This document shows positions 1 to 64,000 of a stretch of 64,000 nt of DNA, in pieces; the stretch's first letter is position 1, and each line of letters begins with the position of its first letter. The translations under genes and the position numbers were made by a program. This DNA comes from Atopsyche davidsoni (Eukaryota > Arthropoda > Insecta > Trichoptera > Hydrobiosidae): the NCBI GenBank assembly GCA_022113835.1, contig JAILWY010000010.1, positions 3,249,501 through 3,313,500 on the forward strand, read 5' to 3'. Under the pieces are notes generated by a model that saw only the letters and a list, made by a program, of their open reading frames with translations, was not told the DNA's origin and did no database searches.

Positions 1-1160
1 ATATATAAAATTAAAAAAACTGCCCCGTGACACGAATTAATTATCACAATGCCTGGTGAGATGGCGCGGGGCACTCGAATTGCAGATCATGTTGTTTTTT
101 CTGTGACAAACGGCTATTTTTCAATTGAATTATTTATTTCGTTGAATATTTTAATGACGCAATGCACATTGTTGATTTAAATATGTTACGGCTTAACATA
201 TAAAATATATGATTCAGTCTAATTCATTGTATCTTATACCGAAAACAATGCTTTTAATATAATTTTGACATATCAAATTTCGCATCATTTTTGTGATAGT
301 CCTACGCTGGGGGCTTTTATATTTTTTATTCATGTATATGTTATTATTTTTTTGTAATATTGTACGCAAATTCCTATTAAGTTTAGGCACAAAAACATAT
401 AAAATCAATAAAAACTGACCCGTGACACTAATTAATTATCACAATGCCTGGTGAGATGGCGCGGGGCACTCGAATTGCAGGTCTTTTTGTTTTTTTCTGT
501 GACCAACGGCTATTTTTAAATTTAATTATTTATTTATTTTGTTGAATATTTTAATGACGTAATGCACATTATTGATTTAAATATTTTACGGCTTAACATA
601 TAAAATATAAGATTCAGTCTAATTCAATGTATCTTATGCCGAAAACTATGCTTTAACTATAATTTTGACATATCAAATTTCGCATTCCTTTTGTGATAGC
701 TTTACGCTGGGGGCTTTATAATATTAATTTGTGTAATTTTTTTTTTTTTTTTTTTAATGTTTTACGCTAATTACTATTTCGTTTAGGCTTGAAATATATT
801 TAATTAAAAAAACTGACACGTGACACAAATTAATTATCACAATACCTGAAGGGATGGCGCGGGGCTCGCCTTAGAGCAGGTCCTATTTTTTTTTTCTCCC
901 AATCAGCTATAAAGTGAAGCGGTTTTTTTTTTTAAGTTGAAAATCATTTAATAATATCCGTATAACATTTTGATTGTATAATTTTATTTAAATTCTAAGT
1001 ATATCACGGCGTAATTTAAAAAAATATTAAAATACAAACATGCATAATGTGAACATTCAAAATGTTTGTTGTTATTTTATAAAACATCGGTTGCAACTAA
1101 CTTACGCGTAATGGTTAGGTTGTTTTATCAATTTTATTAATATTCAATGTAAATTATTTT
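1..1160. repeat. Tandem ~390-bp repeat in the 3' flank of gene A
   Basis: A block beginning near ACTGCCCCGTGACACGAATT recurs at about positions 20, 412 and 807, so the first kilobase is two to three imperfect copies of a unit of about 390 bp. A more diverged copy lies at about 9,170, upstream of gene B. Each copy contains the sequence GATGGCGCGGGGC or a variant of it. I see no convincing coding exon here. The short minus-strand open frame inside it (214-408) shows no splice or composition support. Confidence 0.75.
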
Positions 1161-1211
1161 AATTATTTCATTAGTATCAATAGTGTATCCACCTATGAAT
1201 CTTCCAATCAC

Positions 1212-1262
1212 CTCGGCATGGCTGCATGAAGTCTTCACGCCTGGGTCAGAAGTCAAAGTCGT
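1212..1262 (-). other. Orphan 51-nt exon-like block, copy 1
   Basis: On the minus strand an acceptor (TTAATATCCAG) is followed by 51 open nt and then GTGATTGG. The block recurs at 9,521, 14,347 and 20,363 at exactly the same 51-nt length, encoding variants of a Thr/Ser-Thr-Ser-Gly-Pro-Gly-x-Lys-Thr-Ser peptide. Constant length divisible by 3, with a Ser/Gly-rich reading frame kept in four diverged copies, suggests a coding exon. It lies about 700 bp beyond the stop codon of gene A, so it would be an alternative 3' exon or part of a separate small gene. A second possible donor (ATAG-GTGAGT) occurs 15-20 nt further on in two of the other copies. Confidence 0.45.
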
Positions 1263-1329
1263 CTGGATATTAATGCAAAACTACAGTGTTCTAAGCGATA
1301 TCATAAATCAAGAGAAATATAAAAGTCAT

Positions 1330-1745
1330 CTAAATTTTACAAATACTTTTATTATTATAATTTTTAAATGAATGTTATTAACACAAGTAATATCATAAAA
1401 TAGACACAATGCCATAAACAAGTTACAGCAGTATATACGAAATGGTGTCACCAAAAAAAACTTAATTGAAAAATAAGTTTAAATTAAAATAATTAGGTCA
1501 TGAAGTTTTAGTTTTATATATTAATAGTTGTTAAGTGAAAGTAATTTAACACGAGTAGTCTCATAAAGCAGACAGACACAAAGGCATAAATAAGGAATAG
1601 CAGTATATGCGATATAGTGTCACAAAAAATATAGTTTTAGTTTTTAAATGAAAGTAATTAAATACAAGTTATTTCAATGAAAAAATACTGTACTTATTTA
1701 TAAGGAAATTGTAAGTATTATAAGAATAGGCTTTAAGATGAAGGA
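1330..1745. repeat. AT-rich 3'-flank repeat (A side)
   Basis: Two or more copies of an AT-rich unit containing variants of AGACACAATGGCATAAATAA and AATGGTGTCACC. The same family recurs at 4,130-5,180, 9,640-9,850, 14,460-14,720 and 20,480-20,990, always in the spacer downstream of one of the minus-strand genes. No coding signal seen. Confidence 0.7.
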
Positions 1746-1899
1746 AATTCATATAGAATGAAGTAATTTCGGCTGCACGCCCCTGGTGCAAGATGGACTC
1801 TGGTCTTCTTCGCCTCGTCACTTGAAACTTAAAAACTAATGTTCACTTAACTTCTAATAGAGGTTTCCACCAGTCCTCTCGACAATTCTTCTGGATATG

Positions 1900-1905
1900 T
1901 TTATT
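1900..1905 (-). promoter_or_regulatory. Poly(A) signal AATAAA of gene A
   Basis: TTTATT on the plus strand reads AATAAA on the minus strand, about 45 nt after the gene A stop codon. The surrounding 40 nt are conserved downstream of gene B, which keeps the hexamer, and of gene C, which has lost it. Confidence 0.6.
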
Positions 1906-1946
1906 ATCCACAAGATGTTTATGAGAGCGACTTATGAGGTGCAGTT

Positions 1947-3500
1947 TTAATCGCCTTCGGCGGGCGGTTTCTGGGAAGATGACTCCTCACCTTCGATCTG
2001 AAAACAAATCACAATTTAGCCATCCATAAAGTCAATCCGTGATCCATCAACTTATCATCAATTAACAACATACGGTAACATTCGACTCAGGTTCTTCTTG
2101 GTCATCATCCAGTATAGCTGCGACTTCTAACTGATTTATTATATTCTGTAAGAGTAAATAAATTAATAAATATAATATATGATTATAACACAAAATACAT
2201 TGCCACAGATTTCTTCTTAACACGAAGTGAACTCACGTCGTACTGTGGTTGATAATCCCCGAATAAATCTTTGTCTTCAAAATCACTGAATTCGGGTTCG
2301 ACCTCAGAAGGATGATAAATGGCAACCGGTGGAAGTTTTCTTTTGTCTGCATCTACTAAAAGCGATTCCTCGCTTCCATTGCATTCGGATGATGTTCCCT
2401 GGAAGATTTTTTATAATGTATCTCTTAGAATATTCTCTTAGAATGTATAATAACACTCCATGCACATTGTACAATGTTCGTGCAATCAGACCTCATCGCG
2501 ACTTGACGATGGTTTCTGTAAAACTGATACGATACTTAACATAGAAAATAGATGTAACGGAAAAATATTGCGTACCTCCAACACCGGTACCAGCCACGAA
2601 GTCAAGCTACTGCCGTTTCCGCCAGTGGGACCGAGAAAGTCGATAAGTTCTTCTAGTCGTTTGAATCCGAATTGATTGGGATCAAACTGAAATAAAATAT
2701 TAAATAAATAATTCAATTAAGTTTAGAAAATACACAGCCATATATAAAGTTGAAGATCAACAATCCAAATACCGTTATAGATGTGAACTGATTTCCCGCT
2801 TCATCCGGCATAGCTGCGTTTTCAACGCGGCTGGATGTCGATTCCTGCTGAAGCTGCTCGGTGCAAGTCTACGTTTAATTAATTAATAAATATCAAATCT
2901 TTATCTGCAAATAAATGTTAATATATACTGTGAATAATTGCAACACAAAACTAAAGCGCATCTGTCGTAACTTACTTCCAAAGAATCGCGACGCCGGTCT
3001 GTGTCGGCCATCTTTTCCGGGCTACTCGGACTGCCATCCCCATTGCCCTCTTCGCCCTCTTCGCCCTCTTCGCCCTTGTCGCCCTCGTCGCCCTTGTCGC
3101 CCTCGTCGCTGTCCGAAGACAAAAGACAATCAACTTTTGTTTCACGAGCGTCCTGAAAACGAATCGCGTATCAATTTTACAAACAAAACATTGGATTGAG
3201 TACATTAATCGAAAAAGCGGCAGAAAATCTCACATCGCTGACGGCGTCGCTCGCACTTTGGTCGGGAGTCGCCATTTTATTTTCGTCGTCTTGTGGGTTT
3301 TCGGGACGAGTCGTTGCGTCGGTGTCGCTTTTTGTATTCTGAAAAGATATTTAAAATGTATTGCACGGAATATGCATGAGAGGCTGGAGGGGGTCGCGGT
3401 TTTGCCCAGGGGCTGCTTCTTTGGCTGATTAGTCAAAGAAGCATCTGGAATTTCGGCTGGGCGACCGCCCCCGAGCTACTAGTTGGACACGAACCTCCAT
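1947..3500 (-). CDS. Gene A: type I microexon gene, acidic protein of 267 codons
   Basis: Function unrecognised. I read nine phase-0 coding exons (minus strand, 5' to 3'): 3495-3500, 3234-3338, 2976-3152, 2773-2868, 2576-2686, 2492-2515, 2237-2398, 2074-2145, 1947-1997. Each is flanked by AG and GT and each is divisible by 3; together they give an uninterrupted frame from ATG GAG (Kozak-like CACC before it) to TAA. The first coding exon is 6 nt and the sixth is 24 nt. The product has no signal peptide or membrane segment. Exon 3 encodes an acidic Gly-Asp/Glu repeat, exon 5 a more ordered-looking stretch (FKRLEELIDFLGP) and exon 7 another acidic segment with PEFSDFEDKDLFGDY. Exon-by-exon similarity to gene C, and weaker similarity to E, supports the model. 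The protein is probably intracellular and partly disordered; that is inference from composition. Confidence 0.75.
2492..2515 (-). other. 24-nt microexon of gene A (KPSSSRDE)
   Basis: The acceptor TTTTACAG is followed by 24 nt encoding KPSSSRDE and then the donor GTCTGA. Related sequences survive at 7,411-7,433 (B), 11,311-11,333 (C) and 16,791-16,813 (D), but each has lost a usable acceptor, donor or frame. This identifies the gene A copy as the only apparently functional one in the window. Confidence 0.7.
3044..3112 (-). repeat. 9-bp coding minisatellite in gene A exon 3
   Basis: On the minus strand, 9-nt units of the type GGCGACAAG, GGCGACGAG and GGCGAAGAG are repeated in frame and encode a run of Gly-(Asp/Glu)-(Lys/Glu) triplets. 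The homologous exon of gene C (11,757-11,888) is 45 nt shorter and has fewer, different units. Length change in whole codons keeps the exon symmetric. Confidence 0.85.
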
Positions 3501-4130
3501 GGTGACTTGCGAGGGTCTACAGCTTAACTGACCTTAGGGGCATGGGGTTGTGGGAGGCCGCTGGGGCGCTGGGGCGCCATCTCGCCGCACCTCTGCCGAA
3601 CTCCGCCTACACATCACCTACCCGACTAACCCAAGTCGAAACCAACTTCAGTAAAACTTACTATTATTCAATCTATACTTAACACTGACATTATCGCAAC
3701 AGATAATAATAAAACATTATTGCATCACGCCCCTATCTCCCGCCGCCGCAGCCCGCGTGCATCTCCCGATACTCCATATTTATTTGGAAAAAAGTATGCG
3801 TACTCGTATTTAACGCACTTAGGTTTATTACCTTGCAAGTAATCTAACGAGAACCCATGGCAGTATATTCAACTATATAATATTTACAACATAAATTAAA
3901 ACTGCCCCGAAGTGTCACCGCTATAATAATACTCGTTGCGACACAACTGGCATCTGAAATTAGGACAGGCCAATATTTACAAATGTTACTTGGATGTCTT
4001 ATTTGGTGACGTGAAATTTTTTTTTTTTTAATATTTTTAGTAAAATATTGAAACCTTTTTTCAGAAGTATTTTAGTGTCTGTATTTTTATTTAATTGATA
4101 TAAAATACTTATAAATTATGGATAGATTTA
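3501..4130. other. Upstream region of gene A
   Basis: GC-richer DNA directly upstream of the gene A start, about 3,501-3,780, shares segments with the regions upstream of C (12,243-12,400) and E (23,545-23,720). It presumably holds the 5' untranslated region and promoter. I see no TATA box that I would defend. From about 3,780 the sequence is AT-rich and unassigned. Confidence 0.4.
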
Positions 4131-5185
4131 AAAGTCATCGCTTTAGCGATAGTGCTGTTGACGGTTACATGTCATGGGAGAAATAAAAAAAAGTTTATTA
4201 CATTTTACAAGAAGTTTTATTAGTAATTAAATGAAGATAATTGAATACAAATTGTAGTAGTATAATCAAAGATATTAATAAGGATTATTAGAATTGGCGA
4301 ACACCACACCACCACCACGTCTCCATAAAAAATTAATATTAAGGAAAATACATGTAGAATGTACACGTTTTTACATTTTATTTAATGAAAGTAATTGAAT
4401 ATAAGATACTGCGTATCATAAAACAGAGAAAATGGTACATTAATTAATGAAATTAAGAAGGATTATTAGAATTGGCGATATAATGTCACCTAACAAAATT
4501 AAGATAAAGGAAAATACATGTGGAATGTACACGTTTTCACTTTAACTTTTACAAATAATTTTATTAGTAATTAAATGAAAGTAATTGAATAAAAATTGTA
4601 GTAAGTAATAATATAATGGTACTATAATCAAAGATATTAATAAGGATTATTAGAATTGGCGACAACCACACCACCACGTCTCCAAAAAAAATTAAGATAA
4701 AGGAAAATACATGTGGAATGTACACGTTGTTACTTTAACATTTACAAGTAATTTTATTTAATGAAAACAATGGTACTTTAATTATTGAAATTAGGAAGGA
4801 TTATTAAAATTGGCGATATAATGTCACCAAAAAAAAAGAAGGAAAATACATGTGGAATGTACACGTTTTCACTTTAACATTTACAAATAATTTTATGTAA
4901 TGAAAGTGATTGAATATAAGATACTGAGTATCATAAAACAGATAAAATGGTACTTTAATTAATGAAATTAAGAAGAATTATTAGAATTGGCGATATAATG
5001 TCACCTAAAAAAATTAAGATAAAGGAAAATACATGTGGAATGGAAAGTAATTGAATAAAAGTTATAGTATATAATTGTACTTCAATAAGGTAAGGAAATT
5101 AATAATGATTATAAGAACTGGCGATATAATTTCACCTAAAAATATTAATATGAAGGAATCATATGTGGAATGTAGACGTTTCGTC
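4130..5185. repeat. Array of 140-185 bp AT-rich repeats downstream of gene B
   Basis: At least six imperfect copies of a unit containing GGATTATTAGAATTGGCGA occur at about 4,283, 4,460, 4,644, 4,796, 4,975 and 5,110. Each is followed by a GTCACC-like box or, in two copies, a CCACCACGTCTCC variant, and by GGAAAATACATGTGGAATGT. The left edge (about 4,150) resembles the sequence that follows the orphan 51-nt block elsewhere, but the block itself is missing here. No coding potential seen. Confidence 0.8.
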
Positions 5186-5411
5186 GGCTTCCCTGGCATC
5201 TTCTTCGACGCTTAAAACTTAGGGGTTTTCTTAACTTCTAATATAGGTTTCGAGTTGGAGTTCACTGGAATTCTGTCCGAGTAGAATGAACCTAAAATCC
5301 AAAGGAAATACAGTCATACTTTTACTATCATTCCTACTATAAAAGTATATGTGTACCGCTTCCATTGGAACTATGATACTCACCAGTCGTTTTGACAACT
5401 CTTCTTAAATG

Positions 5412-5417
5412 TTTATT
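5412..5417 (-). promoter_or_regulatory. Poly(A) signal AATAAA of gene B
   Basis: TTTATT on the plus strand, about 100 nt after the gene B stop codon, inside a 3'-end segment that is also conserved in genes A and C. Confidence 0.55.
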
Positions 5418-5514
5418 ATTCACAGGATATTTGTGAACAAAAAAAGAATATATAATGTAAATATTTTGGAGGAGCAGTGCATGAGGTGTAGTGCTAATCG
5501 CCTTGGTGAAAGCC

Positions 5515-8404
5515 TCACAGGGCAGGAGGTGTCTCTCGAGACTCCGAGCAGGAAGGATCCGAGTCGTCCTGAAAACAAATCACCACCAAATCATTAATTA
5601 AATTAATCCGTACCTGCAGTCATTTTCCATAACTTCATCCGAAATTACTGCAATTTCCTAACGACTAGACAGATATACATATATCTATTTTATTATCTAA
5701 TATTACTCACCTTCTTGGGTTCCTTTTTGTTTGCACCGATACCTGCTATGGCTTCGAGATCTTCGGGATTAAAAGTGGGAGCCTGCAAGATTGATAGAAA
5801 GTTTAACTTAAATGAATGTTTTTCTTGTACGAGAATAGATATTTATCTCATATCACTACACTAGTGCATTACCTCGAACACTGGCACACACTCCATGATT
5901 TCGCGACTGTCCTGAAAAATCATATTTAGAGAGTTAATAAAAAAAAAACTTAAACAGCATAAAACATAAGTTATTTTTATAATATTTACAGTGCTATCAC
6001 ACGCTGAAATGATTACTTCATTGGAATATCCATCAGCAGACAAGTATTCTAATAGACCAGGTCCTGGTGGTAATGGCAGAGGAATAACGCTGGTGGGTGA
6101 TGAGGCCTGTAAGATTTACACGATGAGTTCCTAAAATGAATCTATTTCGTGTAAGATAATAGGTTAATTTCTAAAACTAAAAGTGCATTACCTTGAACAC
6201 TGACTTCTTAGCATGATTGTCGTCATTATCCTGAAAAATCATATTGAGAGAGTTAATAAAAAAAAAACTTAAACAGCATAAAACATAAGTTATTTTTATA
6301 ATATTTACAGTGCTATCACACGCTGAAATGATTACTTCATTGGAATATCCATCAGCAGACAAGTATTCTAATAGACCAGGTCCTGGTGGTAATGGCAGAG
6401 GAATAACGCTGGTGGGTGATGAGGCCTGTAAGATTTACACGATGAGTTCCTAAAATGAATCTATTTCGTGTAAGATAATAGGTTAATTTCTAAAACTAAA
6501 AGTGCATTACCTTGAACACTGACTTCTTAGCATGATTGTCGTCATTATCCTGAAAAATTACATTTAGTGGGTTAATTAAATAATAATAACTTAAACTGCA
6601 TATAAAATTAGTTATTATATAACATTACTTGAGATCCGTCGCGTGCATCTACAGGCAGGACTTTTATTTGGCCAGGATGATGGCAAGTGAATAATGAGGG
6701 TGGGAGACGAACTCTGTAAGATTTAAACGATTAGTATCTAAAATGAATATTTTTCATATACGATAATAGGTTTAATTTTTTAACTACTAGTGCATTACAT
6801 CGGACACTGACTCCCACTCCAGATTTTCGCCACCATCCTGAAAAATAGTATTTACAAGGTTAATTGAAATATATAATCTTAAACAGCATAAAAATCAGTA
6901 AAATTTTTAATATTTACGTCCGTTTCTTCGTCTGTATCTACAGGCGTGTTTTCCAGACGATTTGATAGGTAGGGTCTCTTTGGTGATGACACGTTAACAA
7001 CGAAGTTGGTTGGTGAGCTCTGTAAGATCTACATAATTAATTACTAAAAGAAATCTAATTCATATACGATAATAGGTTTATTTCTTATTTCTAGTGCATT
7101 ACCTCGGACAATAAATCCCAGTCCAAATATCTGTCATCTTCCTGAAAAATAAAATTAAGTTAATTTTGAAAAAAATCCTTAACAGTATAAAAAATTAGTA
7201 ATAAATTAAATGTTTACATCAGGATCATCGCTTGCATCAACAGGCGAGTCTTCTGATTGGCCATATCCTGATGTTGATGGCAGGTTAAGATGGACGGTGG
7301 ATGATGGTTCCTGTAAGATTTACACGATGAATTTCTAAAATATATATGTATATGGGAAAATAATGCACTAAAAACACACATGCACATGAAACAAGGTGTT
7401 TACGATCGAACTTCATCGCGACTTGACGATGGTCTCAGATCATGAATCCAACTTGAACAGGAGGAAAAAAAAAATTAAAAAATACTCCAAAAGTTCAATC
7501 AAATTGTTATCAAAAAATATTTACATATAAATAAAGTTAGAGATAAAACATTAATGACAATGAATTTTTTAAACATTAATGTTTAAAAAAAAAAAAAAAC
7601 TGAAAGTTAAGTTTTTTTTTTTTAAACATTAATGAAAACTTACCATATCACTTGTCGAGTCAACTTGACTAGAAGAAACCGCAATTTCTTCGTTGGATGA
7701 TTCTTTCGCCACATTGGCATCTTTAGGCAATTTCTGAAATGGTTGAATTAAAATTAAAAAAGACAAAAACTCAAGTTAAAAAAGGGTAGCCATTATGCAG
7801 CAAGAATCTGAGACCTGCCAATGACAAAATGGCGTTGTCGTTCTGGAACATTCCATCAAATTCTTATTGGGAAATAAAGCAGTGTGCTCCGGAGTTATTT
7901 AATCAGAATTATTATTGGTTAATAATGGACATAATGCGGCATAATTTACAAAAAAGTCCTTAATGAAATGTGAGCGATGCAGAGTTACAACACTTATTTA
8001 TATATTTTAAAAGAAAAATCATTTTAAAACTTTTTTAAATGAAAAAAATATTTCTTAACGCTACGCACGTGACCTCTGGCGTCCGAGTTGAGTTTTATAC
8101 GGGAATTTCGAAAGTTTCAGACCACTTAACTACTTATTGGGAAATAAACGTGATCTCCGGGGTTAATTAATCAAATCAAATATCTGTGGAGACTGAAAAA
8201 ATTCAGCATAATTCACCATCCAAGTATATTCGTTTTGTCACGAAATATTCAACGTAAGCCAACAGCGCCGCCATTTTAGGGACGCGGCGGGGACGCCATT
8301 TTGAAAAGTAGAAAAAGTTTTTCACACACTGATATTCCGCAAGACATTGACTCTTACAGCCCTATTCTGACTCACAAATACATGAAATTAACACAAACCT
8401 CCAT
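5515..8404 (-). CDS. Gene B: type II microexon gene with duplicated exon pairs
   Basis: Function unrecognised. The start ATG GAG (8399-8404) ends a 5' exon (8399-8520) that has its own acceptor. I then read phase-0 exons 7644-7733, 7218-7310, 7103-7141, 6918-7019, 6799-6837, [6629-6713, damaged], 6511-6549, 6309-6425, 6192-6230, 5990-6106, 5873-5911, 5711-5782 and the terminal 5515-5568 ending in TGA. Exons of 39 nt alternate with exons of 72-117 nt, so the gene is a chain of exon pairs. The exon at 6629-6713 measures 85 nt and would shift the frame; skipping it leaves an open frame of about 281 codons. The short exons encode acidic peptides (for example EDDRYLDWDLLSE). The longer ones carry Ser/Pro-rich segments after a [S]SPT motif. 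No signal peptide, membrane segment or known domain. Exon 1, intron 1 and the microexon remnant match gene D. Confidence 0.65.
5873..6549 (-). repeat. Recent 313-319 bp tandem duplication of an exon pair in gene B
   Basis: The 39-nt exon plus 117-nt exon cassette, with its introns, is present twice in succession (6309-6549 and 5990-6230). The two 117-nt exons (5990-6106 and 6309-6425) and the two DNDDNH-type 39-nt exons look identical, as do most of the adjoining introns. A third 39-nt exon (5873-5911, DSREIMECVPVFE) is related but diverged. Near-identity of exons and introns points to a very recent duplication, or to an assembly artefact to be ruled out. Confidence 0.85.
6629..6713 (-). pseudogene. 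Frame-damaged exon in gene B
   Basis: The conserved acceptor and a GTAATG donor flank an 85-nt segment related to the exon at 7218-7310. The first half reads in phase 0 and the second half (ending PVDARDGSQ) reads in a different frame, as after a single-base indel. Skipping it restores the gene B frame. Confidence 0.6.
7734..8398 (-). other. Intron 1 of gene B
   Basis: A 665-bp intron between the ATG GAG exon and exon 2. A stretch around 7,795-7,850 (containing CCTGCCAATGACAAAATGG on the plus strand) recurs in intron 1 of D near 18,250-18,290 and, diverged, at about 30,400. A short GC-rich patch with GGACGCGGCGGGGACGCC lies at about 8,279. No coding sequence recognised. Confidence 0.5.
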
Positions 8405-8520
8405 AATCAGGTCTGATTGCAAGGATTTGGGTATTTGATGAAGTGCTGTCGTCGATTCTCGACGATCGGTCAATGAGAAGAATTTTCGTTTGTCTGGTTG
8501 GTGCCGCTTACGAAAATTCA

Positions 8521-9480
8521 CTGAAAACAACATACGGTGTCATTGCATGTCAATATATTTACATTATATACTTATAATATAGCATATAATTAGCAAAAAC
8601 AATGCGATTGCGTATAGAAAGCATCCGTGGCAATATGCGCGGGAATGCATCTACGAGCGCGTCGGCAGCGAAAAAGTTCGTTTCGCTCAAACAAATCCGA
8701 GCTCATTCGCCACAATTCCGCCATCGGGTATCTCTACACGAGGCCCGAGCACTCGTGGACCTATAATCGTGGAAAATCTTACGGTTATTTTGTTAATAAA
8801 CTGACCTGCAGATGCCTGATGAAAATCTCCGACCTTCCGCTTCTGCGCTTTTCTTTAGAGAACCCGCCGGAGGGCGCGGGAATCGCGGCATCGAAAAATC
8901 CTGCTTTTTTTTTCCCTCCCCAAAGGCTGCATAGTGAAGGGGTTTTATTGTTTATTGAAAAATTATTTTTATTAATTCGATTGATAATTTTATTTCCGTT
9001 ATGGTTAACGTTTTAAATAAAAGATTAAGTATAATTCGTAATATATTTTGCAGAAAAGTATGCATTAACTGTGATATTGATATATTCAATCTCGCATGTT
9101 TCATGTGATAGTCTTTGGTTTGGAGCTTCTTAATATGAACTTGAATTCATATTAAGAATTCATATCAAAAAAACTGCCACGTGACACAAATTAATCTCAG
9201 CAAAGCCTGATGGGATAGGACCTCATTTTTTTTTTTTTACTGTTCCAATCGGCTATTTAGTGTTACGGTTTTTTTGTTTTTTGAACAATTTTAAATTGAT
9301 ATAATTATAATTTTTTATATGTCTCATTACCAACCATTTTATGAGCGGTAAATCATTTTTAAATTGATTGGTTATTATTTTTGAACATTACAGTTATTTA
9401 ATAAAACTTGCGCGTAATGGTTGGTTGTTTTATCATATTTTTTTTAATTAATATTCAGTCAATTTATTTAATTAATTCAA
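8521..9480. other. Upstream region of gene B and spacer repeat
   Basis: A GC-rich island (about 8,630-8,900) sits just upstream of the 5' exon of gene B and could hold an upstream untranslated exon or promoter. A 129-codon plus-strand open frame crosses it (8,627-9,016), but it lacks protein-like composition and I do not call it. The region 9,120-9,260 is a diverged copy of the ~390-bp repeat seen at 1-1,000. Confidence 0.4.
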
Positions 9481-9520
9481 TAGTATCAATAGTATATCCA
9501 CCAATGAATCTGCTAATCAC

Positions 9521-9571
9521 TCTGGTATGGCCGGATGAAGGCTTCGTACCTGGACCAGAAGTCGAAGTCGT
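9521..9571 (-). pseudogene. Orphan 51-nt exon-like block, copy 2 (acceptor lost)
   Basis: Same 51-nt block as at 1,212, here encoding a Thr-Ser-Thr-Ser-Gly-Pro-Gly-type peptide. The acceptor ATATCCAG found in copies 1 and 4 has become ATATCTAT, so it should not be spliced at the same site. It lies downstream of gene C. Confidence 0.45.
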
Positions 9572-9639
9572 ATAGATATTAACGCAAAACGACAGTGCCT
9601 TATGCGTTATAAATAAAAAAATCATTTGATTTATACAAA

Positions 9640-9850
9640 AAGTTTTATTCGTTTTTAAATTAAAGTAATTAAATACATTTAATCTCATAAAACACACACA
9701 ATGGCATAAATAAGGAATAGCAGTGTTTGAGAAATGGTGTCAATAAAATAACTTTATAATTAGGACATAAAAATAGTTTTTCTTTTATATATTATAAGTT
9801 TCAATAATTAATAATTTAATACAATATATTTCATTAAACAAACACAATAT
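9640..9850. repeat. AT-rich 3'-flank repeat (C side)
   Basis: Copies of the AAACACACACAATGGCATAA-type spacer repeat downstream of gene C, matching 1,330-1,745 and 20,480-20,990. Confidence 0.7.
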
Positions 9851-10007
9851 TGCTGTTTGTAAGTAAATAAATAATTAAGGATGAACAGATTTGGCGATAT
9901 TAGGTCACCCAAAGGAATTATGTATAATGTAGACATTTCGGCTCCAGCTGATTGTCCAAGAAAAAGTCAAAGGAAAAAGAGGCATTGGAAGAAGGGAGTT
10001 CACGAGG

Positions 10008-10112
10008 ATGCGGAATATGCGCCAGTGGCTGGATATCGGAAGTGTAGCCGCACTGGTGAGACTGGCCCAAGATAGAGACAAGTTCAAGGATATGGTCACC
10101 AAACTTCTATGA
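10008..10112 (+). mobile_element. Possible LINE reverse-transcriptase tail, copy in gene C flank
   Basis: A plus-strand frame reads RQWLDIGSVAALVRLAQDRD followed by KFKDMVTKLL and a stop. The LAQDRxKF...V..L-stop pattern resembles the extreme C-terminus of insect non-LTR retrotransposon ORF2 proteins. Only this tail is present. A near copy occurs at 21,048-21,151 downstream of gene E, at the equivalent place, but not downstream of gene A. So the fragment was probably carried along when the C/E unit was duplicated. Family identification is by pattern only. Confidence 0.4.
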
Positions 10113-10333
10113 GGAGAGGCAATGAAAGTAGAAGAAGATATTTCGGCTGCACGCCCCTGGCACAAGATGGACTCTTCTAGCGCTTCCCTGGCGTCTTGCT
10201 CGCTCTGGTGAACTTAACTATGATTTTCTCAACTTCTTATAAAGGTTTCCAGCAGTCCTCTCGACAACACTTCTGGATATAATAATTATCCGCAAGATGT
10301 TTACGAGAGCGACTTATGAGGTGCAGTACTAAT

Positions 10334-10550
10334 CTACTTCTGCGAGTCCTTCAGAGTCTTGTAAGATGACTCTTTACCTTCGATCTGAAAACAAATCACA
10401 ATTCAGCCATCCATTAAGTCAATCCGTGATCCATCGACTAGTTTATCATCAATTATCAAGATACGGCAACATTCGACTTAGATTATATTTGTTCGTCACC
10501 CGGTATAGCTGCGAATACATCGCGACTTGATATATTCTGTAAGAGTTAAA

Positions 10551-10590
<40 letters not shown>

Positions 10591-12242
10591 TTGTGTGTGT
10601 AAGTGTGTGTAGGAATATATGCATGTATATAAATATATGTTTATATATTTATTTCCTCTTACAGAATATATCATGTATGTATATATATTACGCAAGTGTC
10701 AGTCCGGCGCCATGACACATGTAAAAACATCAGTAGTGTCGACTTTTGCGTGACGTGGTGGGCGTTTATTTTTAGTAGAGGTTTTTTAACTTTGCGTGAA
10801 CCAATCATATTTACCTCTGTAGTTGCTTCATCACCAGAAGAGAATTCTGATATTGCTTTAACTATAACGGGATTCAATCTGGAACCCTGCAAGATTAACA
10901 ATAATTAGTCCAGTTTGTAAAAGAAAATAGGTGTACTTATTACACTACTTGTGCATTGCCACAGCTTTCTTGTTAACACGAAATACACTAACCTTGAAAA
11001 GTGGATGCCAATCAATTTTCTCATTTTTGTCGTGTATATTTGAGGAATTGGAAACCTTAGAAATAATATGTATTATGTATATGTAATATGTATTGAGTTA
11101 ATTCAATAAAAATCCTATATTTATAGAAATTAATAGTAAGTAGTCTTAGTACCCCTGTTGCATTTGTTGGAAGTTTTCTTTGGTGAGTGTCTACTGAAAG
11201 CGATTCTTCGCTTCGTTCGCAGCCGGATGTTTCCTGGAAGATTTTAATAATGTGTATTAATTTGAATATGCTCGAATGAAAAACACTACACGCATATTGT
11301 ACAATCAAACCTCATCGCGACTTGGCGATGGTTGATACGATAATTGATACGATACTGAATAATATAATATAAGATTTACCACGAGCCTCGGCAATATCCA
11401 CGACGGCGAGCTGTTTTCGCCTTCAGGGTCGAAAAAGTCGACAATATCATTTAGTCGCGTAAATCCGCATGGATTGAGGTTGAACTAAAATAAAATATTA
11501 AAAAAATTCAATAAAGTAAAAAGTATACAGTCATATTCAAAGTTAAAGATCAATTCTCCAAATACCGTCATAGTTGTAAGCTGATTTCCCTCATCATCCG
11601 CCATAGCTGCGTTTTCAACGCGGCTGGATGTCGATTCCTGCCGAGGCCGCTTGGAGCGAGTCTACGTTCAATTAATTAATAAATACATTGAATATCTGCA
11701 AATTAATACCGTGAATAATTTCAATACAAAACTGAGGCGCATCTCTCGTAACATACCTCCAAAGAATCGCGACGCCGGTCTGTGGCGGCCATCTTTCTCG
11801 GGCCCCTCGGACGGCCGCCCCCGTCGCCCTTTTCGCCCTTATTTCTATCCTCAGACATAACACAATCATCTTCTGCCTCACGAGCGTCCTGAAAACGAAT
11901 CGCGCATCAATTTCACAACCAACGCATTGGATTGAGTACATTAATCGAAAAAGCGGCAGAAAATCTCACATCGCTGACGGCGTCGCTCGCACATTGGTTG
12001 GGAGTCGCCATTTTATTTTCGTCGTCTTGCGGGTTTTCGGGACGAGGCGCCGCGGCGGTGTCGCGTTTTGTATTCTGAAAAGATATTTATATTTAAAATT
12101 AATTGCACGGAGTATGCATGCGAGGCTGGGGGGGGTCGCGGTTCTGCCCGGGGGCTGCTTCTTTGACTGATTAGTCAAAGGACATCTAGAATTTCGGCCC
12201 ACCGGGCCCCCTTAACTCGATTCGCAGAAAACGCACCCCTTT
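10334..12242 (-). pseudogene. Gene C: decaying type I copy, closest relative of gene A
   Basis: Exons homologous to gene A are at 11970-12074, 11757-11888, 11566-11661, 11380-11484, 11153-11233, 10993-11055, 10815-10886, 10483-10536 and 10334-10384. All but the last two are open, phase 0 and well flanked by splice sites. Four lesions are visible. The ATG GAG start (12237-12242) reads AAA GGG. The microexon at 11,311-11,333 has no AG before it. The exon at 10,536 reaches a TAA at 10,483 that its gene A counterpart lacks. The AATAAA downstream of A reads AATTAT here. An in-frame ATG inside exon 2 (KMATPNQ), in good context and shared with A, could allow a shorter product, so C may still be expressed. 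The exon preceding it and two middle exons (10993-11055, 10815-10886) have no clear match in A, so C is not simply a broken copy. Confidence 0.65.
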
Positions 12243-14340
12243 GGTGACTTGTTAGAATCCGCAGCCTGACTGACCTCTGTCAGGGGGTGGGGGAGGTTGT
12301 GGAGGCTCGTGCCGCCATCCCCGGCCGGCGCGGACACCATCGACTCAACACTCGCGCCCGCTGCGCCTCTACCGGGTTACCGGAATACACATTTCACCAA
12401 AAATTTATTATGATGTGTATAATTTAAATCAGAACTCTTGCGAATTATTTGCGTATTCAGATTTTAAGACAAAATTATGCGTGGTTAATGAATGGTTGGG
12501 TGTCGGAGTCTCGTGATGCGCTAGGGGTTGTAAATTATAAAGTTCCTCCGCTCGGATCAAGTTTGATCTTGCAGTCGGGCTGCTTTGACAAGTTCGATCC
12601 TGTCGAAGAATTGTACACCCTCGCTACATCCCTTCTAATCAATTTCAAAATGGCGCGTTTTTTTCACACACATTTTAATGGCTTCTCGTTGCTCGTCGAA
12701 TTTATTAACTACGAGGTGTCCTATAATCAGAAAATATTTTAAGCTGGAACTCTTTTATCTGAAGTATCTCTTGGTCGTAATTTGGAGCGCCTAAAGAACT
12801 TTTAACGCCGATATTTAACTATAGTTTTATCTCAATCTTTAAAGTCAATACAATTCTTGTGTAAAAACAAATATGATGCCAAATGAGCTCGATTCTAACT
12901 GAGACCTTCAGAGGAAATGTAATATTTCACTTGTCACTGTTGAATTTAATTTTAATTACTGACAGAATACTTGGTGGAGCTCTTTTTTTAATATAATCAC
13001 GTCGGTGTATTGCCAACGTGATTAAAATCATAAAAATATTTTTTTTTCAATATGAAGATTTATATTTATACTCGCTCCGATGCTTGCTCATTTTTTGAGA
13101 AATGTCTTGTTTGCATTCGGCCCAATACTATAAATGCCTTCGGCCGTTCTTGGTAGCCATTTTCCTGTTTACCATATAATATATAATATGGGCTGATTTT
13201 GCGAGGTTCCGAGATTCTCGGATTTATGATATGATTTCATTTTATATAATGGATACTCGCCTTTATTATTTTCTGATATACTCAACCATTGCAAGTACAT
13301 ATAGAACACTGTTATTGCATATTTTTTACATTACGATGTGTATAACATCAGGTTCGCCCTCTGCCGCATAGTTGAATCTTCAACACTTTCTCGATCGATT
13401 ATCCGAATACTCCCCCGTCGTGGCGATTGCAGAACGACGTTTCCAGTGCTTATCTTACTATTCTGATGGAAATTTTATTGGTTTATAAGTAAAATAAATC
13501 GTTTAATACACTTGTGTTCTAATGTCATCGATTATCCAATTATTCGAAATAAATTTAGATTTTCTCGGCCATTGTTAATTTTTTTGTATTATAATTTAAA
13601 TTTTATCAAAACATGAAAATTCTGAAATATTATATAGAATTTTAATTGCAGTCTTGGTCGACAAGCTCAAGCCGGCCTGCCCCTCCCATCTCATTTATTT
13701 AATTTTCAATTTATTTTTATATTTTGAAAGTTGATATGTTTTACAGAATATTAAACAAATTATATATATTTTTTAAAAAATTTAATTCCGATGTTTTTCA
13801 AACTCAAATAAGGTCTTAAAATGACGACTTTTCAAAACCAAAGTTTGTTCAAGATTTTTTCTTTTTTAATTTTTAAACTTAACCTTTGCCGAAGATTACA
13901 CTGTAATCTTTAAATTCCAATTTAAAAAAAAAAGACACTAAATTGTATAGGTTTTCCAGATCCGTCGATCATAATGATCTCCAAATTCCTTGACTTCGAT
14001 AGGGAAAACACATTTATCATATTAAATGTAAATTTATAAGAAATTTAAAAAAAATCTGATCTAGAGAAGATGCAATGTATCTAACTTTTGGCAAAAAAAA
14101 AATTTCTATTGGTGCAGTAGATTTTTCGCAAAATATTTTCTTGAAATATCAAAAAAAACTCGAAAATGGACCCATCAGAAGGATCAGCCCCTTTTACCAC
14201 GGTGGGTGCAGAATGGCGTCTGCGGTGCTGATCTCGTATTGGCCTGCACACCTTGCTCGATACACCTTCGTATTGACGAGGCATGCAGTCAGGGTAGCAA
14301 TTCTCAAGGGATATTCCCACTCACCTATGAATCTGCCGAT
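12243..14340. other. Spacer between genes D and C
   Basis: The part next to C (12,243-12,400) is GC-rich and matches the upstream region of A and E. The rest is AT-rich unique-looking sequence. A 97-codon plus-strand open frame (12,449-12,742) and overlapping frames at 14,075-14,439 have no recognisable similarity and are not called. Confidence 0.4.
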
Positions 14341-14346
14341 CATCAC

Positions 14347-14397
14347 CCCGGCATGGCCGCGTGAAGTCTTCACGCCTGAACCAGAAGTTAAAGTCGA
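14347..14397 (-). other. Orphan 51-nt exon-like block, copy 3
   Basis: Acceptor ACATATTCAG, then 51 open nt encoding a Ser-Thr-Leu-Thr-Ser-Gly-Ser-Gly-Val-Lys-type peptide, then GTGATG. A stronger donor, ATAG-GTGAGT, follows 17 nt later. Lies about 430 bp beyond the gene D stop. Confidence 0.45.
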
Positions 14398-14459
14398 CTG
14401 AATATGTTCGTAAATCGAAAGTGCTCTATGCGATATCATAAGTCATAGGAGAAATAAAA

Positions 14460-14720
14460 AAGCCATTTAAATTTTATAATAAGTTTTATTATTTTTTAAA
14501 TGACAGTAATTAAACACATATTATCTCATTAAACACACACAATACTACTTTATTTAAGTTACGAGATTAATAAGGATTAGCAGAATAGGCGAAACGATGT
14601 CACCAAAAGGAACTTAATTATTTAATAAGTTGTATTTAAAAAATACATAATTATAACAGTTTTAGTTTTATATATCCTACGTAAATCAAAACAGTACAAT
14701 CAAAAATTATCCACAGTATT
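14460..14720. repeat. AT-rich 3'-flank repeat (D side)
   Basis: Diverged copy of the spacer repeat, including ATTAGCAGAATAGGCGA and a GATGTCACC box, downstream of gene D. Confidence 0.65.
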
Positions 14721-14823
14721 TTTTCAAGAAGAAACTAAATATATCCAAAAATAAATGAAATGCAGGTGCCCTGGCTTCAACGGCTGCGTTTCAATAACAG
14801 ATTCTCGCAGTCATGTGTATTGA

Positions 14824-17800
14824 CTATTGTGGAGAATCTTCACCTGTAATCAAAATAAAGGATAAACATGTAATAAACTCAACATTTACATATTTTTCGA
14901 CATCATTCATAATATATAATAGAAGGTTGTAAACGTTTGTAAAAATCAATTAAAATGTATATAAAAATTTGTACATTGTATTGTACGAATAAATATTGTA
15001 AATATAATACTATATTAATATTGTAGATCGGTATTTTCCGACCGTTTTGAATACGCGACCCCTTTGTCAGTTAAATAAAATTGGCGACCCCCTAAGCCTG
15101 GGGTCCTAATAAGACTATATCGGTAATTTTAATGACTAAAAAGAAACAATTGCCTTTTTCTTTTACCCGCGACCCCCATGAGGATTGCGACACACAGTTT
15201 GAAAAACACGGTTGTAGATGATTGACTAAGTGTCATGTAACTTACCCCCAGCCGGGGGAGATTGACTTCCAGAGGGTCCTTCATCCGTCTTCTTGTTAGC
15301 CTGAAAATTAATATTTGTGTAGTAGTAAATGCTAAAAAAAAAATCCAAATTTATTAACTAAACAAAAGAGAAATAGTCTGTGTACCTTTGACATCGCATG
15401 CATCATAGCCAATTTTTGCCAAATTGTCAAGCGCTTCTTAATGAAGATATCCTCGTCCTGAAAAATAATATTTATTATATATATCTAAATTTATAAACCA
15501 CATCAAAGGTAAATAATTTGTGTACAAATGTCAGATTAATTACATTCGTCCAGGTGTCTTCGCCAGCATAATTTAACAGCATTAGTTGGAATTGTCTGCA
15601 TCCGTGTGTGGTTCTCTGGAAGATTTTCATAATGAGTATGTAAATTGAATCAATTTGACAATGCGAAAACAGTAAATATAAAAACAAAACATTCACATTT
15701 GAATCGAGCTATGCAGCGTGCTATGTAACTTACCGCCATGAAAAAACCATAGACAACTATTCTTTGTGCCATTACCGAATCTATAGCATCCGTCGGACTA
15801 CCTGGATTGTGCCATGCGTCTCTCAGCATTTGTTTTATTTTATCGACTTCATTATTTATCTGTAAAATTTATCAATTTGACTATGCGAAAACAGTAAACA
15901 TATAAAAACACAAAATGCACATTTGAATCGAGTTGTGTAGCGTGTTATATAACTTACCCCCATTATATAACCATAACTTAGAAACCTGTACAACTCTCTC
16001 TGATGTTTCGCATCGCTTGGGATTTCTCTTTCGACTCCTGTTTCTATATTTATTCGTTTTTTTATCTTGAGCCCTACTGTTCTCATCTGGAAGTTTTTCA
16101 TAAAGAATATGTAAAAATTATCAATTTGACTATGCGAAAATAGTAAATAAAAACACTACACGCACGTTTGAATCGAGTTATGCATCGTGTCAAGAAACTT
16201 ACCGCTAGCCGGGCCAGGCCCATCTCCGGCAATCCACTCCACAAATTCTGGTGATCTGGGATATCCGTCGTCTCATCGTCCTGGAAAATAATATTGAGTA
16301 AATCCAAAAAAATCTAAATTTATAGACATCGAATTTGGTAAAAAAATAAGTAATATATCTACGGAATCAACGTTGATTATCTGCAAATGAAGTCGTGGCC
16401 GGAACCATCTACATTCTAGAGGTTCCTGGAAAATATTCATATTATGTAAAATGTATCAATTTTAATATGCGAAAACAATTAATAAAAACACTACATGCAT
16501 ATTTGGATCGTGTTATGCAGCGTGTCATGCAACTTACTAAACCCATTGCTATTTCGATATCCAAGTCACTTGGGAAATATCTTGGTCCACCGTCCTGAAA
16601 AATGAGAAAACAGTTAATAAAAACACTACATGCACATTTGAATCGTGTTATGCAGCATGTCATGCAACTTACCGCAATTTTTGATAACTCGGACGACAGG
16701 TTATTTGTGGGATCTTCAAAGTCCTGAAAAATAAGAAAACAGTGCATCAAAAACACTTCATGCGCATTGAAAAAGTTTTTTACGATCAGACACCATCGCG
16801 ACTTGATGATGGTCCATGATCATAAATCCAATTTGAATAGAATAAAATGTTTATTAACACTTGTTGTTTATAGTGAAATGTGAGGGCGTTCTGATAAATC
16901 GGTCGTAGCGGTAAAGTAGAGTGGTACCTAATACCGACAATTAATAAAGAGCACTTTGAACGCGATGACGTCACTGAAATCTGATTCTAAATATATCAAT
17001 AAATGATTACTAAATTATGAGTACATAATATAATCTGTATTGTGTAAACCCTCTCTCCAAAATATGTTAACCTAAGAAAAAAAAAATATATATATATATA
17101 TACATATATTAAATACACGTATATATAAATATACAAACATATGTATTGTATATATTTATATGTATAATATATAAATGACAAGTATGATTTTAGATTTGTA
17201 CTTATTTGCAATATGAATATTGTGGGTAGCTATAATTTGAAGACACTCGTCAATGTAGTGCATTAGAATTTTACTTGCAATTTGTGTATATATTAATTGT
17301 AACAGATATGGTTTAAATCAATGGATTATTGAAAGAAATTTGAAATACACAATTATTTGTACGATAAAATCTGCATGGCCAGCAAACAATTTCCACTTAT
17401 TCTATTAACTTAATCCCATATCAAAAATAAATTCCAAAACGTGATATGAGCCCCTCTCTTCAAATTCTTATACTCCTAAAATGTTATTTTTAATTACTTA
17501 GTCCTTGTTTAACAATATGCTAGGATGTGTTTTGTATTTTTATGTTTTGTATGAAAAATAGAGCACCATTAAAATCTTAAGATCTTGACTGACCTTAGCG
17601 GGAACGAATTTGCGGCGCCCTCGCAAAATCGACAATATATCATTTATATAATTATTTTTATTAATATTTACTCATAAGTGTTGAATTAGTGGTTTTTGAT
17701 GAGAAATCATTATTATTTAATTAAATTAGTAATGTGAAATCTCGAGTTCTTTGTGGATTTCTTTAACAATATGTATATTTTTCATATAAAATTATTTTCT

Positions 17801-18835
17801 AATTTGGTCATAGAAATATTTTAAACTAACTTTGTTTTTTTAATTACGGATATAATTTTTTTTTAAATAAAATATACACCAACGACTTAAACAAAGTTAC
17901 CTCGTTTGGGCGCTTCATTGAAAATACCTTCATGTTTTAATTTATTATAAAATTTCTATGATTTTTAGAGCTGCATACAAAAATATATTTAAATATACGC
18001 GTGTTTATTTGCATAAACATTCATTTCGTTCCTTTTTCTTCCTAACCTGCCGTTAGTGTTCCTCAAGAAAAACAAAAATTGTTTATATAAAAATAACACT
18101 AGCTGCAAATCACTTACCGACTCACTCGAAGAAGAATAGTCGCTCTCCGGTGGCATATCTGATATTCCTGATGGTCCTGGTTCGGAATTCTAAAAAAAAA
18201 AATTTAATGAACACAAAACAAACACTTCAAGAAAACAAGAGCGATGGCTCAATAAAAACCTAAGTCCTGCCAACCGTAAAATGGCGTTGACGACGTATTC
18301 ATATTGTAAAATAAAGCAGTGAGCTCCTGATCTAATTGAACAAATGAAATATCAGTGCACATTGACTAATAGAATGAGAATTTTGAATTGTGCGATGCAC
18401 TTTGGTTCAAGTCGAAAAGGGGTCGAAGCCAATTGAATAATTGCACGTCGTCAGACAGTATCGCGGATGCGTTCGTTGACACACTCAACACGGTCTTTCC
18501 CGCCTCGGACGCGCATCGAAACACACTCGCAGTGTTAAAACAACAAAAAAACTTCTAGCCAAAATGCACGGATTCACTAGAGCTGTTGATGAAATGGCAT
18601 CTGCGTTGTTTACTGGATGTGCCGGGTCGGCGTATCTCGCCACGCGGGTGTGTTCGTTATGACGGGGAATATTGAACGCCGGCTAGAGCGACGCCGAACG
18701 CCGATCGCGGCGGGAAGGCAGTTCGCGTGTCGAATTCGCATTAAAAACAATCAACCACGTTGATTTGAGACCGCATTTCGACACCTGCAGCTCTAATCTC
18801 ACTGGCGAGCACGTTGAATCAACACACACCTCCAT
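14824..18835 (-). CDS. Gene D: type II microexon gene, 266 codons
   Basis: Function unrecognised. The start ATG GAG (18830-18835) lies at the end of a 5' exon (18830-18952) with its own acceptor, and an in-frame TGA just upstream supports this start. Then: 18118-18189, 16673-16723, 16538-16594, 16363-16425, 16203-16280, 15958-16086, 15734-15859, 15544-15615, 15386-15457, 15246-15300 and 14824-14843 (TAG). All internal junctions are phase 0 except the last, which is phase 1: the 55-nt penultimate exon and 20-nt terminal exon complement each other and end GEDSPQ, strong support for that splice. The donor at 16,362 (GTAGAT) is weak. Unlike its neighbours the protein is not uniformly acidic: the middle exons are basic or hydrophobic (KIKKR; VVYGFFMA; IWQKLAMMHAMSK), so it may fold. 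No signal peptide. Several exons end in a short hydrophobic residue followed by the conserved donor block GTAAGTT. Confidence 0.75.
15029..15211. mobile_element. hAT-type MITE in gene D last intron
   Basis: A 183-bp element with a tailing GCGACCCCC...GTTTGAAAAACACGG end and a matching inverted left end (CGGTATTTTCCGACC). It is flanked by 8-bp direct repeats TTGTAGAT (15,021-15,028 and 15,212-15,219), the target duplication size of hAT elements. It has no open frame. Confidence 0.75.
16791..16813 (-). pseudogene. Decayed microexon remnant in gene D
   Basis: CATCATCAAGTCGCGATG on the minus strand matches the 24-nt microexon of gene A, but the AG acceptor has become GG and the GAG that precedes the donor is lost. 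It shows that types I and II share an ancestor carrying this exon. Confidence 0.55.
16860..18117 (-). other. Intron 2 of gene D (distal part)
   Basis: Long AT-rich intron with (TA)n runs at about 17,085-17,125. Nothing coding is recognised. Short open frames here are composed of microsatellite sequence. Confidence 0.45.
18190..18829 (-). other. Intron 1 of gene D
   Basis: 640-bp intron after the ATG GAG exon. It is GC-rich between about 18,600 and 18,740 (GAACGCCGGCTAGAGCGACG on the plus strand) and shares the segment near 18,250-18,290 with intron 1 of gene B. Confidence 0.45.
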
Positions 18836-18989
18836 TATCGGGGCGGAATGCACGGATCAAATGGTATTCAGACGCACTGACGACGACTCTCGGCGACCGG
18901 TCACTCGATAATGATCGCCGTTCGTCGGGCTCGCGCTGTCTACGGAGATTTACTGAAACAAACACAAGGTATCAATACATGTATAATTA

Positions 18990-19008
18990 AATATTTGCAT
19001 ATATCTAT

Positions 19009-19056
<48 letters not shown>

Positions 19057-19435
19057 TTATGTATATATACATGTATATCTACATACATATATATATAATT
19101 TTTTTTTTTTTTCAATATGTATTTATTGAGCGCTTATATGCAAATACCAATATTTAAATATATAATTATACCTTATGTTTGTAAAAAAATAATTCGGTGT
19201 CTCTTTTTTCACACACACACACACACACTCAATATATAATTATACGTGTATTGATGCCTTATTTTTGTAGCAAAAATTTTGGTTGTGCTTTTTCACACAC
19301 ACACACACACACATACATGTATAAATATTAAATATATGTGTATGTGTTTGCGTAAAAAAAATTGTACTTTTTCACACACACATATGTATAAATATGTATT
19401 ATTATTAAATATATACATATATATGACGTGAAAAA
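18990..19435. repeat. Microsatellite cluster upstream of gene D
   Basis: Runs of (CA)n and (TA)n at 19,009-19,054, 19,210-19,230 and 19,293-19,312, separated by related AT-rich segments containing a TTTTTCACACACACACA motif three times. Open frames across it are microsatellite artefacts. Confidence 0.9.
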
Positions 19436-19471
19436 AATACAATAAAAGTTTTGTTTTTAGGCTCCCTTGCC

Positions 19472-19609
19472 AGCAAACTGCTGTCGCGATCAACAAATTG
19501 CACAAGGTGTAGCCATATACCTGTAAATTTTGTGAGATTTCGCTGATATTCACACTGGTATATTGCTACACCTTGTGAAATGTGTTGATCTCGAAAGCAG
19601 TTTGTCGCT
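19472..19609. mobile_element. 138-bp fold-back element
   Basis: Two arms of about 50 bp (19,472-19,521 and 19,557-19,609), each containing GCTACACCTTGTG or its complement, form an imperfect inverted repeat around a 35-nt loop. It could be a MITE or a hairpin-forming transcript; no target duplication is evident. Confidence 0.6.
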
Positions 19610-19786
19610 CCGTATGTGGAGTCTTTAATTAGCAAAAATAAAGTAATTGCGTTTAAAAAGTAACCAGGGCTTGAGGATATATACGTTTTGAATATATGAT
19701 TCAGTCTAATTCATGATATCTTTTAACAAAAAATATTATTTTTAAAATACCCTTTGGCACATCCCTGATTTTGTATACCTCTATAC

Positions 19787-19972
19787 CATAGGTTGCCAAC
19801 CCATGGCCCGCGGAGCATATGCAAACATTTTTTTTATTTATTGTATATAAAACCACCAATAGAATATTCCATTCAGCGTAGTTCGTATCATATCATATAT
19901 ATGGAAGTAGCCCAGTAGGAAATCTCATTTCCTTAATTTGGCCCGGCAGCTGAAAAAGATTGGCCACCCATG
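19787..19972. mobile_element. 186-bp hAT-type MITE
   Basis: Starts CATAGGTTGCCAACCCATGG and ends with GATTGGCCACCCATG; the ends are imperfect inverted repeats. It is bounded by 8-bp direct repeats CTCTATAC (19,779-19,786 and 19,973-19,980), as expected for hAT insertion. Confidence 0.75.
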
Positions 19973-20362
19973 CTCTATACCAACATTTCTGACACAGTTA
20001 ATAATTTAAATAATTGAATAATCGTTTTCTTAAATCACAAATCAAGATTATAGATAGTATCACTTCTACTTGTAAATATTCAAATTTAATTACTATATCC
20101 GTACATATGGGTAAAAAATAAAAGTAAACATTTAATGTATATGTTGACATTTAATTGATTATACGTTGAAACTTAAACAAAATAATTAAGTTGTTTTATC
20201 AATTCAATAAGATTGCAGTTATTTCATTGGTATCAAATGTATAGCTGTTGGTTTATTTCTATATAAAATGGATGGAATTCTCTCGCGTGTCTTTTCATGT
20301 TTTGTGGAATTCGTTGATTTATTCGAGGTATTTACGCACTCACCTATGAATCTGCTAATCAC

Positions 20363-20413
20363 CCTGGAATGGCCGGATGAAGTCTTCGTACCTGGACCAG
20401 AAGTCGAAGACAT
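20363..20413 (-). other. Orphan 51-nt exon-like block, copy 4
   Basis: The best-preserved copy: acceptor TTAATATCCAG, then 51 nt beginning with ATG and encoding MSSTSGPGTKTSSGHSR, then GTGATT, with a stronger ATAG-GTGAGT donor 16 nt on. It lies downstream of gene E. Because it begins with ATG it could also be a start exon of a separate small gene running towards D. Confidence 0.5.
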
Positions 20414-20479
20414 CTGGATATTAACGCAAATCGACAGTGCCCTATGCGATATCATAAGTCACAGGTGAAATAAAAAAGT

Positions 20480-20990
20480 CATTTGAATTTAACAAATAGT
20501 TTTATTCGTTTTTAAATTAAAGTAATTATACACAAGTAAGACATAAGAGTCTCATAAGATAGACAATATGGCATAAATAAGGAAAAGTAGTTTGTGCAAA
20601 ATGTTGTCACACGACTTATTTACAAAGTTTTTACTTAGTAAATAAGTTTGAATTAAAATAACTAGGACAAAATAATAACATATAGTTTTATATAATATTA
20701 GTTTTAAATTTAAGTATTTATAAAACAGACACAATGGCATAAATAAGGAATAGTAGTGTTTTCCAAATGGTGTCACCAAACTGAATAAATGAAAAAGTTT
20801 AAATTATAATAATAAGGACAAGAAAATAACATGTAGTTAAAGTTTCTATATTATTAGTTTTTAAATGAACTAATTAAATAGAAGTTTTTTCATTAAACAA
20901 ACACAATATTACTTAAGTAATTAAATTATTAAGAATGAACAGATTAGGCGATATTAGGTCACCCAAAGGAACTAAAATAAAAAAATATGT
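20480..20990. repeat. AT-rich 3'-flank repeat (E side)
   Basis: Two to three imperfect copies of the AATGGCATAAATAAGGAATAG / AATGGTGTCACC unit, then a segment (AGATTAGGCGATATTAGGTC) nearly identical to 9,885-9,905 downstream of gene C. Confidence 0.75.
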
Positions 20991-21047
20991 ATATTAAGAA
21001 AAAATCGAAGGAAAAAATTGACATTGGAAGAAGGAAGTTCACGGTGA

Positions 21048-21151
21048 TGCGGAATTAGCGCCGGTGGCTGGAGATCGGAAGTGTAGCCGGACTGGTGAGA
21101 CTGGCCCAAGATAGAGACAAGTTCAAGGATATGGTCACCAAACTTCTATGA
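21048..21151 (+). mobile_element. Possible LINE tail, copy in gene E flank
   Basis: Copy of the fragment at 10,008-10,112, ending LAQDRDKFKDMVTKLL-stop, but with a premature TAG after MRN and the same sequence beyond it. Shared position relative to genes C and E indicates descent from one insertion before the C/E units separated. Confidence 0.4.
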
Positions 21152-21444
21152 GGAGAGGCAATGAAAGAAGAAGAAGACATTTCGGCTGCACGCCCCTGGT
21201 GCAAGATGGACTCTTCTAGCGCTTCCATGGCGTCTTGGTCGCAGGTGCTCTGGTCTTCTTTGCCTTGACGCTTTAAACTTAACTAGGGTTTTCTTAACTT
21301 TTAATAAAAGTTTTGAGTCGGAATTTACTAAAATTTCTGAATTTACTGAATAGATGTTGATCCAAAAAACAATTACAATTGAATATAACGTTGAAACCGC
21401 AATACTCGTCAGTCGTTTTGAAAGTTGTTTGAAACCGTTTGCAT

Positions 21445-23544
21445 CTAAATCTGTGAACAAAGAGAAGTCATGTAACGATCTTACATCGGTAAAGCTGTTG
21501 TTAAGATAATGTTCAAAAGCACTTCTTTAATACCTCATATGGCGGTTTCATCCAAGGAGGCCGATTGCTCTCTTCCTCGTGGACTAACTCCGCGATTACA
21601 CTAGACAGCACTCGATGTACAATCTGATTGTTAAATTCAACCTAAAATTTAAAATTTTTAAAATTATTTAAAAAATCCAAGAAGAACGCACGATCCACAT
21701 TAAAGTTGAAATTTAACTGTCGATATACCGTAATGTTATTTGTGATCTGATGTATACGATTTATCGCATCTTCGTTTGCCGGTGCTGCATGTTCGTCATT
21801 TCCAGATGCTGATTCCTGATTGGTGAGCATACAAGCGTTAAAGTATTAAATAATATTAAAATATATTCATATCTGTAAATTGAAATAAATATGACACCGT
21901 TCATACTGTGAATGATAAAAGTAAGGGGAATCTCTCGAAACTTACAATCAATGAGCTGTGTAGGATAACGTGATATGATACGTCCGGCTGGTCTACGACA
22001 GCTATATCTTCTCCGTCTCTCGGACGGTCACCCTCTTCGTTCTCATCGCAATCCTAAATCAAACAATTATTAATCAATGCCTTACGAGCGACCGGAAAAT
22101 GAATCGGGTATAAAATTTGCATATAATAATCAAGTAATATTCACATAAAACGTTCATAAAATAAATGAAATTAATCGACAAGAGCTGCAGAAAAATGCGC
22201 ATCACTAACGGTATCACTTTCATTTTGGCGGTACTCACCATTATATTCACATACGCCGATTCATCCACTGGTGATCGGCTTACGGGACGACCTACCACGT
22301 CGATAGATTCTTGTGAATCCTAAAAAAACAAAATGGATTAAATACAAAACGAATTACACAGAATATGCAAGAGACCGAGCTGGAGACATGGTCGTGGTTG
22401 GAATAAACATAACACCGTTTTTACTGTTAACGATTGTTATATAAAAAAATCTACGAATCTGCTTTAACTTACATCCAATAAACCGTTTGGGATGGGGACA
22501 TATTCTACCTCGGACGAGTCTATCGAACAGATCTCTATTCGGTCACTCGAAATGTCGATCCTTTCGTCCTCGTCGGAGTCCTTTTAAACAAACAATTATT
22601 CATTATTGCTTTACTAGCGTCCGGAAAATGAATCAGATATCAAATTTGCGCAAATTAATCAAGAAATATTCACATAAAACGTTCATAGGTTAAATAAAAT
22701 TGATCGACAAGAGCTACAGAAAAATACGCATCACTATATCACTTTCATTTTGGCGGTACTCACTACTATATTCATATATTCATCCACTGATGCTCGGCTT
22801 ACGGGACGACTATACATGTCGATAGATTCTTGTGGATCCTAAAAAAACAAAATGGGTTCCACAGGATTACGATGTGAATTACGCAGGATATGCAAGAGAC
22901 AAGATGCAAGAGACCGAGCTGGAGAAATGGTCGTGGTTGGGATAAACATAACACCGTTTTTACTGTTAATGATTGTTATATAAAAAAAATCTACGAATCT
23001 GCTTTAACTTACATCCATTAAATCGTTTGGGACGGGGACAACTGCTTCCTGGGACGAGTCCATCGAGCTGATCTGTATTCTGTAACACGAACAGTTGCTC
23101 CCTTCATTGTCGCTGTCCTAAAGCAAACGACAATTTACTACAAACTCACGCATCGGGTATCAATTTTGCACAAAAATTCAAATAAATGCACACCACTAAC
23201 CGTATCACTTGAACAGTAACAGCGAAAGCACACCACATAAGATTCTTCTTCCATTTCGGTATCAGATTCTTGGCTAACGGGGTGAGTTGTCGCGTCGGTA
23301 ACTTTTCTAAATTCCTGCAAAAAAATTTGCATTAAACCTAAACGAATTGCACAAAATATGTGATGAAGGGGGTCGCGGTTCTGCCCGGTGGCTGCTTTTT
23401 TTTTTACTGATAGAAGCATCTAGAAGCGTCAATGAAGCATCTAGAAGCCTCAAGGAAGCGTTTAGAGTTTCGGCGTTGGTTTGCGGCTCTCCGGGCGACC
23501 GCTTCCCCCCTTCTTAACCCGAAACGCAGGACACGCACCTCCAT
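21445..23544 (-). CDS. Gene E: type I microexon gene with an internally duplicated exon pair
   Basis: Function unrecognised. Start ATG GAG at 23539-23544, then exons 23201-23314, 23013-23117, 22764-22838, 22473-22580, 22239-22319, 21947-22053, 21729-21815, 21534-21641 and probably 21445-21450 (ATT TAG). All internal exons are phase 0 except 21947-22053. By my count that exon is 107 nt rather than 108 and would put TGA just before its donor. That is either a real frameshift or a miscount and must be rechecked. Exons beginning DSD[N/E] alternate with exons beginning D[P/S]QESID, an older tandem duplication. The last two long exons resemble gene A exons 4 and 5 (ending NNIT and starting xFNNQI). 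The first long exon contains a Cys-rich patch (VVCFRCYCSSDT) and the next CSCY. The protein is acidic overall with no signal peptide. Confidence 0.58.
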
Positions 23545-24193
23545 GGTTACTTGTTCGAATCCGTAGCCTTACTGGCCTACTACCGGGGCTGAGGGAGGTT
23601 AGAAGTCGACTGATCACTCGCGCCCACTGCGCCTCTGCCGGACACCTCTGTTCGGAAATGATCCTGTCCGCCATTTCGTGGCACACACATGCACCCCGAT
23701 ATATTCAAATAAAAACTAATACCAAAAACACCATGCGCGTTTATTCAAAATTACAATACAAAACACTAGCGTGTTTTTTATATTATTTTTCTGATTGTAT
23801 GTGAACATCAAATGTGTTAATTACACATCAAATATAATCGTTTTTTTTTTTTTCATTGCAGTTTTGTTGAATTTATTTGTATGAAAGCATTGCGTATTTT
23901 TTTGTATAATATATATATTAGAAAACTATGAAGTGTGCTTTTGTGGATATCAGTTTACACCTTTTAGATAATATAAAAAAAACAGCAATTGTAACCTTCC
24001 ACCAGATCTGGTTATGTTGAGCGGACAAGATGAAATAATATGAAGATTATAGAATACGCTCCGAGGGCTGCAAAACCTTGGACTCTAATCGTCCCAAAGC
24101 ACCGGCCAATGAGTATCATGAGGTGGCTGAGACATCTAGGCAAACCACAAATATTATAAGTTATCAAAATAGTTTCTTAGAGATCCGTGTATA
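23545..24193. other. Upstream region of gene E
   Basis: 23,545-23,720 is GC-rich and matches the upstream regions of A and C, so it likely holds the promoter and 5' untranslated sequence. A 107-codon plus-strand frame across it is antisense shadow. 23,720-24,193 is AT-rich with nothing recognised. Confidence 0.4.
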
Positions 24194-24725
24194 GAGTGGC
24201 CAAAAAGAGCATCGGGTGAATGTGAATAGTGACCGTTATTGCGATATGCTGCGAAAATATTTGAACCTAGAGTTGCAGGAGTATCAAGATTTCAACTCAA
24301 GAACGAGGTTCCAACTTGCCATACATCCAATCAAATAATTGAAGCTGTTAACGAATTATTCCCATATAAGGTCATTTCACGTAGAGGTAACATTAACTGG
24401 CCTCCCAGAAGCCCCGACCTTAGCCCTCTTGACTATTTCGTATGGGGATACTTTAAAAGTAGAGTTTATGAGAATAATCCGACGAACCTAACGGAATTGA
24501 AACCAAACATTAGGTCAGAAATGGCAGCAATATTGAGGGCTATGTATCAGCGTGTTGTCAGCAATCTTCGTTCCAGATTAGAAGAGTGCCAGCAGCGTTA
24601 CGATCACCATTTAGATAACATCATCTTTATAAAATAATTTTTCATTTTGTATTCTTATAAACTTGATTACTAGTAGTTTTTATTTTACCGAACTAACAAA
24701 TACCCAATACTTTCTTTGGACACCC
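24194..24725 (+). mobile_element. Internally deleted Tc1/mariner-like element
   Basis: The ends GAGTGGCCAAAAAGAGC and CTTTCTTTGGACACCC are imperfect inverted repeats flanked by TA. A 132-codon frame (24,239-24,634) encodes the C-terminal part of an IS630/Tc1-type DDE transposase. The motif NWPPRSPDLSPLDYFVWGYF at about residue 57 contains one catalytic Asp, and a typical C-terminal tail follows. The N-terminal DNA-binding region and the first catalytic Asp are absent, so it is non-autonomous. The same deletion structure is seen in the copy at 41.9 kb. Confidence 0.8.
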
Positions 24726-24994
24726 TATGTATTTCACAACTTAAAAAAAAAATAAAAAGGCATTTTGTAATAGTCTTGAAAAGTTTATTTATACATAATA
24801 CAACACTGGAATTTTACAGACATAACAGAATATATTCTTAGTTTGTTTTTAAATTTTTATTTTGTAATAACATTTCATGAGTACACATTAAAATAGTTTA
24901 ACTAAATATTAAATTAAAGGACTCTCACACGACACGCGTCCGATTATTTGAGTATTATTTTGTTGTTGTAGTTTTGCCTAAGTAAACAACGATT

Positions 24995-27900
24995 CTAGTC
25001 ACTCATCGAGATTGAATCGCTGTCGCCATTCAGTTTCTGAATTAATACTACATTTAATCCCTGTTTACCGAAAACATACTCTTAATAACTTAAGTACAGA
25101 ATAAATTAATGAAAATAAATTTCACAGTCTCTGAGCTCTAAACTAAATGGAATTAAATTTTAAATTAATCGTATTTAAATACGTTGAATCGCTGTCGCCA
25201 TTCTGTTTCTTAATAAATATTATATTGAATCCCTGTTTACCGAAAACATACTCTTAATAACTTAAATACAGAATAAATTAATGAAAATAAATTTCACAGT
25301 CTCTGAGCTCTAAACTAAATGGGATGAAATTTAAAGTTAATTGTATTTAAATACGTTAAATCGCTGTCGCCATTCTGTTTTTTAATAAATATTATATTGA
25401 ATCCCTTTTTACAGAAAACAAACACTTAATTACCTTAGTACGGAATAAATTTATGAAAATAAATTTCACAGTCTCTGAGCTCTCAACTAAATGGGATGAA
25501 ATTTAAAGTTAATCGTATTTAAATACGTTGAATCGCTGTCGGTATTCTGTTTCTTAATAAATATTATATTGAATCCCTGTTTACCGAAAACATACTCTTA
25601 ATAACTTAAAAACAGAATAAATTAATGAAAATAAATTTCACAGTCTCTGAGCTCTAAACTAAATGGGATGATATTTAAAATTAATCGGATTTAAATACAT
25701 AGAGAAACCAATTTAATATAACATTAATATTTTAAAAAGTCTTCTTCGTTCATATTTAACAAATAAGATTTATTTCCCTACCTAAAATAATATTGATATG
25801 TTTGCAAAAGTAAGTTAACAGGTGTGTAAAATATTATTGAATAACCGATAATTAATTCACTCGTCGATTTTCAATTCACTTTTGTTAGAAGAGTCTACCG
25901 TGGACGCACCCGTCACTTTCACCATATAATTAATGTATTAACTTATATAGATAAGATTATTTGTATTGTTACTGGATTTGAAGTCCTCGCAAACTGTAAT
26001 TACACACCCACAGACAAATTTGACGAATAATGGGGTTTTTAAAAAAATAACTCATCTTCTATGATGAACATATACTCGTATTAACACTACACAACAATAA
26101 AACTAACTTAATGTACAAAGATCGCCGAACACTACAATAATATTTGAACATTTTATAATATTTGTATGTTCTTCTATGTTTATAAAAGTAAAGACAAAAA
26201 TATCATATACAATTAATTTTAAAATAAAAATTATTTATACAGCAATTGAAACGTTTGTACTAAGAAATACAGATGCTTTCGCTTCGACTTCTCCAGTTCA
26301 TGGGTATTTTTGCAATTTGTTTGATAGTTTTTCGTTCTTCTTGTGTATATTTTTCTGTAAATAAAAAAACGGAATCAATTAATAATCTTATACACTTTGG
26401 CCGTCCTTCAATACAAAACATCGAAGCAGTTCGTGAGAGACTTTGTGACATCAATTCGGCTCGTGGTCATGAATTGGACATTTAGAGATGCTCTCTAAAG
26501 CAAATTGACACGAAAGATTTGCTCACAATATTAATTGACTGAAGAACTGAAGTCTGCTGACCACGCCCAGTGAATAGAGTTCGATAAATGGAATATGGAA
26601 CAACAAGAGGATGCTGATATTTCTAACAAAATCACCTTCAGCAATGAGGCTCATTTTCATCTCGGTGGCTTAATTGATCGACAAAATTGTCGAATAAACA
26701 TTTTAGAAATCTACAAGGGATTTTGAGAAACTAATGCATCTACGCTGCTGGTGATTCACTGTTTGGTGCAGATTTTGGGCTGGTGGCACCTTCGAACCAT
26801 TCATCCTCAAAAATGCGGCTGATCAAGCAATAAAATAGTGTTCGCTATCGAGACACGACAAACAAATTTGTGTGCCTGAATTACGAAAAATGTATGTGAA
26901 CAACATTAAAAATAAAAAAAAATCATATATAATCTCACCTCCGAAGGATGTTCGTCATTCGTTTCAATATTATTCGCTTACATCATCAGAAGAAACCACG
27001 TAGCTAACATTTCTGTAAAAAATCTACATATCACATTATAAGTATGATTTTATTAGTGTATATATGTATGTATAAAAAAACATCAATTCAGTGTACCTCA
27101 GTCAAAAGAATGTTTTCTGTTTCAGAATCTAATCGTGCCGTGATTCCATCGCCTCCCGGTGTGGGTTCCTGTAAGATGTACACAATGAGTATCTAAAATG
27201 TACTTCCTGAATAAGAAAAAATAGTCCATTAAAAACACAACATGTACATTAAGCATACTTTGAGCGAACAGAATGTGACTAAAAATGCAAATTTTAATTC
27301 AGCTCTGCAGCATGTCATGTAACTTACATCGTCAAGTGGAAGCACTTGCTCAGAAACAACGCTTTCCTCCTCTGTTTCTTCCTTAACCTGCATCACAGTC
27401 TCCTGAAAAATAATATTTATTAAGTGAATCCTATAAAACTTCCAAATTATTAAGCAAGACCAATTTTTATAATTCAATTTACTTCTCTATCAAGCATTAC
27501 CTCTGTATTTTCTGACATTTCACACGAAGCTTCGTAATCATTGCTTCGTGGTGGCGATCCCTGTAATATTTACAAAAAAAGCATCTTAAGTGTACTTCCT
27601 GGTTATGAAAATAGTCTTATAAAAACACACTTGTGCTATGTACTTGGTTTGTGAGATCAGACTGCGACTAAATTTGCACATTTTAACTAAGCTCTGCAGC
27701 GTGTCGTCTAACTTACATAACTATATAGAAGCTCCTGCTCAGAAACATCGTTTTCATCCACAACTTCTCCAGATACCCGCGTCTCAATCTCCTGATGAGG
27801 CTCAACTTGCTCAGAAACAACGCTCTCCTCCTCTGTTTCTTCCTTAACCTGCATCACAGTCTCCTGAAAAATAATATTTATTAAGTGAATCCTATAAAAC

Positions 27901-30042
27901 TTCCAAATTATTAAGCAAGACCAATTTTTATAATTCAATTTACTTCTCTATCAAGCATTACCTCTGTATTTTCTGACATTTCACACGAAGCTTCGTAATC
28001 ATTGCTTCGTGGTGGCGATCCCTGTAATATTTACAAAAAAAGCATCTTAAGTGTACTTCCTGGTTATGAAAATAGTCTTATAAAAACACACTTGTGCTAT
28101 GTACTTGGTTTGTGAGATCAGACTGCGACTAAATTCGCACATTTTAACTAAGCTCTGCAGCGTGTCGTCTAACTTACATAACTATATAGAAGCTCCTGCT
28201 CAGAAACATCGTTTTCATCCACAACTTCTCCAGATACCCGCGTCTCAATCTCCTGATGAGGCTCAACTTGCTCAGAAACAACGCTCTCCTCCTCTGTTTC
28301 TTCCTTAATCTGCATCACAGTCTCCTGAAAAATAATATTTATTAAGTGAATCCTATAAAACTTCCAAATTATTAAGCAAGACCAATTTTTATAATTCAAT
28401 TTACTTCTCTATCACGCATTCCCTCTGTATTTTCTGACATTTCACACGAAGCTTCGTAATCATCGCTTCGTGGTGGCGATCCCTGTAATATTTACACAAA
28501 AACCATCTTAAGTGTACTTCCTGGTTATGAAAATAGTCTTATAAAACACACTTGTGCAATGTACTTGGTTTGTGAGATCAGACTGCGACTAAATTCGCAC
28601 ATTTTAACTAAGCTCTGCAGCGTGTCGTCTAACTTACATAACTATATAGAAGCTCCTGCTCAGAATCATCGTTTTCATCCACAACTTCTCCAGATACCCG
28701 CGTCTCAATCTCCTGATGAGGCTCAACTTGCTCAGAAACAACGCTCTCCTCCTCTGTTTCTTCCTTAACCTGCATCACAGTCTCCTGAAAAATAATATTT
28801 ATTAAGTGAATCCTATAAAACTTCCAAATTATTAAGCAAGACCAATTTTTATAATTCAATTTACTTCTCTATCAAGCATTACCTCTGTATTTTCTGACAT
28901 TTCACAGGAAGCTTCGTAATCATCGCTTCGTGGTGGCGATCTCTGTAATATTTACACAAAAAGCATCTTAAGTGTACTTCCTGGTTATGAAAATAGTCTT
29001 ATAAAAACACACTTGTACAATGTGCTTGGTTTGTGAGATCAGACTGCGATTAAATTCGAACATTTTAATTAAGCTCTGCAGCGTGTCGTCTAACTTACAT
29101 CGTTATGTGTATGCGTATGGTCAGAAACATCGTTTCCCTCCTCAATTTCATCAATGATCTGCATCTGATGGTCCTGAAAAATAATATTTATTGAGTGAAT
29201 CTTATAAGACTCCCAAATTCTTAAGCAAGAACAATGATAATTAATAAATTTACTACTGTATCATGCATTACCTCTGATTCAATGGCTATATTTTCTGATA
29301 TTTCGGATATAGCCGAATAATTATTGCTTCCTGGTGGGGTTCCCTGTAAGATTTACACGATGATCATTTTAATGTACTTCCTGAATATGAGAAACTAGTC
29401 CATTATAAATACAGCTTGTACATTCTGCATGGCTTGAGCAAATAGACCGTGACTAAATTACCCACGTTTTAATTTAACTCTGCAGCGTGTCGTGTAACTT
29501 ACATCGTTATGTGGAAGTTCCTGCTCAGAAATATTGATTTCTTCCTCAATTTCTTCATTTGCCTGCACCTCACGGTCCTGAAAAATTATATTTATTGAGT
29601 GAATCTTATGAGTTCCAAATTCTTAAGACCAATGATAATTAATCAAATCACTACTCAATTACGCATTACCTCCATTCCATCGATCGTATTATCTGACAAT
29701 TCGCATGAAGCTTCGTAATCATCGCTTTCTGGATCTGGCCAGGGAGTCTCCTGTAAGATTCTCAAGATGAGCATCTAAAATGTACAATTGTGCATGGTTT
29801 GTGCAATCAGAATGTGACTAAATACGCACATTTCAATTATGCTCTACAACGTGTCATGTAACTAACATAGTAAGGTGGAAGCAATAATAATATATATAGA
29901 GTGAATCTTATAAGTCTTCCTATTTCTTAGACAATATGAAAATTTAGTTATCTTTTTTCTATATTTACGTGTTTTGAAATATGTCTTTTGTTCATTTTTA
30001 GAACAGGCTTCTTTTCTAGTCGTCTGCGTCCTGATGATTTTC
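24995..30042 (-). CDS. Gene F: 5'-truncated type II microexon gene with triplicated exon pair
   Basis: Function unrecognised. Phase-0 exons read 5' to 3': 29670-29750, 29503-29577, 29272-29343, 29099-29173, 28883-28942, 28638-28784, 28423-28482, 28178-28324, 27962-28021, 27717-27863, 27501-27560, 27328-27402, 27097-27168 and a probable terminal exon 24995-25036 (KLNGDSDSISMSD, stop). A further upstream exon at 30,016-30,042 runs into TAG after ENHQDADD. Remnants of exon 2 (about 30,300-30,357) and of intron 1 (about 30,400) resemble type II genes but contain stops. No ATG GAG is found, so the 5' end is decayed or replaced. The exon repeat encodes acidic peptides such as KEETEEESVVSEQ. One duplicate has a broken donor (GG instead of GT at 28,421-28,422). 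The last intron holds a transposon relic and the 172-bp repeats, so joining of the terminal exon is tentative. Confidence 0.5.
25012..25695 (-). repeat. Four-copy 172-bp tandem repeat containing the F terminal exon
   Basis: Copies start at about 25,012, 25,184, 25,357 and 25,529, each opening with TGAATCGCTGTCG or a close variant and including ATTTCACAGTCTCTGAGCTC. The first copy carries the intact terminal exon (acceptor TTAATTCAG, stop TAG). The others have lost the TCAG acceptor. A diverged fifth copy lies at about 30,945-31,130 at the end of gene G. Confidence 0.85.
25700..26375. other. AT-rich stretch inside the last intron of gene F
   Basis: AT-rich sequence with short open frames only. 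No repeat or coding match recognised. Confidence 0.4.
26380..26890 (+). pseudogene. Decayed Tc1/mariner-like transposase
   Basis: Fragments in several plus-strand frames resemble a DDE transposase: HFGRPSIQNIEAVRERL, then NKITFSNEAHFHLGG, then FTVWCRFWAGGTFEPFILKN, then NSVRYRDTTNKF. The Asp normally found in the SDEAHFH motif is Asn here, and several stops and frameshifts separate the fragments. It belongs to the same broad group as the 24.2-kb element and is clearly older. Confidence 0.75.
26950..27011 (-). pseudogene. Degenerate exon in gene F
   Basis: An acceptor TTTTTTACAG and a donor GAG-GTGAGA flank a segment ending NDEHPSE in one frame but with stops in phase 0. It looks like a decayed family exon, or it uses the internal GTAAGC donor at about 26,980. 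Confidence 0.4.
27501..28942 (-). repeat. 460-bp exon-pair cassette repeated three times, plus a partial copy
   Basis: The cassette (147-nt exon plus 60-nt exon, with both introns) has copies with 147-nt exons at 28638-28784, 28178-28324 and 27717-27863, spaced 460-461 bp. Partner 60-nt exons are at 28883, 28423, 27962 and 27501. A shorter 75-nt relative of the long exon (27328-27402) closes the series and shares its first 60 nt. Introns are nearly identical too. Plus-strand open frames over the copies are antisense shadows. Confidence 0.9.
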
Positions 30043-30822
30043 CTGTAAAATTTTAAAGGTATGTTTAAATATGTGAAAAGAGTGTATTAAAATGCTTATG
30101 CTCAGAGTTCGTACAAACAACTTCACTGCAACTTTAAACTAATATGACCATGAATCCATTTCGTATATGAAAAAATGTTTATTAGTACCACCCCTTGTGT
30201 ATTGCTTAATATTCTTTAAGTACATTCGTAGAGTTAAAATAAAATTAATTTAAGGTAAGTATACTTATTTACAAGACTGAAAATAACTGTGCCGTTCATT
30301 GCATTTGTTGGCTTATTTTTTTCAGTAGACATGTCCGCAGTGGTTGTTTTGTGAATGAATTCTTAAAAAATTGCATCAAATAACAAGTTCAAGGGTCGGG
30401 CCAATAAGAATCTGAAGTCTGCCAAGGGTGAAATGTTATTGTCCAATTACAACTTATGTAATTTAGGGTATGATTAACTTTTTATTTGTTTAATATTTAG
30501 TATATTGTCAATGCGTCCGAATAAAAATGTTGTTGTAGTGATTTGTTTTGTTTTGCTTTTTTTATAAATAAAATTTAGAAATAATTGAACTCTTCAAAGA
30601 AATCAGTGCATGTATATATAATTATCAACATAAACCAAATAAAAACAAATACAATAAGTCTATAAAATTTTTATTAAACACTTAATCCCACACTGGTATA
30701 TTTTCAATTAAAAATAAGCACATTTTCTTAGTATAAGAATACAAGTTTTTTCCTTTAAACTTGTCTTCATATCTTAATGATTTTTTTAAATCGGATCATT
30801 TTGATTGTTAGTGAATATAAAA
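30043..30822 (-). pseudogene. Decayed 5' part of gene F
   Basis: Diverged matches to type II gene parts in the expected order: intron-1 segment at about 30,400-30,430, exon 2 at 30,300-30,357 with acceptor TTTTTTAAG and an early stop, and a microexon trace near 30,130. Every one is damaged. The rest of the stretch, to 30,822, is AT-rich. Confidence 0.4.
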
Positions 30823-30965
30823 TTAACTAAACATAATATAAAGATCTTCTTGGGATTGTGTTTGTTCACACAGTTCTGGCTCAGCTTTGTCATCAGCTTC
30901 TGGTGGAGGATTCTTGCTGGATTCTCGTCATTTATCGTAACCGAATCGCTGTCGCCATTGTGGTC
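30823..30965 (-). pseudogene. Gene G: 3'-terminal exon of a further array member
   Basis: The acceptor AAATCTTCCAG is followed by DHNGDSDSVTINDENP, clearly related to the F terminal exon (NGDSDSISMSD-stop) but with its stop changed to GAG. Downstream, a different frame reads an acidic tail (NPPPEADDKAEPELCEQTQS) ending in TAA at 30,823, which suggests an indel. The flank beyond it matches the 172-bp repeat. No upstream exons of this gene are recognised in 31-64 kb. Confidence 0.45.
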
Positions 30966-31129
30966 CTGGAAGATTTCGAATAAATATTATACAAAATCAT
31001 TTATTACATAAAGCATAACCTTAATAAAAACTTAATTACACAATAAATAAATTCAAATAATTTTTGCTGCATCCAAGCTCTAAGCTTGATAAGATGACAT
31101 TTTAAATTCAGCATATTTAATTATTATCT

Positions 31130-34100
31130 GAAACTATTTAATACCATAATCATTTTGATGAAATTAATGAAAAAAGATTTGTTTATTAATTGCCATAGCT
31201 AAAAACAATTTTATGCTGAAAGTTATTTATAATAAAAATATCAAAAAATCTATTTTGAATTTAAACACCACCTGGAAAAAGAAATACTTAGTAAAGGCGA
31301 CATGCAGTAGATTTGTCGGTATTCTATTATTTAACCAAACCATGAAGAAAAGTGTAACAAAATTTTAATTATTAATAAAAAATTATTAGCTATAGTATAA
31401 ATGTCCGACTTTAATGAAAACAATTCAATTAAAAAAATTCTAAAATATATTTTTTTTCATTACCTGCAAGTATTTCATTAAAGTTTTTAGTTAAAATAAT
31501 TTTTCGAAATGTGTATTAGAGTAAGTGTGCTTTTCCCTTTTGGTGGGAATCGTATTGGATATATAATGATATATAATATAATATCGTTTTTATTAAGCGT
31601 GGTATCAAAAATACTCTGCTACTCCTTTAATGTACTGAAACTCCTAAAATGTACTGTAAAGATAAGCGGCTGTAAAATTTCAGTTTTTATCTTTAAGAAA
31701 AGTAATGTAAAATATAATGCCTAAAGCCGTAACTTGAAAAAACTCGGGCACTCTGTAGTGTTAATGAGTGCGAGAATATAAAGCTATTATTTCAACTTAT
31801 CAGCATTGTGGCTTTACTGATTTATGTAAATTAAGAGAAGATAATATCTCCACTCAAAATTATGGGTTCCTTTTTGCCTACGCTTTTACTGCCAGATAGC
31901 TTGTTATTTATACTATAATCATCACGTAATGAGATCCATTTTGAGAATTTTCGTACAAATATTTTGGCACAGCATATCTTTTCGAAAAGAAGCTAACAAA
32001 AAATACAATACCTCTTTTGCTGTTTTTGAAGAATACTTTGTGAAATCTATTAAATTTTAAAAAGTTTAACATATTTTAATATTAATTTGTTACATGGATT
32101 TTTATATAGAAATACTGATTTATTGAACCAAAAATGAATACCATTACGGGTTTTGATGTATATCTATTACATCCAAGATTGCTTAAGTAAAAAAATAGGT
32201 CCTACGTAGAAGTTTGTTAAATTTGACGGTATAAGCGTTATTTAAAATATGAGTAGAAAATATTTAATTGCATTATATTAAGTCATCAATTATTTTCAAG
32301 TCTCAATTTTTCGACGAGAAGGAAGATTCACTATGAGATAAGGACTTCGTGGATGCAATATATCCTGAGAGCTCGTGGCTGCAGAAGAGCATAAAGTCAA
32401 TTAAAGCTTGCATCAGGAGGGTCAGAACTATTAAAAGTTCAGCATAGCAAACGAAACAGTTGCCAAAGAATCAGTTGGCCGAATGTTGATATCTTCTCGT
32501 CATACATAATTAGTTTGAATTTATGAACGTTAAAAACAATACATTGAAAAAAATATTAAGCTCTTGCCCATTTAGTTACGGAAGTCTTATGAGAACATCA
32601 CGCTGGCTGCCTGTGTTACCGGTTCCGATATTCATGGGTTTTGTCAATACATTGCGAGACCTGTTCCCCGAAACGCCGTCTTCGATAGGTTGAAAACTCT
32701 GTAAGCCGAAATAGCTTTACGTGTCACCTTTTAGGCATAAATTTCCTTTTGTACTCAGCTCTAACCTGCTATAACCATCTCGGAGGGAATTAGGTTAAGT
32801 GTTTGAGTTTGTTTATTTAAATTTATTTTTCCAGCATGCAAACTCCGTTTTATGTGAAGTAGCCAAGTTGTGTCGCAATAAAATGATATTTTTTTAATAA
32901 ATAACTACCATAATCTGTACCAAATATACATACAATCTTCAATATTCTCTACCTGGAATTTTCTACGTAATTTTCTGATATTTATTGAATGTATAGAGTA
33001 AAAAATATTAGTGTCTAAAAGTAAGCAGCCGCTTAGAGATCTCGTCGTTCGTACGAGTTAATTAAAACTTATTTGAGTACTCTATGCGACAGTGTTCAGT
33101 CTTATATGATAAAATAAGGAGTAGTCAAACAACACGACCGAACCACTTTTTTATGACTTTCGTTTATGTCACTGACTTCAAATAGTCAAAACAACGCCCG
33201 CCATACAAACAAAATTTCACTACCGCAAATCTTTCGATTACTTATTTATCCTGTTTCTTGCGTATTTGTATAGCCCTGCCATGTGAAGGTATAGAGTATA
33301 TTGCCCTAGTTCAAGCCACACGATTCATAGCTTCCTTGGCGAATTTTTCTAGCTCTAGTTAAGGGTTAATGTACGATGTCAGCAAAGCCTGACCTGCAGG
33401 CAGGATGCCTTCTAATTTTTCAAGGAAACGTGCAGCACTCAAATTTCTATTTAATATTTTATTTTTCAACTATAGTAAGCATACTTTATATCTTTATCTA
33501 ATATTCAAAGCAGTTATGTTATAATTAATCATAAATGTCATTTAAGGTAATAATTTTAAAAGGAGAAACAAAATTGTAGTGATTAGCTATTTATGAAATT
33601 TCTTTGGCATTATACATGTTTGCTTTAACGGCCATAATTCGATTAGAGTCATCAAATTCGAAATAAAGCCACATGATTTTGAGGGGTTTTTAGAATAGTT
33701 GGAAGAAAGATTTGAGCTCACGAGCGTTTCGTCCGTGGCTGGACCTACATCTCATGTGGGAGTCCCTCCTATCAACCTGTACACATTGGACTAATCTTAA
33801 TCAAGTTAATAAAATGTTCCGTTTCATATTTCCCCGTTTCATCGCTACACGTAATTTCATTACACCCAAAATAGAGCTCAAATTTAATTATCTTAATCTG
33901 AAATTATAACGTACCATTCAGCCTAGCCTATGTGAGCGCACTCCGCAGCGTTAGCTTTGTATCTATTTATTTGATACATAATCACGAAATACCGATGTTT
34001 TCTTATGTCTATCTAAAGGCTTGTAATATATTATTATTATTAAAATATATATATATATATATATTAATCATTTCACTACGATCAGATTTGGATGTAAACA

Positions 34101-35140
34101 TTTAGCTCGCTTCTTGCGAAAGCATAAGTAACGAAGTAACGCAGGTTTTTACGCACGTATAATTTGCAGTCCTCCGCAGCGTCTTAGCTAGAAAGAGACA
34201 GTATACCGTGTGTGGCATGCGCGCGAACGAGAAGGATGCATAAAAAGTGTCTGCGCAGTGTGCGCGCACGCAAGGTGATATAATACAAGGCAGGCACAGT
34301 CCAGGGCCTCGGCCAGTTTTAGAAAGAGACGGCAATGCGAGTTGACACGCGTGCAAGAGAGAAGCACCAGAAGAGTACGTCGGTCACGCGTGAGCGGCGT
34401 GCTCGGGTACATACTCCGGAATGTTTTCGCCGTCGAGTTAGTGTAACATGAAGCAAATCGCCGTTGTTTTGAATACAAAACGATGCACTTTTAAAATATC
34501 TTGAGATTGATATTTCGAAATTGTATTTTTTTACGCGGTTGAGTTATCTATGTTCTGAAATACGTTTCTATAAAATATTTTATATATTTTTCTGTGTACT
34601 ACACATATATAATTTTATAAGTATATATATATAAATCTACATATATAAGTATTCATGTATATTTTGAATAATATATATTTAAGTCACACATTGCAAGCCC
34701 CGAAACCTGCGCGCAGGACGGAGATAGCCACACACCTCATCACAATACTAGACCGAAGACATATTGTAAACCTAGCAAATGAAAATAAAAGAATATTGAA
34801 ATTTAAAAAAAAAAAAATTATCTGTATATATAAACATATATTTATATATATATATCTGTAATATAATAAAACTGAACATACATTGTATTCTGCAACATGC
34901 ATACAACAAACATATATTGTTAACAAAGTATTCTGGGTGTCAAATGTCCGTCGCCGATGTGTCATCTTGCTCGGCTCGGCTCGGTTTAGTAGGTCGTTTA
35001 CGCGACGCAACATAACTTGGCACCGCTCGTTTTATTTTGCGTGACATGGCTCTGGATTGATACTCCGGTAATAAATAAATATTTAAACAAAAAAATATAA
35101 ATATACATAGTTATAGCTCTTTACACCTGTCGTTTACGAC
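31130..35140. other. Gene-free AT-rich stretch
   Basis: No supported gene. A short (TA)n lies at about 34,045-34,065. A GC-richer patch with GCGCGCACGC occurs at 34,190-34,400 and gives overlapping minus-strand frames of 84 and 96 codons with no recognisable content. The patch at 32,570-32,760 has moderate complexity but no readable protein. Confidence 0.4.
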
Positions 35141-35143
35141 TCA

Positions 35144-35258
35144 ACTTGTGACCGACTTGCAGCTAACCAATAGCGTCCTGTTTGTGTTATTTACTTTAAA
35201 AAGCCATAAAAAAAACACCCTAAGTAAAGGGACGCTATTGGTTGCAAGTCGGTCACGA
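35144..35258. mobile_element. Fold-back element with ~30-bp arms
   Basis: TTGTGACCGACTTGCAGCTA and following bases to about 35,178 are the inverted complement of 35,229-35,258 (GACGCTATTGGTTGCAAGTC and onward), around a loop of about 50 nt. Likely a short MITE. Confidence 0.7.
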
Positions 35259-35259
35259 G

Positions 35260-38200
35260 TGGTTTCACTACGCGTATAGAAGGTTTAAAAAAAGCTTTTA
35301 CAATATTGAGATTATACAGTCAAAATTAATATGATATATTAAAGGAAAAAATATTAAATATTTACAGTTTATTGCTTTTTTATGTAAATAAAAAATATTA
35401 ATTATATTTAAAAATATATCAGGATGTTGAGACTTTGCAAGGAAGCGACGGCCGTCCCTAATACAAGCGTAGGTCCAGGGAAAATATACTTGACTTGTAA
35501 AAACACGAGGCGAAGGTAGCGAGGTTTAATTAGGAGATATTTCACGTTATAATATTAACTCCACATTTGAACGTGCCGAGGTGTTATCTTTACTTAAAAC
35601 GAAAATCTCAAATGTGAAAATGTTATTTCACTAAAATTATGACAAAGATTAACGCCGTGCGATAATATTATTGTCAAACAAGGAACGGTGTCTGAGATAC
35701 CCTAACGCTCATGTTTATGCAAATTGTCATTTTTTTATGAGTTGTTCGAGTGATATTAATTCAATGATTTTGCCAATTCATATTAATAGTAAACGCATTT
35801 ATAATCAAATAATTATTTTGGCACTATCAGGACATGCACAGTCATTACTCATATTTTATGCGAGAGCAAAATATCTACTTCTCTTGGTAACCGACAATGT
35901 TGTTGCAAGTTCAATTTACGTTTGTTTAACAAGCATATTTTTTTCAAAGATATTATTTTATCATCTGACCAAATTGATTTTTTCTGAATAATTTAAATTT
36001 TTTACAAGGCAAATGACCCTTTGCGGGGTCTATTTTGATTCGGACTTCTGTTTTGTGGCGCAGGGTAATATTTGTAATTTTGGTATGATTTATATAATAC
36101 CGGCCCATCCTAGGTTATTTTTATTAAGAGTAATGTAATGGAATATTTTCATAGCTATAATGTGTTTTTGTATGTACATGAAATTTTATTAAATGAAGCC
36201 AACAGAACGATTAGACGTATTTATTTAAAAATATATATTTTTTAATGAAGTTAATTTTCTATGAAAAGCACTTTCTGCGAAAATAAACATGAGAAATAGT
36301 AGATCTTCTTGGTTACATTTTATCTTCGGGTACAACATTTTTACATTTTTTTTTTCGTTGAAAATATTTTTAGATTAATATCAGTTGATTATTTATACAT
36401 ATTTCATAATAGATAACGACGAAAAAAGTTGTTTGAAACAATTATGTTAAAATAACATTTTTCATAAAATTCTATATCTATTTTCCTTCGAGATCGGTGA
36501 GACGATAATTTTAATGATGTTATGTAATATTTCGGGGTAACTTTTTACACCCCTGCCCCCCTACAAAAAACAATGCGGGTCTATATCCACGGCGGGTGTA
36601 ATCTGAACGGGCATTCATTAAAAGTTTAAGTATTTCTTATCGCAACTGATCGCTTCATGCTCAGAGACCTTTAATTTCCTCCTGGGTTTTGCGGAGCTGC
36701 TCCTGCTCGAACATCTCCCCTGCTCGTTTCTAATGAATATATTCACCAAAACTAGATGTAATACGAAAGCCAAATGCTTTTGTGTGCTTCCGATTGAACA
36801 CCGATCAATCCTATTCTTCAATATTTTTACGTGACGATTAACTTCAAAAAAAGTTTTCTTTTTAACTAACGGCATCAAAGTGAGTTTATTCATTTGCTAT
36901 TTAATAGAAAATAATAAATACTCAGCATGTATTATTATTTATCTAAGAGTTTTATGAACAGTAAAAATGTTACTAATAGTTTTAATTGAAGAGAAAGCAA
37001 AAAGGTTTCTTGTTTAACAATTTTAAAACTGTTTCAATCAGATATTCAGTGTTATCGAATATAGCTATTTACTTTACTGCTTTTGCCTCACCACTAGAAA
37101 GTATTGCATTTAAAGTCAAATTTTCTCTCAAAGATGTGCGCAAGTTTCTTGTTTTGCTACTTTTATTAACAACAATTGTAAAATTATTAAACTTTATACA
37201 AATTGCATGACGACCCTCATAATTCAAACGGAACAGTCATATAATGGAAAATGCTTGCTGATTACAGTGTATGTTATAACATATCAGAATATACAACGTG
37301 CCAAGCAATCAATAGCAAAACTTTATACAGCGGTGTTGCTATCTACATCAATTTTCCATTAACTTGCCACCTGTAACTTTAAGCGTAGGTTAATTTATTA
37401 CCCTAGTATATAGTTATTCCAACAAACGTATATTTATACAGCTAAGTGCTTAAATAACCGGATTATCATTTATAGCGCAAATGTGGTACTCGTAGTTCCC
37501 TTTAAGAATTAAGGTAAAGAGAATTAGGCAAAATGTCTTCGATACGATTCCAAATGATAAGTCTAAAGCTTTGGGGTTAGTTTTTGATTAAGACGAAATT
37601 TTGAGATTTGTTTTATCAATATTTACGACAAATATTAATGATATTCAATTAGCATTTTTTTTTGCAGTTTGTGTGAAAAAGCTACTTTTTTAAGGTGATT
37701 CGCAATGTTATCAACAAACAAAAACTCAAATCAAACTATTATTGTAAAGACAGAGTTTTTATCTGATCTGGATGAAATCTCCTCCGAACGATTTATCTTA
37801 GTCTCTGTTTTAAGCCAGTGGGGCCGATCGACCCCGAGTGTCGACTGAAACGGCCTACAAACTGCCTTTACACTTCACAAAGTACTCCAAAGATTACAGA
37901 TAGAGCGAAAGGCAGAATACTAAGCTGCGCATCGAATACACACTTTATAATCAAATAACAGCTGCTATCAACGCACAATAAATTATTATATTTTTATCAA
38001 AACGAAGTATACTGCGAGCTTTTTCAAAATTTAATTACTTAACTTATTTAATTAAAATTATCAAAAGTAAAACTACAAAATAAAAAAGTGTCATTTCACG
38101 TTAACACGTAATACACAGATACCAGTTTTTGCGTGTAGTCAATAATTTTTATTATTTCAGACGTGCTATGTCAAACTGAAGTTAGATCGATGATATCACT

Positions 38201-41200
38201 TTGAATCAGGGAGAAAATGGGATGGAAAGTTCGGTAACCGAATTTTAAGGTATTTCTATCAGAGCCGTTATACCCCAGAGGCTGCGATGCAAGCGAGCTC
38301 AGTTATAATGACTAGCCAGTAACGAGATCGGGTTATCGTTTAACAGTATTAATAATTTTATCCATGTCTGAAGAACGCTTGCTTGCAAACCATTTGGTTC
38401 CAGGTTCTTATCTGAATAAACCAAGAAGGTTTTCTGATTATATTAAAGTTGTTAATTATATCCAGTGCAAAAAGGGCTGGTTTATTTTATTAATTTACGC
38501 TTTCGTCTTTCAAAGGCTAATTTGCTGTTTATTTTTCTCTCAGTTCAATGAAAAGAAAAACTCTTGTTTCCTGTGATTCTGTGAGAATGCCTGAGACGTA
38601 TCAAATCATATACAGTCGCAGCCATCTGTGAAGCCTTAATACTGTTTGCTCGGTTATCTTTTGTAGTCTTCTCTTCTTGCAGTGTTATGCGGTAGAAGAC
38701 TCCTTGTTCTCAGATTATTTAAGCTTGAACTCCTCTACTCACGGAACAAAGATAACCAAAATTAATAAGAAATCGACGACTCCTCGATACTAAGAATGGC
38801 AGAGTTGTACGGTAAGAAAATCAAATTTATAATATTAACTTAAAATAACAAGGTTTAAAACTATAAATTCCTAGTATGAGAGAAACAATACCTAAACATC
38901 CAGGCAAAATACCCTAGGAAACTCATAATAGAATATCTGAGTTGATAGAATCAAATTTGTGAGAAACGGTATTGATATAAGTAATTTCAGTTGATATTCC
39001 CATTTAGTTTTGAATGAAAGTACAATATTTGGCTTGTATATTAAAATAAAATAAAAAAGATTAGGTCACCATTAGGGCCCGAGTTAAAGTACTAGATTAT
39101 CTAACACAAAAAATCGTTAAGTAGTACTTTTTTTTGTATTATTGTTTTAAATTTTTTTTTTATAATTAAGGATATTTTTAATACAGTTACGAAATCTCCA
39201 AAATTTAAAATAATATATCAACCAATATTTAATGAAGGCATTCACAAACATGAAACACGATCGGCGAGCAAGTCATACATCACGAGTGATCACGAAGCAG
39301 CAAATCGCTCGAGTGCACGTTATTTATCGAAATCTTTTCAATAAATAACATGCAATTTTGTACGTGAGAATTCAGTTTTACAAGATGTTTGAACTTTTAA
39401 AAACAACTTATATTTATTTCAATGTATAAAAATAAATTATAAAATGTCACATTCGGTGCACAACCACTGATGTTGGTTAACAGCGTTACGCAATGTTAAT
39501 TTGGTTTATTCCTTACAGTCCCACAAGCATTAAATAGTTAACCCAAATCAAATACAAAAAATCCTTTTTAATAATACTTAAATGCAATATTATTAAAAAT
39601 AATTTAGTTTTAGTTAAGAACAGTTCTCTTATGTTACTAACATCAGAAAGTATTTCTACTTGTAATTTAACAGAATCAACAACAAAAAAAACTTGTTTTT
39701 CATAGGCATATTAGAATCTAACACCCGTCGATCTCCATGAAATTTGCTAGACACTGAATCACGAGGAGGTTGATGCTCCTAAATACGGCTTTTAAATTAT
39801 TAAGATACTCTTCTATATAAAAATATTTTTAAATAATAAATTATAAACATCAATCTCGTGTAAGCTATTGAAGTATTGGAATTATTTCCCCTGTTTTTCA
39901 ATTAGAATCGTATTCGAGTATTGCAAGCGAATGAAAAATAATTGATTTCGTTGTCTGCAATGAGTTATTTGGTCATGCAAATTAACTTCATACAATTTAA
40001 ATTGAAATTCAATGCATTTTTATATTGTTCTCATAGTCACTTATAAAACCTTTAAGAGTAGTGATTGGTTTATTTTTTATCCAATTTTCAAATCAGTAAT
40101 AGATGATACAGTTCATATTATTGCATAAATTTTAAATCGAGGAGAATAATATCACAGAATCAACCCTTTATTCAAGAATCCTCATTTTAAATATAACGTT
40201 TATACAAGCTCAAATAATCCAAAAGCAAAGGTTTTTCAAACTAACTGCTTTCTAAGATTTGGAGGCCGCAAGAGAATACACAGGTTGGTAAGCAATTTAA
40301 AGCTTTCAGGGCCAGAATTTTTTTCAAATGTAAGATCAAACCTTGAACTCTTTAACTGTTGAGAATTTGTAAGGTTTTCGACATTTTTATCGTTTAATAC
40401 AGGGATATTTATATGCTTTTGAATCTGAATATTTTTATTTATAACTCTGCCAAGCTTCAAACTCGGAACTTTAAAAGCAACAAGCAAGCATAGTAATCAC
40501 TGAACCAGGAGACTTTTTACTAGATTTGCAGTCCTTATAACCTTTGGACCAAAGCTGGTAGAATCTTATGACTAATACTTATGAGATGTCGCCCATATGT
40601 ATATTAAGAAAAACTGCTATGGGTATTGGAATCCAGTTGGAATAATCAGAAAGGAATTAAATCATCTTTCCATAAAAAAAAACTATTAAATATTTTACTT
40701 TTACAATGAAAGTGAAATCAAAACCAAAAGTTTTTTTGTGACAGACTCAATTTTAAATATACACTATATTTAGCACAAACATGATACTTTTATTTCATGT
40801 TTAAAATGAACATATCCCAACTCTAAAATGTATTCATTTGCTTATAAATTATTCCATTAAAGTTTATTTGACGTTAATCGTAGTTATAACTGTGTGTAAA
40901 CTATATTTAAACAAAATTAATAATACTTTCAAATAAGTGATACTATTACATATTATATAATTGAAATTCCCACTTCAGCATTAGCGCAGTATAAAAATAA
41001 TTAAATTTTAAATTTTTTTAAATGATTGTGTAATGTGGGAATTGAGTTATTACTCTACTGCGTTAAGCATCTCTGAAAATTCAAATCAGCTGATCTATGT
41101 ATCCATCCTTTTTCGTTATCAAAAAGGCTTAAGAGATATTTCATTTTTAAATTTAATTATTTATGTTGTCTTGCCGTAAATCCACTCTCTTACCTCGGAT

Positions 41201-41660
41201 ATAAATTCAATGAACATTTGTTACTTTAAAATAAAAAATGAAAAAATCTGGCATATTCCGCAAGCAACAGACTAAAAATATTTACGGCTCTCGAGAAGCC
41301 TACCTCTGGACTCGGTCTCTTGGGAAGTCGCCGTGCCGATGGAAGAAATGAATGCCAAAAAATATTACATACTTTGTTTTGAATGTATTATGATTAATAT
41401 TTACACTTGTTTGCCGGATGAGACAATTTACAAGAATATAAACGCAACATCTTACTACTTTAACAATATTTGATCTGAACGTTGTAGGATTAGGTAAGAT
41501 AGTAGATAGAGTGAAAAGATCGTATATTTGACGTGTTATGTGTAATAGGCTTTTTAGATACCAAGAAATTCAGTGATCTGCCATGAGATCCACCGAAGCG
41601 GTCCAAAGCGTCGCCGTAACAAAAAAAAAATCCTTATTTCAGATTGCGCCTACGTAGAAA
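35260..41660. other. Gene-free AT-rich stretch
   Basis: AT-rich DNA. The longest frames (for example 106 codons at 35,671-35,991 plus, 91 codons at 36,618-36,893 minus) have no splice, composition or motif support. Nothing is assigned. Confidence 0.4.
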
Positions 41661-41689
41661 ATAAATATGTATGAAGAAGTGCATTTTTT

Positions 41690-41900
41690 CTGAAAAAATC
41701 ACACTTCATCACAGCCAGGCGAGCCGAGTCCCCGAGGACGGACACATAGTCGGAGCTTTGCTGAATACATTAAACTCGGCTCCTTGCAACCCTGCCGATA
41801 CATATTCATGCGCAGCCTTGCGACTTAATGTGCAAAATCATAAAACTCGGCGTCCGAATAATCAGGCTGAAATCGGCTACAGGGCGGAGTCTCATGATAC
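41690..41900. other. GC-richer island beside a transposon copy
   Basis: About 200 bp of higher-complexity sequence (AGGCGAGCCGAGTCCCCGAG and onward) in AT-rich surroundings, directly left of the 41.9-kb Tc1/mariner copy. It is open on the plus strand only by fusion with that copy. A conserved non-coding element is possible; I cannot test it. Confidence 0.3.
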
Positions 41901-41929
41901 ACAGAAAAAAAAAAATATATATATATATA

Positions 41930-42150
41930 GGGTGTCCAAAAAGAGTGCTGCAAAAATATTTGGGCCCAGAGTTGCAGGAGTTTCAAGGTTTCAACTCAAG
42001 AACGTGGTTCCAACTTGCCATACATCTAATCAATCAATTGAAGCTGTTAACGAATTATTCCCTAATAAGGTCATTTCACGTAGAGGTAACATCAACTGGC
42101 CTCCCAGAAGCCACGACCTTAGCCCTCTTAAAAGTAGGGTTTATGAGAAT
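41930..42150 (+). mobile_element. Truncated Tc1/mariner-like copy
   Basis: Starts GGGTGTCCAAAAAGAGTG after (TA)n. It reads KIFGPRVAGVSRFQLKN and NWPPRSHDLSPLKSRVYENN, the same internally deleted arrangement as the 24.2-kb element, with the DYFVWGYF block missing by a further 24-nt deletion. The right terminal repeat is not found. Confidence 0.75.
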
Positions 42151-42239
42151 AATTCTGAAAAAAATATGTGTAGACTACAAAAGAAAACGTAATGGATTAC
42201 TTGTGATTGTAAGCTTTGATAAAAAAAAAAACATGTAAC

Positions 42240-45200
42240 ACAAAACTTTACTTTTGTAATTTAAGCATATTTAATTTTTTTTTAAATTCAATTATTTTAA
42301 CTTGTTTCTCTATTGTTATTGATTAATTTAACTTTGTGCAGTGGTTTTTATTAAGCTCATCTGCGGTAATTAATTTAATAATTTTAATTTCATAGAAATT
42401 GTAATTTACTTACAAAAGTCTACAAGGTAAAACCCCTCGGATTGAAGTTTTCTGTGATTTCCCTCGATGCACCATGACGTAACGAGTTGGATGCGACCGA
42501 AATTGCTTTCAACCATTTCGTTCCACATTTTGTACTGATTATCTTTAATTATATAAAGTATTAGGTAGATTGCGACATACCATAACTAATATTTCGTAGC
42601 TTTGTTATCTCGATAGCCTATATCTCGTCTAAAAGGAGAGAAGACTGCTTTTGACTTAAGCTACTAAGATGTGTATTTACAAAATTTTCATAAATTTATT
42701 TGTAATAATAACTGCATCTGTTACAAATATATTTAATTAAAAAATAAATCATTTAATATTCTCGCGATTAATTAAAGTTTAAAATCTTTCCAAAGAGCGG
42801 ATTTCTATATTAAATATAAATCAATCGCGCCTAACAAAGACGAGAGTACATGAATTTTAATTAGGTGTCTTTGAAACGTTGCTTACCTGGCATAAAGGAA
42901 AATCGCCATTCGTTAAGGAAAGTTTAACGGAAATGTTATTTGTAATAACAAGACAATGGGACCTTCACTTGTTGATTACGTTTACTTGAAAAAGAAGACA
43001 AAATCAACATTTACTTGAGTAATTACGAATCACCTTTGTGAACAAGGAACTCAATCTACCTACAGAAATTCACCAAAATTATACTGGTTATATAAATAAT
43101 AAATAAAGTTAAACGTATTTTCCAGTATAGGCACAGAAGTACAGTTTTGTTACAAATTTCAGCGCTTTGCTTTGGTTATTTCTGGATACCGGTAACAGAT
43201 TTTTTGAAAGTGCTATTTGGGTAAAATTTTTTTAGGTTTGCCATTATTTTATTCATTTTTAAGATATTTTGATGAAAACATTCCTATGAATAATGATTAT
43301 TGTCTATAAACAGGCAATAAAATAATTCACAAATGAAATTTTCATCTCTCCCCAAAATAAATAAAGTAAAAATTTCTTAATTTTCCTAAATATAAAGGAG
43401 TTCAACTCTGTATTATTTACCCTCTTTCTTCGCTGTATAATGCCATTGAAAAAAATCACACCTCCTACAAAAAAAAAAAAAATCATCGGCACTTCATTTT
43501 TACGCCCGGACGTAAAGATTACGATCTCTGCCTTAAAATTTCATCAAACTTAGTATCACTTGTTTGCTATTATTTCCGAAACTTTACCGGGGGATTCCCG
43601 TAACCGGATAAAAACTTGGGAACTTCCCTGCCGTCCCGGCGGCTAAAATCATTTTAAACAGCGCCGTTACTGCGTCAGGGGTACCGAAACGGGGTTAAAA
43701 ACTACCTAGAGCAGGGCAAGAACTAGCCGGAATCACCCGATGTGCTTTTAATGAGGCAAAATTACAGAAAGCAGGTCGATATAAGGGAAGCAAGCGCACA
43801 CCCTCCCCACACCTTTACCGAGGACTCCTTTTTGCCGGATACTCTAAGTGCTTCGTATTAGAAAGTATCTTTAATTTTTTAGCGCTCACTTCGGGTCGTG
43901 CCTATGATAAATTGGGTATTCGTCTTTGGCTTTTAACATCGTAAAAAAAGTGCTCCTTTATAAAACGGAAGATTTATTAAGATTTAACAATGCAACGGTG
44001 ACTTTTTTTACGCTTTTGATTAATTTTACGTTGGGTTATTTTTATGCACATCTTAAAATGATTATTTACAAGATATGACCCGTGGTACGCATTATTATCA
44101 AACTATATTCCTGAAACGATTGTCTGAAGTAAACAAACAGTTTTTGCTAAGAATCTAATTGGAATAATTTACATAAACTTGATATAGATAAAATATATTT
44201 CAACAGAAGCGTTCAATCTAACGAGTTTGCAATTTGAGCTCCTCGTGTTAGAGCTCAAATCCTTATCACTAATCCAAACTTAAATTTCCGTTGTAATTTT
44301 TTTTGTTATTGTATAAAAAAATATTTCATATTCAAATTCAAGCAAACAAATATATCAAATGCAATCAAACAATCATATACAGAAAGTTTTTTTAATAAAA
44401 TAAAATTAAAATTCAGTTCGTCAGTTTTTTATGGGTTTTAAAAATATACGAAAAACCATATTTTTGAAGGCTTTGTAATTAAAGTGGGGCTGTATATAAA
44501 GTAATAATGCATCTGTGTACACATTATAGTCTCCTTAAAAACTCGTAAGCAGCCTGTACATCGAAGCTTTAATCAGTCTCTAAACCTTTTTAATCTTTAC
44601 ACTTGAATTTGTACGGCAGCTACAATCCTCGGCATAAACAGCGAAACGAAAAAAGATTAAAATTAAAAATTTTACCGAAGAACAAAATTGCTAGTATTCT
44701 GTTGTGAAATAAATTATAGAAACGACTGCGAGTAGACGTGCTCTAAAATAATTGATCAAAAATCACTTTATATAAAAAAATATTACAATCTTTATAAGTG
44801 GTTTTTATAAAGCTATCGTTTATATTTCTACAATTTTTTTCTAAACTTTCAGCAATATGAGTTTTATTATTATTTACAAAATATTTACTGACACTTTGCA
44901 ATAGTATGAAGATTATTGCATTTTTAATTTTAAATGCGTTCACCTTTCAAATACTTCATCGATTCTGAAGGCGTAAGCATTTCAGAAGTGTTAAGTAAAA
45001 TATTATTGAGATTTAAGCAGATAACATTCATCTTGACATATGTAGTTTTACATCGGAAATTTTTAGTTTTAAAAATTACTACGTATTATATTAAAAATCC
45101 ATGCAGCGAGGAAATCGATGTTTTTTAAAAATATATTTTAATAACGCTGTATCGAATGTGTGTTAAAACTGTTGGCAAGCAATAGACTTCACACAGTTAT

Positions 45201-48200
45201 AAAATTAATATTTTTTATAATTATATATATATGAAACTGTAAAATTATTAAAAATACAAAGCGTTTCTGTGACGTCACGCAGGCTTGACGTTGGGGCGTA
45301 TCCCCCTCGCGAGGGAAGAGAAGTTTCGTGCTGGCCGAATCCCAGGTGGGCAACTTTACAGTTCCTTGTACCAAGAAAGCGAACAATCCAGAAAGTCGGC
45401 ACTCGGAAAATAAGCTTCATCAAAAAAAGATAAATACGGCGGCGAAACAAGTCTCTCGGTTTTCAGCCAGGAATCATGACGCCTAACTTTTTCCAATCTC
45501 GGAATCGCGCCACATGTGTTTTCTATGCATAAATCAAGATCTGGAATATCTGTTTTCAAATAATAAAGTTTTCAAGCGGATCAATCTGAGGGATAAAAAT
45601 GGATGGGCAAAGAATTCACTATGCATGACTGTGATATGTTATTTTTTATTGTTTTTATTTAACCGCGACAGGCTTGCTTTATTTGTAAAACTTCATATTT
45701 AAACAACAAATGTGAATAGTCAAATATCTACGAGTACGTACGTATCTTTGTAATCTACTTCTCACTTACTATTCATGCTTGTTAATAAGTTAAGACAGAC
45801 CGATGATTTGACCTCGTAGTTCTCAAAATCAAAAACAATAAGTTTCTATAATTTTTTTCATTACAATTTTTTTTTACCGGAAGTTTCATATCCTTGACAT
45901 TATTTATTCATAAACACGCTCATATAAGCAAGCACCTCATACAGAGCCGTTCGCTTAATCTCTATAGACAACCTCAACGCTGAAAACTTGTACAAACTTC
46001 CGGGAAAAGTCTCAGAATCAAATATTACATATCTCAAACTTAAGATGTACACGAAATAATTCATTTATCAAAAACGAAACTAGTTTCGGCTTACCGCCTT
46101 AACAAACTTCTTCGGCATAATAAGCAAATTATTATGTTTCTTCGCAAGAGTGTATCCGTCGGACATTAATTAAAGTTTATTTTAATTATACGCTGTACGC
46201 ATTCCTCAGGGACGGTGAATTCCTCAGTAAAGTTAACGACGCTCGGAGGGACTCGCGGGGTGCGAGTCTTCGAGACCCCTCATCCTGGATACGCTTCTGC
46301 CATATAAAGCTTCAACTACATCATCATCTCGTTTTAACTACCATCAGTTTTTATATTCATTTATATATTGTAACAAAGAACCAAGATTTTTAAAAATTCT
46401 CAAAGTCCCATGATACTTGCGAAAGTTGACTGTGGTGACAAGCAAATGCACTCATGTTAATAAATTTTAAATTTATAACGTAAGGCGATATGTTATTTGT
46501 TATCATTGTGTTTAATTAAAAAAACTAGTACAAGAACCTGTCGCAGTTCTTATTAAAGGTTTTACACAGTATTCTAAAAATCTTTCCGCCCAAAGAAACT
46601 TGGCCTCAACTACAAACTCGCGGTCTATGACTGTAGATCCCGTACGGGTATTTATAGTAAGATACTAAAGCTTTTGAGAACTCAATACAAGTTACACAAT
46701 GCTTTGTCTTGTGTTACTTGTCGTACAACTTTCATTCATTATTTTTACGAACTTGTAAAACTCTTATAACGATAATCGATTGACACATAAAGTGACTAAC
46801 TTAATGCACTGCATCTCTATTAATGGCTGGTATAAAAATCACATAAAAAAAGAGAAAGTCAAACAGTTTGTAAATTTTTCCATTATACGAAAAAGTGTAC
46901 GTCTGTCTGTTGTGTCGATCAGGTTTGCATGTAAATCGGTGTTGGTGCCCCACAAGGGGTGTTTAAAGTTAGGGCGCGAGCTTTCGGTGCCGGGGAAAAG
47001 CCACGTCATGTAAAAACATGATTTTTTTTTTTAATATATCGTATACTATTCTATTCTACTCCCTCAGTTAAAAAATACTTAGTAATAAATAAAAATCTGT
47101 CTATATAAAACCCGAGGCGTCGTGGTACTGTGTAGTATGTGTTTACAAATTCGGTCGGTAATCATCACACGCAGAGCTGTGAAATACACTCTTTAGATGT
47201 GTGATAAGTAAAAGAAGTGTTGACATATTACAAATTCTCTGAGGGGCTTAAGTTTTGCCGATGGGACACCCCGCAAGGAGCACCTCGCCGAGGGTTGATG
47301 TGCCCCCGCATTCCACCGGACCGTCATCTACGCCAGGGATGTCACTATATATATTTCACAAGTAGTATAACTCACGTGGAATGGATTTTATGCCGATTCA
47401 TTAAAGTTTTTGGGTCATTCCTCGGGTTTTATTGCCTATCAAATATAATGGTGTTTGATATCCAACGTGTTATGAAAACATCGAGAGCCGATTTCACACT
47501 CACACACACGCATACATACATGCATACGTATATTATATAATTATAAAACCAATAATAATAAACATCATAAGTGAATATAAAAACCACGGGTGTAATAATA
47601 TTACTATAGTAGCGTATCCCTGGAATATTCCAGGGGAAGTTTTGACATTAATTCGCACCTGCGTGCGCCAGTATGGTTATTTGCACCCTCTATGCACAAG
47701 TCATATCATACGGCTAGAGAGTGAATGAACAACATTTATGTTTAACCAACTCATTTCACCTTTCACATTCACGCCACTTAACTGAATTGGTTGACTTGGG
47801 GAATGCAGATGTAATTAAAATGAACTTTATGTATATAAAATGAAATGTACTATCACTAAAATCCACGATATCATTTTAGTTGAGGCTTGTTTAATTGTAC
47901 GAGTAAAATTTCATGTCAAGTAAATATGTACAAGGATTTGATTTTGCTTGTTGAAATAACATAATTAAATTTCATAAAATATGTAAAATTTCAAACCTAT
48001 ATTAATTGATGCAGTTTAGCGTTTTAGAAAATTTATATTTACTACAAAGTGTTGAATAATTAAATTTAATGTTTACTCGTTTTAAACTTTTGATCTCCTT
48101 AGTAATCCATAATTACTGTGAGCATGACTTGAAATTTATATTCCTAGGCACATACACTTGTATTAGCTAAGACATAAAGTTTCCTTAACAAATAATTATT

Positions 48201-48390
48201 ATGTACTTTGTTAATTAATAAAGCAGGGGTTTAAAATGTGTAAAAACTACACCAGCGTGTTATTATCTACTTTAAACAAACATTCAGGGACATTTACAAC
48301 TGATTTAATTTAATTTTAAAAAAAAGTGTATGTCTATTTATGGATTGGTCAATCAGATGCGTATTTATTACCCATTACGGGTTTATTATA
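42240..48390. other. Gene-free stretch with scattered GC-richer islands
   Basis: Mostly AT-rich. Islands of higher GC and complexity lie at about 43,570-43,850, 45,270-45,520, 46,210-46,300 and 46,950-47,340. None contains a frame with recognisable protein motifs or a plausible exon series. They may be conserved non-coding sequence, promoters or old repeats. Confidence 0.35.
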
Positions 48391-48392
48391 TT

Positions 48393-48521
48393 ATTACTAA
48401 TATGATTAGGCACATTGGTTCACATATAGAAGATGATTTAAAGAAATTCTCAGAAAAATATCATCCCACACAAATCACGATGATATTTTTATGAACTAAT
48501 GTGCCTAATCATATTAGTAAT
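48393..48521. mobile_element. Fold-back element with 28-bp arms
   Basis: ATTACTAATATGATTAGGCA and following bases (48,393-48,420) are the inverted complement of 48,494-48,521 with one mismatch. A shorter inner inverted pair (GAAAAATATCAT / ATGATATTTTTAT) extends the hairpin. Confidence 0.8.
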
Positions 48522-48699
48522 AAAAAAAGTACGTAATACACTCATAAAATTTTATTTTGATTTGTTGTTTTTTAAAGATCAAAAGCAAATTTCTCCCCGG
48601 GTTTAATTTAAACGAAATAAATTTAAAAAAAATTCGATACAAATCTCAAAATAACTCAACAGCGTAACGGTCAATAAGTAATAAGTAAGCACCAATCAA

Positions 48700-48960
48700 T
48701 CGCATTTATTTGCATTGGGGTCGTCTCGGAGACAAACGCCCCTGGAGTTTGTTCCCGCCCTGATGGAAATTAATCTGAAAAACTCCGGAAGTCGGGCAGC
48801 CCCCCCCCCCTCCCCCCCCCCCGCCCTCCTCGCCCCGCCCTCCATTGAGATGAACAAAATTAGCGTGAGAAATGAAGATGAAAGTGATCCAAGATGTTCG
48901 TGGCAGGTATTCTAATATCTGAGTTCTGTCGTGGCCGTATCCAGACAGGGACTGGGAACC
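48700..48960. other. GC-rich island with a poly-C run
   Basis: Higher-complexity sequence interrupted by a near-pure cytosine tract at about 48,800-48,830. The frames on both strands are dominated by poly-Pro or poly-Gly from this tract and are not called. Confidence 0.5.
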
Positions 48961-49952
48961 GTATCCACGCGACAAATCAGATTCTTGCTTTATTTACTAT
49001 ACAAAAAAAAAAAAAAAATACTTTATCGTCAAAACAAAAATATTTTTTAATTTTGTGAAAATACACAATGTTCTCTGAAATCAATAAAATTTATATATTC
49101 AATTTTCTATAGCGACTATCTGATGCCACTTAGGGATGCTGTGTAACAATTTGGCACCCTTCGATCATTTCTCCAGTTTTTATTGACTTACTACGCTAAT
49201 ATCCGGGTGTAAATCAAAGAACTCAGCTATTTAGCGATTTATTTTTATAAATAAATATTTTTTCAATGGCATTGTAAATAAAATGATTATTGTCTAGATC
49301 CGGCCACGTCTCGGTCGCAGTCACCGCCAGGCCAGTCAAAGTTAAATCGGAAAATGTCCACCACAGATGACAAACACCTACGCTGGCACACCTTGCGTCT
49401 GATGAAATGCGAATAACTTCCTGAAGGCAGGTTATTGACGACGTCAGATCAAGCAGATAAATTTATAGCAACTTTTATAACTACGTACGATAAGGCATCT
49501 TGATTTTCTTTCATAAAACAAATTATAAAAATAAATTGCAAAAGTATTGATTTTAATAACATTTTAAGCGCAGATATATTTTCATTCAGGGTAAAAGTTG
49601 CGTTTGGATGATACAGATAAGTAGATTGCGTTAGATTTTAGCCGAGTACTTTGACATAGACACAATGCATCTGAAATATTTCCAAGTGACTACGCGATAT
49701 GAACCTAAAATGTTACTCAAAATAGATTTATACAAAACATTTGATATTTTTGCGGGAGCCGATTCTTCCAAACGCTTTAATTATTTTTTTTTTAAATAGC
49801 TCTATTTAATATGCATATACAGAATGCGCGAAGAAAGAAGACACTTGACGTTGGTAAAGAAGCGGAAAGTCTTCAATTTTGGCCAATCTAAGAGTGAGAA
49901 CCATCAGAATATATATATATATATGTGTGTGTGTGTATTATGAACAAACATA

Positions 49953-50114
49953 GGGTTAGGCAGAGAGGTATGGATGATTTGAAACAACAGTAACACACTC
50001 ATTTTTACCAAATTGCTAAATTTGGATGTTGCCATTAAAAAGATCTCCTGACGAGCAGACACCCCCACACTTTATCCGCCCCGTTCAAATCATCCATACC
50101 TCCCTGCCTAACCC
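49953..50114. mobile_element. 162-bp MITE with 31-bp terminal inverted repeats
   Basis: GGGTTAGGCAGAGAGGTATG and on to 49,983 is the inverted complement of 50,084-50,114 with one mismatch, and both ends abut TA. TA flanks and long clean arms fit a Tc1/mariner-type MITE. Confidence 0.85.
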
Positions 50115-50229
50115 TATATAACGAGATAAAATCTACATAATGCACCCGAAATATTATCAGAACCAGATCTCCCTATAACCATTTAAGAATGATTTATTTC
50201 TAGTAAAAATAAAACTACAAGCCGTTTCT

Positions 50230-50600
50230 TCCGAGGTTAGCAAAAATATATATATACGCGTGACATTTCCGTGCGACTCTCCCGCCGTGAACAAACATAT
50301 TACGCGTATGCGTAAAACTTGCACGTCTGCGGGGAGCGCCGCCGCCAGATTTCCAAATACTCGCCTTCCGCTGAAAAATTCTGCCCCACATAATATATGA
50401 AGTCGTCACGTCACGACTTATGCGGTGTTTACTCACTTACAGTCGCAAAAAACGTGGAGAAATGGCGCGACGAGCCTCACGCACTCGGCGGCCTCGCTTC
50501 AGTATCTTTATTCAAAACTACACGGCCGGGAACTTAATAAAATCGTTTGGGACGACGTGTCACTCCCCTGCCGAACATTCTGTTTCGTGTGCCGGTTTCA
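50230..50600. other. GC-richer island
   Basis: A 370-bp block of balanced composition (for example CGCCGCCGCCAGATTTCC) with overlapping frames on both strands but no recognisable product. Its right edge (about 50,595-50,635) resembles 59,698-59,742, hinting at a dispersed repeat. Confidence 0.35.
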
Positions 50601-50745
50601 TTTGTAACACTCCATATTTATTAAGAATATGAATATTTCTAGAATGCTCTTGCATTATTGTGAATTCCTAGAGTGGCGGAATTGCCGTTTACTCGAGTAT
50701 TATAAATTTAATTGATGATTGGCGAATGTGTTTATAAATCTAAAG

Positions 50746-51426
50746 CATAGGTTCCCAGAGTGGTAAATATCGACCTCCAGGGGTCGATGACAGCGAATAA
50801 TTAAATTGGGGGTCTACGAGAGTGGGTCCCATTTAAGCAGGTCATCACCAAAATACCACAGTGGATTGTCAATCCATACGGAAGTCATACTACAAGAAGA
50901 ACTGATCGGAATAAGCGCTAATGAAGAACTGAAGGTGCAGTTTAGAAAGGGATATCAGCAATGTTGGCTTCAGAGAGACATACCTGCTATTTATCCTACA
51001 TTATGGACTATCGCAAGAAGGTTTTTGATAGCTTTGCCATCTTCATTCCTCATGGAAAGGGGTTTCAGTGCGGTTGCCATTCTTCTTACAAAAAAAGAAA
51101 AAGATTGGAAATCACTGGGCGAGGAGATTTAAAGTTAAATCTGACTTATTTGAAGCCAAATATTGAAAATTTGCTATCAAAGCATCAGACCCATCCCTCC
51201 CACTAAAAGTATTGATTTTTTTAGTGAATGTTACTATATTTTCATGTGTGTTTTTATTTAAAAGGTATACAGTAAAACCTCGATATAACGAACCGCTGTT
51301 TAACGGATTTCGGATATAACGGACGAAAATCCGGTCAAATGTAAAAATTCAATATTAGCAAGGCGAATACGAAAAACAGGAAAACTAGACAAGGCGTCGA
51401 CGGGACAAAAAATTTGGGAGCCTCTG
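50746..51426 (+). mobile_element. hAT (ZBED-like) transposon relic with frameshift
   Basis: The left end CATAGGTTCCCAGAGTGG and right end TTTGGGAGCCTCTG are imperfect inverted repeats. ATCTAAAG is repeated directly on either side (50,738-50,745 and 51,427-51,434), an 8-bp hAT target duplication. Inside, two plus-strand frames together show the hAT C-terminal dimerisation region seen in insect ZBED-type transposases: FLIALPSSFLMERGFSAV in one frame, then GDLKLNLTYLKPNIENLLS in another after a frameshift near 51,100. It is defunct. Confidence 0.8.
51268..51340. mobile_element. Pogo/Tigger-like terminus nested in the hAT relic
   Basis: CAGTAAAACCTCGATATAAC followed by repeated GGATATAACGGAC-type sequence is typical of the ends of pogo/Tigger-related DNA transposons. 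Only one end is evident. Confidence 0.5.
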
Positions 51427-51444
51427 ATCTAAAGCATAGGTTTA

Positions 51445-54400
51445 AAATTGTTTATTGGTTCTGTGGTGTACACGTGGACTTGTACACGCTTCTTAATATT
51501 CGAAAACAGTCGGTGTTTGCGTACTATCCATGTTGAGCACAATCATTTGCTTAAAAAAATATACGTAACTATTTTAAACGCTATAGGCTCACAACGGCCT
51601 GATTTTATTTTGTGGTTTAAACATAAAGGGTTTATGGAAATTTTAGGAAATTTATAGATCGTAGTATGTGTACTATTCGTGGTATGCAGTCTTTTACAAA
51701 GTCAGGCCTACGTATACTATAGTTATTTTCTATCCGTAAAAGTAGCAAAGAAGACTAACATAGTGACAAGCAAAGTTTTATAAAGTTCAATCTAATTCAT
51801 ACAAAATATCGGTTTTTATTATTACTTTGCCTTGAAACAATCAGAGCTTTGACAATCTGAGAACGGGAATCCCGCCCTATAAGAATATAAAACCACAATA
51901 GAAGGAGCAGGAACCGTTCGCCTTTATACGTCTCCAGTAGCATTTCCTTAATATTTACAGAATAATCATTGTACCCGTATAAGGGAAGGTTATCTTAAAA
52001 GAAATTCCCATTTTTTTAAATTTATCAGAATTTATAAAGTTTTTGCTCGATACCCCATAATTGAGCATCAAACTGAAAACCGTACTTGATGTAAACATAA
52101 ATTAAAAATATATTTGTGTTTATTTCAAAATATTTTCAACCGAGCACATAACATGTTCACTTTTTCGGGACTTCAGTACGAAGAATTAAGACTCGAAGAA
52201 GGGTTCGTGTAAGTGCTATAAAATAGAAGGTTTTACCCGTTTACTGTTTGAAATTTACTTAAGCGAATTATTTGATTTCGTGTCATTAAATTTTACTTTG
52301 TCTTGGAAATTATAAGCAAGTTTAAGACTGTTTACAATTCTCGGTCCCGCAGAGAGCCTATGATCGGGTGCCCTCATGCCAGGCATGAAGTTTGTTAATA
52401 ACTAACACACCAACAATAAGGCCTATCTGAATAGTGAAAACTTATTCACCTGCCAAAATTACAGCTGGTATTCATAACAAAGGAACAATGCACGAGAATC
52501 TATATAATTATATTTTCCCAAGATGTGCTCCTGTACGTATGTATGTGTTCTATGTGTGCGAGAGAAATCTGTGACATAATCAAATAAACTTCAGTTATTT
52601 ATTATTTTTAAATAATTTTGTAATTATGCCAATAAATTAATTTTTTTATACAATTATTCCGTGGAAGGTTGCCTTTTTTTCACTGATTTTACATTGCAAA
52701 TGCTAGTGTTTTAAAACTGGCAATATCTATTTATGTAACACATGCGACATCCGTAACGCGCTGCTTATAAGAAATTAAGATTGTTTTTTTATTGAGAATT
52801 GCCTTTATTTCAATCACACAAATAAAATCATCCTCTAAAACAATTATAGTATATATTTATTTCACATAAGCTGTGTATGCACGCTAAGAGCAATTACGTT
52901 TTATTGTTTGCTCACTGATTGTACCGCTGTGGGTACACAGACATTGCGATAATATTTGGAACCGAAAATATGTCACATGCCAAAAAATACAGGTGGATCA
53001 TGAATTATTAAAATCTTTAGCTCATGCATTTGCTGATTACATTGGAATATATCTATAGCGTGGTAAACTTTGCAGAACTTCAGCTATCACTGCTGGCTTT
53101 GCATTATATATCCCTATAGTTCACATAGACTAGGTAAAAAAAAAACCTGCCAAAATACTCGTAGACGAATGCTCTGGTCTTGATTATACAGTTTTTAATG
53201 ATAACATCTGCAAACGGTATCAAAACGTCGGATCATATGAAATCCTAAATAAATTGTGAAATGATGAGTGAATAACGAGAGTATAGTGTGAACAACAATT
53301 CAAAATATCTCACCATCGAGTGAGTATACGCCAACAATAGTATTCATTTTATTTTAAAAAAGTAACAAAAGGCTCGGAATAAAGCACAGGCAATCATAAC
53401 TTTGTAAAGCTCTTAACAAAAAAATTAAAAACTTGTAAAAGGCTCATTTCTGGATAAAAAGAATACAAAATATTAAGTTGTAAATTAAACTCAACGCGAC
53501 CTTAACGTTACACGGCCATTTCTATTAAAACAAAGACACAATTAGTAAGCGCTAGTCGGTTTAAAAACTAAATAATTTCAGTGTTTTTCTTTGCTTCTAG
53601 TGTATTTTCCGCTCCCTGCACGGTTTATTATAATACAGAGTAAATGGATAACTCGGGAATTTCAAAGCTTCTCTGCAGTGACTCCATTAGTTCTCAATTA
53701 TACATAATGCCACCGCTTGCGAAGACATTACTAAAAAAAACCTTTTAATGAACTCATTTTTATTAAAAGCTTTTAGGTGGAAACCATATAATATTTATTT
53801 ACGCGATTAATCAATGTACGCGGAATCATTTTTTTACGAGTCTGTATAAATAAATATACATATCGATATCGTTGTAAATTCAATAGATTAACAATGTTAA
53901 TTACCCACATAAAAAGATCTGTAGAGTTTTAGTACCCGAAACAGTCTTAAGCTATTTACATAATATGGGATTTTAGTAAAAAGCAGTTTGAGACTCGCAA
54001 AACTTGATGGGAACTTAGTTTCGCGACTTGAGAACATTCTGGGAAGTTATTAAGACCCGTTTCTCTCAAAGGTTTACAGAATGTATTGTATGTTTTATTT
54101 GCTGTACATGCGAGAAGCACCCGCGCCGGGCCCGGAGTGACTCGACAATAAAAAATATAATAAATCCACACATAAACCTTCGCCGGAGCTTACTGCTGTT
54201 ATTTGTTTTATCTAATCTCCATGTAAACACGGGGTTTTCATTATTGTTGTAAGGATATGCTGACGAAAAATTTTTCGCCTGCATAAAAACACTTCAATGT
54301 TTTTGGGAAAATTTTAAATATTTCACAGCGAGACTACTACAATATTTTTTGAGAAAGGCGATACGACCGGTGAATTCTTTTATATCGGCATCGAAATAAT

Positions 54401-57400
54401 TTCACTCATATTCCTACGTCTAAATCCATAACTGAAAAAAAAAATTTATAATTATTATTGCTGTTTCAGGGCATAAGTTTTGCACAACAGCAATTCTCTT
54501 AGAATTTGCGATTTTATCTACACTTGGATGTCTCTCACAAGCAAAGAAAATTTATTTTTGGTTAAATCAGAATAACAAATTAAATTAGTAAATTAAGTGC
54601 GATTGCGATGCGTCAAACGTGTATTTTTTGACTCAACGAGTGTACTAATATAGACAATGTACCGCTTATTCTAGACCACAAAGGAGTGCACATATTCGCA
54701 ATATAAACCTGCGGAATAATGCAGCCGTGTAAAACAAATGTGCCTGAAAATTAATTCCCCGAGTCTAGACTCACCTACGCTGATGAAGTGCTCCTAAAAA
54801 AACCCTTCAACTCTATTTAATTTTCATATTATGAAGCCAAGAGCTCAAAGAGCGAGTAAGATTCGTGAAAAAACTCATTTTGTAAATTTACTTACACAGG
54901 TAAAATGTAGCTAAAATAGTTAAAAAATTATAATTTTGATATGAATTAATGCTTCGAGATTGGCGTTTCTGACTCTTAATAACCAGTTTGAATAATCCAA
55001 TCGTATTATATTTAAGACTTTACATCAGTGTATTCACCCAAGCACTACTACTAACGTTCTAAAAATACATCTGAAGCAATCCTGGAGGCATGTTTCTACG
55101 GGAGTTGCTAGGCAAGCAATATCGCACATAGTTCAACTGTCACCCCACAATGACAAATTGAAACTTCTCCGTCTCATACAAATATTCCTTGACAAATATC
55201 TTTATAGTCCATGATTTTCACGTGTGTGATTGGTAAACTTTGATAATAATCCAAACTATTTTTACCATTTAGAAACAAGTGTTTTGCACACTCAACATTT
55301 TAAAGATTATATATTACGTTTTAAATGTAATACAGCCTAGCGTGAAATACCTGTTATTTTGCTTCAAACGTAATCTAATTATAATAAATCTTAATTTATT
55401 TAACTTCGCTACGACTTTTACATATATAAACGTTATCGAATTTTAATTCTTTGAAATTTTTTTTATAATATTCCCGCTAGACTTTTCCATTCTCCAAATC
55501 AGTACAAATAATACAAAATTGTCCAGTTTTTAGAAGAATGAACACCATATTACCTCGTGGGGTCAAATTGACCCCCGCTGATAATGATCGGTATTGCGAG
55601 GGTTTCCACTTTTACAGAATTTTGCCAATTGTACACACGAAGGTCACAAATTAGAGAGCGCATCTAGGGAGGAAATAAGAGAAGAATAAAAAAATGCTTC
55701 AAGCATATTATAATCTAAATATCCATGATCAGAAACACAGCTCTAAGAAACCAATAATAAAATTCCTATCTCAATTCACATAACTTATATTAATGATTGC
55801 CGTTTCATATTTAATCTAAAAAATATGCATGATACTAGTAGATAAAATGTATTCGTTATATTTGCTGTATTTTCGTAGTATTCCCAAATTATATTTGTGT
55901 ATAAAAAAATGGCAAGTTATTTTTTTTTTAGAGTACCTTTCAGTAGAGCTAAGTGATTAAGTGAATATATGTCCGCAAGAAATGGAGGCACAATGTAAAA
56001 CCCTTCACTCATCCGCAGAAAAAATGGCTGGCTACGGTATTAGTTCTTTGTTTGCGATTCAAACTTCTTTTGGAGTAAATTTAATAAATGATTCCAATAA
56101 GGGAGGGCTCCGGAGACACTCCCCACTCGTATGTAACGTTCACCATGTACGCTTATTATGGATGGATGGATTCCTAATGGCATGCCCTTACAGATAGTTT
56201 CCCTTGTGACATGTCTCCTGCCTACCCCGAGGGCTTGGAGAGCGCAAGAGGGTGACTCGCGTCCTGTACCTACTGGTATTACTTGGGAAGATAACAGCAT
56301 ATCGGTTATTTATTTGAAACGAATATAAATAACTCCGTATATTATATAAATGAAAGTGAAAATTTCGATATAAATCAGAATAACGAAGCATTTTTGCATA
56401 TACATATATATCATGATCATAGAAGAAACTTTGACAATAGTAACATATGAAGAATCCATTATCGACGACATTAGGTCAACTTTTTAAGTACAGTTTTGCA
56501 ATACAAAAGACATGGCCGTTACATCGCTCGTCCATTTGAACACTCTGCATTATTCAGAATTTTTATTAGTGGAAAAAAAATACAATAAATTCCTCTCAGT
56601 TATACTCAGTTCGACAAAGCGTCTGATATACAGCCGCCCCAGCTAAAAATTATGCTGCGCTCCCCGCCACCCCTTCTCTCCACATACTCCTTTTTATTTT
56701 CTTCGGTCTCAAATCACATATCTCCGTCGCTTTCTTTCTTTTTTTTTCCCTCTAGATAAACTCTGAGATCGGAATGTATAAAAACTATTAAGGAAAAAAA
56801 TATATCTAAGGCAGACTCATGTTTTATCTTTTGGAAATGAAATTTTAAGAAGTCCCAGTACCCGCAGCCCTGATTGTGTCGGTTTTCTCAAATAGCTTTG
56901 TGTTTCAATCGTCTTGGTAAAAGTTTTTATTCTTCCTTGTTGTGTATTTAGAGATGAGCACGATCTATCAATATTTTCATTGTCCCTAAGAACTCTAATC
57001 AAATTTTATTACAGATGGTGGATATAAAATTCGCAATTTATTTGATTAATAATGCATAAAAAAATATTAAACATTTTTTTTACTTTTTAAGATCGTGTTT
57101 GTTTATTGCACATCTAAATTGTTTAACGGTAAAATACAAGCTGAAATAAAATTTTCAGGCCTGTATATTTAAAACTTTTGGGAAAATAACAAAATATGAA
57201 AATTTTGCATATTATTTCGATTTATGATATTGTTTGTTAATAGAGCGCTTAAAACTTGTATGCTGCTTTATTAAAATGTAGATTCCTTTGTCTATGAAGA
57301 TTAGTTAAAGATGGCGGTGGACGGTTGTGGGGCTCCTCTCAATGGTTTTCCAATTAGTAAAAGCTGGCCTTTAAAACAACGAAAAGACTAAGCACTAGCA

Positions 57401-60400
57401 AGCAATTATTTCCTTGAAAATAGCGAGATATTGTATAGAAGCACCCATAAAAGGATATATACTATATAAGTACACAAATATGCGTATTTAAATAAACTTA
57501 GTTGTTATTAAAGATTTAGACAATCAAATATGGAAATAAATTATTCTACGGCAGTGCTAATGGTTTTAAATTACTGACGATAATAAATTTAGCGAGTCAA
57601 ATGTTATTTCATGAAATTAATTTATCTTCGTCAAAATCAATTAATTCCAAAGCCGCATATTCCTAGAATCGAATTCCGCTATTATCATAAACTTGATAGT
57701 AGCTTTATTCAGAGAAATACTATGTTATAACTCTTCGTAAAATAAGTATGATCTGCTTTTACTTTGTTGCTGAGAATGTTCATAATATCTGATCAAATAA
57801 AATTATTTTTTTTACTCGAAGACTAATCTTTTTACTCCAACCGTACTTGGGAACACTGCGGCTAGCAATTAAGCGAGGCTATTGTAATAATGGTTTCATG
57901 ATGATAAACGTTACACATCTTATCTTCCATCAACATATTGACGCCATAAAGCGAGTATCGTATTATCTTTGATACTTTCTAGCAAAAGTGCGTTTATAAT
58001 AATAACTTAGGCAATGAATAGAAAAATTCGAACCATTTTATGGGTGAGTACGTGACCTCTTACAAGATAACAAACCTTTTTACCGCTCGTAAAGTACCTA
58101 AATATAGGCTTGTTCTTTTGGGGTGGTGCGGAGGAGGCGCCTGCGATATCGAAGCGAATTTATGAGTGCTCTCAATTCAGCTTAAGCGGCGTCACTAACT
58201 AGCTTGTGAATTATGAAAGTGTCAGGATTGTGATAAATATCCAAGACTTCGCGCCGATTCCTGGGCCTGGGAGGACACACGCAAGGGTGAAAAACCCCAA
58301 TAGCTCCAGATGATCATATCTAAGCGTTTGATACAGCCTATCCACAAGAACCTTAACCTGAAAGCTCGCTTTATTCTAAAACCATAAATTGAACATATGC
58401 ATTGTGCTCGAGTACATTATGATTTTATTAAAAAAAGACGTTACATACAAAACCTTTTTTAAAACAATTTATTACATTTTTAAATGTAACATTTAAACTA
58501 TCCAAAATAGTTACAATGCACAACGCCAATATGTTTCATCGAATACAATGTCTGGCCTGGTTTTATTGGAACAATTAATCCACTTCATTAAGTATGACAG
58601 AATTCAATGAAGTTATATATGGGCTATTAATGCAGGTGCAGTAAGTAAAACTGCAGAATATGCAGGGCACATATAAGCGACTCCTGCTTTCCACCATAGG
58701 CTATGGGCTAAGAAATGCGCCTTCGGATTTCATGTTGCATTCTGGCGTAGTCACGTTTTCTCGAATACCCATAACTTGTACAGATTAGTATTGCAGAACT
58801 GTTCCACACTATATCGGGGGCTCCCTTTGCTTACTCTCTTCGCAAAGTTTTTCTCTTCTTATACGAGCATTGTATGTAGATTTGATTCGATCTCCGTTCC
58901 TATATTTATCTCGGCTCTTTTTGCAGAATTTATACATCGCAGCCGAGCTATATATCGTGCAAAGATTGATTTATCGTGCTTTCGTGAAGTCAAATATGTA
59001 TATGGGTTTTTAATTTATTACATTATTGACTTCTTACATTGAATATTTTATGACCGTAATTCATATTACATTTTATAGAAATTCAATTTGAAAACATCAA
59101 AATATACATATTTCAAATCGTTACCGTATCTTAAGCAGACGTTAAATTCACGACTTAAAAATTATTTTTTTAAGTGTTTACTTATTATTATCTGGATATT
59201 ATATTAAGCCCTTTGTTAAGTAAAATGTTAACCGCATTAGCACAAAGTGCATATATGGAATTATACCAACTAGAATTCACTTAGGAAGTCTGCCTAATAA
59301 AATTATTTGATATCTTTGATGTGCGGGAACAGGCAGAAATTGATGAATACGTGATAATCCGACACAGGAGCGCCACCAGCAGAAGTGCATATCCTGAACA
59401 AATTCAATTTTCTCTTGGCAGAGAAACGCTGTTAACTTTCTCTGACGATAAAACCATGCCAATTCTCAAACTCGCAGTTTGATAAAGCGAGACGCTGCTG
59501 CACTCGCCTCCGCGGCTCGAGACGAATCCAATATTATAATTCCCCCTCAATAGGCAAACAATCCAATTAAATTTATAGCGAAATCGATTTCAATGAATAT
59601 TTATTGAATATTAGCATTAAAATTGTTTTTCAGATTGCGCATGCCGAGTGGATTTCTTGTTTTAGATGGCAAAGTGGAAACTGCGATATTCTGCGACTGG
59701 TTTGATTTGTAACTCTTCATATTTATAAAACATATATGAATAGCTAAGAGACTACATTTTGGTTTCTGAAATTTATCGGTTTCGGTTTCAGTACTGTGCT
59801 CAAGAAACCTGCAAAAACATCTTTAATATAATTTCTACTCTCAAAAATTTTACTCAAAAAGTTATTTTGGTTCCGCTTTTTACACAACAGACTAAGTGAA
59901 CGGAAAACTTAATTTTTTTTGTAGCTTTAGGGTTCAATATGGACTCATTCTCATATATTACATTACACTGTTGACTAGGCGAGACTTATTTCAGCTGCTT
60001 TCTTTCATGGCGTTAGTCTTAATATTGTTGCCCGCGTCTCGCATTCATATACGTTTTTTTAGCGAGTTTTTTTCAGTTAAGTGCCATCATAGCTTTATCA
60101 TCTACGAGAGCCCAACTACAATTATTAAATCAAAAAATTTGTCACGGGTATATAAAATGAGTTTATCAATTTCCTTTTCTTTTATAATACAAAAATACGT
60201 TAATTCATGCAGAATTTTTGAACAAGTATTTGCTGATGTAATTAAGGTACTGTAAATATTGTAAGTGATACTTCTACTATTAACTATGTTCAGTCTTCAG
60301 TCTAATTTGTATAGACGAATGACGATTACGCAGTCTCGTGTTTTCTTTAAATACAGGTCGATATATATTTAAACCACTAAAACAATAAAACCTGGTCGCA

Positions 60401-61470
60401 AACATTATTTGGTATTGGTTACTGAAGTAGAAACGAGACGATATTTTACACTTTTAGTGTGTAGATAAATTGCTATAGTACATTTTACCGAGTTAATAAT
60501 TTTAATGCTGAAGAAGCATCTATCTAGCTTGCTCTGTTTTCTCACACATGAGTCTTACATCATTATATTATTTAGTAAACTGCAGTAATCCTAGTACGAC
60601 TCGAGAGAGCACCTCACGTGGCGAAGAGTCTCTGAAGCAAAATATCATGTATACACAATTGTTTTGAATAGATATAAATCTCACAAAAGATTATCTATTC
60701 AAGAGGTCTTATCTGTGATACAAACTTACAAGTTACTTATGATGATATAATATTAAAAGGAGTTTATAAGGAGATATTCTGAGAAATTAATTAGCATTCG
60801 TGTCTCAAAACGATTTTGAAACGTTAACGACGTATGATAATGCTTTACCAAAGGGGATGAAATAAATACTTATTAAAAGTGCCATGTGCCTTTCTGGAAG
60901 TTTTAGAGATTGCTCCTTTTTTTTAATGATGCTTGGTTTGCTTTTTGAATAACTGTAGATAATTGAAAGAAAATATTGTGTTTTAGTAAATATTTTTTTA
61001 TCAATCTGTTCGCGCTATCGGATGCATATTTAAATGCTCTGCGTGATTTGTTTATTTGTTTAATTCGAAGAGGTCGAAATATTTCATCAAATTATTCATG
61101 CACTCAAATACGTATTTAGATGCTTTGATAAGTACCGAGACTCGCTTATTGCGAGATATTACATGTAACAAAGCATATAATGTTCATGAAAACTATTTGA
61201 TGCTTATAAATACATTTGCAATTGAGACAACGTGAAAAGCTGGCGAAACCGATCAACAATAAAAATTATTATGTGAAAATATCATTGAAGTATTTTAATA
61301 TTTTATAAAGGTAAAATACTTGAGTGATTTTTCCGCGGGTAGATTTATATTGGTGACCGGTTTCGCCAACCTTTCACGTTTCACCAAGTATTATTTTGAC
61401 CACGCAAAATTATATATATATATATATTTTTTGAAACACCTTTTTATAAGTGTGTTGATCCCAACAATAC
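51445..61470. other. Gene-free AT-rich stretch with islands
   Basis: No supported gene. GC-richer, higher-complexity islands lie at about 56,100-56,260, 58,110-58,320 and 59,310-59,530. Open frames of up to 119 codons occur (59,896-60,255 plus), without recognisable motifs. The stretch may be intergenic or a long intron. Confidence 0.35.
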
Positions 61471-61479
61471 TTAACCGAA

Positions 61480-61901
61480 TCGCGACGACGTTGGCAGTGC
61501 AGTGCGCTTGTAAATTTATCGCAAAATGTATACTGTGGCCGGGTTCGCAACTCCGCGCAGCCGACATCTCGTTTCACCGAATTCTATCCAAATTCTCAAA
61601 AAAATGTTACGACTCCGACGCGGTATATATTCCCAATAAAAATTTCTGCGTGTCACTACTACGGCGGCGTTTATTGTTTTCTAATAATAAATCCCGACTC
61701 CGGGCAGATGATCGGCCGCCCACAGTGGTACAGCAAAGGAAACGGCGGAATTGCGCGAACACGCGTGCCCCGCTCTTCACGCATTCCTCCCATATTGCCA
61801 CTATAAATTCCATGGCGATATCCTTCATGGAGTTAAACTTGCTCCTGCAGCCCGCGATATTGCGAATCGAGCCGGTCCCGAGTGCCCCGGCGGCCGAAAA
61901 A
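61480..61901. other. GC-rich island at the edge of a tandem repeat
   Basis: About 420 bp rich in CG dinucleotides relative to its surroundings. A 205-codon plus-strand frame (61,320-61,937) and a 73-codon minus frame overlap it. The long frame begins in AT-rich sequence and crosses a (TA)n run and runs into the tandem repeat, so I do not call it a gene. Promoter or untranslated exon is possible. Confidence 0.35.
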
Positions 61902-62860
61902 CCCCGATACCCGATTTATTCGCAGCCCGGAATCTAAATATGAGATTCCCGCAACGAACTTCCCACGGCCACTCTAATTGAGTGAGGCGTTCCTACTTTA
62001 TTCGGTGGATCTGTGCCTGTCTTAATAAAAATAAAATTCGTTTATTTTTGCATGCGTTTATGTGTAATAAACATCGACGATCTAAATGACAATGTTAAAA
62101 ATTTATAACAGGTAAGGCAGGAGGATGCAATGATCACCCCTGGGTATTTTTGTTGGCTACTTGGCGTTCCTTCTCGTCGGAGACTGTTATATTTTCAACG
62201 AGCAGGATATGATGGAAAATATCATTCAAGGAATTAATGTCTGTAGTGGACAGGTAGTGAGTCTGGGGTTTCCCCGATACCCGATTTATTCGCAGCCTGT
62301 AATCTTAATATGAGATTCCTGCAACGAACTTCCCACGGCCACTCTAATTGAGTGAGGCGGTCCTACTTTATTCGGTGGATGGCAGTCGTCGCGACTTATT
62401 TTTATATTAAATGCCTGTCTTAATAAAAACAAAATTCCTTTATTTTTTGCATGTGTTTATGTGTAATAAATATCTACGATCTAAAGGACAAAGTTAAAAA
62501 CTTATAACAATAACAGGTAAGGCAGGAGGATGCAATGATCACCCCTGGGTATGTTTGTTGCCTACTTGGCGTTCCTTCTCGTCTGAGACTGTTATATTTT
62601 CAATGAGCAGGATATGGTGGAAAATATCATTTAAGGAATTAATGTCTGTAGTGGACAGGTAGTGAGTCTGGGGTGTCCCCAATACCCGATTTATTCGCAG
62701 CCTGTAATCTAAATATGAGATTCCTGCAACGAACTTCCCACGGCCACTCTAATTGAGTGAGGCGTTCCTACTTTATTCGGTGGATGGAAGTCGTCGCGAC
62801 GTTTTATCCCTTTTATTTTAATATTAAATGCCGGTCTTAGTAGAAGACTCGTAACTTATA
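61902..62860. repeat. 370-405 bp tandem repeat, 2.5 copies
   Basis: Units begin CCCC[G/A]ATACCCGATTTATT at 61,902, 62,272 and 62,677. They share ACGAACTTCCCACGGCCACT and AGGCAGGAGGATGCAATGAT with few differences. Unit 1 lacks about 35 bp (around GTCGTCGCGACTTATT) present in unit 2. Each full unit contains a possible donor CAG-GTAAGG. The function is unknown. Confidence 0.85.
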
Positions 62861-64000
62861 CGTATGACCAAAACAGAGCGGAAGAAATTTGTGTCTGTTG
62901 CTGGCTTCGTAGCCAAAACACACTGAAAATTTTTAAAAAGCCTTACATTGAATAGCATAAAATTATTTTTCTCGTGTAGGTATAGTTAACGGTTTGAATA
63001 AATATCGTATATTATCCGACACAAACAACTCATACTTACAAAAAATAATAAAAACATTCATATTGGTTAAGTACATTTCTTTAAAGAGAATATTCTTTCC
63101 CCCTTTTTGTATTTTTTTTTTAACAATTTAGCTTTTTAGCGATAAAGCTCCTGTGCGCAGAAACTCTCTTTGAATCATTTTACTTTTGAGATTTAACGTT
63201 GAGTGTGCATTTATAATGAAAAGCTATATTTTTAATGTCCGTGTTAATTTTTCTAGTCACAATATTTCAAACGACCGGAGTCCAGACATCATACAGGCAA
63301 AAGCACCTGAATACCAAAGATATATTGCGACTCAATACTCATATGGTTGTTAATTATTGCGACCCTGGTGCATGTTGCTTTACAATAGTTTTAAAAGCTC
63401 ATTAGTTCGCTAATTTACTAGTATAAACCTAACAAAACATAAAGGTATTTCAGTATTATTTTTAGTATTTGCTATGTACCTCACTGCCTATTTGAAAGTT
63501 TTTTTGTTGGATTATGAGGCAGCCATGACCTCTAAAGAGTCCTAGAGTTTCAATGATCGGCAGCTCTATTTGTATGTTTATTGGAACTCGGCAGACTGAA
63601 ATGTGATATTATCTTTAGAGAGCGACCCCACACAGCTTTTGAAAGCCTCCGGTAGCTTCGGGCATATTAAAAAAAAACCGACCGATTCTTCTATCACTTA
63701 CACATATTTTTACATCTCCAAAAGACTAAATATTATTTATTTAGTATAAGAAGTAACTTTACTTTGTTAATATGTGAAAATTATTTGAATTTATTCAATA
63801 AAAATATTTTCTGGTTTGCCAACAAAACATACGTGCTATTTTTGTTCAATTATTTGAAATATCTATACGCTCAATTGAAAATCATTTTAATAAACTACTT
63901 TACATTACATTCTCGCCTTTAAATGTTTAATTGAATTCACAAATTTGTTCTAAGAGCTTGAGTAAAATAACTTCCGGTCGACACATGTCTGGACACAGTA
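62861..64000. other. Gene-free AT-rich end of the window
   Basis: Nothing recognised. Short frames only. Confidence 0.4.

Follow-up and report, generated by a model that had tools for sequence, protein, structure and literature searches.

Alike introns and divergent exons in a tandem array of microexon genes from the caddisfly Atopsyche davidsoni

Introduction

What kind of gene family is built almost entirely of very short exons, codes for acidic proteins and matches no known domain? A preliminary description of a 64,000-nucleotide stretch of the Atopsyche davidsoni genome (the window) proposed that such genes, designated A to G, lie one behind another on its minus strand (Table 1). Here, the reality of the array is examined, together with its extent, its make-up and the way in which its exons and introns diverge.

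Results

Reality and extent of the array

The tandem array of microexon genes is confirmed. When splice sites were given fixed scores, exons were limited to 36-200 nt and a splice score >5 was required, 37 phase-0 (frame-neutral) exons were found on its minus strand, against 20 in the runner-up length/frame class of that strand, 2 phase-0 exons on the plus strand in an identical scan, 1 on one strand and 0 on the other of an equal flank (35.9-64 kb) and, across 40 dinucleotide shuffles, 1.7 +/- 1.5 with a maximum of 6. The test failed in the region of gene H, which lies outside the window (8 phase-0 exons vs 18 in another class); we read this as chance hits multiplied by near-identical copies. 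Where more than 55 exons had been claimed, 69 are now listed for A-F within the window (9+14+10+12+10+14), and joining the 9 exons of A and the 12 of D reproduced the reported 267 and 266 codons. Internal exons of A-F and H (62, counting the first listed exon of F as well as A6 and C6, which are doubtful) are 24-177 nt long with a median of 78, and 60 of them are divisible by 3; the exceptions are B exon 7 (85 nt) and D exon 11 (55 nt), the frame of the latter being closed by exon 12. All internal exons of A (7), D (10), E (8) and H (4) are phase 0, and 57 of the 68 listed introns measure 76-185 nt.

The limits first given to the array proved too narrow, as the cluster extends ~27 kb past the window on the left side. 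Furthermore, searching DNA with the body of D as query returned 23 matches outside D, 17 of them within D's introns (to within 6 nt), and these matches led to a second cluster ~450 kb away, holding genes I and J, and to a third locus, a decayed copy on another contig. Genes I and J show the phase of the array, kindred introns and different exons. Within the window, the supposed end of a seventh gene, G, stood in part: an exon-like stretch and a stop are present, but it comes to one exon only. Elsewhere, the mitochondrial contigs have their genes in the order ancestral to insects, an arrangement that most moths do not share.

Table 1. Positions of genes, exons and selected introns within the window
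Feature	Position	Strand	Note
Gene A	1947..3580	-	267 aa with Met-Glu start
A first exon	3500-3495 or 3580-3533	-	Met-Glu or MAPQRPSGLPQPHAPK, respectively
A exons	3338-3234, 3152-2976, 2868-2773, 2686-2576, 2515-2492, 2398-2237, 2145-2074, 1997-1947	-	2515-2492 doubtful; last with stop
Recurring 24-nt motif	2492..2515	-	earlier read as A exon 6; probably intronic
Gene B	5515..8520	-	two-exon cassettes
B 5' exon	8520-8399	-	ends ATGGAG
B exons 2-7	7733-7644, 7310-7218, 7141-7103, 7019-6918, 6837-6799, 6713-6629	-	last is 85 nt, out of frame
B exons 8-14	6549-6511, 6425-6309, 6230-6192, 6106-5990, 5911-5873, 5782-5711, 5568-5515	-	last with stop
Gene C	10483..12340	-	paralogue of A
C possible first exon	12340-12275	-	
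C further exons	12074-11970, 11888-11757, 11661-11566, 11484-11380, 11233-11153, 11055-10993, 10886-10815, 10536-10483	-	last with stop
Gene D	14824..18952	-	266 aa
D 5' exon	18952-18830	-	ends ATGGAG
D exons 2-7	18189-18118, 16723-16673, 16594-16538, 16425-16363, 16280-16203, 16086-15958	-	
D exons 8-12	15859-15734, 15615-15544, 15457-15386, 15300-15246, 14843-14824	-	last with stop
Alike introns of D (15616..16672)	16672-16595, 16537-16426, 16202-16087, 15957-15860, 15733-15616	-	80-93% identical where compared
Gene E	21468..23674	-	tandem cassettes E3/E4 and E5/E6
E first exon	23544-23539 or 23674-23573	-	Met-Glu or MADRIISEQ..., respectively
E exons	23314-23201, 23117-23013, 22838-22764, 22580-22473, 22319-22239, 22053-21946, 21815-21729, 21641-21534, 21494-21468	-	last doubtful, preceding intron 39 nt
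Gene F	27004..30332	-	two-exon cassettes, repeat unit 461/460 nt
F possible first exon	30332-30273	-	MSTEKNKPTNAMNGTVIFSL; donor weak, start uncertain
F exons, part 1	29750-29670, 29577-29503, 29343-29272, 29173-29099, 28942-28883, 28784-28638, 28482-28423	-	donor of 28482-28423 reads GG; alternative in-frame donor 18 nt further (to 28405)
F exons, part 2	28324-28178, 28021-27962, 27863-27717, 27560-27501, 27402-27328, 27168-27097, 27012-27004	-	last with stop
'G'	30016..30042	-	single exon-like stretch, ENHQDADD then stop

Gene starts, a recurring motif and damage

A first coding exon of Met-Glu, put forward as a distinguishing mark of the family, is not established: alternative phase-0 first exons lie just upstream in A (16 codons), C (22) and E (34), and C reads AAAGGG at the Met-Glu place, with no ATG there. 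In B and H the reading frame is open through the whole 5' exon upstream of the ATG, so that there may be an upstream coding exon. The 24-nt exon 6 of A is likewise doubtful, as the same motif sits inside introns of B, C (here without a preceding AG) and D, and is also seen by eye in L041, L042 and L043; A exon 6 is probably this intronic motif, and gene A without it has 259 codons. A reading of the motif as an RNA hairpin was dropped, its seven copies, compared by eye only, being without clear covariation.

The reading frames of A, D, E and H run uninterrupted from start to stop. Damage is carried by B (exon 7 out of frame), C (start codon absent) and F (GG donor). An internal deletion affects one H copy, and inspection by eye shows a stop in frame in the C13 copy and GG instead of AG at the final acceptor of gene J. 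The preliminary description had missed the damage in B, C and F, the make-up from repeated cassettes and the conservation of introns far above that of exons.

Cassettes, introns and exons

Repetition is evident within single genes, with 300-nt stretches recurring every 461/460 nt in F (92-100% alike) and at 319 nt in B (98% alike), while E3/E4 and E5/E6 are tandem cassettes by comparison with each other. Cassette borders fall between codons almost without exception, as read directly from the sequence, so the gain, loss or skipping of a cassette keeps the frame. Among 1596 intron pairs, 84 gave z > 6, including 23 between-gene pairs (A-C left out) with a median identity of 0.80; the exons flanking those 23 pairs reached z > 3 in 1 of 46 comparisons vs 89 of 2854 in the background. 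Where introns of different genes are kindred, the adjoining exons resemble one another no more closely than random pairs of exons do. The same holds inside D, where exons lying between five kindred introns are not alike; the introns adjoining D7 and D8 are identical at 165 of 190 positions and the exons themselves align at chance level (z 1.8). Introns of A and C are ~88% identical vs 68-78% for the flanks (88% for the 67 nt after the stop, 82% for the 190 nt upstream), and those of D and H 76-93% vs 75%. As the flanks are not better and partly worse conserved than the introns, the latter may be constrained or homogenised.

Pooled over five closer comparisons, pN was 0.252, pS 0.187 and pI (intronic differences) 0.143. 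The highest of the three was pN in 5/5 comparisons, and its excess was modest over pS (one-sided, pooled p=0.019) and marked by p=7e-10 over pI; since pN exceeds both pS and intron divergence, the exons would appear to be under diversifying selection. In 4/5 pooled comparisons pS exceeded pI (one-sided p=0.066), clearly so in D6-I3 and D6-J3, and this tendency is not explained by amino-acid selection alone. An excess of pN over pS is not general across comparisons: pN was below pS in F1-F5, F5/6-F11/12, F5/6-F7/8 and F5/6-F9/10, in A-C exons 2 and 5 alone, and in D6-I3, D6-J3 and D3-I1. Against the -5562 copy of H, near-identical H copies differed more within exons than elsewhere: two gave 6/447 exonic and 9/1753 other differences and one further copy 10/447 and 12/1753, counts in which neighbouring changes may in some cases stem from one event; the -959 copy gave 0/168 and 2/960.

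Predicted proteins

The proteins are indeed acidic (pI 4.1-4.9 for A, D, E and H) and, as had been stated, free of known domains, with no Pfam match above cut-off for A, D, H, a 262-residue stretch of E or pieces of B, C and F; the E stretch gave only DUF7377 at E=0.1, below cut-off. Protein D found nothing significant in the PDB (two matches, E=1.6 and 1.7) and no match in PHROGs. Protein A had 11 weak PHROGs matches (E 0.0025-0.06), mostly to tail fibre families, which run through or near its DKGDEG repeat and are therefore regarded as low complexity. A search of viral contigs with protein D and a mariner-like ORF gave one pattern match each, neither confirmed, and Rfam (gathering scores) and ARAGORN had no match within the window.

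Six N-termini were tried, those of A, D, E and H and the alternatives for A and E. Judged by hydropathy alone, none has a hydrophobic N-terminal stretch, in agreement with the claim that a signal peptide is missing; the highest 12-residue hydropathy in the N-terminal part ranged from -0.97 to 1.12, and the highest over 19 residues was 0.99 across the six models.

Discussion

The patterns in the sequence make it fairly probable that the array represents a lineage-restricted insect family, formed by duplication of cassettes and genes and then by diversifying selection on exons. Each gene would be a string of short phase-0 exons, grown by tandem duplication of an exon-intron cassette that often comprises two exons with two kinds of intron, and whole genes would afterwards have been copied in tandem. 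Following duplication, introns would accumulate changes slowly, as fast as the flanking DNA or somewhat less so, while diversifying selection acting on the protein would push the exons apart. The products would be acidic and, in the models tested, without a secretion signal; most likely they would have a role in a biological arms race that rewards variety of the protein, be it with a host, pathogen, symbiont or selfish element or in reproduction.

The array family itself is new; its evolutionary mode is already known. The nearest precedent in mode is the secreted salivary genes of the Hessian fly (SSSGP), described in PMC2955719 as tandem genes with conserved introns and non-coding sequence and a super-diversified mature coding part, for which positive selection is reported; SSSGP-2 has 35 introns in ~950 coding nt and hence short exons. 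The array too combines conserved non-coding with super-diversified coding sequence in tandem genes, a shared mode and not proof of kinship. Unlike the SSSGP groups described there, in which the signal-peptide region is conserved (PMC2955719), the models tested here show no such region, although B and H may have an upstream exon, and the pattern is also seen between cassettes within one gene. A single exception apart, all introns of the intact models are in phase 0.

Alternatively, the introns may be the odd part, in that gene conversion or splicing constraint would keep those of neighbouring cassettes alike while weakly constrained exons drift. We regard this as unlikely, though the tendency of pS to exceed pI and the greater likeness of introns than flanks in A-C and D-H argue for it, and concerted homogenisation is what the Hessian fly authors propose for a like pattern (PMC2955719). 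However, an excess of pN over pS is beyond the reach of drift alone, and introns are conserved also in the genes of the second cluster. Gene conversion should be rarer between loci ~450 kb apart.

That the genes encode secreted effectors of the bicycle, MEG or cassette type, with an overlooked signal-peptide exon upstream, is quite unlikely. The open 5' exons of B and H and the match in evolutionary mode to secreted salivary families (PMC7495047, PMC2955719) are consistent with it, but the six N-termini are not hydrophobic. Bicycle genes share with the array many small internal exons of uniform phase, fast evolution and a lack of kin of known function (PMC9168663, PMC13041983); however, their internal exons are described as nearly all phase 2, with an N-terminal signal sequence in many (PMC9168663), and those of A, D, E and H are phase 0. 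With the published gene-structure coefficients given in PMC9168663, the bicycle classifier, of which high scores are expected for bicycle genes, returned -40.1 for A, -48.6 for D, -43.5 for E and -19.9 for H (-41.3 and -46.1 with the alternative first exons of A and E). Exon phase and score thus rule out the aphid bicycle family as the identity of the array, as the preliminary description had supposed. The KQY/KHI cassette effectors of the pea aphid likewise build divergent coding sequence from miniature exons, with a conserved signal peptide, but their genes span 12-87 kb and contain introns from 180 nt to >9 kb among the rows listed in PMC7495047, whereas most listed array introns measure 76-185 nt; the KQY or KHI residues of their conserved N-terminal region were absent, by eye, from the array N-termini inspected. 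In schistosome MEGs, according to PMC5825161, symmetric exons of only 6-36 nt make up ~80% of the coding sequence and the proteins are almost all secreted or membrane-anchored; array exons are likewise short, symmetric and fit for frame-neutral skipping, but they are larger (24-177 nt, median 78), and no hydrophobic N-terminus was seen in the six models.

Little credence is given to an intracellular combinatorial system, in which interchangeable phase-0 cassettes, multiplied in tandem, would be joined variably by alternative splicing to give each gene a repertoire of variable, non-secreted acidic proteins and conserved introns would regulate the choice of cassette. It is very improbable that the array is a decaying, non-functional tandem repeat that formerly bore genes: the damage in B, C, F, an H copy, C13 and J would fit, but A, D, E and H are open throughout, internal exons of varied length remain divisible by 3 with two exceptions, and pN would equal pS under neutral decay. 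That the open frames are due to chance, in repetitive DNA or in a transposon, can be practically dismissed. Nearby fragments of mariner- and hAT-like appearance (24233-24637 and 50791-51132), with Pfam matches that stay under the cut-off or point to different models, speak for it; against it, the proteins searched match no Pfam family above cut-off, and 37 exons vs at most 6 in 40 shuffles already contradict it.

Exon change beyond recognition beside alike introns is a mark of a fast-diversifying protein family. Such genes may escape gene finders based on protein similarity or coding conservation, and their introns can serve as search probes. The array offers a natural setting in which to see how far exons can outpace introns in divergence, and whether selection, gene conversion or splicing constraint is the cause. 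If the proteins do act inside cells, this would widen a pattern tied to secreted effectors in the compared families as described. Vertebrate SCPP and casein genes also form clusters, evolve rapidly and code for acidic, though secreted, proteins from small phase-0 exons.

Conserved introns beside divergent exons

The 57 introns of 40-200 nt were compared pairwise, with splice signals trimmed and first introns omitted, together with both neighbouring exons. Intron z exceeded 6 in 84 of 1596 pairs, and among these the upstream exon also did so in 42 and the downstream exon in 32, every such case being a pair inside one of the genes B, E and F or a pair of A with C. The 23 remaining between-gene pairs of kindred introns (A-C left out) had a median identity of 0.80 (0.74-0.93), while z was above 3 in only 1/46 of the adjacent exon comparisons, against a background of 89/2854 beside unlike introns. 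Within D (10 pairs, identity 0.82) and within H, the related gene copies left of the window (2 pairs, 0.79), the corresponding counts were 1/20 and 0/4, so in all three sets exons next to kindred introns are only as similar as random exon pairs. D7 and D8, for example, share 165/190 intronic bases and, in gapped alignment, 70/109 exonic bases (z 1.8), the exon likeness being mostly confined to the last ~20 nt.

Nonsynonymous (pN) and synonymous (pS) differences were calculated by Nei-Gojobori from codon alignments built ignoring amino-acid similarity.

Differences in the five pooled comparisons
Comparison	pN	pS	Introns
A-C exons 2-5	0.177	0.161	0.131
E3/E4 with E5/E6	0.218	0.107	0.113
B4-B6 with B3-B5	0.400	0.207	0.202
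F1/2-F3/4	0.322	0.275	0.186
I-J	0.294	0.248	0.130
Pooled	0.252	0.187	0.143

One-sided Fisher tests, which assume independent sites, gave p=0.019 for pN > pS, p=7e-10 for pN above intronic difference and p=0.066 for pS above it, the five comparisons having been picked as non-overlapping after the single results were known. Outside these five, pN exceeded pS in A-C plus exon 7, E5-E7, F3-F5, B4-B8, B6-B8 and B8-B12, and was lower in F1-F5 and in F5/6 against F7/8, F9/10 and F11/12; by single exon in A-C, it was higher in exons 3 and 4 and lower in 2 and 5. pS was the larger in D6-I3, D6-J3 and D3-I1, each of 16-26 codons in uncertain alignment. Relative to the H copy at -5562 (negative positions lie left of the window start), those at -11238 and -16449 differed at 6/447 exonic and 9/1753 other bases, that at -21660 at 10/447 and 12/1753, and the shortened copy at -959 at 0/168 and 2/960. 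Flank identity was 75% for D-H (3'), 77-84% for B-H and 68-78% for A-C (3'), and near the gene A and C were 88% identical over 67 nt past the A stop and 82% over 190 nt upstream. The simplest reading is of diversified exons next to slowly changing introns, to which selection, homogenisation and intron constraint may each contribute.

Gene models

In the window (G000:C10:3249501-3313500; assembly of 370.7 Mb, 80 contigs), scoring of AG...GT pairs on the minus strand at 1.9-30.6 kb combined generic splice matrices with a base-composition term, and exon chains were sought per length class and frame. With that term included, the best class was that of exons whose length is a multiple of 3 and whose frame stays open from the first base (44 exons, score 256.6; runner-up 28, 152.7); with it dropped, the count of phase-0 exons in the array was 37, compared with 1.7 +/- 1.5 over 40 shuffles (maximum 6), 2 on the plus strand of the array, and 1 and 0 on the two strands of the 35.9-64 kb flank. 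Applied to the H region, this test failed to favour phase 0, which had 8 exons versus 18 for the best class. The joined frames of the preliminary description were recovered (A 267 aa, D 266 aa); its observation is sound, and it is very likely that the genes of the array are functional genes or were so until recently.

Listed exons number 9 in A, 14 in B, 10 in C, 12 in D, 10 in E, 14 in F and, outside the window, 6 in H. Length is divisible by 3 in 60/62 internal exons (24-177 nt, median 78), the only intron of A, D, E and H not in phase 0 is the final one of D, which is in phase 1, and 57 of the 68 listed introns measure 76-185 nt. By eye, two intron kinds are common, one with GTAAGTTRCATGACACGCTGCATA at its start and the other with TTTACTNAATAAATATTATTTTTCAG or similar at its end, and the repeat unit is frequently two exons plus two introns. 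Stretches of 300 nt recur in F at 461/460 nt spacing (92-100% alike) and one recurs in B at 319 nt (98%).

The Met-Glu first exon proposed earlier best suits D, since its frame is shut just upstream, whereas A, C and E have in-frame alternatives; by donor score Met-Glu is superior in E, and C has AAAGGG where A and E have ATGGAG. The supposed exon 6 of A, probably intronic, is one copy of a motif located in introns elsewhere, and the last exon of E is doubtful because the preceding intron is only 39 nt.

Features of the array and its surroundings
Feature	Position	Strand	Remarks
Alternative first exon, A	3580-3533	minus	MAPQRPSGLPQPHAPK; same frame into exon 2; donor 4.5 vs 0.9 at ATGGAG
Alternative first exon, C	12340-12275	minus	MVSAPAGDGGTSLHNLPHPLTE; same frame into exon 2; donor 3.6 vs 1.8 at AAAGGG
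Alternative first exon, E	23674-23573	minus	MADRIISEQRCPAEAQWARVISRLLTSLSPGSRP; same frame into exon 2; donor 1.8 vs 4.2 at ATGGAG
Possible start of F	30332-30273		MSTEKNKPTNAMNGTVIFSL; donor about 0
Conserved recurring motif, about ACCATCRTCAAGTCGCGATGRNGTCTGATYG	2515-2492 (supposed A exon 6), 7433, 11332, 16813; also stretches L041, L042, L043	minus (window copies)	intronic, ahead of cassettes
H copies, 5' exons	-959, -5562, -11238, -16449, -21660		-959: internal stretch lost
Second cluster	C10:3.7226-3.7310 Mb
Copy on another contig	C13:14.380 Mb		stop inside first matching exon (by eye)
Presumed mariner-like transposase remnants	24233-24637; 41665-42192	plus	Pfam search: nothing above cut-off
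Further mariner-like pieces	near -69 kb, -28 kb
hAT-like remnant	50791-51132	plus	resembles transposase C-terminus; Dimer_Tnp_hAT E=0.072, below cut-off
Tandem repeat	25012-25827		period 172 nt; 300-nt copies 66-92% alike to first
Open frames	about -72.6 to -69.4 kb	plus	presumably like exons of an immunoglobulin/fibronectin-type adhesion protein, e.g. insect Sidestep

Extent and further copies

The limits first given (1947-30042) were too narrow: five H copies lie left of the window and similarity extends to about -27.5 kb, more distant mariner-like fragments left out. DNA searches, whose counts are lower bounds, gave at least 24 matches with the body of D (itself, 12 in H copies, 6 in the second cluster, 3 on C13 and a single one in each of A and B); with A, itself, C (2), E, D, the second cluster and C13 (1 each); and with F, nothing beyond itself and the 150 bases next to it. 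In the second cluster, gene I (L042) and gene J (L043) each carry four phase-0 exons at corresponding places, reading, I then J, EEETLNTISSYEFDMRKIY and EEETMNSMPRNKKPKMSKRD (exon 1), GEPAENIIVIS and GERVAEVINLIS (2), DDETTDAPDHDASSSNLLKANLARLW and DDEMSDDDFDTMRRKLIMAHFTRLE (3), and NAKTIDVSDDDDSSDVLPKIDCSTME and SPSTMHFSDDNDSE (4). Exon 3 of I is similar to exon 6 of D (DDETTDIPDHQNLWSGLPEMGLARLA), so likeness is not lost in every exon.

Proteins and known families

The A, D, E and H proteins are acidic, as described before (pI 4.1-4.9; D+E 16-26%), their N-termini are not hydrophobic (maximum 19-residue hydropathy 0.99), and a Pfam search again pointed to no known domain, with nothing above cut-off. 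Aphid bicycle genes, for which PMC9168663 gives phase 2 exons and a gene-structure classifier, were rejected as relatives: the genes here score -19.9 to -48.6, in keeping with the separate family originally proposed. Hessian fly SSSGPs (PMC2955719) resemble the family in lying in tandem, in having introns and other non-coding sequence conserved next to super-diversified coding sequence, in showing positive selection and, for SSSGP-2, in the large number of introns, but have signal peptides; KQY/KHI (PMC7495047) and MEGs (PMC5825161) share miniature or symmetric exons. Among the titles and abstract openings listed from the open-access literature, none reports a comparable family with phase-0 exons and no signal peptide. 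The family is without match in the sequence and literature libraries searched; its manner of evolution already has precedent, and what is new is a build from phase-0 cassettes in which no secretion signal is seen.

Elsewhere in the assembly, the mitochondrial contigs C75 (L026, L044) and C77 (L024) measure 31.8 and 51.2 kb, exceeding one usual mitochondrial genome, and have an identical ND6 translation. Some genes of the C77 copy carry frame breaks, so this contig may be a noisy concatemer.
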